DNA of 64,000 bases, from contig NC_092561.1 of assembly GCF_037975245.1 (NCBI RefSeq), positions 5,382,001 to 5,446,000 of the forward strand, read 5' to 3'. This DNA comes from Apostichopus japonicus (lineage: Eukaryota; Echinodermata; Holothuroidea; Aspidochirotida; Stichopodidae). The notes beneath the pieces are model-generated. The model worked only from the letters and a program-made list of their open reading frames with translations. It made no database searches and was not told where the DNA came from. Both the position numbers and the translations under genes were made by a program. The first letter of the stretch is position 1; each line of letters opens with the position of its first letter. Below, one piece after another: positions 1-64,000 of this stretch.

Positions 1-880
1 GCAACTTTCACTGCATCTCGAAAGATACCACTGGCAAAAGACCTATTGCAAATAAATGTTAAAGATTCAACTACATATAATATAATATCTTTTGTAACTA
101 ACATACTCATGTTATTACAATCAACAGATGTCTTACTAGAAAAATTATTTACAACTTGTAGCACTTCTAAAGTGTCTGTATCTGCTAAGAACATAGAATT
201 CATATTGTGATTTTTAAGATAACCAAATATAGGCCCATCTTGATGAGGGATTTGAGCTGCTAGGTTTGGTCCTATATTTTTAAAGAAATGATTGAACCTA
301 TTAGCAATGGCCTCACCTGTTACCTCTTTATCATTTCCAACAAAAGTATCAGGATAACTACTTTTATTTCCACAATTCTGTTAATACTATACTGTTCAAC
401 ACTTTCTATGTCTCTTTCAAATTATTTCTATGCTTATTTATAAGCTCTGAATAATACTCCCTTTAACAGAATCTTAAGACTGAATTTAATCTAGTTTTAT
501 AACTTTTGTACCTCAGTTCAGACTCACTTGTTCGTTTCTTTAGAAATCTTATACAAAGCACCTTTTTCTTCTCACAAACATTTTTCAGCCCTTTGGTCAT
601 CCATGGTTTGTCCTTAAATTTCCTCTTTGCTGACACCAACTTGATTTGACAAGTTTCATTGAAACACCTTTTAATAATACCAATAAAATTATTGTATGAA
701 GAATTAACATTTTCCGCAGTGTAAACTTGTTCCTATGACTCATTACTAAGCTTGCATAAAATGCATTCATATTTACATCACTTTGAATTCTTATGTAGAT
801 ACAACCATTGTCAGGAACTTGACTTTTTGTATCGTATCCATGACTACAAATTGTAAAATGACTGGACATAAATAACTTGA
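1..880 (-). mobile_element. Non-LTR retrotransposon (LINE) ORF2 fragment, endonuclease-to-RT linker
   Basis: Read on the minus strand from about 880 to 1, this stretch gives peptides typical of the region between endonuclease and reverse transcriptase in Jockey/CR1-like LINEs. FKDKPWMTKGLKN lies near 570-620, then a Lys-rich segment, then FNHFFKNIGPNLA near 260-300, then VVESLTFICNRSFASGIF, which normally comes just before RT motif 1. The RT domain itself would lie beyond the left edge. Several frame changes and stops (for example near 420-480 and near 720) show it is dead. The family assignment is from motif memory; the exact clade is not certain. Confidence 0.75.
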
Positions 881-881
881 C

Positions 882-1565
882 ATTAAAGTTTCTCGTGCTC
901 TGATTGGATGAAGCGTTTTTGAAATTACGTGGCAGCCCTATATGTCCTTTCGTAATTGTCAGTATAGCCATGGAGTTGTCAGGGCATATACAAAACTCCC
1001 TGTTGTAGCCAACTGGGTTTGTTATAACTGGCTATCCTTATGGACGGTAAGACAACGGTACCATTTTCACGTTCTCAGATTATATGATGTTCGTCGTAGG
1101 CCTAGATCATTACAGCAATACAACGTCTTTTGGAGACAGCCTGTATAAAATAGTATTGGCCAGATTACGTTATGTATTATCGATCGGCCAAATTTAACGA
1201 GATGAGAGCTTGTTCTTAATATGCGTAGACTGACGTCGAACGTGAGAAAATGGCGTCCTCCTGACATGACTGTGTGAACCAGGATACGTTCCAAATAACA
1301 TGATTTCTCTTGTCTTGGAGACTTGGTTCATTAAGTTACTTACATACATTAATACTTTTTCATTAGTACTTCTTATCTTATTTTATTTTTTGGGCAGAAA
1401 TTTAGTATAGCCTAGGTGCAAATTAATGTACGTCATCTAAGTATGTAAACATTAGCTATACTAATTACAGAGGCAGGCTTTACTGTTGCCCGCTCTGAAT
1501 ATTGGGCGTTGGGTATCTCTTTTGCAGCAGAAACTCAGGCACAGATAGTTTGGAAGAATTTAGAA
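882..1565. repeat. Dispersed repeat A, copy 1 (about 680 bp)
   Basis: This stretch matches 15897-16580 along nearly its whole length with small differences. Both copies start near TTGACATTAAAGTTTCTCGTG and end after the CAGCAGAAAC segment. I see no terminal repeats and no convincing protein. Its right end lies at the edge of the inverted duplication. Confidence 0.75.
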
Positions 1566-2007
1566 AAACACCAACAGATTATGGATTCACCCAATTGACC
1601 GAAATACTCCTGCTTTCTCTATGGAGGTCAAGGTCAACAGAGGACAAGGTCTAAAAACTTTATAAACATAGTTACTTCACAAAGTAGTGGCTTGGACGTG
1701 TAGCATATATTTGTATGTGGATTGCAGTCATTGACGATTAAGTGCCTGTTGTTTTCAGTGGAGGTCAAATGTCATTTGAGGTCAACAGAGGTCAAGATCT
1801 AAAAACCTTTCAATGACAAATAAGCTTAGAAGTAAAGCTTGAATGAACTTCACACATATGAAAATCCACTTTATTACTGTTGGTACAAGAATTTACGGTA
1901 AATGTTCTCATATAAAAGACTGCAAGGACCCATTATACACCTGTTGGCTTTCTGGTTCTCAGTTCACTGTATCTCTGACATATTTGACTTACTGTTTTCT
2001 TGATTAG

Positions 2008-2240
2008 ATGTAATGAACCTGGACAGCACCACCACTGGCAATAAACGAGGAATGTTCATACCAGAGAGCTGGAATATTCAATGTCTCTGTCAATGGCCAG
2101 TGATCTCGAAGCGCAAGGTATGGAAGAGGGCAGCAGAGTCCAAGGTGAGGACAACACCGGGGACGAGGACCCAACCAGACGAGTCAGTCGAACGAGTCTG
2201 GGAAGCAGCTGGACCAGTAGCACTTGGGAGGAGGGTGGAG
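2008..2240 (+). pseudogene. Exon 2 copy, frameshifted (Bcl-2 family gene copy)
   Basis: Acceptor TTGATTAG precedes 2008 and donor GTGAGG follows 2240. It is 233 nt long against 234 in the intact gene, because one A is missing where the intact copy reads CGAAGAAATG. The reading frame from the upstream phase is therefore lost, but the native frame resumes from ATG at 2081 (MSLSMASDLEAQG) to the donor. Confidence 0.85.
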
Positions 2241-2809
2241 GTGAGGATAGAATTAAACATATGAATACCCAGAGCACGCCGCAGTGCTTCCAAAGAATGC
2301 TCTAAAGCAACTTAAACTCTATCAGACAAAATTGGACACACACAAAATTTGGCAAAGAAAACAAAAATTACCCCCTCGTCCAAACAGTTCGATTCAAATT
2401 GGTTTATATTAGCTCTCATTTTATATTTTGATATTTGTCTCCCTTGCAGGGTAAGTAATAAGTTACAATGGCTATTTTTAACCGGCAGTGATCTAGACAT
2501 TTTCACCTCCAGGAAGTCATCAGTACCTAAATGAATAAATGTCGACAAGGTCAATCGGTTATATCAATTATAAAAGGTTATAAGAAAAGAATCTGAAATT
2601 TCTTGTTTGAAGTTTTTCCTTTTTTGTGAAATTGTTTTCATATAACAATATACAAATATTGATTCCTCATTTGCTGTAATAACCCCCCCCCCCCCACCCA
2701 ATAAAAAAACCTATCGCTTACCTTTCAAGGATGATTTTGACAACGTCAGGAATCCATTTATATCTCAATTTAAGAAAAATGTCTTCGCTCCATATGTTTA
2801 ATACGGCTA

Positions 2810-3105
2810 GAAAATCCTTCCCGATCAAAAAGGGGTACCTATCGGGCTGTGCACGCTTGGTAAATACTTCAGTATCGAAATTGTGGTAAAGACCAAGAAA
2901 CTAGGTTCCAATTCCGTAAGAAAATTGATGTAGGAAATCCAAATAACAAAACGCATGATGTTGGCGCTTTGGATGGTAGAATGAGAAGGATGGGCATTGA
3001 CAGTAGGAGCTCAGTCATAGAGTGTGCACAGTGTTAAAAGGTTACCAGTTCATTCTAGGCACGGTAGAACGAGGTGCTAAGGTTTTTGGGAGACAGGTAA
3101 GCTCG
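2810..3105 (+). repeat. Dispersed repeat family R, long copy
   Basis: This matches about 61340-61650 in the same orientation, with shared stretches GGATGGTAGAATGAGAAGG-like, CACAGTGTTAAAAGGTTACC and GGGAGACAGGTAAGC. It lies in intron 2 of the plus-strand gene copy. The minus-strand gene keeps only the 3' end of it (about 35705-35770), so most was probably lost there. Confidence 0.65.
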
Positions 3106-3202
3106 TCACTCGTAAATATCCAAACAATTTTTGGAATATATCAATTTTAGAAATATTTTTTCCCCCCATATGTTTAATACTACTCTTCTGTGTCGTCTAC
3201 AG

Positions 3203-3439
3203 CATCTGGTAGTGACGTTCCGTTTGAGCAGAGATCTGCCGACGAGCAGGAGGAGTTCTTTAAGAGGATAGGCGACAGACTGGCTCAGATCGGGGACCAG
3301 GTGGTACATGAGTACCATTTTGAATCTGATACCGGTGGACGAGGGGAGGAGGCGGGACCGAGCCAGGCCAGTCTGTTAGCGGAAGAGTCCCGGTCCCTCC
3401 TTGGCAATGGTGCTTCGTCCGGAGGAGTCTCTTGGTCAA
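3203..3439 (+). pseudogene. BH3 exon, first tandem copy
   Basis: This phase 1-1 exon has 237 nt. It contains the BH3 core DRLAQIGDQV and ends at the GTAAGT donor. It is two codons shorter than the intact gene's exon 3, where the sequence reads SQAKASL instead of SQASL. It has drifted more than its twin at its 3' end (SGGVSWSS instead of SGGASGSS). Confidence 0.85.
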
Positions 3440-3852
3440 GTAAGTACCGTGTGCCGGATTGGGACTATGCTTTACGATATGACGCAATTGTATTTTATAG
3501 ATATGTGTAGCTTGTAATTATATATGGAGTACCTGAAGTAGGTAGTTTATGGAAGGTCATGAAAAGAGAAGGTAACCAACTTTTTCAAGTTGAAATCGTT
3601 TGACTTTAGATTCCTGGTTTTCATACAACAATTAAAAGTAACAGAATGAAAAATATTGTATCCGTTGAAATTGGTCATGTGTGATTTTTTGGAATGAGTG
3701 TAAAACAGAAGGAAAAAAAAACAATGAATGGAGTCGTCGTGGCAAAGCTCATCACTCGTAAATATCCAAACCATTAAGTTTTGGAATATATCAATTTTAG
3801 AAATATTTCATCCCTCCATATGTTTAATACTACTCTTCTGTGTCGTCTACAG

Positions 3853-4089
3853 CATCTGGTAGCGACGTTCCGTTTGAGCAGAGATCTGCCGACGAGCAGG
3901 AGGAGTTCTTTAAGAGGATAGGCGACAGACTGGCTCAGATCGGGGACCAGGTTGTTCAGGAGTACCATTTTGAATCTGATACCGGTGGACGAGGGGAGGA
4001 GGCGGGACCGAGCCAGGCCAGTCTGTTAGCGGAAGAGTCCAGGGCCCTCCGTGGCAATGGTGCTTCTTCCGGAGGAGCCTCTGGGTCAA
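3853..4089 (+). pseudogene. BH3 exon, second tandem copy
   Basis: This exon has 237 nt and phase 1-1, so inclusion of both BH3 exons keeps the frame. It is nearly identical to 3203-3439 and closer to the intact gene at its 3' end. Flanking intron sequence is duplicated too: the segment starting at ACTCGTAAATATCCAAAC occurs near 3107 and near 3754. The downstream part of the first unit lacks about 190 bp that this one keeps. Confidence 0.85.
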
Positions 4090-4678
4090 GTAAGTACCGT
4101 GTGCCGGATTGGGGCTATGCTTTACGATATGACGCAATCCGGTTTGTCGGTCATCGATGGATGATGCCTTCAGTCAGATGTAGATTTGGTATTAGTTATA
4201 CGATGGTGGTTTTGTGGTACCCTGCCTTGCGGTGATGGAATATGCAGTTATTTTTAATACGTATGGGTACAGAAGATGTGTGGGGGCACTAGTCATATAA
4301 GCATCGGTTTCATTGTATTTTATAGATATGTGTAGCTTGTAATTATATATGGAGTACCTGAAGTAGGTAGTTCAGGGAAAGGCATGAAAAAGACGGTAAC
4401 CCACTTCTTGAAATCGTTTGACTTTAGATTCCTGGTTTTAATGCAACAATTAAAAGTAACAGAATGAAAAATATTGTATTCGTTTTAATTGGTCATGTGT
4501 GATGTTTTGGAATGAGTGTTAAACAGAAACAAAAAAACAATGAATGGGATCGTCGTGGCAAATTGACACTGAAGAAGAGTTCTGAAGATCATAGAATGTT
4601 CTGGAAATGCAAAATTTACTTGTTTTCGGAGATTTATGAAGTTTCAAGACCATTGTTTCCTCTCCTTCAACCCTGCAG

Positions 4679-4740
4679 CTTCAGAATTGAATGATGCCAT
4701 AGGGAGACGCAACAGAAGGACGGTAGATGGGGTTTCCAGG
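4679..4740 (+). pseudogene. Small 62-nt exon copy
   Basis: Acceptor CCCTGCAG precedes and donor GTAAGA follows. The exon shifts phase from 1 to 0 and reads SELNDAIGRRNRRTVDGVSR. It matches intact-gene exon 4 (34606-34667 minus strand), with changes Ser to Arg and Ile to Asn. Confidence 0.8.
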
Positions 4741-5988
4741 GTAAGACTCACAGAGGAGGGGAATCCAGATTCAAATGTTACTTCTTTTAACTTTGCGTCC
4801 TCCCTTATCTCTTTCCTCGCAAAACTCTTTGCCGTTATCGCTCTACCATTTCCTCAGTGAACTGGAAACCGGCTCTTAGCGCTGCACAACGTTAATAGCA
4901 ACTAGTCATTTCCTCAAGGTGTTTTCTTAATCATGGATTTAGTCGTCCACAAGGTTTTTCCCATGTGGATGAATGGTTTGATGTACACCTTCCATTTTGT
5001 GTCTCATAATAGCTGTACTTGTGGGCATATAAAGTATCATTTTCCTTGTGGGGGTAAGTTCTTGAGGGGACAGGTCAGCCCATCACTCTTAAAATTCCAT
5101 CACAATGACAATTACAACAATTTATTTCGAGCAATTTTGTACAGTACATGAATGTTTAACAAAGTATAAACAATATTTTGATATACAATACAATCTAGAG
5201 AGACAGGCACACACATACACACACACAAAGAACATTCATCATGTTAATTGATATCTAATATTTAAGCTATACAAATGCAAAAAAGCAAACAAGTGCAATG
5301 CTTATCGAATGTTTTCCTCATTTGAATGTAATAAATATACACATAAACTGGATAGAATTTGGTCAAAAGGAACAAAACTCCAAAATAAAATTGAATAACA
5401 TAAAAAAAATATAAAAAATAAGAAAAAGAATTGCCTGATAACTTGTAAGATGATTTTCTCGGGGGAATTTCTTTAAACAGGTGAGGTTCATCGATTAATG
5501 TGTTGGACTATATAGTATTATACACAGGCGATCAAGTCAGTTCCTTAGGTGCAACACAAAACTCTCAACAATTGCCAAGTATGAAACTCTGACCAGTAAT
5601 CAACTCGGCCTTTCGGCTTGCTTTCTGGCCCAGAAGAAAACAAAGTAGGAATTGCATTGTGATGTATATATAACTGCACAATTACATTGACTTACTACAC
5701 CCTGTGTCTGCAATCGTTTTCGTTTCGAATAATAGTGGAGTTGAGAAAGGAAGGTTCAAAGCAGGAATTGCTGGAGCGTTTCAGGTACTTTATTGCATAT
5801 TCCAACGGCCAATTTCTTGAAAACCAAAATTGATACTGGAAGCTGACATCCACTCAAAACATTTCAAGCCTCGTCGAACAATCACGACACGTCGATGTTA
5901 GAGTTTGGCTAAAATTTAAGTCTTGGTTGCTAACTTTAAAGATTTTTTTAAAAAATGCTAATTTAAAAACTTTACGTTACACCTTCAG

Positions 5989-6255
5989 GGTCGGAACCAG
6001 CCCATACCGACGTATGTGATAAGAAGGGTAATCTACGATCGTGCTTATGTGACATTCCAAGAAGCCGTGCAATCGCTCATCAACAGAAACTCTGGCATGG
6101 AGGAAATATCTCAGTTAGCGTTAGTGTTCCATTTTACCAAACAGGCCTGCAAGTTAGCCAAAGCCTTCGGCAGGAAGGCAAACTTCATCAAAGAAAACAG
6201 TATTAACTACATCAGGCATAACTTTGCTGCTTGGATCGACAGCCAGGGTGGTTCG
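5989..6255 (+). pseudogene. BH1/BH2 exon copy with Trp-to-Ser change
   Basis: The 267-nt exon lies between acceptor CACCTTCAG and donor GTAAGT and is fully open. By eye it differs from the intact gene at 9 of 89 residues (Asp to Tyr, Met to Val, Ser to Arg, Pro to Ser, Gln to Lys, Ser to Phe, Gly to Arg, Lys to Asn, Trp to Ser). The last of these hits the BH2 Trp. Few differences are silent, which fits relaxed selection. Confidence 0.85.
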
Positions 6256-6824
6256 GTAAGTCTTCGCAGCCGTTAATCTCATGGTCCATCTTCAAAAGAA
6301 ATAATTTTTCATAAACAAATTTATGGAGAACAATTTCACAATTGTTACAATATTAAATCAGGTGGAACATGAAATTGATTAGACTAACATTATTGGCACC
6401 TACTGATAGAAGAAAAATGGAGGAACAATTATAGATTTACTACACATGGAAGTTTAACTCTCCGAATTACTACCAGGTCATTGAGAACTGTTCTTGTTTT
6501 ACAGACTAGTAAATGTCGCAGTGAGGGAAAATACTCGTGACGATAAAATTGTTTTCAAATTTTTTGCATCGGTTACCATAATCTGACGTATTTCATTGGG
6601 GAAATAGGGATGACCTTCCAGTAGTTATGGTCAAGAAATAACTATCTTGTGTCGATTAATTACGTGTTTCCCAGTTTGAGTAAGCATTAAAAAAATTGCC
6701 TTTAACTTTTAACATTACATTTGTTTGTTGCTCGTATCGTTTTTGTCACACTCAGTAATAACTTACACAGACTGAAAGCAGACAAATATACACACCAATA
6801 TTTTGGTTCATTCTCATATCTTAG

Positions 6825-6881
6825 GGAGCCGTGGTTGAAAGTGATTCCGAAGACTCTGTGCAGGAATCGGAGATAGATTGA
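6825..6881 (+). pseudogene. Last exon copy (acidic tail and stop)
   Basis: Acceptor ATATCTTAG precedes. It reads GAVVESDSEDSVQESEID and then TGA, one residue different from the intact gene (Ala for Val). Downstream sequence leaves the intact copy after about 20 nt and rejoins it near 6950. Confidence 0.8.
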
Positions 6882-9037
6882 CACCAGTTGTGTGCTGTCC
6901 TCATTCAAATACAGATAAGATTGGTCGCGTCCATTTGCAAAAAAATTGCAAAACCCAAGGCTAAGTACTTAATTAAGAAATAATTAATGTCATTATTCTG
7001 ACATTGTTTCGTATATTTTCTCTGCATTTATATCTCTCCCTAACATATTTATTTACGAATTCCTTCTATTTTATACATTTTTTCTTTTCTTTCCGACATC
7101 TCACACGTCACTTTATGCGGACGTTTTATAACAGAGTTTAAATGGTTATTTTGAAGCTAACAAGTCAGCAGCCTATAAGAGTGTCTCAAAACTGAGAAAA
7201 GGGTGCAACTTTCGTGTTGCATTCAATTGACTGTTTTGTCAAAGTACTGGAAAAGATTAAATGCTGACAACACAAAAGCTACTAAAGGGCAGCAATTTAC
7301 AGAAGGCTCTCTTCTGTTTAATTCTGGCATAAACAAATTAATGAGTCAGAACTCTGTAGTACTAAAGATAAGTAAATATGAAAAGAAGTGAAAGAAAATG
7401 GCACCCTTTTTCTAACTTGAGAAAGCAATATGCTGTCGCAATAAACAATGCTTACAACCCCCCCCCCCCCTCTTAATGTTTCTTTTATCGCAAATGCGTG
7501 TGTATAATTATGCTCTTTTCTGAAAACGAGAATATGTGGGACAGATACTCCTTCCATTAAAATCTTCTATCTAATATGAAAGTTTTTGCAGTCGAAAGAA
7601 ATAGATTCACGTCTGAAAATCAATTCGTTATCTTTAGTAAATAACTGTCGAATATTTTGGTTTGATTATTTAGATTAATTGCCCAAACCACTCTTGTGTT
7701 ACAATGAGGCCTATTATTGGCAATGCTTCATCATTAGCATCCGCAAGACAACAATGTATTTGATATTAACATCATCACTGACTCAGGTTTTCAAACTCTC
7801 ATGGATCATTGTTCAATGCTGCCTCTGCATTTTTAAGCTTTTCCATTTTCAACATTTTTGTCCGGTTTCCTGGATAGAAAAATATCTTAAAAAGAGATCA
7901 ACAAGAAGCTCAGCTAGAAAAAGAAACAGAGAACTTTTTAATGTATCTTTTAAAGACAGTGATTCAAAACGGAATCGGTAAGATGAGCACTGACTGTTTG
8001 TCTTCCATAAATATTTTATATCGATTTACTTTCGAATCCTAGACGAGACTGGCTTCTAAAACGATGTCCACCTAAATATATCGAAAAGAAATTTAAGAAT
8101 AGGGTAGACCGTTGTAGGCCGACAATATCGTCGTTCAAAAGACGTGGAAATACGTTTCTTAAATAAGATTGTCTCGAATAGAAATTTGGAAATGATACTG
8201 GGTACCATTTTATACAATGTAATAACTCTTGTATTGTCAAAAGAATACCTCACTGTAACACACACTAGTGACCCCTTTAGAAAAATTAAATAAGTGGAGA
8301 CTTGAAAGTTTCAGACACTGGACAGTTTGAGACACTTTTAGAGTTTCTTTAACACTGTTTATGCAGCTGGCTGTGCGTTGTCCCATCCAAGCTGATTAAA
8401 AAGGTATGTGATGCTATATGTAGCCTAGAAGATTTATTCATTTCTGAAGAAAAAAGAAGATATGAAACAACAAAACAGATTTCCTATAATTTTCCTATCA
8501 TAACAAGTCCTGCATAAGATTGGTAATGAATATTTGAATACCAATCGTAGATATTTGGAATCAGATACAGATTTGTCCCCAAAGTTAAATTTGAGATTAT
8601 TTTGAGATTAGTTTGTTTAGACAGATAGCATTATTGCTGATGGCATCTCCCTCTCATTAGACTGTGAGTAAAGTTAAATTACCATAACAGGAAGTGCACT
8701 TTTTTCTTTACAATGTACGAATTTTCAACAGCAACAAAAAACTTGATTATTATTATACCATTGTTAACTATCCAAATTGAAGTGAAATTTGAGGTTAATT
8801 TCTTTTTTTATTTGTCCAGCTTATGAACTTCCACCTATGCTACCATTTTAAAAGTTAATTTAATTTTAAATTAAATTTTAAAATTGAACATTTAATGTAT
8901 ACCCCATATTATTCTCTGCTTTTAGCGTAGTTGATTTTTCTATTGTAACTATATAAAATCGGTCACATTTATCTCACCAGTCCACATCAGTATTATTTTA
9001 CATGTTGTTTGATTCTCTTTTTAAATCTATTCCTAAT

Positions 9038-10550
9038 TAATTCTTTATCATATGAAATGAGATTTACCCAATTGGTAAAATTACTCTGGTTAAAAGCTTT
9101 GGTATTTTCCAGTTTGTGTACTTATTTCAATGCTTGCCAAATCCTCCGGATTGGTTTATCAAGCAATTGGATACTATTTTATTCAAATTCATCTGGCATG
9201 GGAAACCAGACAAGATTAAACGTAATACGTTGATTAGCTCTATCCCAGAAGGTGGGCTGAATGCAACTCATATTAAAAGTTTCGTACACGGTTTGAAATG
9301 TTCATGGGTTAAGCGTTATACTAGTAACAACACTGCTTTTTGGAAGTTGTACTTTAATTATTACCTTAAGGATTATGGTGCCCATTTGGTTTTTGATTGT
9401 AATTATAAGGCAGTTGATATACACACAAATAATGCATTTATCAATGATATTTTACACGGTTGGACTCTCTTCGCCTTTAAAGATGTCACTGAAAATTATG
9501 AAAGTCAAGTGATATGGAATAAACACAACATAAAGGTGAATAATCGTATTATTTTTTATAAAGCATGGTATAACAATGGAATCAAATTTGTAAGCGATCT
9601 TACTAATGAGGGTGGTAATCTTTAATCTTTTTCTGACTTTAGAGAAAAGTATCATATTAATTGTGCTTTCACTATATACTATGGTGTAATTAGTGCTATT
9701 CCAGGTCATTGGAGAAGGTCATTGAATCACAGTAATACTAATCCTGAAACATTGAACACTCAGGCTATTCAATATCAGTCACGGTTCAATTGTAAGCAGC
9801 TCATTCAAAGGGTAATCACTCGCCCTAAGTCTATTGTTAAATGGAATGATAACTTTGATTTTAATGAGCGTCAATGGAATGTTATCTTTCAAATTATTCC
9901 GTTTAAGTCTTTAAGGGAAACAAAGATACAGTATTTCCAGTATCGCTTTCTTCACAGTATTTTGGGAACAAATTATTTATTATTTCAAACGAAAATGACA
10001 GATAACCCTCGTTGTAATTCTGCGGAGTTAATGATGAAACAATAGAACATCTTTATTGGGAATGTAATATTAGTGCTAGCTTTATGTTAGACGTTGAGCC
10101 AAAAATTTTCAATTGACAGTTTGTTTTTTCCAAGAAAGATGTTTTCTTTGGATATCAACTGTTATTAAAGCATCCATTGAACTTTCTAATATTTTATATC
10201 ATATATTACATTTTTCAGAAGAAAGTTAAAAATGGTTCGTTAATTGTAAACGAATTTTTGTATAAGTTCAAATTTCAACTACAACTGTGGAACATCAATT
10301 ACATAAGAACAAAATACGTGGGCCGTTTTCGTTCCAGACCTTAAAGGCCACTTTTAGTACGTACCCATTTTTATTTGAAGAATAGTGGTTGCTGTTATGC
10401 CATTACTGTTATGTTTATTTGCATAAAGGTTTTAATGCAGAATGTTTACGTTTATGTAGTTTAAGGAAAAATATGTAATGAATGTTGTTGTTGCAAAAGA
10501 TGAACAATAAATGATGGCTAAGGAATGACAACAAAAATGAAATGAGATTC
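9038..10550 (+). mobile_element. L1/Tx1-like LINE, 3' part of ORF2 and 3' UTR
   Basis: From about 9070 to 10340 the plus strand gives the conserved C-terminal part of L1-type ORF2. It includes a GKITLVKAL segment, then FIWHGKPDKIKR (near 9185-9220), a WKLYFNYYL segment, and a Cys-His motif CGVNDETIEHLYWECN at 10021-10068. KKDVFFGYQ and a lysine-rich tail follow. A TAA at 9623 and frameshifts near 9110 and 10018 interrupt it. The 3' end is probably near 10550, after AATAAATGATGG. The 5' end is truncated and coincides with the end of the left duplication arm. Confidence 0.8.
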
Positions 10551-10618
10551 AAAAGTATGTATGAAATTTGGTAAAAACATAACTTTAAAATAAAAAAGAG
10601 AATTGACTTGAATGTCAT

Positions 10619-11680
10619 TTTCGGTTTCCCTAACTTTAGATCTCGCCTGTAATAGTGTAACGGTCGTTGAAGTTGGAACGTTTGATAACACACCGCATCT
10701 TCGAAACCTTCTGCTTTCTCACAACAACTTGAAAGAAATACAAGTGGGTTCTTTTACAGAAACGAAATTTATAGAAAGACTATTTCTAGAACATAGCAAA
10801 TTAGAAGCGATCCGTGAACATGTCTTCAGTAACCTAACAAAAGCAATGACCATTTATTTTGATAATAATCAAATTCGCTTTCTGGAGAAATGTAGCTTTA
10901 ATGGGCTGTTGCGACTACGATGGCTTTGTTGAGCAATAACCAAATTTCTGAACTCGACGAAGAAATATTTAGAAATGTGTCGTCTGGAAACATTAGATCT
11001 CGATCAAAATCAATTGATAACTCTTCCTCGTGGTCTGTTTTAAAGTTTGCTTTTTTTGAGACGAGTAATTCTGTCCGATAACAGAATAACAACCATCCCG
11101 TTACCAATTTATCTGGGACTCATTTCTCCTTTAGAGTTGATGGATGTGCGAAACAATGATATTACGCAATTAACAAGTCTCCTGCCGTATTTCCATGTGA
11201 CTGAAAGGTTTTTGTGCGGTGGGAATCCCTATATTTGTGACTGTGCGTTCATCACACTACAATCACTGTTCAAGAATAATTTATTCCTAGAACAAGTAAT
11301 GTATATACGTTCAAGTCCTGTAACTTGCATGTGGCAAGATGTCAACTTTGAAGTAGATGAGCCGTTGCCATTTGCTTGCCCTGAAGATGGTGAAGTGATA
11401 AATGACGTCACCACATCAACATCACAAGCAATTAACGCATCCTTCACAGAGAACTGAGTCGCAAATTAGTGGAGAGGTATCAACTGAGAGCAAAACAATT
11501 GCTTATGTTGGTAATACAGTTAAAACTGATCAGATGGAGCCGACGGATACTGGAGTTAGAAATCCGATATATGACTGGTTAATCGTATACTGTTCAGTCC
11601 TAATAACACTTGTTCTTGCGTCTTTAATCTACTTCTTCAAGCGTTTACGTTTCCAATCAATACCAATGACTCGCGTTTAA
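10619..11680 (+). pseudogene. LRR membrane-protein pseudogene, paralogue of the 20971-22386 gene
   Basis: The stretch encodes successive leucine-rich repeats (PHLRNLLLSHNNLKEIQ, IYFDNNQIRFLEK, LSNNQISELDEEIFRNV, LETLDLDQNQLITLPRGLF). An LRR C-terminal cap (GGNPYICDCAF), a linker with PEDGEVINDV and a transmembrane segment (WLIVYCSVLITLVLASLIYF) follow. The linker matches PENGEMKDEV of the intact paralogue. The frame moves from frame 1 to 3 near 10929, back near 10980, meets TAA at 11041, then shifts again near 11455. The signal peptide and N-terminal cap are missing. Confidence 0.85.
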
Positions 11681-11715
11681 GGACTAGAACACTCCTGTCT
11701 GGACTCAAAATATAC

Positions 11716-12025
11716 CGGTGCTGTGGCCGAGTGGATAAATGCGGTGGCATTTGAAGCAATGAGGCTTAGCAGACGGGAGGTTCCGGTTTCGAAATCCGGC
11801 CAGGTCATGGTAAGGTGGGGTTTTCATCCAAGAGCAATCTACGGTTTTCCCATCTGAAATGACTTTCTTAATTGAAAACATTCCAAATTTGAGTTTAAAA
11901 TGTTGAATTTGAAGTCACCCCACATGTAAGTTGTAATTCATAAGCACTTTCGGGTTTATCCCACATTTGTGGTCGCTTAAGCGTCGTAAAAATAACTGCT
12001 GGTTATTATCATATTATTGTTAGTT
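11716..12025 (+). mobile_element. tRNA-derived SINE, copy 1 (type II tRNA head)
   Basis: The first 95 or so bases resemble a tRNA with a long variable arm, with A box TGGCCGAGTGG and a B-box-like GGTTTCGAAATCC. A body follows that is shared with 25809-26117: CATCCAAGAGCAATCTACGG, then TTTGTGGTCGCTTAAGCGTC, then an AT-rich tail. The B box is more decayed than in the other copy. Confidence 0.8.
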
Positions 12026-13312
12026 TTAGTATAATAGAGTTCAAATCTATTTTTCAATGGACCTGCACTCTCCTTCAGGTCGTTCATCAAGGCTACATAG
12101 TTATCTTGATGCTGCATTGTGAGTTGATTTGTAACCTTTCGTCACGTTAACGGCGCAATTTATATATATTCACACATTATATGATGTATTCTAACTAAGA
12201 GTATTGATCGGTTACAAAGCTTTAACCCTGGACAGAAAACCGGACAAAACGATGTGCTCCCAGAAATTTGATGTCATACACAGACGTTTCATTACAATAC
12301 CATATATTCCTACGCTTTAAAATTATTACATTGCTGAATATCGGACTGATTTTCATCAGAATTCGATCCCTAATTCATGCACAAGTTTTAGCAGTGAAAT
12401 AATGTAATAAAATAATCAAAAATGAAAATATTTTAAAACGGTTTCATTTAATACATGGGACGCGAAGCAACACCTCTCATCACAATACGGCAGGTTTTTT
12501 TTTCAAGGACAACTGTGAATATTTCAAAATGGGTGTGTTATCTGGACTGATGCAGCAGACAGGCAAAATGTAGCCTTGCCCTCTCAGGTGACTCAGATAG
12601 AGTGAACAATATATGTTAATGAAAGAAACTGCAATCGTATATGAACATGCGTCCAATGACCATGTAGATGAACCAGGAAGCGGTGAAGCCAACTACAATG
12701 ACATATCAGTACTTGGGTATAGGTAGCATTCAGATGTCACTGTATATGACCATTACAGACATGTCAATATTTCCCTATTGTCACAAAAGTTCCTCCCACG
12801 AGTAATCTTTATCGTTCTATTAAGAGTTTGTTACCTTGCTGCTCACGACATGTTTACACTCGTGAATTCAAGTGTTCTTATTCTATGTTACTCGATATAA
12901 GCCCGTTGTGGATGGTGTTTAAGTGTAATCTTTCATTCATTTGTAACGAGTAACATATATATCTTCGCATGGAATTACAACCAAGGAAGTTGCAGAACAG
13001 AGATAATGAGTCAAAAAACGTTTTTTATTCTTGTTTTATACAGTAATGCTTCCAATGTTTATTTGAGTTGTGGTATACAATTTGTGTGACATTGAATAGA
13101 CCATGATCGACTACGTCTCAACGCAAGTCAGAGATGTTGACACAAAATATGCAGTTGCTCTTTATTAACGAGTTCTTGACAATTCAATCCATCATATTAT
13201 TTTTTTCATTTAATATTTTCCATGGTTCGATGTGGCGAACCAAGTTCGAAGATTTTGCGAACTGTTATATTTACCTGTTGTGATTTTGCATGTTTTTTGC
13301 ATGTTTGAATAA
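12026..13312. other. No gene seen
   Basis: AT-rich sequence with only short chance frames. I see no known protein motif, RNA gene or well-bounded repeat. Confidence 0.5.
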
Positions 13313-13332
13313 CCATGGAGGTACCTCCATGG
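13313..13332. repeat. 20-bp perfect palindrome
   Basis: CCATGGAGGTACCTCCATGG reads the same on both strands and has no loop. It may be a chance hairpin or the middle of a small fold-back element, but homology does not extend outside it. Confidence 0.6.
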
Positions 13333-15550
13333 AATAACAAACTGTCTAATAGACCCCATCCATACACGCTACTGATATATCAGATAGGATTACTTGTAAC
13401 GAAAAAGTGCTTTCGTATTCTCAACTCTGTTCAAATGAACCCCATTTTATAAAGGTGGTACCTACTGTAGTAACAATGCCCACCTATGTGGTTTATTCTA
13501 TCAAGGAGCACATGTAGTGCCTCTACTTATCATTCACGTTGCACCATCATCATTTACGTATGTGATTATGATACGAACAAAAAACTGACTTAAACGACTA
13601 AAATAACTTGATTCTCTTTAGGAAATACCACTGTTTGTGTGATTCCTTTTGTAGTCAGTGTAGAACGAAGACTTGCACAAGCTATAATAATGGCATCGCA
13701 GAGCTACTGTACATTAAATACTTGCAATTAATCGTTAAATTATTCCCGCCTTCATTATCCTCATTTGTTAATGGCTTCTTATTTCGTTTGACGTTTGATG
13801 TATGTTGCTGCAATCGCACAAGGAAGTTGTACATATGTACATCATACTGACAATAATATAGGCATGCATCTATTACGAAATGATAGGTTACAAAATGCTA
13901 ATGCTGAAAATAAAAGGGAAACAATAGTGCGAGATTGAGATCTCTCTCATGTCTAGAGTTATATATTGGACATTGACAAAAACGTAAGCGCACATATCAG
14001 ATAAGGTGTGAACCATGATATCTTCCAAATAACAAGATTTCCCATAGCTGTTGGTGGTATTATTTATCATAAACCGTGGTGTTCATATATGTGAAACTTA
14101 CGACTTCACAATACATGCATTTCATAGAGCGTATTTACATTAATACAAATCCAGACAATTTATTTTTGATAGTTCTCATTTAGCTGTCATATTAATGAGA
14201 GTTTGGCCTTCCGTCAAACTACTCAGTTGTCATATGGCTGTGGACCAGCATACTCTCACTCTGACGTAGTAGTTTAGCACACCTATTACGTAATATTTCT
14301 TTCTGTGTTGGTTAGTGTTGACTGTGAAATACATTTGTTACAATACCGACCACAATCTACCAGTGGTGTACTAGAGTATAGGCTCCTCCTTTTATACGAG
14401 TAGCAAGTGTTTCCGATAATGAGGAATTAATGTCCCGTTACTGCTTTTTGGCGACCGAGAATAGCCTACCAAGTATATACCGGTTTCTGAATACATCAAT
14501 TTGGAAACCATATATTGGGATCTATATACGTATTGCAAAACGTCGAAAATATGAAAAAAATCAACTATTTTGACGAGAATTTTCCGGCAAACACGAAAAT
14601 AGTAAAAATCTGAAATTTGTAAAATTGCCTAAAAGGTACATTGAGCTAATGTACAAAACGGGATTTCCAAATTGATCACATGTTGACGAGAAATGCTAAG
14701 TGTGCAAAACAGTTACTTTCGATGTTTGCACTGTGTGTTGCAATGGCACAAAACGTAAGGTATGATGTAAGTCTCTCTTATACGCTGCCGTACCATAGCC
14801 CGAACTTGATTCATTTATTGAAAGACGCTATACTTCTATTTCCTTCTTTTAACACTAGCCTCCGCTGGAAAACAACATGGGCTACCACAACTATTATAAA
14901 GCCACGTACACGTAAGTAACAAGTGATACATAGTAGGTCTAGCCTAGTATTTAAGGTACTGGTCAGTAATTATATTTCCGTGAGGTTCACGTATATGTTA
15001 CCGTTAGAAAAATACTGCGGGGGTTCTACTGGCAGTTTTAATTTAAGAATATCTCATTCTTGGCACCGTAGACTAACATTTTCTATGTGGTGACTATAGC
15101 GAAATGAGTATTCAAGTCATACGTTTCAAGGGACAGACTGTCAACGTTTGGCAGACTGTCGGCAGACCACTTAGGTGGGGCAAGAAAGAACGAGAAAAAA
15201 AAGGATATGAGTCGAAGTGATTAAAATCTGACTCATTGGAAGCTAGCTGCCATTGTACTTCGTAATTTACTCATTATAGCAACGGGGTTTGTTAAACACG
15301 TGCATCGGATTGTCGCGCTATGTGTATAGGCCTTATAATTGAGTAGGACGTTATACATTAAGAACTACATCTAGCATCGCGCTGTCACAACTGTATTTAA
15401 GCCACGTGTTTCTAAGTCTAACGAGTGATATCAGTACTATTCAGTAGTTTTCGTGACGTTTGTATGTTACAACGGGAATCATAAGTCAAGGGTTCTATAA
15501 ACACTATATGTACAATATTCTGCATCGCCGTTTAAAGCCTAGCTTCCGCA
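13333..15550. other. No gene seen; weak internal repetition
   Basis: No coding exon is supported. Segments near 14890-15030, 15385-15500 and 15780-15850 resemble one another loosely (AAGCCACGT, AGTAATTATATTTCCGT-like, TATGTTACCG-like words). They may be decayed copies of one repeat. Confidence 0.4.
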
Positions 15551-15554
15551 TAAA

Positions 15555-15685
15555 GAATCATGAAAGTTAAATATGAATGTAAGAGACTGACTTCGGTCAG
15601 CTTGCGGCTTTCATAAGCCAATGAGGCTTCTTCGCGAGTTCCTGCTTGCAGGAGGATCTAAAATACATACATACATATACACGTG
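15555..15685 (+). mobile_element. SINE tail, 5'-truncated copy (UUCG-hairpin family)
   Basis: The segment matches the 3' part of the SINE at 24444-25078. It contains the hairpin CTGACTTCGGTCAG (TTCG loop), a GCGGCTTTCATAAGCC stretch, a CCTGCTTGCAGG hairpin and an ATACATAC tail. The tRNA-like head is absent here. Confidence 0.75.
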
Positions 15686-15896
15686 CCATACATGCATTAC
15701 CTACTACATTAAATTAGGCTTACGTATACACGACTTGAACTTTGTATGGTCTGATAGCTCATGTTGTTGTCCACATATTATGTCGTTCGCTTCAATAATT
15801 ACATTTCCGTAAGGTTGTATTGGCTATTACCGTTGACATATTACGTCTATGTTGGGCCTAGTGTGCCATAAGTCCAATAGACATACGTCGAATTAA

Positions 15897-16580
15897 ATTG
15901 ACATTAAAGTTTCTCGTGCTCTGATAGGATGAAACGTTTTTGAATTACGTGGCAGCCCTACATGACCTTTCGTAATTGTCAGTATAGCCATTGAGTTGTT
16001 AGGGCATATACAAAACTCCCTGTTATAGCCAACTGGGTTTGTTTTAACTGGAAATCCATAGGGACAGTAAGACAACGGTACCATTTTCACGATCTCAGAT
16101 TACATGATGTTCGTCGTAGGCCTAGATCATTACAACAGTTGAACAGTACAATTTCTTATGGAGACAGCCTGCATAAAGTAATATTGGCAAGATTACGCTA
16201 TGTATTATCGGTCAAATTTAACGAGATGAGAGCTTGTTCTTAACATCCGTAGACTGATGTCGAACGTTGAAAAAAAGGCGTCCTCTTGAGATGACTGTGT
16301 GCACCAGAACATGTTCCAAATAGCATGACTTTTCTTGTGTTGGAGACTTGTTTCATGTAGTTACTTACATTGGTATTTCTTATTTTATGTTTTTGGCAGA
16401 AATTTAGTATAGTCGTGGTACAAACTAATGTACGTCATCTAAATATGTATACATTAGCCCTATACTAATTACAGAAGCATGGTTAACTGTTGCCCGCCCT
16501 GAATATTGGGCATTTCTGGGTACCTTTTTGCAGCAGAAACACAGGCATAAATAGTTAGGAAGAACTTAGAAAACCACAAA
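15897..16580. repeat. Dispersed repeat A, copy 2
   Basis: The second copy of the 882-1565 repeat is in the same orientation. A minus-strand frame at 15893-16090 runs through it, but the corresponding frame in the first copy differs and I recognise no protein. Confidence 0.75.
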
Positions 16581-17400
16581 AAGGTGCTCTGAAAACAGTT
16601 GAATTCCAAGTTGGAGATTTTCAACATACTTCATTATACTTAGAACTGTAAACTACCATTAACTGGTTGCCAGACCTAAGCTTAATGTTGCAGTGTCTAT
16701 CATGAAAATAGTCTCCTGTATAGTGACTCTACACTCATGCCTAAATAAGACATGTACGTGTATTGTTATACTATAACAATAATTAAGTAGTCTGTTCGTG
16801 GAACAGAGAGTCAGTGGCTTGGCAATGCATGAGCTCAGTGAGTTCACTTAGTCCTTCACTTGTTATAACACATTTCTTGGGCTTCCTAAATTGTGCTTTT
16901 GTGGCCTATTTTTTATCATTCAGCTTGGATCATGATTTAGCAAAATGAGTGCCAGGCAATCAAATTATCATTTACTACCATCATATATCACATCATCCCT
17001 GACGTATCTTGGAGAAGGCACAAAACTATTGGATAATACATATATGAAATTGCTTAACTAATGGGAAAATTACGCCATTTGGTCACTTTTGTTTACAAGA
17101 AGGTGTCACACACGCAAACACATATACATACGTCATCACTATTGCATAGATTCCTTTTGTATCCGGCAAGGAATAAGAAAAAGTTGTTCTTGCCTGACTA
17201 TGTTAGAATGAAATCTTACAGTTTTCGTTTGCTTTGCTTTTCCCTACATATGAGGAAAGTACAACCATTGGCAGTAGTGTAAGGTAATGCTACAGATGAA
17301 TTATTTCAACAAAACATATACATTAATTGCATCTACACAAACTAGAACAAGAGGCCAAACCACGGAGTTGCTTATCTCATCGGCAGCAAAACTACACTAA
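16581..17400. other. No gene seen
   Basis: Unique AT-rich sequence with no supported coding exon, RNA gene or bounded repeat. Confidence 0.45.
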
Positions 17401-17409
17401 AACTATACA

Positions 17410-17860
17410 GTAGAACCTAGATCACGTGACCTTTTGACCTCGGCTCCCACAGCAAGCACATCATCTGATAATACTTGACATTTACATTTTGCCTGTGAAG
17501 GTTCTATGTTAATTTAATGTGTTTACCATTGGGTTATAGCAAAATAAAAGTAGTTGAGGAGGAGTTTTCGATAAACAATTGTGCTAAAATATACATTTGA
17601 CCCTTAACCACGTGACCTTTGACCTCGGTTCCCACAGCAACCACATATTTGATATTACTTGACATTCCATTATACATGTGGAGGTTCCATGTCAAGTTAT
17701 TCTTTTCCTTTGAGTTATATAAAACACGATTTTCATTAAATTTGACATCTGACCTTTGGTTCCGGGAGCATGCGAGTCACAATGGTTTAGGGGGAACCCA
17801 CGCACACACCCGCCGTCCTACACACACACACACAGACACATATATACGTGTTGATCCTCC
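17410..17860. repeat. Degenerate tandem repeat (CACGTGACCTTTGACCTC units) and CA run
   Basis: Two to three diverged units of about 175 bp start near 17423, 17609 and 17740. They share CACGTGACC, TTTGACCTCGG and CCCACAGCAA words. A short run of ACAC lies near 17820-17850. Confidence 0.55.
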
Positions 17861-18000
17861 TTCAGTCATGGAATTCCGGTCACCATGGGGTACCCACCAA
17901 GTGTGACCCCCCCCCCGAGGTACATACTCAGGAAATTTAATTATTAGCATGGTAACTGTTGTTATGGCAATGGTAAGGTCAGGTCAGGTCACTCCCATAG

Positions 18001-19815
18001 TCAGAAACCGCTGGGGCACTTTGATGACGACACCCTCCTCCTCCACTTCTTCCGATCCCCTGTCTCTCTCAAACAAAACATCGCACCTTTCCCAGTCCAA
18101 TCCGCAATGTCTTTCAGCCATGTGGTCTTAGCCCGACCTCTTCCCCTGGTTCCTTCAACCATCCCGTGCATGACCGTATGAGCCAACGTCCCCGATCTCC
18201 TGGCTATGTGCCCAAACCATTGTAGCTTTCTTCTGCGCGCGACTTCTAATCACATTAGCCGATAAGTCTTTTTATTTTGTTTTTCACTTCAATATTTGTT
18301 ATTTTCTGTTTCCACGTGGTCCCGAGGATTTTTCTAAAACAGCCCAGCTCGAATGTCATTATTCTCTTTTCCATCCTCTTATTGTATGTCCAGGTCTCAC
18401 ATACGTCCATAGCCATGTAAATAATCAGTGATCTCAGAAGTTTAACCTTTGTTGAAGTGGACATCCTTTCGGAGTTCCACAGCTTATTTAATTTCGCAAG
18501 TTGACTCGTTGCTATGGCTAGTCATTTCTTTATCTCGGAATCTGATGTGACATCTTCGTTCAATGTTAAGCCAATGTACTGAAAAATCTTTCCTTCTTCT
18601 AGTGTTTTTCCATCCACTTTAATCGTTGTATATTGGTACCAATTAAACTTGAGGTGACCATTACTTTACTCTTGTATACACTAATCTCCATACCATAACT
18701 TCTAGCCGTTGTATACAGCCCATTGGTGAGAATTTCCAGTTCTGCCCTCGAGCCTGCAATGAGATCAATATCGACCACCAACTTTAACAGTCCATGTTAA
18801 GTCTTCAAATGCATCTGACATAATCTGTTCCAAAAAGATGTTAAAAGGGCATGGGGACAAGATGCAACCTTTGCGGACTCCAACCGTCGTTTGGAACCAA
18901 TCTAAACTGCTGCTGTTAGTAGTTAACACCACATTACTATAGTTGCTGTATTGTGCGTTGATCACTTTGATTAGCCCAGAGCCCATATTGTGCTTCTTCA
19001 TTACCAGCCAGAGTACACTCCTCCAAACTCTGTGAAGTACCTTCTTAAAGTCAATAAAGTCGTGGTGTAGTTCCATTTGATGGTTCCTGTATTTCTCACC
19101 CAAAATTCTCACATTTGCTATCTGTTCTACAGTGCTCCGACCACATCTAAATCCAGCTTGTTCTTCTCATAAAATACTTTCAGCCTTTAATTTTATTCTG
19201 TTACTGATAAATCTTAGCAAGACCTTACTAGGGTGACCGATGAGACTTATGGTTCTTCTTATGGTTGTTGTTCTCGAAACACCTTTCAATTTCTTCACAT
19301 CTTTTCAGCAGAAAGTTTTCTTTCGCATTTTTATTGCTTTTTGTACATCATTGTTGGCAATTTTTTTTTTACCACACTCTTCATCATTGTATTTTGTGAC
19401 TTTCAACTCTCTTCTTTTATCACATTTCTTCCATATGTGTGCGGTCACCCTTCCCCTCCTTCATGTCTCTTCTCATTTTCACTCCACCAAACTTTATGTC
19501 CTTCATCTAGTACCACTTATCCGGTAGTCAACCATCTCATTTCATCAATGATCAATATGTCCCTTTATACTTTTGCATCTTATATACTAATTCGTTCAGC
19601 TAACCTTCAGCAGACAGACTTCTTACGTTCCACGTGCCAATGGAAACTTCTTGTTTTGCAAATTTCAGTTTCATTTTTGGGTTCTCTCCAGTAGTCCATT
19701 GTTCGAAGCTCCCATCCTGTTGAGTGCCAATGGAAGACGTGGTCGTTGATGACCCGGGCCTCGACCGATCCGGTATGGTGTAGGTTTTGTGTGTACTCAT
19801 CATTGTGTTTCAATA
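18001..19815 (-). mobile_element. RTE/BovB-like LINE fragment, internally deleted
   Basis: On the minus strand, IGTWNVRSLSAEG (near 19610-19645) is the start of an endonuclease domain. A decayed linker with ENFLLKRCEEIERCFENNN (near 19260-19320) follows. An RT stretch then runs from 19220 down: EEQAGFRCGRSTVEQIANVR, DFIDFKK, GVRKGCILSPCPFNIFLEQI, DIDLIAGSRAEL. The C-terminal part (CETWTYNKRMEKRI, then VEGTRGRGRAKTTWLKD) ends near 18040. Most of the endonuclease is gone and several stops and frame changes are present. Confidence 0.8.
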
Positions 19816-20164
19816 GGCAAGAAATCCTCTCCAGATATGGATGGCCGTTGGCTCCTGGTGGAGCTCATCCGCCCTTTGTCAGTCTTATTTTTAATCCTGC
19901 TGGGTGTCCACACACCCTCCTCACAGCAGTCCGGGGACTGAAGTGGGGGAGGCGGTTTAGTCGCCGAAAAATCGACCATGAACAGGTAGTATTGGATACA
20001 TGTTACCAATAGCAGCTGGGGCTGACCTGACTCCAAACCACAATGGTTAGGTAAATGGATATCAACTGGAAATAGTTCTTAAAAGTATCTTACAAATAAC
20101 AAATATTTTGTTGGTGTTTAATTAACCTCAACAGGGAACTTCATCAGTAAAACGAAGAAAGATC

Positions 20165-20345
20165 CGAGGCAAATTCATTTAATATTTCTGCTCAATTCTT
20201 GTTTGGATTTTCAGTCAGTATGTACTTTAACAAAGTTGTTTCACCAGCACCTAAATATCCAGTAATGATTGTGATTGGAATTTTGCGAGCAGCAGTTGTT
20301 GTATCTGATGAGACTAAATCGGGGCAATCTTCATCAGAGCTTCAG
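20165..20345 (-). pseudogene. ZNG1 (CBWD): COBW-domain (CBWD/ZNG1 zinc GTPase) N-terminal gene fragment
   Basis: On the minus strand this reads DEDCPDLV, then about ten variable residues, then [30 protein letters not shown], a TGA, then ILNEF. Known CBWD proteins have an EDCPELV-type N-terminus and [17 protein letters not shown] as the Walker A P-loop. Here the P-loop Lys is Glu, which would abolish nucleotide binding, and a stop follows about 15 residues later. Similarity ends at NEF. No further exons are visible nearby, so it is an isolated dead fragment. Confidence 0.8.
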
Positions 20346-20671
20346 CATAGCTGTAAATGGCCCATCTGACAAAGGAACTGCAATATCTCATCCTCGCTAT
20401 TGGAGCGATGAGATGAAGAAAAAATGTTTCTTATCATTTTACTAATTGCAGAAGTTTTGGGTTATTTTTCAGCTGACATTGACATCAGGAAATTCTCTTC
20501 CATTTTGAGACTTAATGAAAGATACAGGCGTATACTCAACATTGCAAAACCCGTTGGTATAGGTCTAAAATCAACACGGGCAGCGTTAGTAGGTACATTT
20601 TGTGTTGAGATATATACTTAACTGTGTGTCGCATATACACTGTTCAAGTCCAAATTTCTCTAACGATAAAC

Positions 20672-20674
20672 GGC

Positions 20675-20709
<35 letters not shown>

Positions 20710-20711
20710 GG
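20672..20711. repeat. TA microsatellite
   Basis: About 40 bp of alternating TA with one TG interruption, starting within CGGCTATATATATA. Confidence 0.9.
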
Positions 20712-20970
20712 TGTACTTTATTCTATTGCCGTTGTATTGTGTTGTGCGCAGGACGAGAGTGGTGGCACATAGTTATTCTGGAAGTCTTTTGCTGGCTTGG
20801 CGAGAGATAAATTGGCTAGGTGTCAGTAGTATTGTAAGCCCCTAGCCTATCAATTTGGTCTAAACATAAAATTGTTCTAATAAATCATTTTATTGTTTGG
20901 GTTATACAAAATCCCCTTCTTGTAGCGGCGCCTGAGTAAATGCCAAATTCTCATCATCGTCAAAGAAGGA

Positions 20971-22386
20971 ATGATTTCGCAGAAGAGAGTCAAATCAACA
21001 AACCCATTTCTATGTTGTCATCTTTACAGGCGAAAATATGACTGTTTCGGGAGAGCGGGGTTCGATAGAGGATGGTTGATACTGGGATGGATGGCCATGA
21101 TTGCTGCAGTTGTGGCAGCCCATCCCTCCTCTGCTCCTCCAGCGGAGCCTCCAAGATTGACATGTGGAAATGCTTGCGGCTACGATGACTGGTTTGATCG
21201 TGCTCATTGTAATAACCGGAATCTTTCCGTGGTTCCAATAGTGGATGGCTGCGATGCTGTGCAAGTTCTGGAAGTTCAGGGGAACCACATTAGTCGAATC
21301 TCTAGTGACTGTTTGGAAGGTTACAGATATGTGACCAGCCTTGACGCATCAGAAAATGTCATTGCTGTGATAGAGCCAGGAGCATTCGCAGGGTTACCTG
21401 AAATGGAACACTTGTTGCTTTTCCAAAACGAAATAACCGCACTTGAAAATGACACTTTTATGGGTACAATAATGTTATCTTCAATCAATTTGAATCAAAA
21501 CAAGATCGTAGAAATCTCCGAAAATGTGTTGTGGGGTCTAACTGAATTAACATCGATTTTCTTGAGCAATAATCGTATATCGCACTTGGCACGGAATATA
21601 TTTCAAGGATTGTTTAAATTAAAAGATCTGTCAATAAGTAATAATAAGTTGGTTGAAATTGAAGAAGACCTCTTCAAAGGTCTTATTAGAGTAAGTAGCA
21701 TTTATCTTAATGATAATAGGCTCGTAAATATCCCGTCAGGTCTCTTTAATGGCCTTACGGCATTACAGAGTGTTTACCTATCTAATAATAGGTTAATATC
21801 GATTCCTGCCCCAACTCAGCTAGGGCTCACCTCTGGCTTAATTGTGATAGTCTTACAAGACAACGACATTACCGAAGCCTCGGATATCATTCCATATATG
21901 GATTTATCAGAAAGCGTTTTCTTTGGCGGCAATCCGTTTCGGTGTGGCTGTGATTTTGCCACAGTTCAAGAGTTATATTTCAACAACTCTTTACACGAAC
22001 AACCGGGTTATAATCAAGCAATCCAAGTAACGTGCATTTCGGGAGAAAGATCTTTCCCGATTGATCAACCACTACCTGTGGAGTTTTGCCCAGAGAATGG
22101 AGAAATGAAAGATGAAGTTCCAGTTACATCAACAATTATTGTACCAGAGTCAAGTGGAATATTCGTGCAGACAAGCTCTGAGTCTTACGACAATGTGACG
22201 TCAGACAATTCTGCAGATCCTTGTATTTGTAAATGTCCATGTGACACCTCTGATGTACAGGTATCTATCACTTTCTCTGATTGGTTAGTTATATACATTG
22301 CTAGTATAGTAACACTTCACGTCATATGGCAATTAGGGAAGAAAGTAAGATGTTTATACAATTCTTCTAAGGCAGGGGTTCCCTAA
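20971..22386 (+). CDS. Single-pass membrane protein with leucine-rich repeats, single open exon
   Basis: The frame has 471 residues. A signal-anchor-like stretch (WLILGWMAMIAAVVAA, 35-50) suggests that the Met at residue 41 (21091) may be the real start, giving a standard signal peptide. A Cys-rich N-terminal cap lies near 65-95. About eight repeats of the LxxLxLxxN type run from about 97 to 315 (for example LTSIFLSNNRISHLARNIF). A C-terminal cap with GGNPFRCGCDF follows. Then come a Thr/Ser-rich stalk, a Cys cluster CICKCPC, one transmembrane segment (WLVIYIASIVTLHVIW) and about 15 cytoplasmic residues. There is no TIR domain, so it is not a Toll-like receptor in the strict sense. It probably binds ligands or partners at the cell surface; the function is unknown. 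The last residues and the stop come from an inserted transposon. Confidence 0.85.
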   Translation: MISQKRVKSTNPFLCCHLYRRKYDCFGRAGFDRGWLILGWMAMIAAVVAAHPSSAPPAEPPRLTCGNACGYDDWFDRAHCNNRNLSVVPIVDGCDAVQVLEVQGNHISRISSDCLEGYRYVTSLDASENVIAVIEPGAFAGLPEMEHLLLFQNEITALENDTFMGTIMLSSINLNQNKIVEISENVLWGLTELTSIFLSNNRISHLARNIFQGLFKLKDLSISNNKLVEIEEDLFKGLIRVSSIYLNDNRLVNIPSGLFNGLTALQSVYLSNNRLISIPAPTQLGLTSGLIVIVLQDNDITEASDIIPYMDLSESVFFGGNPFRCGCDFATVQELYFNNSLHEQPGYNQAIQVTCISGERSFPIDQPLPVEFCPENGEMKDEVPVTSTIIVPESSGIFVQTSSESYDNVTSDNSADPCICKCPCDTSDVQVSITFSDWLVIYIASIVTLHVIWQLGKKVRCLYNSSKAGVP

Positions 22387-22739
22387 CTGGGGTGCATGAA
22401 ACCATCCCAGCGGGTTTGTGAGACGTTTCTGAAATCAAAACTAGAGTACTTTGTTGAAATAAAATCTGATATATCATATAATTTAGTAATGTACAAAAGT
22501 CGTACCAAGCGACAAACTCGTTTCGCATTCCATACGCATATGTTGGCATAGTAGTACCTTACCGTGCATTTTTCATTACATTATTACACTATGAACTTGA
22601 TCTTTTACAAAGCACCGTTATACGTACTATGGTATAATAATGACTCAGATCGTGTCTCGACAAGTTGGGGGTTCGTGGACAACTCTGACATCCACAGGGG
22701 GTTCGTTGAGGGGGGGGGGATAAAGTTAGGGAAACCCTG
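22373..22739. mobile_element. hAT-type non-autonomous DNA transposon (367 bp)
   Basis: The ends are inverted: CAGGGGTTCCCTAACT on the left, and the complement of the right end reads CAGGGTTTCCCTAACT. An exact 8-bp direct duplication TTCTAAGG flanks it (22365-22372 and 22740-22747). CAGGG ends with an 8-bp target duplication are typical of hAT elements. It has no transposase. It sits in the last codons of the LRR gene and supplies that frame's TAA. Confidence 0.9.
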
Positions 22740-22749
22740 TTCTAAGGAG

Positions 22750-24360
22750 TCTATCGACATTTAACTATTCCAGGTTAACAAGTCATTCTCCTATGAAGCT
22801 TACTTCTTTAATTTTGACTTTTGACAATAGGTCAGTAGGCCTACTTATCCGGCTCAGTAGCTAACTCAATTAACACTAGTCATGATAAGCCAATGGGGAA
22901 ACTTTGTAGGTTTTCTTCCGTACACCACGTAAGAGTTGTTATGATGTGTGTTATTGTTAATAGTGTTTTTATTTCCCGATTTTTTGCGAAAGAGAAATAA
23001 GTGTAAAAACTTTACGCATCAATTATAGTAATATATACGTCATTCAACTTCAAATGAGGGACATGTTAATAGTAACACTATTTAAATAAATCTAAACCAT
23101 CACTCTCCAATTCATTTGAAATTGATTTTGTCTTTAGGTTGCGAGGCAAAAGACAATAGCCATTTAATCCATTTGTTATAGTTGAAAGACTTTTTTGTTT
23201 CTTATGGTAAACCACGCCCAGTAAGTGATGGCGTCATATAACTCTTTATTGACGATCCCAGCGTATGCAGTCGTGTAGTTTACATCATTGACGCATCTTC
23301 CCCCCCCCCCCCGCATTCTCGTTGTAATTATCAATTCCTCTCGCAAATCCAGTGTAAATTGTAATTGAATTACATTATTGTCTCAGGAATATAATCGCAT
23401 TGTTTAATCAAACAATACATTGATTTACTGTGGTTTATATTAAATGATATAGGAAGTTGTTCGTTGGATCAATTGTGATGAATGAAACGCTCTGATATGT
23501 AGGTTCTTACTGGATCTTGCCTTAAAAAAAAAACTTGTGAATGCAACGCAAACTTATAACTGCAGATAAAAATAGAAAAGTATGTGACTGTTAAATTTCC
23601 TTCAATTTTGTGTTACAATGATGAACGCCAAACTGGTTGGTGTTACGTATAGTTACATCCATGCATGGCAATGTTAAGAATCTATGGTATCTAAAAAGGA
23701 ACTTACTTCTGAACCCAAAGAGCGCTAAAGAGATCATTTGAAATTCCAAAATTAAACATGAAGGCCTACTCACCACCAAAGCGAGGAATACTTCGATACA
23801 GGGTTATCGAAGTTGATCGTACTGAACAGATCGTGTACTTAAGGGTGTGTATAAGCTAATTTTACGTTTCATGACTCAGGAATTTTAAACAGGGTTTATT
23901 ATATCATATCTTCTTAATCTTTTATTGTGCCATATTTTAAGTTAGACGACAAAATGCAAGTTTTTAATACCTATATTTTACCTCATATTTTCCACAGATT
24001 AGTTAAAATGTAAGAAATAGGACAATCATGCCAACATTTCGAACAGTACGTTTTAAAAATTCTTTCGTTTAAAGAGCTGCTATATTTATTCAGGGTGTTG
24101 TTCCACAAAACTGACTTTAATTCTTTTATTAACTTCTTATATATTAACTTCTTATTAATTGTTAACTTTGTTTTATATCCTATTTATATATACTTCTTGT
24201 ATTTATACTGGGTATTAATCAATTTCAATACTTAAATATTACTTAAATAAAATACACTGTTCGACCTGGTTTACTCTTCAGCTCTCAACAGCTCAAGACC
24301 TGTGACGAACTGCATGGTTCTTACAAATGTTCCCTTCGTTCCTTCAGGTCTGACATAGGC
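22750..24360. other. No gene seen
   Basis: AT-rich sequence with C runs (near 23300) and A runs. No supported coding exon or bounded element. Confidence 0.45.
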
Positions 24361-24365
24361 TGACA

Positions 24366-24411
24366 GGGGATGGGGAGGTGAGGGGAGGGGAAGGAGGGGA
24401 GGGAGGGGGTC
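24366..24411. repeat. G-rich purine tract
   Basis: About 45 bases of G with A/T spacers, containing many GGGG runs. It could form a G-quadruplex on the plus strand. Confidence 0.7.
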
Positions 24412-24443
24412 CTTTTCTTCAAAACTACTCAATAAAGCTCATA

Positions 24444-25078
24444 GGAGTGTTAGCTCAGTGGTTAACACCGGTGCCTTCCAATCATAAGGTCCCCGGTTCG
24501 AGTCACTCCAAGATTAATGTATGTCGTCCAGTTACTGAGTTGTTGACAATTGACAATTCAAGGGCGTAGGAACCGGGGGGCTGGGGGGCGCCAGCCCCCC
24601 CCCCCCAGTGAAAATATGGGGGGCGGGAGTATCGTTCCGCCCCCCCCCCCCCGCTCCGCAAGTCAGAAACCCCCTTTTTCATTTCCAAATGAGAAAAAAA
24701 ATCTCATTTGAAGCACCAAATTGCATCTAAGGCCAGGTGAAAATGCAAAATTCTTTACAAAATGGAGTGGGTGTTGAAGTGTGCTATATTGCACCAAATT
24801 GCATCTGAGGCCACCTGGAAATGCAAAAAAAATTCCAAAGGGGAGGGGGACACCCCCTCCCCTTAGACCCCTCCCCCAGGCTGGCCATCAGTCTTCAGCC
24901 CCCCCCCCCACTCAAAAGTACCTTCCTACGCCACTGTGACAATTCATAATCATGGACGTTAAATATGAATGTAAGAGACTGACTTCGGTCAGCTTGCGGC
25001 TTTGGTAAGCCAATGGGGGGGCTTCTTCGCGAGTTCCTGCTTGCAGGAGGATCTAAAAATACATACATACAATACAAA
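24444..25078 (+). mobile_element. tRNA-derived SINE split by a transposon (UUCG-hairpin family)
   Basis: The head resembles a tRNA: A box TTAGCTCAGTGG, B box GGTTCGAGTC, and GGAGTG able to pair with CACTCC. The 3' half of the T arm is missing, so it is not a working tRNA gene. The body runs to 24558, resumes at 24945 and ends with the TTCG hairpin, the CCTGCTTGCAGG hairpin and an ATACATAC tail. The tail matches 15555-15685. Confidence 0.75.
24559..24936. mobile_element. hAT-type non-autonomous transposon inside the SINE (378 bp)
   Basis: The left end is CAAGGGCGTAGGAA; the complement of the right end is CAGTGGCGTAGGAA (12 of 14 match). The flanking 8-bp duplication is TGACAATT (24551-24558 and 24937-24944). 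CAGTGGCGTAG is a typical hAT terminus. The interior has C-rich and G-rich blocks and two copies of GCACCAAATTGCATCT, and no transposase. Confidence 0.85.
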
Positions 25079-25808
25079 GCTGTAGAATGTTAGCTTGAAT
25101 AGTCAGAATTTCATGAAAATAGTGACACATTAAGTGGCAACGTTTGGAATATGCCATTTTGTGTTTATAGCGTATCACGAATAACGAAAAAGGTGTTTTG
25201 TAGGGGCGAGGAAATGTTGAGAGCCGAATGGAATCATTAATGACCCGTTCATTAACCTGTTTGATTGAATCGTTAATTCCGTAATGGTTTCTCATATAAG
25301 AATTGGCACACTACTATAAACAAACGTAAAAAGCTCCTTTGAAGGCTTTGGCTAGTTGCAGATTAAATGTTATATAACTATATTTCTGTTGTATTATGAA
25401 GCTAAATATTTTTACACTGTTACATGAGAACCAGAGCCATAGATATTTGGCTCTTATGAAACCTATAATTTTGCCGATAGGGGGAAATCGGGGCAGTATA
25501 AGGTATGCCGTGTGTGTTAGTTGGGGGAGGAGGGGGTTGGCAATGAAGCACGGTGAATGTGTATTTTTATTGGCAGTCTTCTGACGGTTTCAGTACCAGA
25601 ATTGGAACGTGTTGACCACAGCTGCATTCACCCATGCCCTTTGTTGACTTCACTAGTGCTTTTCGTATACTCTTTAGCACCAGTCCACATTTTGCTTCGA
25701 AATAACAATCTCAATTGTTTTTCCAAGATGAATACATTTATGAGAAGTTATTTCCTTGCACTCGTTTATATAATGTGTAATTATATAATTTATATAATCT
25801 GCTCCACA

Positions 25809-26117
25809 CCGGTGCTGTGGCCGAGTGGATAAAGGCGGTGGCATTTGAAGCAATGAGGCTTAGCAATCGGGAGGTTCGGGGTTCGATTCCCGGCCGGGTC
25901 ATAGTAAGGTGGGTTTTTCATCCAAGAGCAATCTACGGTTTTCCCATCTGAAATGACTTTCTAAATTGAAAAGATTCCAAATTTGAGTTAAAATGTTGAA
26001 TTGGAAGCCACCGGACGTGTAAGTTGTAATCCTCTAAGCCCTTGCAGGTGTCTCCCACATTTGTGGTCGCTTAAGCGTCGTAAAAATTACTGCTGATTAT
26101 TAATATTATTATTAATT
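25809..26117 (+). mobile_element. tRNA-derived SINE, copy 2 (type II tRNA head)
   Basis: Better preserved than copy 1. A box TGGCCGAGTGG, B box GGTTCGATTCC, and a long variable arm. The body is shared with 11716-12025 and the tail is ATT-rich. The 3' strand of the acceptor stem does not pair well, so it is a SINE head and not a tRNA gene. Confidence 0.8.
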
Positions 26118-27000
26118 CTGCTTGTTTAATACACTGTTCAGAATAAGACTTGTCACTCATGGTTAAGCTTTTTTTCAGCTTCCTAACATGCCAGGGGATG
26201 AACAGGGAAGAGGTGGAGGGATAGATGTCAGTGACGCATGTTCACATCAACTCAGGGTTAACCGTGACAGTGAAACACTAAAGAACAAATTGCCAAATAT
26301 TAGGGAAACAAAAACTGATATTCAAGTCAATTCTCATTTTTTATTTAAAAGTTTTGTTTTTACCAATTTTCATACATACCTTTGAATCTCATTTTATATG
26401 ATAAAGCATTAATTTTTATGTGACAATATTGGATGAAATCTTTGTTAATAGATTTAAGTAAGTCCATACCTCATAGAATACAATTTGAAACATTTCTGTT
26501 AACATACATAACATTAACATCTTAAAAATCCTTTAAAACAGACAGTAATAATAAATTTGTAATATTTGCATAAGTAACAAGATGCATCTTTCTAATGAGC
26601 CTTATTTCTCCGTATAATTGCCTCTGGTGTCAGAATTTTTAATCAGTGATGTCAAAAGTGGAGGTTACTAGGACACCCCATATCGCCCACTGGCTCTATT
26701 GGTAGAACCTCAGACCCCCCCTCCCCACCCCTCCTCCACACACACATGCTTGTTTATTTAAAGGGAATAAAAGACCTATACCCTCTTTACCAAATTCATT
26801 AACCTGATGGATATTAACATTCACTCTGTTATACAATATACATGGTATGCTTCAATCGTATTCAATCTTGTACATTTTATCATTCTTCTGACCAGACTTA
26901 TGGTGCCAGTACAATGTCTCAAATACATGAATGAGTACAAGGTCCTGAATGAGAGGACCAGTCTACAGCCACAAGTATGTGTATATGATCTCTATAAGTT
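26118..27000. other. No gene seen
   Basis: No supported exon. A C-rich stretch lies near 26713-26745. Confidence 0.4.
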
Positions 27001-27226
27001 TGCAGAGTACAAGGACAGAAATTGTACTCGGGTGAGAGATCAAGTATAGATCCCAGAAAAACCAAGCCTGCTTCTGAAATCCTATAAAACATTTGCTTGA
27101 AATGCACTCACCTCTTACTGAATTGAGTACAAGTGCTGGAAGAACAGAAAGTGTACTCAAATATGAGTACAAGTAGAGACTCGAGAAGGTCTGCTTCTGA
27201 CAAACAGTCAAACAGTATTGCTCGTA

Positions 27227-27435
27227 ATGCATGTATCTCTTACTGAATGTACTGAAGGTGTGTATAAATGGGTTACCTCAAACATATTAGGGTCATGCTT
27301 AGCTAGTCATGCACTTGTCTCTTAAATGCTCTGAATGTGTGTAATGGGTTACCTCAAACATATTGCTTTGCTACTAATGCATTTGTCTCTTACTGAATGT
27401 TTTGAAGGTGTGTAATGGACCTCAAACATATTAGA
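27227..27435. repeat. Degenerate tandem repeat, about 70-80 bp, three units
   Basis: Units begin near 27227, 27308 and 27377. They share ATGCA, TGTCTCTTACTGAATG, GAAGGTGTGTA and ACCTCAAACATATT words. Confidence 0.7.
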
Positions 27436-29399
27436 GAGGTATACAGCAGAGGCATTTGGCCTTTCACTATCATATATGTGAACACAATTCATATCTGAGT
27501 TTTAGATTGAAATTTTCCAGTTAATGAATAACACTGAATGTCAACTGAAAGAAAATTGCATGACACCTTGTGAATTGTCAGACCCTGATGGCCAACAGAG
27601 GTGAGGAAAGGCCAAATGAGTAGGTGGGTGTGTAGGGATAAAAGCTCCAACAATGCAATTCAGTGACTGATGAACCTCAACACTGCCCTCACCTTATCCT
27701 CCTTACCTACCCGGGCTGAATTCTGCAGAATTGTACCTTAATTTATTGAGTTACACAAATTTGAATACACTGTAAATCATTTGTCATCGTCATTAAAAAA
27801 ACACAATTTAGTTGAAACTTCTGTTTTTAGAGACAAAAGAAAAAGTAGTAAAAACATGAAAATACATAACACTGTGATCTAATATTATCATCGACAGAAG
27901 TTACTTAAATCTTAAAGAATGATTATTTTTCCTATGTATTCAAACTTAACAAAACGTACCATACAAAATAAAACCAACTCAAAGGCAAATTTACTGAAAA
28001 CTAGGATTGAAACTTTATTCGGTGTGACATATTCTTTGTTTACGATCAAACCGTTAATGAGGAAACTTGAATATTCCATGAAAACCGGTTGAATTTCCTC
28101 TAGACAAAAACAACATTTTGTCCACGAAAAAAGTGACAAAATACAAATCTGCTTCATTACAAAGAATGTATGAACAAACTAAAATGAAAGAATGCACATC
28201 CAGAGAATTTGCACCAGATTTATGAACAGAGTAAAAGAGATTCAATTATAAAATGAAAAAAAATTAACAATAACAAGTGAAAATTATATATACCAAGGTG
28301 AATTTGTATAAACGTATCATACATCATGAGAGACATTTTATGCTTTACATAAATGCGAAAGTAGAAATAACTTTCAGAAAGACAAATGTTCTCTTAAAAT
28401 TGTGTAAAAATTAAAGACAAAAGAAGACTAAAAACGGGTATAAACCGTTATGAGCTATAAAAATTAAAACAGCTAAAATTAACCAAAAAGGCTGATATTT
28501 GTTTTTAAAATGAAGGAAACATTTTGTGACTACATTTAAGGCCATTTTTGAAGGTAAAAAAAAAAAAAAAAAAAAAAAATTTAGTTCTTGTGATGTAACT
28601 TAAAGTAGTGGTTAGGTGCCGTGTCAAAGGTCATAAACTGAGGTAGGCTGCATCCAGGCTGCACAGCAGACATAGGCTCTGCAGAGATAATTCCCTGTCT
28701 GGTTTACATTGATTCATCCGGGTTGCAGCTGCTGCAGCTATTTGACATGGTGCCTTACATTTATTTCATCATTAACATTTAATAACCACATTGGAAGTAA
28801 ATAACGCGATATTTCAAACTAATGGTATGAATCGACTCAACTCATTAAAAATTCTGCGGTTGACTGGCAATTAATCCCTGGCCCATGTACTGGCAGTAAT
28901 ACCTACCCAAATTCTTATATGCTCAATAGGCTAGTCTTACATAAATCTGCTATGAATAAATCACACAGGATTAGGTTATGGGTTGATATCTATCTCGAGA
29001 GTACCGCAACTTTTCGGGAACAAAAAGTACATTCGACTGAAACAGTTAATTAAACAAATTAACAATGGAATAAATCCCCCCAAAACCAATTATCTCTTTT
29101 GGGGGAATTTTTGTTAACTACGCACTTACCTCATTTAGGTATGTACATGAGGGAAGTAAGTGTGTGTTATAAATACTAATTTATTAATTAGTGGGTGATT
29201 AATTAACATCGTTATCACATTGTGGCTTTCCGTTAGAGAAAGTTCAGTAACGTATGCTTTCTTCCTGCTTATAGACGACTAATGCTTTTAGAAAATTCTT
29301 CTCTATCACAAAAGTTCTCTGCTTCTAAGTTTGATAAAATATTTGTGATGCATTGTGAAAACTTATCTGCAAATTTCTCAATAACAGCTCATTTTAAAA
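27436..29399. other. No gene seen; A run and a possible small inverted-end element
   Basis: An uninterrupted A run of about 22 lies at 28558-28579. TTAGGTGCCGTGTCAAA (28611-28627) is partly inverted at 28741-28757 (13 of 17), which may mark a 147-bp MITE. A hairpin of AAATCCCCCCAAAA with TTTTGGGGGAATTT lies near 29074-29109. No exon is supported. Confidence 0.4.
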
Positions 29400-31711
29400 C
29401 ATAGGAATAGATTTAAAAAGCAACAAAACAACATCTAAAATAATACTGATGTGGACTGGTGATAATGTGACCGATTTTATATAGCTAAAATGGAAAAATC
29501 AAATACGCTAAAAGCAGTGCAAAATAATGGGAATACACTAAATATTAAATTTTAAAAATTTAATTTAATGTTAAAACGTTAACATAGGTGGAAGTACATA
29601 AGCTGGACATGTAAAAAAAAAATTACAAAAATTTGCCTCAAATTTCACTTCATTTTGGATAATTATCAAAGGTATAATCATACTCAAGTTTTTTACTTTT
29701 TGTTGTTGAAAATTTGTAATTTGTAAAAGAAAAAAGTGCACTTCATGTTATGATTATTAAACTTTTCTCATGGCCTAATGAGAGGGAGATGCCATCAGCA
29801 ATAATGCTATTTTGTCTAACAAACTAATCTAAAAAATAATCTCAAATTTAACTGTGGGGACAAATCTGTATCTGATTCCAAAAATCTATGATTGATATTC
29901 AAATATTTAATATCAATTTTATGCAGGACTTGTTATGATAGGAAGATTATAGGAAATCAGTCTTGTTGTTTCTTATCTTCTTCTTACTTCAAAAATTAAC
30001 AAATATTAAAAAATCGACCAGGCCACAAATAGCATCACATACCCATTTAATCAGGTTGGATGGAAAAAAACACAGCCAGCTGCATAAACAGTGTAAAAGA
30101 AACTTTTAAAGTGTCTCAAACTTTCAAGTGAATCAAGTCTCTACTTAGTATTTACTTTAAAATTTATAAAGTGGTCACTAATGTGTGTTACGGTGAGGTA
30201 TTTCTTTTGACAATACAAGACTTATTACATTGTATAAAATGATGCACAGTAATCATTCTCAAATTTCTATTTTAGACAATCTTATTTAAGAAACGTATTT
30301 CCACGTCGTTTTTACGTCGATAGTGTCGGCAAATTCTTGACCTACAACGGTCTACACTATCCTTAAAGTTCTTTTCGATATATTTAGGTGGACATTGTTT
30401 TAGAAGACAGTCTCGTCCAGGATTCGAAAGTAAATCGATATAAGACATTAATGGAAGACAAACAGTATGTGCTCATCTTTAACTCTTCCGTTTTGAATCA
30501 CCGTCTTTAAAGAGACATAAAAAGTTCTCTGTTTCTTTTTCTAGCTGAGCTTCATTTTGATCTCTTTCTAAGATATTTTTCTATCCAGGAAACAGGACAA
30601 AACTTGTGGAAAAAGGGAAAAGCTTAAAAAAATGCAGAGGCAGCATAGAAACAATGATCCATGAGAGTTTGAAAACCTGAGTCAGTGATGATGATGTTAA
30701 TATCAAATACATTGTTATGTCTTGCAGATGCTATGATGAAAGCATTGACAATTAACAGGCCTCAATGTATAAACACAAGAGTGGTTGCAGCAATTAATCT
30801 AATTAACCCAAAAATATTTGACAGTTATTTACTAAAGATAACGGATCAATTTTCAGTCGTGAATCTATTTCTCTCAACTGCAAAAACTTTCATATTAGAT
30901 TTGAAGATTTTAAACCCCACATTTTCTCGTTTTCAGAAAAGAGCATAATTATACATAAAATTTGTGTTAAAAGAAAGGGGGGGGGGGTAAGCATTGTTTA
31001 TTGCGACAGTATATTGCTTTCTCCAGTTAGACAAATGGTGCCATTTTTCTTTCACTTCTTTGCACATTAGGCTTATCTTTAGTACTACAGACTTTTGACT
31101 CATTAATGTTTTAATTTTGTCAGCATTTAATCTTTTCCAGTACTTTGACCTTACAGTCAATTGAATGCAATAAGAATGTTGCACCTTTTTCTCAGTTTTG
31201 AAACACTCTTATAGGCTGCTGACTTGTAAGCTTCAAAATAATATTTGAAACTCTGTCACAAAAATGTCCGCATGAGTGACGATGTAAAAAAAAAAGTAAG
31301 ATGTATGAAATAGAAGGAAGTCGTAAATAAATATGTTAGCGAGAGATATAAATGCAGAGAAAATATTAAAAAATGTCAGAATAATGGCATTAATTGTTTC
31401 CTAATTAAGTACTTATCCTTGGGTTTTGAGATGCATATTTCCTTTCTGGGTATTGCCTCTATCTAACAGCAAAACGGTGGGCAAGTTAATCACAGGATTG
31501 GTACAAAAATTGACCAACACAAGAAGAACAAAAAAGGAAGAAAATTATACTACTATTAGAGAAAAGGTTTTTCTGCAAATGGAAGCGACCCACCTCACCT
31601 GTATTTTAATGAGGACACATAACTGCTCTCTTAAGAAAACAAAGGTTAATTCCAGCTCAGATTTTGCAAGAAGTATAACAGTTTGCCTCCAATAGTAATT
31701 ATCGACATTAA

Positions 31712-31717
31712 TTTATT
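31712..31717 (-). promoter_or_regulatory. Candidate polyadenylation signal AATAAA
   Basis: TTTATT on the plus strand is AATAAA on the gene strand, about 270 nt after the stop codon. It is a plausible 3' end for the Bcl-2 family transcript, but AT-rich DNA gives such hexamers by chance. Confidence 0.35.
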
Positions 31718-31986
31718 ATTCACATTTCATAGGATGAACCTCAGCCTCTGCCTCAGCCTCTCTAAAGGTTCATTTTGCGCTGTCGACTAACAGGGATGAA
31801 CACATTTTACCATCATTTATGCTACCAGCCAGGTTTTTTCGTTTTGCTTGCCAAACCATCCGCATGCATCCTTATGCAGATTGCTGTAAATTTCTACCGT
31901 GACTTTCACAGCCTTTACAGGTGCCAGGCAGCAAGCAGAGAAGACAATTCTGACGTCGTCCGACAGAGGGCAGCACACAACTGGCG

Positions 31987-32043
31987 TCAATCTATCTCCG
32001 ATTCCTGGACAGAGTCTTCGGAATCACTTTCGACCACTACTCC
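31987..32043 (-). CDS. Exon 6, acidic C-terminus and stop
   Basis: 57 nt after acceptor TTGTCTTAG, reading GVVVESDSEDSVQESEID and TGA. No hydrophobic tail follows, unlike BCL2, BAX or BAK. The conserved matching exon at 6825-6881 supports it. Confidence 0.82.
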   Translation of the reverse strand, partial: GVVVESDSEDSVQESEID

Positions 32044-33228
32044 CTAAGACAAGAAAATGAATGACCAAAATATTGATGTGTAAATAACTTAGACATCACA
32101 GAAAATTTGTCTGCTTTTAGTCTGTGTAAGTTATTACTGAGTGTTAAAAAATAGATATAAGCAACAAACAAAAGTACTTTTAAAAGTTAAAGGCATTTTT
32201 TTTACTGCTTAATGAAAATGGGAAACACGTCTTCATCGACACAAGATAGTTATTTCTTGACCATAACTACTGGAAGGGTCATCCCTATTTCCCCCAATGA
32301 GCTACATGCAAAACTTTTAAAAACAATTTTATTGGCACGAGCATTTTCCCTCACTGCCACATTTTACTTATTTGTAAACAAGCACAGTTCTCAATGGCCT
32401 GGTAGTAAATAGAAGTGTTAAAATTTCCATGAGTAGTAACTCTACAATTGTTTTTCTTTTTTCTTCTATCAGTAGGTAACCAATAATGATATAGTCTAAT
32501 CAACTTCATGTTCCACCTGATTCAATATTGTAACCATTGTGAAATTGTTCTCCACAAATGTTTTTATATTATTTCTTTTCTGGGTGATTATATGAAAATG
32601 TAATGAAAAGAGACAGATTGAAGGCCGCGAAGACTTACCCAACCGCCCTGGCTGTCGATCCAAGCGGCAAACTTATGCCCGATGTAGTTAATACTGTTTT
32701 CTTTGATGGAGTTTGCCTTCCTGCCGAAGGCTTGGGCTAACTTGCAGGCCTGTTTGGTAAAATGGAACACTAACGCTAACTGAGATATTTCCTCCATGCC
32801 AGGGTTTCTGTTGATGAGCGATTGCACAGCTTCTTGGAATGTCACATAAGCACTGTCGTAGATTACCCTACGTATCATGTCCGTCGGTATGGGCTGGTTC
32901 CGACCCTGCAAGGTGTAACGTAAAGTTTTACATTAGCATTTTCTTTAAATTTTTAAATCTTTAAAATTTAGCAACCAAGACTTGATTTTTAGCGGAACTC
33001 TAGCATGGAACGTGTCGTGATTGTTCGACGAGGCTTGAAATTTTGTGTGTGGATGTCAGCTTCCAGTATCAATTTTTGGTTTTTAAGAAATTGGCCATTG
33101 GAATATGCAAAAGTACCTGAAAAGATCCAGCAATTCCTGTTTTTAAACCTTTCTCTCTCAACTCCATTGTTGTCATAAGGAAACTGATTGCAAACACAGG
33201 GTGAAGTAAGTCAATGTAATTGTGCAGT

Positions 33229-33284
<56 letters not shown>

Positions 33285-36200
33285 GACAATGCAACTCGTA
33301 TTTTTGTTTCTTTGGGCCAGAAAGCAAGCCAAAAGTCCAAGTTGATTACTGGTCAGAGTTTTATACTAGACAATTGTTGAGAGTTCTGTTGCATCTGAGG
33401 AACTGACTTTATCGCCTGTGTATACAACTATATAGTCCAATCACATTTATCGATGAACATCACCTGTTTAAAGGGTAATTTCCCAAAGAAATCCACCCCC
33501 CCTCCCCCTCCCCTAAGAAAATCATCTTACAAGTTATCAGGTATTCATTTTCTTATGTCTTTTTATTAATTTATTTATTTATTTATTTAATTTTTGGGGG
33601 AGTTTTGATTCCTTTCACCAATTTCTCTCCAGTATATGTATATATTTATATTATTCAAATGGGAAAACATTCTATAAGCATTGTGCTTCTTTTTTTCTCC
33701 TTTCCGCGCCTTTGTATAGCTTAAATATTGTATATAAATTATCTTGATGAATGTTTTTTTCTTTCTATGTACCTGACTGTCTAGATTATATTGTATATCA
33801 AAATATTTGTTTATACTTTGTTAAACTTTCATGTACTGTACAAAATTGCTTGAAATATATTGTTGTCATTGTCATTGTAATGGATATTTAAGAGTGATGG
33901 GCTAACCTGTCCCCTGAAGAACTCATCCCCACAAGGAAAATGATACTACATGGGCCCACAAGTACAAATATTCTGAGACACAAAATGGAAGGTGTACATC
34001 AAACCATTCATCCAGATGGGAAATCCTTGTGGACGACTAAAATCCACAATTTAAGAAACACCTCTAGGTACACAGTGACAAGGAAATGACTCGTCGCTAT
34101 TAACGGTGTGCAGCGCTAAAAGCCAGTTTCCAAGTTCACTCTCGAAATGGTAGAGTGATCATGGCTAAGGGTTTAGCGAGGAGACGGATAAAGTTAAAGG
34201 GTGTGAAGACTTGCGCACAAAGAAACATCTAATCCGGGTATCTGACCTAGTTTCGAATGAGGTGTAACAGAATTGTTTATAGACACCACCATCGATCCCA
34301 GAATATACACACACAGTTTGCTACCGTCGGTAATTTGACACTAGTGTACAGTCAATACATACAACTACGGTCATACCCACAACACAGTGTACATAGCAGC
34401 ATGGACATCTCAGGTCTAGATAAAAGAAGACAAGGTATCACTTTTCATTACTGTCTGCATTTTGTAGCGCCAAGAAGAAAACTTCACTTGCAAGCAACGG
34501 AAAGGTAACTTTTTCAGAGCGGGGCACGCGGTTTGGGGCGAGTCTTCAATGCCTTTAAAAGAAGTAACATTTGAAATCTGGATCCCCCTCCTCTGTGAGT
34601 CTTACCCTGGAAACTCCATCTACCGTCCTTCTGATGCGGCTCCCTATGGCATCATTCAAGTCCGAAGCTGTAGGTGGAAAGAGAGAAAAATAGTCTTGAA
34701 ACTTCATAAATCCCCCAAAAACGTGATGAAAAGTTTATTGATGGGGAAATTATTTTTTTTACAAGGCTAAAGATATTTGCAGATAGTGCCTTTTACAGTA
34801 TAACTGTTGCACTTTGTCTACAAATTAGTTTTGGCTTTTAAGGAACATTCTTTGATCGTAGGAACATTTCTTCCGTGTCGATTTGCCACGACAACCCCCA
34901 TTCGTCGTTTTTTTTTCTGTTTTTCACTCATTCCAAAAAATCACACATGACCAATTTCAACGAGATACTATATTTTTCATTCTTTTACTTTTTAATTTTT
35001 GTATAATAACATAATCTAAAGCCCAAACTAGATTTCAATTTGAAGAAAGGGGTTACCTTCCCTTTCCGTGCCTTTCCCTAAACTACCTAATTCAGGTACT
35101 CAATACATAATTACAAGCTACACATATATTAAAAACAATGAAAGTGATGCTTATACGACTAGTACTCCCACACATCTTCTGAACCCATACGTATCAAAAG
35201 AAGCTGCACATTCCATCACCGCAAGGCAGGGTACCTCAAACCCACCATCATGTAACTAATTCCAAATTTGCATCTGACTGAAGGCATCATCCATCAATGA
35301 CCGACTGACCGGGTTGCGTCATATCATAAAGCATAGCCCGAATCCTGCACACGGTACTTACTTGACCCAGAGGCTCCTCCGGACGAAGCACCATTGCCAC
35401 GGAGGGACCGGGACTCTTCCGCCAACAGACTGGCCTTGGCCTGGCTCGGTCCTGCCTCCTCCCCTCGTCCACCGGTATCAGATTCAAAATGGTACTCCTG
35501 TACCACCTGGTCCCCGATCTGGGCCAGTCTGTCGGCTATCCTCTTGAAGAACTCTTCCTGCTCGTCGACAGATCTCTGCTCAAACGGAACGTCGCTACCA
35601 GACGCTGTAGACAACACAGAAGACGAGTAGTATTAAACATATGGAGGGAGGAAATATTTATAAAATTGATATATATTCCAAGAATTACTGGTTTGGATAT
35701 TTATGAGTGACAAGCTTACCTGTCTCCCAACAACCTTAGCACCGTGTTCTACTGTGCCTAGAAGGAACTGGTAGGGGGCAGGGGGGAGGATGGGGATGAA
35801 CTTTGTTTTCTTTGCCAAATTTGTCTGATAGAGTTTAAGTTGGAGCTGATATCGATAGCCTGCTTTTAGAGCATTCTTTGGAAGCACTGTGGTATTCATA
35901 TGTTTAGTTCCATCCTCACCTCCACTCTCCTCCCAAGTACTACTGGTCCAGCTGCTCCCCAGACTTGTTCGACTGACTCGTCTAGATGGGTCCTCGTCCC
36001 CGGTGTTTTCCTCGCCTTGGACTCTGCTGCCCTCTTCCAGACCTTGCGCTTCCAGATCACTGGCCATCGACAGAGACATTGAATATTCCAGCTCTCTGGT
36101 ATGGACATTTCTTCGTATATGGCCGGGGGTGGTGCTGTCCAGGTTCATTACATCTACCGAGAAAACAGAAAGTCAAATATGTCAGAGATACAGTGAACTG

Positions 36201-38693
36201 AGAACCAGAAAGCCAACAGGAGGTGTATAGTGGGTCCTTGCAATCTTTCATATGAGAACATTTACGGTAAAACTATTGTACCTTACAGTGATAAAGTGGA
36301 TTTTCATATGTGTGAAGTTCATTCAAGCTTTACTTATAAAGTTATTTGTCATTAAAAGGTTTCCAGATCTTGACCTCTGTTGACCTCAAATGACATTTGA
36401 CCTCCACTGAAAAGAACAGGCACTTAATCTTCGATGACTGCAATCCACATACCAAAGTATGCAACACGTGTGAAGAAACTATGTTTATAAAGTTTCAGAC
36501 CTTGGCCTCTGTTGACATTGACCTCCATAGAGAAATCAGGATTATTTCAGTCAATGAGGTGAATCCACATACCATGTGTGAAAGCTCATCCATCAAAGCT
36601 TTACTTTTCAAGTTACTGTGTTTACAACATTTTCAGACCTTGTCCTCTAATATTTAACCTTTCCTGACCTTTGATCCTCAGAGCTTAAAATAGCTAATTC
36701 TTGTACTCACATAGGACAATCTGCATATCAAGTAAACAAGTTACAACACATCTACTGTGAGCTTTCATTTGTTTTCATACATTAAAACGTAATGACCCTC
36801 AACCGACCTTTAACCTCCACAAAAAACAAAGCAACGACTGTGTAATGAAACTAAAGAAAGTCTTGGGTCATTGTGACCCAAGACTGTGTAATGTCAGAAG
36901 AAGCATAAGAAACTAAAGAAAGACTTGGGTCATTGTGACCTCATTCAACGAATCTTTGTGTTTGAAAAATACAGAAAAATCAACTGTGAAAAGCAAAATG
37001 CACACTTCAAAACCTCTCCGTTTAGGGCCCACATTTGACTACCCATTCCCGAAAAAAGTATTAAATATTCAGATACTTGATAAAAGATATCGAGACAACA
37101 TAAAACATTTGCATAAATTTGCGATGGTATCTTACCATTTAGACCCCTCCTTGATCTTTCAGCCCGGCGCTCTCTGAATATTAAGGAGGTCGGTCTACTG
37201 GTCCTTCTGTCTGAGCCCTCTGAAGAGGCTAGCGAGCCGTTGGATTCCCTCAGACCGTGAGGAACAGATCGAGGTCTTTCGCTTCGAGGGATCGGACCGT
37301 ACAAGATTTGAGAATCGCTGAAGTTACCTGAGCTGCGAAGGTGGATGCCCCTCCGTATGTCTATCACCATCTTCCTACGTTCGGTTTCGTTTAATGAAAG
37401 AGTGTAATTGCTGCTGATGTCGCTGGACGAGGCCCAATCCCGCATGGAGGCCGAGTCGGAGGCCCCCGCGGCGCTCTCGTCGGTCGGGGTGGGGACGTTT
37501 TTCTTCGACCGCCTCTTGAACGGCCAACGCCTCGAGTGTTTGTCTTTGGATTCGCTGCGATTCAGGGACTTGTTCTTCTCCGACGATTTGCTTTCGTCCG
37601 ACGTCTTCTTCCTGTCCAACGAACTTCTCTTCTCTGAGCTCTTGTTTCTCTCCAGGGATTTGTTCCGCTCAGCGGTGGTGCTCGGCGAGCCCCTCGGAGA
37701 CGGTTCGTCTCTAGATTTCTTGTTGTCCTTACGACTGAATGTCCGTTTTAATCTGGAAGTGAACCCTGTCTTTTTCATCTCGGAGTGGACCTCTTCCTTT
37801 GCACACGATGGGGAATAGCTGTCCTCGTCTGCAACGACAATCGTCTTCCTCTGCGTGCTGGGAGACCGCATTATCCGTTTGGCTTTTTCCAGAATGCTCT
37901 TCTTTCGCTTGACATCCTTCCTCTCCTTCCTCTGGTGATCTCTGGTCAGGGTCAAAGACCCGTTCTCTAGAGTTTCAATCTCTGCCTCGCTGACTCTCTG
38001 AACGTGGAGTCGCAATGTCGAAGGAGCGGACCTGCTCTTCCCCACCTCTGGGGAAGAGAGCTCGTCGTCTGCGATGTTATCAGCCCCCGAGAGCTCTACC
38101 TCTAATGTGTTTTCCATCGCCCATACATAACTCTCGTGGCCCCGAGGTAAGACCGTTCGCTCCGACCTGTCCCTCAGTTTCACCTCCGTCTTGTCGTTCG
38201 TTTCGCTGGTCTCCTCTCGTATTTCCTGCCTCTGCACCACGGTGACCGTGTTCCTGGTGGGCCTGGATTTTTTCCGCCTCTTCTCCCTCTCAAAGTACTC
38301 TTTGGTTAGAACTGCATCGTTTAAACTTTTACTCCTTCTCTTCAGGAACATTTCCATGACTTTAACGGTGTCCGCTCTCACCTGCGGTAGACTACTCTCC
38401 TTCCTCATACTGTGGGGTACCTTGGGAGAGGAGGGGCATGTCTTCTCCGCCTTGGGGGAATTATCTTTGGGTTTGTACTTCCGAGCCTTTAATGTTCCCG
38501 AATTTGAAGACAGAGGTGAATCCGCTGGGGAAGCTATTGCACAGTCTACCTCCGTAGTTATCGGAGGGGTGATGTCCCCAGCGTCCATGAACTCGATGCT
38601 GTCGTCTAGCCCCGTGATGGACTCCATCGTGGCTGTCGGTGGGGTCCTAATCGGGGTCTGTGCCCCTACGACTATGTCTGGAGTGGTAGCCAT
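31987..38693 (-). CDS. Bcl-2 family protein with BH3, BH1-like and BH2 motifs, Bcl-G (BCL2L14)-like, six coding exons
   Basis: CDS exons on the minus strand are 38693-37136, 36153-35920, 35604-35362, 34667-34606, 32905-32639 and 32043-31987. Phases are 1, 1, 1, 0, 0, total 2421 nt, 806 residues. Residues 1-519 are charged, Ser-rich and probably disordered. BH3 is near 618-634 (RLAQIGDQV, with the LxxxGD core at 624-629). A degenerate BH1-like helix lies near 731-759. BH2 is FAAWIDSQGGW at 778-788, with an intron directly after the Trp. The C-terminus is acidic (ESDSEDSVQESEID) with no membrane anchor. Bcl-2 proteins control mitochondrial cell death. A long N-terminal extension, BH3 plus BH2 and no tail match Bcl-G, though the human protein is only 327 residues. 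Whether it promotes or blocks death cannot be read from sequence. The frame stays open upstream to an acceptor at 38734, so more N-terminal exons are possible. Confidence 0.85.
32639..32905 (-). CDS. Exon 5, BH1/BH2 core
   Basis: 267 nt, phase 0 to 0, acceptor CACCTTGCAG, donor GTAAGT. Residues 700-788 form the helical Bcl-2 core (YVTFQEAVQSL, LALVFHFTKQACKLAQAF, then FAAWIDSQGGW). The canonical Asn-Trp-Gly-Arg of BH1 is reduced to NPG. The exon ends exactly after the BH2 Trp, near where many Bcl-2 family genes have an intron. Confidence 0.9.
33233..33281. repeat. TA microsatellite in intron 5
   Basis: About 49 bp of uninterrupted TA. The matching place in the left arm (near 5665) has only a few TA units, so the run expanded after the duplication or was lost there. 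Confidence 0.9.
34606..34667 (-). CDS. Exon 4, small phase-changing exon
   Basis: 62 nt between ACCTACAG and GTAAGA. It reads SDLNDAIGSRIRRTVDGVSR after a split Thr codon, and changes phase from 1 to 0. Without it exons 3 and 5 are out of frame, and it is conserved in the plus-strand copy, so it is well supported despite its size. Confidence 0.82.
35362..35604 (-). CDS. Exon 3, BH3 exon
   Basis: 243 nt, phase 1 to 1, acceptor TTGTCTACAG, donor GTAAGT. Residues 598-678 include FFKRIADRLAQIGDQVVQEY. LAQIGD fits the BH3 core of Leu, three residues, Gly-Asp, and looks most like the BID/BAK type. The plus-strand copy has this exon twice. Confidence 0.88.
35920..36153 (-). CDS. Exon 2 of the Bcl-2 family gene
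   Basis: 234 nt, phase 1 to 1, between acceptor TTTTCTCGGTAG and donor GTGAGG. It encodes residues 520-597, which are acidic and Ser-rich (GEENTGDEDPSRRVSRTS), with an internal MSLSMASDLEAQG. Confidence 0.85.
36370..36830. repeat. Degenerate tandem repeat, about 125 bp units (TGACCTC words)
   Basis: Three or more units share TTTCAGACCTTG, GTTGACCTC, TTTGACCTCCA and GCAATCCACATACCA-like words. The left arm ends inside this array (near 1580). Confidence 0.6.
36860..36884. repeat. Small perfect hairpin with a nearby partial direct copy
   Basis: GTCTTGGGTCA, loop TTG, TGACCCAAGAC gives an 11-bp stem. AAACTAAAGAAAG plus CTTGGGTCATTGTGACC occurs again near 36911-36940. It lies in intron 1. Confidence 0.7.
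37136..38693 (-). CDS. Exon 1 (coding part), charged Ser-rich N-terminal region
   Basis: The 1558-nt exon ends at donor GTAAGA with phase 1. The encoded 519 residues have Thr/Pro-rich starts (TPIRTPPTATME), a basic helix-prone segment near 110-150 (VKVMEMFLKRRSKSL), and an internally repetitive Lys/Ser/Arg block near 340-410 (ERNKSLERNKSSEKRSS). A more conserved-looking stretch, NETERRKMVIDIRRGIHLRS, lies near 440-460. The higher GC and CpG content compared with the surroundings supports coding. No copy exists on the plus-strand gene. The start ATG is followed by a good frame, but no in-frame stop separates it from the acceptor at 38734. Confidence 0.85.
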
Positions 38694-38939
38694 AACTAAT
38701 GGTATACTAAGGGACCTCCAAACTTTACTTGAATCTGTAAGAAGATGGTAGATATGAAAAAAAAAAAAGGGTTAAGTCAAGTTATTTACCAATGCTAAAT
38801 AATAAAGAAACAGAGAAAATGTGCTTCTAAATGAGATGAAATGGAACTTTTCAGCATATTTTGACCATTTTTTCATTATTTTCCCAAGTTTCAAGCCCAA
38901 ACTTACATTTTTATTTGATAATTTTTGGTAAAAACCTTC

Positions 38940-39170
38940 ACAACTCACTGGAATCTTTCAACAGTTGTCAAGAGCTCTACACACTTTGGATGGTAGAAAG
39001 AGGGAAGTAGACCAGAATGGGATGGTAGAAAGAGGGAAGTAGACCAGAATGGGTTGGTCCACGGAAGAGAATAGGTGAAAGCAAATTTACCACGTGCTCT
39101 AGAAAACATTACAGTGAGAACGCAAGATTTGTCAGGAGACAGGGAAGTTAGTAGGGAAGTAAAATTCCTT
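38940..39170 (+). repeat. Dispersed repeat family R copy with 33-bp tandem duplication
   Basis: GATGGTAGAAAGAGGGAAG followed by TAGACCAGAATGGG occurs twice in a row at 38988-39054. The surrounding sequence matches the family R copy at 55830-56000 (TTTGGATGGTAG, GACCAGAATGGG, GCTCTAGA, GGAGACAGG). Confidence 0.65.
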
Positions 39171-42110
39171 ATTTTATCCAGCATTTTCTGTGGGATTACA
39201 CTGACCCTTAATTATTCTACATAGGAAAAAGTCTTCACTGCTCAATGTGTTTTCTTTTCTTTCCCTATCCATTTACAGTACAAAGACTGGTGATTGAATT
39301 GCATGTATATATACAGAGTTCTTGAATGATATCAAACAGCTTAGGGCAATTAAACAATACACTTAAATATAATTATTGTAGTATGAAATGCCATACAAAA
39401 TCGAATATAAATTACTTCACCACTATTAAAATGGATCAGTGTGCATTCAAAGCTACTGTAGTCAACAAGGTCAGATCCCATGTATGCCACAACACTCACG
39501 TCTGAAAGGCTAATTTGCATAATAATCTGGAACGTGACCATGGTTTATGAACACTGAAAGCATGTATATGGAATTTAATTAGTAAAACAAAAGACGCTAG
39601 ATATGCCAAAATGGTCATAAGTAACTAAAACTGCTTTTTATTTTAAAATTTTATTAATTTTTGCAACATCTTTTAGCATGATAGACTTTATTACAATCTT
39701 CCTGGTCCAAAGCTTTCATGGTATATGATGCACTAAAAGCAAGATATGTCTTGGCAGAATTTTGATATCATCAAGCAATATTTCTCTAAAATAGGCTTCA
39801 CTTAAACAATAATCCCTTTGAACACTGAATAATCTTAAACTGCAGTTCTACTATATACTATACTGTCAATGCATATGAAATACTGTATGACCTTATTTCC
39901 TACACAAAGTCATATAACCCTCACACCTTGCCTATGAATACATAGGACATATGATGTTCTCCTACTGAGTTAAACAAACAACCCTGTTTGTTATTCTAAG
40001 TAATCTGTGTTTACCAAAGAGACAGGAGCAATAAATTTCACAAGGATTCTCTGAACGGTGCTGGTATTCATCGAATAGTACGTGTGATAAGTAATACAAC
40101 TGGGCAAATTATATCGTTTGTACATTATATCAGAAAAGCTACCACTTTTTTAATTATTTAACCACGACGTGCAACGGTATAGTCTTGGTTATTTGTCCCC
40201 GAGTCGAGACTATTGCGCAATAAACAAGACTAACATCAAATATTGATTCATGAAGCTGCCTTCTCAAGGAAAGTTAAATTCTTTTTTCATCAGCAAAGGA
40301 CAAAGAAGAAGAAAAAAAGACAATTTCACACTGAGTAATACTGCAATGGAGTAAAAATAAACATTTAGGTATTGCAAAATAATAGGATTAAGACTGCAAC
40401 CTGCAAAATAATACGATGCACAGTGGTTTTCTTATTCGTTTGACCGCCATGGGTACCAGTGGGGGGTGCCATGCCATAGCTGCCCCCCCAAAAAATAACC
40501 AGTTTAAAGCTTTGCCAAAGATAGCGCCATTCTACATCTAAGCCTCCTTCCATTAAAAAAATTTCCCCTTAAACACCTCCCCTGTACAGGATGACAAAGG
40601 GGGTATCCCCCGGGTGCCAACTGTTCTAGGTGCATCACTGTCGTGTCATCTACTACAAAACTATGGCAGTCTCGGCTCAAGAAGCTCACTTTATCTTTGA
40701 AAATTGGTTTTGAAAAGGAAGCATTAAAAAACAAATGAAGCTTTTAATAGTTTGAGCTTCTGTCATATTTTGTCCATTTTCTTTATATACTTTCTTCTTT
40801 CTTTTATCTTTTTCTTTTATTTTTCATAATTACCCATGTGAAAACAGAGGAAACAGTTCTAAAAAACAATTAATAAATGTAATATGAAAGAAAAAGAAAA
40901 GCTTCCCTGGAGAAGCATCACATTTGTACACTTGAAAAAAAACAAGATGAAAAAAATCATCAAGTAAATAGAAATAGATGCTGTAGGTTGTATAAACCCA
41001 AAATAGTATCTAAACTTCAAGATTCAAGTGATTCTATTTTTTTTTTTTTTAAATTTATTCCAGTATAAATTTAAATTTATATATGATAAGAAGTACAGTA
41101 TATTGTCATAAATATTCTTAATTTCTTTGTACACAAGGCAATTAATTCTGTATGCATTTAACAAACCTTTTCACAACAGTGCGAAAACACAAAAAACGAG
41201 CACAAAAAAAAGAAAAACAAAGTAAGAAATAAATATAGGCTACCACAAAAAGCAAACACAATTCTAAAATCCATTCATACAGAATACCTTTCTACAGACA
41301 GACAATTTTATCTAATACCTTTCTCAAAATCCAGTTCTCTGTCGGAAACAAGCCGCATCACAATAATTTTCTTTCCACCATGTATGGGTTTATATAATGT
41401 AAGTATCTTTGGGTACAGAGCTGTACTTCAGTTGTTCACCCTTTGGCTTCTTCACTGAGACTGATGTGTGTTACACCTAAATCCCAGATAATAACATCTA
41501 ACACCATACAGACCTATAACAGTAGGTACACTATCATAATAGGAACCTCGATGACCTCACAAGCTAAATACAGCCACAGAGATCAACACAGGATCAATAC
41601 ATTCCACAGGGGAGTCCCCCACAGGTAGTTGAAATCAACACTGTGTAACAGCCAATTCATTTAAGCAGGTGTAATTGTGCGTGTTGTAACAAAGGTGTGA
41701 ACATGGTTTGTGTCATCTTGAGTCACCTTGTTGACAACTACTAAGTTGGTACATGTTGAGAAAAAGCTCCTCCAAGATTGACATTGTCTCCATATCCCTG
41801 GTTTGTAACAAGAGGATAGATAACAACTAGGATCTAATAGAGGATCCGTTATTTGATGACATAAATATTTAGATATATGATTCATGGAACAAACAAACTC
41901 CAACAATCCTTGGGAGGATTGAGTGAGTGAGTGAGTGGGGGGCAAAGTGCTAAAATGTTACCAGTTAATAGGCTAAGTAATTTGGAAAGTGTAGTGTAGT
42001 AGCATCCAAAGGGATGGGTGAGAGAGGAGTGGTCTTTAATACTATTTACTATGTGATGACTGACAACTAAATCATGTGAAGATATACTGTATATTCCAAA
42101 ATGTACTGGT
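39171..42110. other. No gene seen; probable upstream or intron sequence of the Bcl-2 family gene
   Basis: AT-rich with poly-T near 41035-41051. No coding exon or bounded element is supported. Confidence 0.4.
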
Positions 42111-42114
42111 TTGG

Positions 42115-42410
42115 ATATTTACGAGTGTCCAGCTAACCTGTCTCCCCACAACCTTAGCACTCTCGTTCTAGCGTGTCTAGAATAACTGGTAACCTTTTTA
42201 ACACTCTGCGCCCTCTATGGTCGGAACCCTTCCCCCCCCCCCCTCTATACCCTTCCTTTTCATTCTACCACCCAAAGTGTCTACATCGTTCCTCTTCTGT
42301 GCAGATTGAATATCAACTAAATTCGATTGGAGCTGTTTGCCTAAAAGCATTTTCTGGAAGTAGGAAAACTATTATAGGGGAGACAGGTTAAGGGAGGAGT
42401 GAAGTAAATA
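42115..42410 (-). repeat. Dispersed repeat family R copy
   Basis: The complement contains CTAGAACGAGAGTGCTAAGG, GTGGGGAGACAGGTTAGC and GGTGGTAGAATGAAAAGGAAG. A further GGGGAGACAGGTTAAG lies at 42378-42393 on the plus strand. Confidence 0.65.
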
Positions 42411-45400
42411 TATGGCCCTTCTCTTTCAGTTTCTCCTTGCTACCACAAGCTTCATTTATTGTATGTACTGGTTTACCACTAGCATCATTTACAGTATGTA
42501 CTGGTTTCATCACTGAAAATATACCAGTAGTATCTAAACAACTTTAATGAAAGTCTGCAAAAGCCAGTCTTGATAACTTGTCACCTGATTGTAAAGAAAA
42601 CTGTATCAAAATGAACTTTGGGACTGATGGTGATCTACGTACAGTACATCAAGATGTAATTAATACACAAAATTTAAACTTGAAAAGTGAATTCTCTGGA
42701 AAACGGATTTCACAAATGGGGACAAAAGGTTTTAGCAATAGGTGAACCAGTTTGCATGTACGGTGAGGCTAAGAATTATCAAATCGCAATTTGATTTTAT
42801 TTAAAAAAAAAAAAATTCCTCCTCCACAATTCATCTACATTTCGAATTCTGACAATGGAGCACATTTTTAAGTAACTTTTTTGATGATGTTTCGATGACA
42901 TCCAGCAACGAGGTAGTTTGTTATGCTTGACTTTGTCATTTTTTATTTGAAATGAGCTATAAGTACAGACATTTTTAACATTTTCTGATTAATATTGTTT
43001 AAATGTGTTTATTAATACTGTGAATTGTGTCCAGGCCCCAGAATCTTGACAGTTGAAGGGAATTCAATAATGAATTTCTGTTTTCTTTGTGTTTTGTTTT
43101 GTTCAAGAACATGACATGTCTGTTGCGAGGTATAGTTGTTGGCCCTGGCAGTACTACAGTAAGATTTAAGTAAGACCTGTATGATACATGTATTTATATA
43201 TAGCATGGAGAATTTTTTTCAGTGGAAACATTGCTGCATACATAATCAATGTGGTGCTGCCATGTTCAATTATTATCATCAATTTTGGACACTTTAGAAT
43301 TTTAAGCAGAATGAGAAAACTCAGTAACCTTTTACTCGGGGACACAAACATCTATGAGTGTGTTTTAGATTCTTAGCGTGATCCATTACCATCTTCTGCT
43401 GTGCACATTACATTACTCCAGAATTTCGGTACAAATCATGTCCCGAAAGACGAAAATCTTCATGAGACAACAGGCAACTGTGAGTGATATACATAGTACA
43501 GCAAAGAAAACTTAAAAAATGACCTATGACCTAATCTATGGAATAAAATAAAACTCCAAAATGAGTACTGGTATTCCGTAAGAGACAGATTTGGATCTCT
43601 TGTTGACAAACCATGAGTGTTTGTATTTGTTAAGGGATATTTCCCAAATATTTGTTGATCAGTCAGCTAACAGGCTATTGCTAATTATAACAGGAGGACA
43701 CATGGAAGCTAAACATTATTCAGATGACTCACACTAAATAATTATATATATGATGCTAAAATTAGTACAAAAAAGACTTCCCTTATAACCAATGATCAAA
43801 ACACGCCATAAAAGGCAGAAAGATGATTCAAGCACCAAAATCAAAATTTATGCAATACAGACGGGAAAAATATGAAATATATATATTACGATATGACACC
43901 AAAAGAAAAAAATAAAGGGGGGGAGGAAAGGGGACAGAGGACGACAAAAACGAAGATATACTGAAATTAAAATCTTGTGAAGAAATTACCTCGATGTCCC
44001 AATGATACACTCGGGTTACAAACACTTCCCACAAAATTCATATTAATAATCAGAGTTTACAAGACACTTCCTTGTATGGCATATATAGAATTTCCTTCCT
44101 CGCAGCCGGCGTAAACAGAACAGATCGCTGCAAAAATGACACGTTCAGACACGCGAGCCGATAAAATTGTCAGCCTTATTTTCTGAGGCATGAGTCAACA
44201 ATTGAACTCATATTAGGTAAATGCAGTAGTTACCCTAAATTTCAACACACTCTGCTTTCACACAGCTGCTAATGTTTACTTCCTTTAGAAAAACACCACA
44301 GACAATAGAAAAAAATAATCTCTTCCTCTGAACACAACAACAAGGCATCTCTTCGACACAACGTCAATGAAATGACTTCACTCCATTTCAAAAACAGTTT
44401 TGGAAATGAAAGTATTGATCCAGCCAGAGAGAGAGAGCGACTCCACCTCTGTCTATCGTCAAACAATGCGTGATGACGGAACAATTGAAATACAACAGAG
44501 GCTTGACAGGCAGCAGGCTGCTTGTGTGAATCACTATCACCAAAGGTTGGATATTGTCTGCTGTGATACATGTGTTGAAATGGCCATGCAAGGTTATCAA
44601 TGATGGTCTTATATAGGTCGCCAAGGTCTGTGTAGTTGAAGGTTGTCACGACCATACTCTAGCTCGCTGGAAAAACAATGACATTGTGCAACCTCTTCTT
44701 GACCTTGGGAAAATGATGATGCATCCTCCATGTGCAGTTCAGAGGAATCTAAAAATTCTTTCTTTGACTTGTTAACATGTAGTTTGTTATTCTGTGATGT
44801 GCTTGCTTTAGGAAAGCAAAAGAAAACCCTTTTGTCGGAACGGATTGCCAAAGAGCTTGTTACGTAGAAAACGTTGGCCTTTTTTTAGTGGGTTTGGTTC
44901 ACTAAGTTTGGAGACGAGAGGGCATACAGAGGTTAACATGCAAACCATGAAATACAAGACATTTCAATGTATTTGCTCTATGGGTGTTAATCTTGCTGTA
45001 GCCTCCATTCAACTATTTTTCTTCTTTATTATTATTATCATTACATAAGTGTAGTTAAACATATTATGTGTGAGTAGTATGACTGTATACCTTGTCAAGC
45101 CACAAGGTTAAAGGTCATTCAATCAAGGTTGGTGATTGCATAATTCTCTATTCCCCATTACAATCATTTCATGTCAGATTTTAGAGGTCAAAGGTCAATT
45201 TATCAATAAGCAAGATGTTGTGCAAATTACATCATTTGTTAATTTGTTTTATAACTATCAAAGAAATAATAGGGTATTTTGAACCTTTTCAAACTTTCAA
45301 TGTGCAAGGGCGATCAAGACTGTAACTAGTGTAAACGCTCTTGGGATTAGGCAGCCCGAGATACTTGACTTGGCACTTTCACTTCCCCATAAACAGGCAC

Positions 45401-46500
45401 AGAAGTATATATTCCAACATACTGGACAAAGCCCTAGCTCACAGTGATTGGTAAACAAGCAGTGTGACCTTTTCATGGTTGCATAAATTCTCAAGTCCTG
45501 TTCGTTGTTGATGCAACTTGCTTTCCTTAAATTTATCGACACGTACGAGTTCAGCCTTATTACCTCACCGGGGATAAAACAGGATCCCAGGTGATGCTCT
45601 TTGCATAATTCTCAAAAGTGACCATGGGCTTCAGTCGTGTATTAAAATTTTGGAAGCTCTTAATTATTTTTCTCTGAGTTGCTTAACTAGTAATAACCTA
45701 TCTATGATTGCACAACAATCTGAAATGTCAGTGACTGGACCCCACACTGTGCATTTGTAACAGACACTATATGCCAGCCACAGAGTTCATTATAGAACTC
45801 TGCAACTTGACTACGAAGCCCACCGTAACAGTGGGATCATATTTAGTTGGAATAGGCCTCCCCCACATCTAACTGTAAAATATGACATTAACATAAACAT
45901 GTGTAGTACGCTATATATCTTGACTAAATATAGATTTGGCAGAGTCCCTATGACTTCCAATTTAAGAAGTCATGAATACTCATACAGATCTATTGCATAA
46001 TTCATTATGAATCAGTTTAGCACCATTTACGTATACTGTAGTAATTAGTGTGAGATATACATGTACATTACCTACTCATTATGTTAATGACATTAATGGC
46101 TGGTTAGCCGACAGTATGAGGGTCATTAGAATGTCGAAGGTCGCTTCACTATTTTGACATATTTGAGGATTTTGCTGTTGATATTCAATAGTCTGTAATG
46201 TCTAAAATTTTAATGCAAAAAAAATACACAGGCCTAGAATTCAATTAAATTGCTAACCAATGTAAAAGCCTTAAAATGCTATAAACTCAAGTTCCCACTA
46301 GCATATTCCTGTACTACAGAATATATTAGTGTATATGGATAGGCTAATGGTAGTAGCCCAAATGATACACATATATACTGATAGTAAGCAGTAAAACTGG
46401 GCTTACTCTAATAGGTACGAAAGTCATGTCATATTTTACTGGCCTATGTATGTTAGCAAACTACTCACGTGTTTATGTTCTTCATATCTAACTAGCAGAA
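42411..46500. other. No gene seen; one CpG-richer patch near 44090-44180
   Basis: No coding exon is supported. A patch with several CpG dinucleotides (AGCCGGCG, CACGCGAGCCG) at 44100-44165 stands out from the AT-rich surroundings. It could be a promoter or first exon of the minus-strand gene, but this is a guess. Confidence 0.3.
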
Positions 46501-46504
46501 ATAG

Positions 46505-46610
46505 GCATATGTATAGTACTGTATAGTACTGTACTGTATAGTACTGTACTGTATAGTACTGTACAGTACAGTGCTGTACGATACAGTACAGTTGCAGTGT
46601 ACAGTACCAT
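46505..46610. repeat. GTACTGTATA tandem repeat with inverted continuation
   Basis: GTATAGTACTGTACT units of about 20 bp are repeated four times. The sequence then turns to the complementary sense (GTACAGTACAG, GATACAGTACAG). The block is therefore largely self-complementary. Confidence 0.75.
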
Positions 46611-47580
46611 ACTGACTACAAAACAATTTAAAATGTCTTCTCATTGCTATATTATCATACAATTTTGGTGATCAACAGATATGATCACCAAATCAAATGC
46701 TGAGAAAAATTTATGTAGCAATGGAATCAACGAATTACCGTACAGTTGTTATATTACACATAAACTTACATTACGAACAGGCATTAATGTAGTAGCCAAA
46801 AATGAAAAATATATAGCCAATACCTCTCAAACAACCAAGGCTATATTACACAATGAATCAACCCTTACCTGGCACATATACTATGCATTTTAATGCTTTT
46901 TTCACCATGTCAATGAACTAATCCACCCACCCATGCAACTCTGTATGACACTAATAAAGGCTGTGAGGGCCAAGGTGAATGACCTAAACAACAATAACCT
47001 TCCCAATTATTATTATTATTATTAATCATCAGGCAATGCTTTGGTAAGTACAGTTGCACTATCATTCATTGAGTTCAAATTTACTTTCACTGTTTCACAC
47101 TTACAGTAGACCTGTAAAGGAACACTTTGGCACCGATAATAAACACAGGTATAAACTTCAACTAAAATAAATTCCAGGAAAAGGATGGTCAATGACCTCC
47201 TCATACCATTAACACAACATACAGTACTGATTGGGGTCAGGTAAAATGAAAAAAAAATTGTAATCAATATGCAGGCGGAAAAAACACACTATTGCATGAC
47301 ATGTTAAATTTATCGAGTTTTTAACCAGAGTACTGTAACTTCATTAAACTAAGCAAGAGGGGGGTGATCGTGACTAGTAATTTGCACTGATCTATATCAG
47401 AAAAGGTCAAGGACCTAATAAAGGTAAGTACTCAGAAAACAAAACAATGCATACCTAGTTTCTGTTCTTTCGTCTGCACAGAGGATATTAAACTATTAAG
47501 TAACCCATCTGTGTTAGTTTAAGTTTGTTTATGAATCAGGAAGCCTCACACAGTAGCTTATTTGAGATCCTATCCATGTT
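46611..47580. other. No gene seen
   Basis: AT-rich sequence with an ATT run near 47008-47025. A frame of 70 codons at 46681 has no recognisable motif. Confidence 0.4.
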
Positions 47581-47584
47581 AGAT

Positions 47585-47895
47585 GTTGGATAAACACCGG
47601 CATATTTCAAGCCTTCTCTTTTCGATTAGTGTTCAGAGGATTTCGAGGCAGGGGTGTGAATTCGCTCACATTCCTGCTCCCGGGACCGCCATTTAACATC
47701 CCCGTCCGACGGACGAGGGTGTATGCCCCAGCATCTGACCACTTTCTCAAGTACTGAGGTAGGCAAAGGCACCCCATTCGACATTACTGCAGTGTGTTCA
47801 CGTATCTACGACGATGATTCGTTTACTGGGCTGGATGATGAATCAAGCTGGAACATCAGCCAGACCACTGTAGTACTTAGCAAACTTCTTACACA
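47585..47895 (-). mobile_element. SINE-related repeat with conserved hairpin tail (possible)
   Basis: On the minus strand the order is TCGAATGGGGTGCCTTTGCC, GAGAAAGTGGTCAGATGCTG, CACCCTCGTCCGTCGGACGG and TTAAATGGCGGTCCCGGGAG. CGTCCGTCGGACG is a hairpin. A CGTCCTTCGGACGG-GTTAAA-GGTCCC tail is, as I recall, common to several invertebrate short retroelements. The GC content is above the local level. No tRNA head is visible. Confidence 0.5.
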
Positions 47896-47920
47896 TCAGA
47901 CGTTCAATTACGTAAAATAG

Positions 47921-49690
47921 CATAATTTATTGCTGTACCTCCTCCCACTTACAAATGTAAAAGCCAGATGAACATATTCCAACAAATTTTCAATTTGTTA
48001 GCAAAAGTGTTTGGCTTGATATGCAAGCAAACTGATATTTATAGAACTTTCTAAGGAAATCAAATTTGTTTTGACAACTTCAAGTATGCATACTTTATGT
48101 TTCGTAGTTTGTCTTCATATTCTTCGCAACAAATGAGGAATAAGGAAATCATTTTAATTTTTTCATTTTCTAAAATATCGAAAGGCAAGCTGTACAACAT
48201 GCATGGTGTACAGTATACTGTATTGTATTGTACAAACATTATCACCCCTCTAATTAAGTCAACACAGTTGTTCAAAAAAAAAACGGGGACAGGGGAGGGG
48301 TGGTGGAGGGATATTTGTTAATATATATATGCCAACTTGGCCTTGATACTTACCATGACTGTGCATCATTATGGTCTTACACATCATTTACATTTAATTA
48401 TCCTCTCACTTTTAAATGTTTTTAACTGGTAAAAATGAAGTTAAGCAGATTTTTGAAAATGGCAACTTTAATTTTCAAGATGTTAGAACATTTCTGTAAA
48501 ATCTCCAGCTTTTTGAGAATAACTCATCTCCATTTTTTTTTTTTTTTTGTCAGATCAAGATTTTAAATTTTTTGGGGCAATGATGACAGGTCTTTATTCA
48601 ACATTCCCACCAGTCTGATATTCTCTTGTTACTAATTAAATAACGAGAAATGTAATATGTTTTTATTAATTTCGCAGTATTTCACGTCTACTAGACGCTA
48701 GTGCACATCAAACGGTAATATTTTTAACATTAAGATTTTCAGAGACACTTTTAACCTAAAAAAGGTACTTTATAAATTAAACATATCAAAAGCAAAGAAC
48801 ATAAAGTAACATCATTATTTTTCAATCAAAATCAACAAATCTGTTGATAAGACTGATAAAATTATAAATCCAGATTTCTTCTTTTTATTTGCTTTAAATA
48901 ATTTACATAACCGATGGGACGAAATATCTTCTGTATAGCATTCAAACATAGCAACTGCACAGTAAACATTGCAGATATTTATAGTCAGCGAAACTGATGA
49001 CCGCAGGCAGTGAATTTTCCAAATAATTCAAAGTACTAGATCCTAATATGCTGAAGAACATGTCTTCTGCCCATTTGTGCGTATTCTGCGTTAAGTGTCC
49101 TAGGACGGACGTTCTACGTGAGAATTCTGTCAAAATATGAGAAATGAAGACCTTGGCTGAAAACTTACTTGCAGACAGGATGCATGGCAGTGAATGTCAT
49201 AAATCTCTACATCAGGTCTGCATAAAGTGCATATATAGTATATAGTCTAATGAAATGCCCAAAATGTAAAATGGCAAATATAAACTTAAATTATGCATAA
49301 ATAATGCATATACAGTATATAATAACATGAGGAAAATTTACAATGTTCTTTAACAACATATACCCAGTTTCCTTCACAATATATATTATACAAACATGTG
49401 CATATTTCAGCTCTTAATTCAATATGTATAGGCCTACACAGATGTGTGTGTGTTTGTTCTTTGTCTAAATTAGCATTCCTTATTGCACTATACATATCAT
49501 TAAGCGAAATGGGTATTGTACAGTAACATTGCATAATTCATGACTACACACTATCACTGTACAATAGACCTGTACACAAACTACAGTATATTTATTACAG
49601 TGGTTCTTCCTTCTTTGTCTCAGATATATACATATATTACAGTCTAACTAACAAATATGAAACAAAACTGTTAGCAAGCTGCTTATCCAC
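47921..49690. other. No gene seen
   Basis: AT-rich sequence with T runs near 48533-48549. No supported coding exon. Confidence 0.4.
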
Positions 49691-49713
49691 TAAAGCGCCT
49701 GTGTAAGAGAAAA

Positions 49714-49853
49714 TGTAAAAGTAAGTTGGCCTGATGTTTCGATCTTATCAGGATCTTCTTCAGAGGCTGAATGACAAGTCATTTAGCTTCTGTCATTTAG
49801 CCTCTGAAGAAGATCCTGCTAGGATCGAAACATCAGGCCAACTTACTTTTACA
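49714..49853. mobile_element. Fold-back element with 63-bp arms
   Basis: The left arm 49714-49776 and right arm 49791-49853 are inverted copies with three mismatches around a 14-base loop. The arms contain GTAAGTTGGCCTGATGTTTCG and CTCTGAAGAAGATCCTG. This is a MITE-like or fold-back structure. I cannot show a target duplication. Confidence 0.8.
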
Positions 49854-49860
49854 CAGTTCA

Positions 49861-50610
49861 AATAATAATTACATTCTGGTCTAAGTACTCTAGTCTACCC
49901 CTGCAACTGTTGCGGTATGTAGCCTCACTTCCATGTAACACCACCGCTAGTATACTCGGATAAAAAGCTCACTCAACGTCACTTTAATTTCTTGCTTAAT
50001 CAGAACCTGAACAATAAATGTATCTATGGCTTTAATTCTTAACTCATATGTGGTTGAACTTAAATGCAGACATGCATCACAGAGATATTCTATGAAAGGG
50101 GTTAATGTGAGGGAGAATAGAATTGTTTTTTTTTTTTCTGGCTAATTAGGAATATGAGTAACTTCAAGTGGTCAGACATCTTTGGTGAGTCACCTGGGGG
50201 GCAAGGAACGCTTGAATTAGCTTGAAAAGAGCATTGACCCTACCTCTAATAAGCGACCTTAACGTTGGGTTGAACTTTTCACGTTTGTGCATTAACGAGG
50301 TGTATGATCATATGTACTGTAATAATATCAGACAACAAAGCAGGAGAATACAATATATACCACTTATAACTATTTAAAGAGCAATCAAAAGTATAAATGT
50401 CACAAGGTACACTGGGTGACCATTATTAGGAACATGGTTTTCTACATAATGGCACATGGTTGGATACATTTCAAAAATATCATGTTGTATTCTTTCTTTG
50501 CAACGGATTCCACATGAAGCTGAATATATGTGTTTCTTCTTCTTTGGTATTCAAGAATGCCTAGAAATGATTGTCAGGATTATATCTGGTTCAGTTAACT
50601 TTCATATACT
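49861..50610. other. No gene seen
   Basis: Mostly AT-rich unique sequence with no supported exon. Confidence 0.4.
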
Positions 50611-50614
50611 GTAA

Positions 50615-51115
50615 CATTGATTCAAGTATCGGGGCTAAGCGCTTTAAATATAGGAAGCATGTTTTTCCTGAAATTCTCATTCCTATATGTGATACAAATC
50701 ATGTCCATAGGGAAGATGCCTCCTATAGAGTTTCCCAAATGTTGTAGGTTGGAAGAAGTGCGTTTACATGTTAAATCATGGAGTTGTTATGGAACAACTA
50801 CCTGGTTAAATGTCACAGTCACACTGTATCATGACACCTTTGAACCCTGGTATTCAAAGTGTGGGGGGGGGGTCAACCCTTTCAAAGATATTGATTCAAG
50901 TTCGGGATTAAGTGCTTTCAATATAGGAAGCATGTTTTTCCTGGAATTCCCATTCCTGTATGTGATACAAATCACGTCCATAGGGAAGATGCTCCCTACA
51001 GAGTTTCCCAAATGTTGTAAGTTGGAAGAAGTCCGTTAAATGTCACAGTCACACTGTATCATGATACCTTTGATCCTGGTATTCAAAGTGCAGGGGAGGG
51101 GGGTCTTAACCCTTT
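50615..51115. repeat. Tandem duplication, about 270 and 230 bp units
   Basis: Units at 50615-50887 and 50888-51115 share ATAGGAAGCATGTTTTTCCTG, GTCCATAGGGAAGATG, GAGTTTCCCAAATGTTGTA and AAATGTCACAGTCACACTG. The second lacks about 40 bp. The frame that runs through both is a consequence of the repeat, with no known domain. Confidence 0.8.
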
Positions 51116-51655
51116 TAGAGGTGCAAAAACAAAACAAAATTGTGGAAGGCTGCCAAATAATTCAAAAGGGAAAAAAATTCTTGTTATTTGTTGGGGGAAA
51201 AAAGAGTGCATAATGCCAGAACAGAAATTACTTTAACGTTGCAGCATATCACATCATTTTCCAACTTATAACAATTATCTCATAGGGGATAGGGATACCC
51301 TCTCCCCCGTATACCCCTTCCCCCTGCCACCACACCCTCCACAAGATGGGAATACCTCCTCCCTGCAGACCCCTTGTCACCGGACCCTCCACAAGATGAT
51401 GAAAGTGAAAATTGGAGTCACCGAGTAACAAAATAGCCCAAACCAGTAGGTTGTTGCATACCTGTCTCCATCACTACATACAGTATGTGCACTTTCATAT
51501 CTAAACTACAGTACACACGGCCCTCCCATTTCTGTGGCACCTCCCCCTCTTAATCATCCTTCCAATCTACCTAGAGATGGAATACCAGAGGGTAATGTGA
51601 ACAAGGCTAAAGTCTTTACCCAATTGATGCTGTGCAAAGCAGCTGACATGACATG
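51116..51655. other. No gene seen; small C-rich internal repeats
   Basis: ACCCTCCACAAGATG occurs twice (near 51336 and 51385) in a pyrimidine-rich stretch. No exon is supported. Confidence 0.45.
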
Positions 51656-51664
51656 GTGGCTGAC

Positions 51665-52830
51665 TTGTAGTAAGTTCTTACTGATAGATAAAGTGGTCAC
51701 AATTGTAACAGCGCATGAACAAATTTATCACCTCTGTTTTCGAAACTGTGCACAGTTCTGAGGGAGTGAAACTGCCTGTGTAGCCAAAATACAGAATTCG
51801 AAACCTGAACATCTGTTCATGCATGAAGTTGAATTGTCATGACTTAACATATATGATAGATGGCTTAAAAGGCATAACAATACCCAGGCAGCCACTTCAT
51901 GCTCTGGTAGCGGTTGATTTGCAACTCATTTATATGTATTAGTACTGCAGGTTAAGCGAACACAGCATACTATACGTAGGCAACACATCAGTCGTACACA
52001 ATATATCTGCGCTGATATCTGGAAAATTCATTGGATACAGACAACTGCATTTAGTAGCAAGTTCTTACTGGTGGATACAGTGGTCATAATTGTAACAGCA
52101 CATGAACAAATTTATCACCTCTGTTTTCGAAACCGTGCACAGTTCTGAAGGAGTGAAACTGCCTATGTAGCCAAAATAAAGAATTCGAAACCTGAACATC
52201 TGTTCATGCATGAAGTTGAATTGTCATGACTTAACATATATGATAGATGGCTTAAAAGGCATAACATTACCCAGGCAGCCACTTCATGCTCTGGTAGCAG
52301 TTGATTTGCAACTCATTTATATGTATTAGTACTGCAGGTTAAGCGAACACAGCATACTGTACGTACTGTAGGCAACACATCAATCATACACAATATATCT
52401 GCGCTGATATCTGGAAAATTCATTGGATACAGACAACTGCATCTAGTAGTGAGTTCCTACTGGTGGATACAGTGGTCATAATTGTAACAGCACATGAACA
52501 AATTTATCACCTCTGTTTTCGAAACCGTGCAAAGTTCAGAGGGAGTGAAACTGCCTGTTTAGCCAAAATACTGAACTCGAAACCTGAACATCTGTTCACG
52601 CATGAAGTTGAATTGTCATGACTTAACACATATGATAGATGGCTTAAAAGGCATAACATTACCCAGGCAGCCACTTCATGCTTCGGTAGCGGTTGATTTG
52701 CAACTCATTTATATGTATTAGTACTGCAGGTTAAGCGAACACAGCATACTGAACGTTGGCTACACATCAATCGTACACACTAGTGCTGAGCTGATATCTG
52801 GAAAATTCATTGGATACAGACATCTGCACA
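51665..52830. repeat. Tandem repeat, about 390-bp unit, three copies
   Basis: Anchor words recur at 51665, 52055 and 52450 (AGTTCTTACTG...GTGGTCA). GGAAAATTCATTGGATACAG recurs at about 52021, 52413 and 52799. Units are about 90-95% alike by eye. They contain CTGTTTTCGAAAC and GTTGATTTGCAACTC. No protein is recognised. Confidence 0.85.
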
Positions 52831-54290
52831 TTTAATCAGGAGAAAGATTAATATGTACACAAATCTACATGTACTATACACTGTTTAAAATGTTGATTGC
52901 TTTACCACATTGGTAAACAGCCACTGTTGTCCATATCTAGATAGATATATTTAGATCAAAGTATGTACTGTACTAAGTTTGTTAAGTACATGTATGCTTA
53001 ACTAAAATGTCAAGTGATCCACTTTATACAGTATATAAACACTAGATATGTACGCACATTCTACAGGGAATATGGACTATTATACCAAAGGGCTCTACGA
53101 TCAAATCAAGCAAGCTTGCATCAATCTACTGGAAATTTTTATTCATACAACATGTACAAAAGAAATAACCTCACTTTACCAATTAATGTAGGAATATCCA
53201 AAGATACAAAACAAACAAGCAATGCAGGAAAAAAAATTGAAACATACTGTACAGTAGATGATAATTCCAGACCTAATAACTGGACATGTAGCAGTGTGAA
53301 AAATGCTTGTACTGTACACATATGAGAAACATCATTACAGTACTGTATGTTCCAGGGTACAATTTATCTGGCATAGCATCCCAAAATGGGCAAATTGCTA
53401 TATAAGTACAAGATTGTACAGCAGTGGTTTGTATGCAGGAAGTTCTAAAAGGAACCATAATGTTTTATATTAAAACAAAGTTGAGAACCTACAAAGCTGT
53501 TGAGCAAACTTTGAACACTAAATTATTTCCTGTATGTTTTTATTTTTTATTATTGTTCAAAGGGTATGTAGTATGTTCTGAAAGCACTGTTGCATATAGT
53601 GTACAATATGTATGTGTGAATATCAGAAAACATATATTCACTGACATTGACATAGCTGTCAAACAAAATCAATTTAAGATATTTTGCTCACCAGTCCCAG
53701 CCGTTCTAACAGCTCTGTCCAGAGCGTAAAGCTCATACAAAAAATGCGCTGATTTTAATTCTTAAATACAGTTACCCAAAATAGCAGTTTCTAATTGAGA
53801 CTATAATTATATGATATGACTAAATATTTACTAATATCACAGATATATGCTCCCTGGATGTATCATTAATGAATCATGCAGCAGTCATGTTTAAATTGGA
53901 AATCATATATCAAAGCAGAGATCATGCTCCAATGTTTACAAGTCAAGCTGGATTTTGACCTACCCTGAAAGTGCACTGTAAACAAGAAATGTGAAATCAT
54001 TAAACTACAGTAGCTTTACTTCTCACAATATTCTTCTGAAATTAAAAGCATTTGAATCAATGACTAATTAAAGGGCTTAACATTAGTTACATGTTAGTCA
54101 GTGATTATAATCACCTTTGGACTTCATCTATAGAACAACGTAAACAATTCTAAAATAGTATGCAGTTAATAATTCATAAAGATTTATGTATCATGCTTTC
54201 TGCAGTGTGGAGGCGGGGCGGTAGCCAGAGGAAAGAGCATGAGGAAGTCTGACCAAGCAATCTGTCACTGGGGGATGCAGCATGTGATAA
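52831..54290. other. No gene seen
   Basis: Frames of about 100 codons at 53014 and 53424 have AT-rich composition and no motif, so I treat them as chance. Confidence 0.4.
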
Positions 54291-54292
54291 AA

Positions 54293-54678
54293 TATTACCA
54301 ACTTCACTAGGCTACGGTGACCGGATTGCATAACTTCATTGTATAGATTGTGGAGACTGTAAATGGAGGAATGAATTAAGCAGATATATAATTTTGCAGA
54401 AAAAAATGTGTGTAGTATACTTCCGGCTGGTAGATACGGAAGGAGGAATTAGTGGGCGTTGCCCAGGGAGCGAGGGCGCAGTGCTAAAACGTTTCCAAAT
54501 GTGTAGTTAGGTAAATAGGAAATTACAATTGTGGAGTGGGAGACAGGTACAGTAAGAGAGGAGCAAAGTAAATCAACATTACCAACTTCAGTAGGCTACG
54601 GAGACTGGATTTTGCATAAATTTGTTCTATAGATTATGGATATGGTAAATGGAAGAATGAATTAAGTAGATATATAAT
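54293..54678. repeat. Direct repeat pair (about 100 bp) around a family R piece
   Basis: ATTACCAACTTCACTAGGC to GAATGAATTAAGCAGATAT (54293-54390) recurs at 54577-54676 with few changes. Between them lies a partial family R copy (GCAGTGCTAAAACGTTTCC, GTGGAGTGGGAGACAGGTA). Confidence 0.7.
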
Positions 54679-54679
54679 G

Positions 54680-55829
54680 TAATACAGAATAAGACTATAT
54701 TATGCAAATTTTATGCAAATCCTCACATCTCATATTAGACTGCATTAGACTCGTAATGTCTTTATACAACACTTACACTTCTGTGACTCTGTTCCCATGT
54801 GCTACATCCTCACACAGTACTACAGTACATATCACCCATGTTTCTGTTCGAGCAATAATTAAGTGTTCAATTTTGTGTAGCATTTTCAAAGGCTCGTGAT
54901 TATAAATTATTCCCTTTTCGTTGGATCGACATATCTGCCAGGGAACACATAAATTCTCTGCCTTTTTGAGGCTTAAACATTTCTACGTAAACTCAATTAC
55001 AAAGTATTGTCTTCATGATTCAAATTCTACCTCTCTTACTTACAAGTGATTTTGGAATGTATATTGCTGTATGCATGTGTAAAGTAAGTTTACTTTATAT
55101 ATAACTTGCCCCCCCCCCTCCCATCATGAAACACAGTCAGCTGTTTTAACGATATCATTTCCACATGATAATTAACTGTATTAGACATCTAGTATGGAAG
55201 CTAAATTTAACCATTTTTAATGACATTTTCAAACAGTGCACCTAAAAAACAGTTAAAATGTATTGATGCTGTATAAAAGGGCAAAAAAAAAGCAGTAATT
55301 TCAGCAAACTTTCTGATGTATGCCGCAAACGAGACGGTGACAATGACGAAGATGATGGTAATAGTAACAAACTGATACCTTTAGCATCGATATTAACCAA
55401 TTAAACTTCATCATTACAATGTTGATGAGAACCATACTTGCACACAAGTGATTATAAGCTGGCCTATAAAGTGAAGTCGAGAGAAGCAACGCTCGACATG
55501 TTCAAACTTCACTCAGATACCGCCATGTTCATGTTTTGTTGAGCACTACATATATGGCAACAGTAGGAATATGAAAACTTCTTTCAAGGCTATGAGTATC
55601 GTGGAAATAATCATCAAAATCGTGAGACAAATGGCCAGAAAGGCCAGAGAGAGGGAGGAAGGGATCCTAGATGCAAAATAGGGAACCGGTACCCACACAA
55701 AACCACTAGGTTAAACAGCACAGGAAAAAACTAAAAGGTTCCCAAAAACGCCCAAAATTAAAGGAAACTCCGCAGATCTTCATGAAGTGACCTGCTAAGT
55801 ATCAATGGAATATGACTGCTGTGTGGATT
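54680..55829. other. No gene seen
   Basis: AT-rich sequence with a C run near 55110. No exon supported. Confidence 0.4.
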
Positions 55830-56000
55830 CCAGGACTTGCGACACTCTGGATGGTAGTATGAGGAAGGGGGGGGGTTAGACCAGAATGGGCCGGTCACCG
55901 GTAGAGGGCGGTGCATAAAAGGCCACCAGATTGCTCTAGACATGGTAGTGCGAGAGTGCAGTTGTTGTGGGGAGACAGGTGAGCAAGTGAAGTAAATCCA
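55830..56000 (+). repeat. Dispersed repeat family R copy
   Basis: Contains CTCTGGATGGTAGTATGAGG, TAGACCAGAATGGG and GTTGTGGGGAGACAGGTGAGC. A weaker second fragment continues near 56085-56165. Confidence 0.7.
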
Positions 56001-57153
56001 GAGATATTTGTACATGTATGTATACATTGCCCAAAGGGATAAACATTCTGCAAGTTTATACAACCTACGGCAGGTAGAGCAAGGGTGATACAGAGGGTGC
56101 AGAGCTAAATTGTTGTCAATTGTTATAAGCTAGGTAGATCAGAATGCAGTTTTGTAAGAGACCTGCCTGTCAATAAATAAAATAAATTTTAAAAAATCCC
56201 AAATATTAGGCTTTAATTAGAGTGAGGCCAAAGATCATGAACTTAAACCTTCATAATTTAAAGAACTTTTTTAATTTGTTTTATGTATGAATGAATGCCA
56301 CAATATAATTAAAAATATTATATACTGTTGCATACAGACCTATATTGACACCACAATTAACCACCTTACATTCTTCAGTAAGTGTATAGCTGTATGTACA
56401 ACGAGCTGTATGAAACCAAATTCATGATCACACTAATGTAATCCGACCACTGACTGTAAATCTCCATTAATGTAGGGCAGGTCCAAGCTATTTTATCCCT
56501 AGAAGCCAAATTTCAAACTTTACTGAAACACCCTAAATGTGGTGTCATGTTAAAGCTGAATTATTGAAGTTTCAGATTTTCATAATTTCTTTGAATTTTT
56601 TTCCCTATTCAAACAATTACAGCCAGCTAATTTGCATAAATTCAAATTGCAGTGTGACGTACGGGACATTTGGAATCCTATTTCGCTGCCAGCAATATGA
56701 ACTTATTGAATATAAGTTATGTGGGACATGATACACAGTTCCTTCCAATAATTTTGACATATTATGTTTGGGGGTTCATTAATTAAATATGCTAATTAGC
56801 TAGTGTCCAAATACTGATGTCCCGTACGTCACAATTTTCAGCACTTTTTTCAAGTTTTGATATGGAGGAACAATTTTTTTTTTTGTGATATTCTGTAAAG
56901 TTCTAATTAAGAACATTGCTCAACAATATCCATCCCCAAAAAATTGAAATAATATTCACTGCAAATCTAATTATCAAATTTAAAAATGTGACGTACGGGA
57001 CAAAATGTGACGTACGGGACATAGTGTGGTGGAAACCCTGTATTTATACATAATAAACATGCATGGGCTCCAATGGGGACCTCTACTGGAAACCTTCCAA
57101 CGCTTACAAGTTTATTTTGTTGAAAGCTGGTAGTTGCAACTTATAATCCCTGC

Positions 57154-57300
57154 ATGCCTGAAGAGCACATCATGGCAGCAAATAAACTATTGACTGATGA
57201 CCACCAACAGCCCGGGTGTTGTTTGACTATTGGGAAGTCAATTGTGCGTGTGGGGGATACAGAATCATCTACAATACTATTCAACATTGACACTGAATGA
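57154..57300 (+). CDS. Small open frame inside the transposon (48 codons), doubtful
   Basis: The frame starts MPEEHIMAANKLLTDDHQQ and ends STILFNIDTE before TGA. Its composition looks more protein-like than the surroundings. It could be the remnant of a transposase or a captured host exon. I recognise no family and no splice sites are clear. Confidence 0.2.
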   Translation: MPEEHIMAANKLLTDDHQQPGCCLTIGKSIVRVGDTESSTILFNIDTE

Positions 57301-57486
57301 GGACGACTTCAAGAATGTTGAGTTTGCATTTCAAAATTTGATAGGCCTATTGTGAAGTGTGACTATGATTATGTGCAACTATGTTCTTGTTTCCTGAACT
57401 TAGATAGTAGACATTGAGATTTTTAGTTACAAGTGTAGAGTTTCGCTCGCCCAATTTTGCATAGGACAATCACTCATGAGTTTGTC

Positions 57487-58280
57487 CAATAACCAGTATT
57501 AGGTCTATAGAGTTTTCTTTGTTGTACTATGTAGTTTCATAGATGGACATTACGTGGCATTACTGTGGACATTTTGGTATACAGGTATTTTGATTTTTGA
57601 ATGGGATGAATCATATTTCAACTTCAGGGTCATTAGTGGGGAGTATTATACAGTGTTGTACAGTATATATAATTTTTAAACAGGTTTGCACCAAAACTTT
57701 GCACCTTGAATCATTTGTGGTCAAACAAAGCAAGAATTGATGTTCTGACTATTTGGTCTGGTAACCAGTATTACTGTAGGTCTATAGAGTTTTCTTTGTT
57801 GTACTAGTTTCATAGATGGACATTACGTGGCATTACTGTGGACATTTTGGTATACAGGTATTTTGATTTTTGAATGGGATGGATCATATTTCAACTTCAA
57901 GGTCATTAGTGGGGAGTATGGTACAGTGTTGTACAGTATACTGTACATACCAAAACAGTTTTGCACCAAAACTTTGCATCTTGAATCATTTGTGGTCTAA
58001 CAAAGCAAGAATTGATGTTCTGACTATTTGGTCTGGTAACCAGTAGTCTATAGAGTTTTCTTTGTTGTACTAGTTTCATAGATGGACATTACGTGGCATT
58101 ACTGTGGACATTTTGGTATATTTGAATGGGATGGATCATATTTCAACTTCAGGGTCAATAGTGGGGAGTATGATACAGTGTTGTACAGTATACATACCAA
58201 AACAGTTTTGCACCAAAACTTTGCATCTTGAATCATTTGTGGTCTAAAAAAGCTAGAATTGATGTTATGAGCACTTGATG
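57487..58280. repeat. Tandem repeat, about 270-bp unit, nearly three copies, core of the transposon
   Basis: Units start at about 57490, 57760 and 58036. They share GTCTATAGAGTTTTCTTTG, GATGGACATTACGTGGCATT, AGTGGGGAGTAT and CACCAAAACTTTGCA. The third unit has a short deletion (about 20 bp after TTTTGGTATA). Confidence 0.88.
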
Positions 58281-58865
58281 TATGTGTAGAGTAGATTAAT
58301 ACTTTATGCATTCCATTTTTTATGTGGAATGATCTCACAAGTACAGTCACTGCTCTTTTCCGTATCCCAGAAAGAAGGAAATATGGCATGAAATTACCAA
58401 TAGTCAATTTAATTGTATATTTAAATTGTATATGGACAAATTGTCCCGTACGTCACATGTCCCGTACGTCACAGGACAATTTTCATTTGTGTAACCACTG
58501 TACTGGAATGGCTTCATATTTTTTTCTAATATGTTACAGCTTAGCCCTTGGAAGGTTAGGCTATTCACTAGTTATAACAGCTTGATCACTGCCCTCCTAA
58601 TTTCAGAGTGGTTTCAGCTTTGCTATTTTGTAAAAAAAACACAAAATTCTCTGGTCCCGTACGTCACACTGCACATTAATTAAGATGGGACCTAATTAAA
58701 GCAAGTGTAGGAAATCTTCATGAGTTTGTAATAAAGTAGCAGCAATAACAAATATAAAAACCTGAAAAAGTTTCTGGAAAATAGATTTTATATAACTTTT
58801 AGACAAATTTAAGTCTCTGAAATGTCCCGTACGTCACAGTTCAAATAGCTTGGACCTGCCCTGTA

Positions 58866-60600
58866 CTACCATGCAGTTGACAAGTCAGAACTTAAGGTGC
58901 TCGAGCAAGAATGACAAATTGTGACAAATTGTGACAAACCTTTACAAGAATGCATCAAGGCATGTTAACCTCACACGTACATACACATGCATTCATCCCT
59001 GTCACAAGCAACTAGAAACATGTTAAATTCCAAGAAACTTTAATTCACCATCACATGCACATGTATGTATACAGTACCTGAGAGACTAAACTTTGATATA
59101 GATTGATATCCACGGGGCAAAACAAACATAGAGCTGTGAATTTATACAAAGATGGTAAACTCACAGGAGAAATTATCTCGACATGATCCGGTTCACTCTG
59201 AAACAAACAGCCTGCATGCATGCACAACGACGATGAGTTGTCATTATGTAGCTGGTACAAGGTCAACCACCTTCACATAAAAGAAAACTTGGATGGAGAT
59301 TAAGATCTGTCGAAAATTAGAACAAAGATAAACCGCCAAGGATATTCCTATGACAACCGCTATCCGTCCTCACGTTCTGTCATAAGTCACGTAATTAGCT
59401 ACTAGGGCCTCTAAGATTATGTCTCCGAGAAAACCGTTTAAATGTTCTTCTGTTTGGCCTTTACGAACCGGCTTCACGTACCAGAAAACGGAACTAGTCT
59501 CTGCGTATATATACGTGTGTACTTAACAACGCCATGGCTCTCATCAAACGTCGTTTCTTTCACGTGAGGAGCAGATTGCTGTGTAATAGATTATGAGAGC
59601 ATGGAAGGACATCCCGTTACCTGAGTGGCTAGCTGTTTGAATCGATGACTCACCACAGTTGAGTTATGTATAGCCCTGTCCCTACCGTGAGAAATGCCAT
59701 CCTTTGCATGCATGCACATATAGTGTCAGTGGGTAAGTGTGCAGGAAAGAGAGGAGTTGTGTCTTTATTGAAAAAAAAAAAAAATCAAAATTCTTGTCGA
59801 ATTTGCCATTTAACATGTATTAAGACATGTTGAAGAACGGTAGATATATAAATAATATATTTATACCAAAGTTGATTATAATAATTACATGTAGTTATAA
59901 TAATACATGCCAGCCCACTCGGAGAAGACACTGATGGCATTAGGAAGGCTGACATCGATGATTCGATGATTTTCAAATGAGCGTGATCGGGAGAAAAGGA
60001 AAGCCTGTGAATTTGATCAGAGGTTTTAAACGTTCCAAAGGTGGAAGAAGATTGAAGGACGGATAAAAATAGCTTGAGATCGATAGAAGAATGCGGAGAA
60101 ACTTTTTATCCATCGATCTCATGAAGAGAAGAGAGAGCTATAAACTATGGGAACATGTATGAGTGTTATAGTTATGATGAATGTAAATTTGCACTGCCAT
60201 TATTCAATTTAGTCAGTGTTGAAAGACATATATGTATGTACAGTACACTATACAGTAGGTATATACTGATACTGATCTGGCTAGACAAACATGTACAGTA
60301 CTATTAACATTGTGAGAAAATGTAATATAGAGTAAGTATTTTCTATCCTACTTATGTTTGTCTTCAACTCAAGACTTGATAAAGCCTATAGAAACATTCG
60401 TCAGGACTGCATTGCTAAATCAATATATACAGCACTACTTTACAAGTTAAACTAATCAAATTAGGTTTCAACTGTACTGTAAAGTCTATATATTTAACTA
60501 CACTTAGTATGTCCAGTATATAGTTGAAACCTATAACTTGACAGTAATTAGTTAGAAGCAAAGAATTGTAAATACCCCCAAAACTTGTCTCCTGTCTCCT
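58866..60600. other. No gene seen; CpG-richer patch near 59330-59580
   Basis: No coding exon is supported. The 59330-59580 stretch has more CpG and a less AT-rich composition and could hold an upstream regulatory region, but nothing specific is visible. Confidence 0.3.
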
Positions 60601-60704
60601 CTACATAAATGCACCCCGATCTACCTAACCTAATACACAATTGGCATCATTTTGTCTTGCACTGCACCCCCCCCCATGACCCTTCACTGTTCACTGCTCT
60701 AATC

Positions 60705-61258
60705 TATCCTGCCACTCATCTATTCTGCAACTCATATATCCTGCATCTCATCTATCCTGCATCTCATCTATCCTGCATCTCATCTATCCTGCATCCCAAC
60801 TATCCTGCATCTCATCTATCCTGCATCTCATCTTTCCTGCATCTCATCTATCCTGCATCTCATCCATCCTGCATCTCATCTATCCTGCATCTCATCCATC
60901 CTGCATCTCATCCATCCTGCATCTCATCCATCCTGCATCCCAACTATCCTGCATCTCATCTATCCTGCATCTCATCTATCCTGCATCTCATCCATCCTGC
61001 ATCTCATCTATCCTGCATCTCATCTCATCTATCCTGCATCTCATCTATCCTGCATCCCAACTATCCTGCATCCCATCTATCCTGCATCCCATCTATCCTG
61101 CATCCCATCTATCCTGCATTCCATCTATCCTGCATCTCATCTTTCCTGCATCTCATCTATCCTGCATCTCATCTATCCTGCATCTCATCTATCCTGCATC
61201 TCATCTATCCTGCATCCCAACTATCCTGCATCCCAACTATCCTGCATCTCATCTATCA
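60705..61258. repeat. 16-bp minisatellite (TATCCTGCATCTCATC), about 34 units
   Basis: The unit repeats with point variants (CATCCCAAC, CATCCATCC, TTTCC). Because 16 is not divisible by 3, the array reads as a 16-residue periodic peptide (for example HLSCISSILHLIYPAS) open in all three frames. The long frame across it is therefore an artefact, not a gene. Confidence 0.95.
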
Positions 61259-61339
61259 TGTATGGAGGGAAAACGGCTGGGAAAACGATTCGCAGAACTG
61301 CTATCCGTTCTGAGAGCTCTATGAATTTGAACGGGACAG

Positions 61340-61655
61340 AAACCGCTCCCTAAAATAGTCTCGAAAACCCTCCCCAAGACAAGAAAGGGTACTTATCAGG
61401 CTGCACATGAATAGAAATAGTACTTCTGTTTCCCATAAAGGCAAACAAAGACCCTGAAGAACCGTTCCGATCGACTTAAGTAAAAAATCATCCACAAAAA
61501 AAATGAACGATGTAGGCACTTTGAGTGGTAGATTGAGAAGGAAGGGCATTGACCGGTGGGAATGGTCATAGGGGTGCACAGTGTTAAAAGGTTACCAGTT
61601 CATTCTTGGTAGAACGAGAGTTGTGGGGAGACAGGTAAGCAGGGAAAGAAGTAAA
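61340..61655 (+). repeat. Dispersed repeat family R, long copy
   Basis: Matches 2810-3105. It includes AGGGTACTTATCAGGCTG, GGTAGATTGAGAAGGAAGG, CACAGTGTTAAAAGGTTACC and GTGGGGAGACAGGTAAGC. Confidence 0.7.
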
Positions 61656-61659
61656 TACA

Positions 61660-63800
61660 TCATTCTTGCACTGCACCCCGCCCACCCACCCCCCCCCCAA
61701 TGACCATCCACTGGTCACTGCTCTCTCCCATCCTTATCTATTTTACCGTTCTACAATATAGCATAAATCCCTGCAATGTTTATCTATTTTCTTGCTAGTG
61801 TTGTATAAAGACTAATTAAGTATTCATGAATGAAATGCTCGGTTTAAGATTATACTTTATAACAACCAAATTCAAACTGACGGCTTAAAGGATGACTTGG
61901 GATTATATTTTTACACTCATTTGCATGTCAAAGTTAATATTATAATGCTATGAATCTTGAATGCTGTTTTTCACTAGATATTTTCTAATATTTTCTACTA
62001 CTTTTTCTACTAGACATTTATTATGATTTTAAACTGCTGCTCGCTTCAAGGGTATCTTAAGCAAAACAGTAACCAGAAGTAATGTACCTATTGAAGTTTA
62101 ATTCTGTAGTTGTGCTGATCAATATTGTAAGTGATCTGTTGCATACAGCTGCTGTATGTGATGAAGAGTATAAATCAGAGATACAAACTTTGCTTAAATA
62201 AAGTCATGCATTCAAAAATTATGTTGATTCAAAGATATTCACAAAACAGTCAACTTCACATGTTAATTTCCCAGTTCACTTTTAAATTACTTAAAAACTG
62301 TTTTACACTGATCAATATATCTATCTGTGATGTCAAACCCCCCATGTGAGTATATATACTCCAATTTTATCATGTCTGCTATTTATAAATAAAAGATATC
62401 TTTTTCGAGGGTTAGAATGGTACTGTATACGTTTCACGCAGTATAAAGTCTCGGACACACGTACAGTACTGATCGTGGTACAGTGTCTCAGACTCTCAGA
62501 TTCCCAAGGTAATAAAATCTAATTATGAACTGAATGTACTGTACAGTATATACATGTAAATCTGTTGACTCATGATAGCAGATAACATGCAGCATAAAAT
62601 CACTGCATTGCTCAATATCGCAGCGTACATTCGATATATATGAAAGATTCAATTAAAAAGAATACGGTTCAAATGTGTGAAAGTTCTCTAGATTTAACTG
62701 GCAGCACTCTGGTATTATAACACCGATCGCTTGTCTCAATGTGTAAATTCGCGCAAAATTCGGGTCATTAACTGGCAAAATGCCAACACATTTCGCTGTG
62801 TGCCCGGTTGCACAAAGAAAGAGAAGACTAGGAACTTTTTCTGCCGTTAGACATTAAGAGAACTTTAAACACATGATATTAATTGGATAATAATCGCCAT
62901 GCAGTCAAAACATTGCATGATTCCTGTACCCATTACCCAACATTTAACCAGGTTAATCGCTAACGCTTAAAATATAACGATAAGTACTATCATTGGGCTG
63001 CTCCCACAAGCCTGTACAGTAAAAATAACATCAAATTACTAGTGGGAACTTGATAATTTAAGGTATACAGTACATAGCACTGAATCGCTGCATTGCTACA
63101 GTAGATATCACAGTGTAATTATACTCATTCATGACCAAAATTTGCCATGCATAAATTAATATCATATCAGAGATAATTGTTTTGTTTTTTTTGCCCTGCA
63201 CCCAAGAGACTATATAGTCAACTGTGTGTAAAAAAAAAAAAAAAATTAAAGATCTATATTAACTTTTTAATGTGACATAACTGCATCTGATAATTTTTGA
63301 AATCATCTTTAGTACTGTCGCGATGGCACCGAAGTATTACGCATTAATTTCAAACACTGTCAATATATTGAAATAAGATACATACTGATAAATAATTTTT
63401 TTTATTTTTTTAATGGAAATTTGATCAGACTAGCAGAGAACTTTGATAAATTACACAGGGAATGACAAATGTTCTACAATTCAAAGATTCAATTTCAACA
63501 TTCATTATTTAATAGTAGCTTTTGCTGGCATATTTGAGTACTCAGGTTTCACTTCATAATAACATCATTATACTACACAAGTTGTGAAACTGTACGCAAG
63601 CTGGCTGTACCTGTACGCATAAGGTTTTTTTCAATTGCTCCTTCAGAATACAAGCAAGTGTTTCTTTCTCGGTTAATTACCATGGAATGTGTGTGATTAC
63701 CGGTAGCTTACTTAACTGCATGATGGTATTGTCCTCTGGCTTTTGGTTAAGATCATGTTTGCTACAGATCTGTTGACTTTCAGATACACAGTACATAGTA
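61660..63800. other. No gene seen
   Basis: AT-rich sequence with A runs (63229-63244) and no supported coding exon or bounded element. Confidence 0.4.
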
Positions 63801-63804
63801 GATC

Positions 63805-64000
63805 ATCACTCACTAAACATCACCAAAGCACCAAAGCATCACCAAATATCACCAAACATCACCAAGCATCACAAACATTACTCACAAAACATCACCATAC
63901 ATCACCAACACTGAACATCACCAGACATCACCAAACATCACAAAGCATCACTCACTAATCATCACTCACTAAACGTCACCAAACTTCACTCACCACACAT
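63805..64000. repeat. CATCACCAAA-type short tandem repeat, runs off the window
   Basis: Imperfect units of about 10 bp (CATCACCAAA, CATCACTCACTAAA, CATCACCATA) continue to the last base, so the right end is unknown. Confidence 0.85.

Follow-up and report, generated by a model that had tools for sequence, protein, structure and literature searches.

In proteins of the Bcl-2 family, the BH3 motif follows the pattern hydrophobic-x3-L-x2-hydrophobic-G-D-x-hydrophobic and the BH1 motif has the signature NWGR; BCL-G has a short acidic C-terminal end and no membrane anchor. Excerpts of a BCL-G review (PMC10244440) describe BCL-G (BCL2L14) and BFK (BCL2L15) as carrying BH3 and BH2 without BH1, report that deletion of BH2 raises the binding of human and mouse BCL-G to BCL-XL, and treat the evolutionary conservation of the BCL-G-like group as an open question. 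In multi-motif Bcl-2 genes, an exon border is conserved at the BH2 tryptophan, GGW, according to part of PMC8998228. The 64,000-nucleotide stretch of the Apostichopus japonicus genome analysed here (the window) contains a predicted gene with BCL-G-like motifs, gene B, and a truncated inverted copy of it, copy A; a third copy lies on another contig, C15. The case appears to be mostly one of ordinary gene duplication, with a twist, a BH3 exon doubled after the loss of exon 1.

Gene B is a predicted six-exon Bcl-2-family gene of 807 amino acids, most of which lies inside one of two inverted arms, arm B (Table 1). As in BCL-G and BFK, a likeness by motifs, BH3 precedes BH2 and there is no BH1; as in BCL-G, the C-terminal end of the protein would be short and acidic and lack a membrane anchor, the exon 6 tail containing no hydrophobic segment. 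The BH3 pattern is present in all four exons tested (exon 3 of gene B, exon 3a of copy A, and exons 3a and 3b of C15), and in copy A exons 3a and 3b are letter for letter alike at this pattern. Exon 5 of gene B ends in WIDSQGGW directly before GTAAGT, an exon border at the BH2 tryptophan that it shares with Bcl-2, Bcl-xL and Bcl-w, as it does a weak profile match over this exon. Unlike those genes, gene B lacks a transmembrane exon and, by inspection against NWGR, reads NPGMEEISQ at the expected place of BH1. Profile scores stay below the Pfam cut-offs: PF00452 (cut-off 31.4 bits) gives 23.5 bits on exon 5 (E 8.6e-5) and 22.9 bits on exons 3–6 of gene B, and 16.1 and 13.9 bits on the same parts of copy A, while the BID profile gives E 0.0077 on exon 3 of gene B. 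A PF00452 search of the genome returned 9 exon matches, gene B not among them. An AlphaFold model of exon 5 alone (3 sequences) has three helices with a pLDDT of 70.5 and a pTM of 0.48; against the PDB it had no match at E ≤ 0.001 and no Bcl-2 protein among the best 50 of 54, and the best phmmer match among PDB sequences was Bcl-2-like protein 2 (E 0.24). By its motif content, the predicted gene B is a BCL-G-like member of the family. It differs from BCL-G in that its 519-codon first exon exceeds the whole of human BCL-G, 327 residues in the excerpts of PMC10244440. Copy A and C15 differ from BCL-G and BFK in carrying a second BH3 exon and in lacking the BH2 tryptophan, for which they have serine; exon 5 ends in GGW in neither copy.

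Table 1 Features of the locus, in window coordinates
Feature	Position	Strand	Basis
Remnant of tandem LRR unit ending where arm A begins	870..1577	+	84-85% to 15891-16583
Arm A: daughter copy cut short in intron 1, reaching through exon 6 into 3′ sequence	1582..9035	+	inverted matches to 36567-29402
Copy A exon 2, open from internal ATG	2008..2240	+	gene model
Tandem duplication with BH3 exon; about 173 bases from middle of second unit missing in first	3099..4562	+	self-BLAST
Copy A exon 3a (BH3, first copy), phase 1-1	3203..3439	+	model, BH3 pattern
Copy A exon 3b (BH3, second copy), phase 1-1	3853..4089	+	gene model
Copy A exon 4	4679..4740	+	gene model
Copy A exon 5, GGW to GGS	5989..6255	+	gene model
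Copy A exon 6, stop same as in B	6825..6881	+	gene model
Fragment of dispersed element bordering arm A on the right; frame reads as LINE-like	9061..10400	+	genome matches
Spacer part copied to C15 with arm A	10402..20837	+	genome match rows
LRR pseudogene with internal stops and no 5′ end	~10615..11737	+	frame inspection
Open LRR gene, 486 codons stop to stop	20926..22386	+	Pfam LRR_8 E 2.6e-35
Arm B: duplicated part of parent gene	29402..36567	-	self-BLAST, global alignment
Gene B exon 6: final 18 codons and stop; acidic tail	31987..32043	-	gene model
Gene B exon 5, BH2 region, ends exactly at GGW	32639..32905	-	Pfam Bcl-2 E 8.6e-5 (below curated cut-off), splice border
Gene B exon 4	34606..34667	-	gene model
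Gene B exon 3, BH3 motif IADRLAQIGDQV, phase 1-1	35362..35604	-	model, BH3 pattern
Gene B exon 2	35920..36153	-	AG/GT borders, gene model
Gene B exon 1 from ATG, 519 codons, S/K/R-rich; absent from arm A	37136..38693	-	gene model, single genome match

Self-BLAST of the window, with rows under 100 columns dropped before counting, recovers arms A (1582–9035) and B (36567–29402) as collinear inverted matches in pieces of 82–90% identity, the longest with 1764 columns and a bit score of 1605; these scores exclude chance. Arm A measures 7454 bp and arm B 7166 bp, and the spacer (9036–29401) 20,366 bp. The sequence-only reading had described an inverted duplication of about 7.4 kb carrying a Bcl-2 family gene, with arms about 20 kb apart and exons, introns and 3′ sequence on both strands, and the self-alignment that it proposed as a check, together with a global alignment, bears this out: predicted exons 2 to 6 are present in both arms in opposite orientation. 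Its placement of the breakpoint in intron 1, leaving the plus-strand copy without the large first exon, also holds, since 1582/36567 falls within intron 1 of the gene B model (37135–36154) and the genome search, with 72 of 87 candidates scored, matched exon 1 once. A hidden exon 1 close to arm A is rejected on this single match among the candidates scored. Exon 2 was matched in A and B only. For the comparison of window and genome, match rows were dropped if under 150 columns, above E 1e-15 or, for self-matches, less than 1500 bp apart.

Segmental duplications are usually defined by a length of at least 1 kb and an identity of at least 90%, and the human 15q25 repeats are of high identity. The two arms, although longer than 7 kb, fall outside that definition: inside 1582–9035, 5235 of 5974 ungapped columns of the global alignment are identical (87.6%), the longest perfect run is 68 bp, and divergence outside exons is 12–15% (82/580, 185/1232, 80/549 and 116/939 in noncoding segments). 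Inverted low-copy repeats at human 15q25 and 22q11.2, where rearrangement recurs, likewise consist of long repeats around a gene-bearing segment according to published abstracts, which give those of 22q11.2 as highly identical, whereas the arms here are not. Judged from sequence, the A–B duplication is old and, as a duplication, ordinary.

In copy A, frames are open and predicted splice borders intact from exon 3a to exon 6, with a length change of 6 bases in exon 3 relative to gene B. Exon 2 is frameshifted because it is 1 bp shorter than in gene B, and out-of-frame ATGs precede its internal start. The tandem units around the BH3 exon match at 95% (3099–3488 against 3745–4138) and 90% (3487–3746 against 4312–4562) in self-BLAST, and, as the exon has equal phases at its two borders, the doubling kept the frame. 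Exons 3a and 3b of copy A have in common the 6-base deletion and a V-to-A change but differ at 5 of 55 synonymous sites, which makes the case for conversion between them weaker than in C15, where none of 57 synonymous sites differs and conversion between the two BH3 exons is likely.

Contig C15 carries a copy of arm A together with the spacer's first half, in unchanged relative orientation. Six of the seven blocks are 92–98% identical (3100 columns at 93.8%, 1690 at 98.4%, 2401 at 91.8%, 2040 at 94.5%, 1698 at 92.8% and 1595 at 94.6%) and come within the usual definition of a segmental duplication; the seventh (1508 columns at 83.2%) falls outside it. Noncoding divergence between A and C15 is 26/581, 49/1226, 7/563 and 16/1039. 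Between 3745 and 7925, 409 of 475 informative sites group A and C15 against B, a grouping that is weaker in 3745–4344 (32 of 56 sites). Both copies have the doubled in-frame BH3 exon, with both tandem-duplication junctions identical, which rules out independent doublings, and both have GGS in place of GGW; C15 in addition has an in-frame loss of 69 bp in BH2. Homology between A and B reaches past both ends of the C15 match (1582–3098 and 7926–9035), so A comes from B and C15 from A, and C15 is ruled out as the source of A.

It is thus very probable that gene B is the parent, that arm A is its truncated inverted daughter with a doubled BH3 exon, and that the C15 copy was later derived from A. 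The three copies let the order of events be read: truncation, in-frame doubling of the BH3 exon, loss of the BH2 tryptophan and spread to another chromosome. Gene B, complete with predicted BH3 and BH2, would have stood on the minus strand beside a tandem LRR array. Long ago, an inverted copy of a piece reaching from intron 1 to past the 3′ end would have entered that array and become arm A, which lacks exon 1. The BH3 exon of arm A would then have been duplicated in tandem with the frame kept, its BH2 tryptophan would have become serine, and arm A would later have been copied, with the adjoining half of the spacer, to contig C15.

Substitutions give modest signs of past selection on copy A. 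The dN/dS estimates omit exon 1, which has no partner, the part of exon 2 that precedes the frameshift, codons with gaps, of which exon 3 has 2 and exon 5 of C15 has 23, and, where C15 is included, all of exon 2, absent from that copy. Between A and B, dN/dS is 0.22 with exon 3b (bootstrap 0.11–0.44) and 0.32 with exon 3a (0.16–0.61), and 0.15 in exon 2 after the frameshift (0.03–0.40). Against a null in which A is neutral and B fully constrained, the version with exon 3b gives P 0.014 with and 0.004 without transition weighting (23/53 nonsynonymous), and the version with exon 3a, in which the signs become marginal, P 0.084 and 0.034 (26/53). The terminal A branch has 5 synonymous and 5 nonsynonymous changes with the non-independent exons 3a and 3b pooled (P 0.084 against neutrality). 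The C15 copy, with 6 synonymous and 22 nonsynonymous changes, evolves as if neutral. We infer splicing, and selection on copy A for part of its life.

Copy A may nevertheless be a plain pseudogene today, unexpressed without the old promoter and exon 1, its open exons left over. This explanation competes only over the present function of copy A and is compatible with the copying history. The absent exon 1, the frameshifting loss of 1 bp from exon 2 and the out-of-frame ATGs ahead of its internal start, the lost BH2 tryptophan, the seemingly neutral evolution of the sister copy on C15 and the P of 0.084 with exon 3a all speak for it and give it somewhat better than an even chance, even though frames and predicted splice borders are intact from exon 3a to exon 6, the change in exon 3 amounts to 6 bases, and the A–B dN/dS with exon 3b lies below that expected for one constrained and one neutral copy. 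It is unlikely that copy A is a working gene for a short bivalent pro-death protein, with a pair of BH3 helices in frame and a BH2 end that lacks the tryptophan; its odds drop slightly when the selection test is run with exon 3a. A slowly decaying gene is the more likely state of copy A than a small two-BH3 protein.

The evidence comes from one assembly, in which two haplotypes of one gene could have been placed inverted. Such an artefact is extremely improbable given the noncoding divergence of 12–15%, flanks that differ on both sides, an exon 1 at one arm only and the recurrence of the doubled BH3 exon at a third locus on another contig; if the genome is that of PMC10344927, excerpts of that paper also describe an assembly from HiFi reads. 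The arms had further been proposed as a substrate for spacer inversion, and an active hotspot would have them recombine, flipping the 20-kb spacer with its LRR gene. Their length of 7.2–7.5 kb and opposite orientation fit, and part of PMC3924818 reports gene conversion in yeast between genes 83–85% identical, at rates near 1e-8. That part also puts the minimal segment at roughly 200 bp, of which the longest perfect run, 68 bp, falls short, and an excerpt of PMC4209137 reports a 330-fold drop in crossing over in yeast at 14% divergence. With 12–15% divergence outside exons, the arms no longer resemble each other enough to serve as a likely substrate. A and the spacer are collinear with C15 and in direct orientation to the left LRR array, and runs of A=B sites in 3745–7925 nowhere exceed 7 consecutive sites or 55 bp. 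An active hotspot is therefore most improbable, and no convincing exchange between arms or spacer inversion is seen in the comparison of A, B and C15. Seven consecutive A=B sites within 14 bp (5373–5386) form a run that none of 2000 shuffles reached, and two 5-site runs spanning 55 and 49 bp lie at exon 3b (3947–4001 and 4051–4099), where C15 changed fast; small conversion patches between the arms may thus exist. Where long inverted arms are spotted by eye, their divergence should be checked before recombination is inferred from them.

If copy A were such a working gene for a bivalent protein, the loss of exon 1, the doubling of BH3 and the spoiled BH2 would all push a restrained protein towards an unrestrained double-BH3 ligand, and the in-frame cut of BH2 in C15 would be a further step or the decay of that ligand. 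Should copy A yield a product, it would offer a natural experiment on the restraint of BH3 by BH2 in BCL-G-like proteins. Titles and abstract starts on two-BH3 or tandem-exon subjects do not name this gene, nor do the matches listed, a smaller part of the literature, for Bcl-2 in echinoderms or BCL2L14, Bcl-2 in this animal and BCL-G in invertebrates; PMC6927658 uses the wording 'two BH3 motifs'.

Of the two LRR genes that the sequence-only reading saw in the spacer, the one with a frame of 486 codons stands, and the other is a pseudogene. Rfam and tRNA scans of the window gave 0 matches each. The dispersed element that borders arm A on the right has at least 54 genome matches, with 40 of 88 candidates scored, and no Pfam match in 9056–9625 (E up to 1) or 9626–10045 (E up to 0.1). 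The LRR unit at 10640–13400 has four long copies among the 40 matches listed, three on contig C1 and one on C15. Arm A itself lies within a tandem LRR array, matches to which continue to the left of the window.

The inverted duplication of the BCL-G-like gene is real, old and partial. As the sequence-only reading proposed, comparing the window with itself yields collinear inverted matches between a plus-strand arm (A) and a minus-strand arm (B), in pieces 82–90% identical, with a spacer of 20,366 bp between the arms. In a global alignment of the two, 5,235 of 5,974 ungapped columns are identical, with perfect matches extending over at most 68 bp. The proposed breakpoint also holds, with arm A beginning within intron 1 of the parent gene on arm B (gene B). 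In genome searches covering 671,581,487 bases in 35 contigs, exon 1 of gene B has a single match (72 of 87 candidates scored), and exon 2 has two, in A and B. The window occupies C1:5382001-5446000 in this genome, whose contig C35 (16,099 bp) has a COX1 in which TGA must be read as tryptophan and which stays open to the end when translated with the echinoderm mitochondrial code. An open frame by itself does not prove that code; the assignment, a probable one, also draws on the residues expected in COX1 at AAA and AGA codons.

Coordinates of the inverted arms and of the exons in gene B and copy A (window positions)
Feature	Position	Strand	Remark
Arm A	1582-9035	+	7454 bp
Arm B	36567-29402	-	7166 bp
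Gene B exon 1	38693-37136	-	predicted model
Gene B exon 2	36153-35920	-	predicted model
Gene B exon 3	35604-35362	-	predicted model; BH3 motif
Gene B exon 4	34667-34606	-	predicted model
Gene B exon 5	32905-32639	-	predicted model; Pfam Bcl-2 match
Gene B exon 6	32043-31987	-	predicted model
Copy A exon 3a	3203-3439	+	first BH3 exon
Copy A exon 3b	3853-4089	+	second BH3 exon

The model of gene B joins six predicted exons, in arm B and beyond it, into one minus-strand frame of 807 amino acids. Exon 3 contains a BH3 motif. Exon 5, the BH2 exon, matches the Pfam Bcl-2 profile with an E value of 8.6e-5 and a score of 23.5 bits, under the cut-off of 31.4. Its last residues are exactly GGW, matching an exon border given as conserved among Bcl-2 genes in PMC8998228. 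A fold predicted for exon 5 alone shows three helices (pLDDT 70.5, pTM 0.48), and no PDB structure matched it at E ≤ 0.001. Neither BH1 nor a hydrophobic tail was found on inspection of the predicted protein. BCL-G is likewise described, in PMC10244440, as having BH3 plus BH2 without BH1, and we call gene B BCL-G-like by its predicted motif content.

In the daughter copy A, exon 2 is 1 bp shorter than in gene B, which shifts the frame of its first part; in-frame reading into exon 3 begins at an internal ATG. Exons 3–6 have open frames and intact predicted splice borders. Both BH3 exons (3a and 3b) are phase 1 at start and end, so the frame is kept with both included. Exon 5 ends in S, where gene B has W.

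Across the genome, the BH2 exon is matched three times and the BH3 exon five times, the loci being three: A, B and a site near 2.713 Mb on another contig, C15. The segment C15:2712403-2728542 corresponds to arm A together with half the spacer, copied between chromosomes: gaps aside, it is collinear with window 3099-20837 in seven blocks, six at 91.8–98.4% identity and one (14035-15497) at 83.2%. C15 likewise has two BH3 exons, the same internal-deletion and unit-to-unit junctions as A, and the same GGS at the end of exon 5. It lacks exons 1 and 2 and a counterpart of A 7926-10401, and its BH2 exon carries a 69-bp in-frame deletion. On either side of the stretch shared with C15, the homology between A and B continues, and this gives the order of events: gene B was copied, partially and inverted, to give A, the BH3 exon then doubled in frame within A, and finally A was copied to C15. 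Divergence between A and C15 is 105/2,374 (4.4%) in 3745-6173 versus 23/1,565 (1.5%) in 6236-7925, which corresponds to C15:2715729-2717413 (P = 1e-7); this difference points to gene conversion at a later time between these loci, on different chromosomes, in the 3′ part.

The suggestion that the arms can invert the spacer found no support, since divergence is high, identical runs are short and A groups with C15. Noncoding divergence between A and B is 82/580, 185/1,232, 80/549 and 116/939 in four blocks, and 446/3,414 in another alignment. A figure cited in PMC4209137 for yeast is that crossing over falls 330-fold at 14% divergence, and PMC3924818 puts the minimal segment near 200 bp. In 3745-7925, A pairs with C15 at 409 of 475 informative sites and with B at the other 66. 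Pointing the other way, the split is 32 versus 24 in 3745-4344, which holds exon 3b and has two runs of five A=B sites, one spanning 55 bp and the other 49 bp; fast change in C15 accounts for this at least in part. Elsewhere, seven such sites in a row over 14 bp (5373-5386) were matched in 0 of 2,000 shuffles. Small A–B conversion patches may be present. The LRR units of the spacer have the same orientation as those of the array to the left and of C15. On present evidence, the locus is not an inversion machine.

Between A and B, dN/dS is 0.22 (0.11–0.44) over exons 3b–6, 0.32 (0.16–0.61) with exon 3a, and 0.15 (0.03–0.40) for exon 2 after the frameshift. Under a null in which A has been neutral since duplication and B fully constrained, a simple model applied to small counts, the 23 nonsynonymous changes among 53 obtained with exons 3b and 2 have P = 0.014 (transition-weighted) or 0.004, and the 26 of 53 in the exon 3a version have P = 0.084 or 0.034; accordingly, A may have been under constraint during some of its history. 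On terminal branches, with exons 3a and 3b pooled although not independent, synonymous and nonsynonymous changes number 5 and 5 for A (P = 0.084) and 6 and 22 for C15 (P = 0.76); C15 thus looks neutral.

Arm A sits within a tandem LRR array. More units lie to the left, from -25523 (negative positions precede the window) to 1577, in direct orientation to 10632-25383, and the unit at 870-1577, like that at 15891-16583, ends 4 bases before arm A starts in one comparison and 10 bases before it in another. Of the two LRR genes earlier placed in the spacer, the one at 20926-22386 is open; the copy at about 10615-11737 has internal stops. Left of the window, a relative of this copy is open for 500 codons at -23336 to -21837, and the array there also holds damaged relatives. 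With 10640-13400 as query, 40 of 3,191 candidates were scored, of which four are long copies (three on C1, the window's own contig, and one on C15) and 36 are a short dispersed repeat within the query. Positions 11714-12022 and 25808-26114 hold copies of a dispersed repeat, roughly 310 bp long, with at least 36 genome matches at 88–92%, the window's second copy included. At arm A's right end lies a LINE-like fragment with at least 54 genome matches, and the spacer contains a minus-strand reverse transcriptase fragment at 18765-19166 (Pfam RVT_1, E = 6e-10). Elsewhere in the window, a 392-bp unit is repeated three times in tandem at 51667-52828 (93% alike), and a minisatellite of 35 copies of a 16-bp unit occupies 60694-61257, with three frames of one strand open. 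Short tandem repeats at 56983-57021 and 58442-58473, 1.4 kb apart, have units that appear reverse-complementary to one another and may be the ends of a small transposon.
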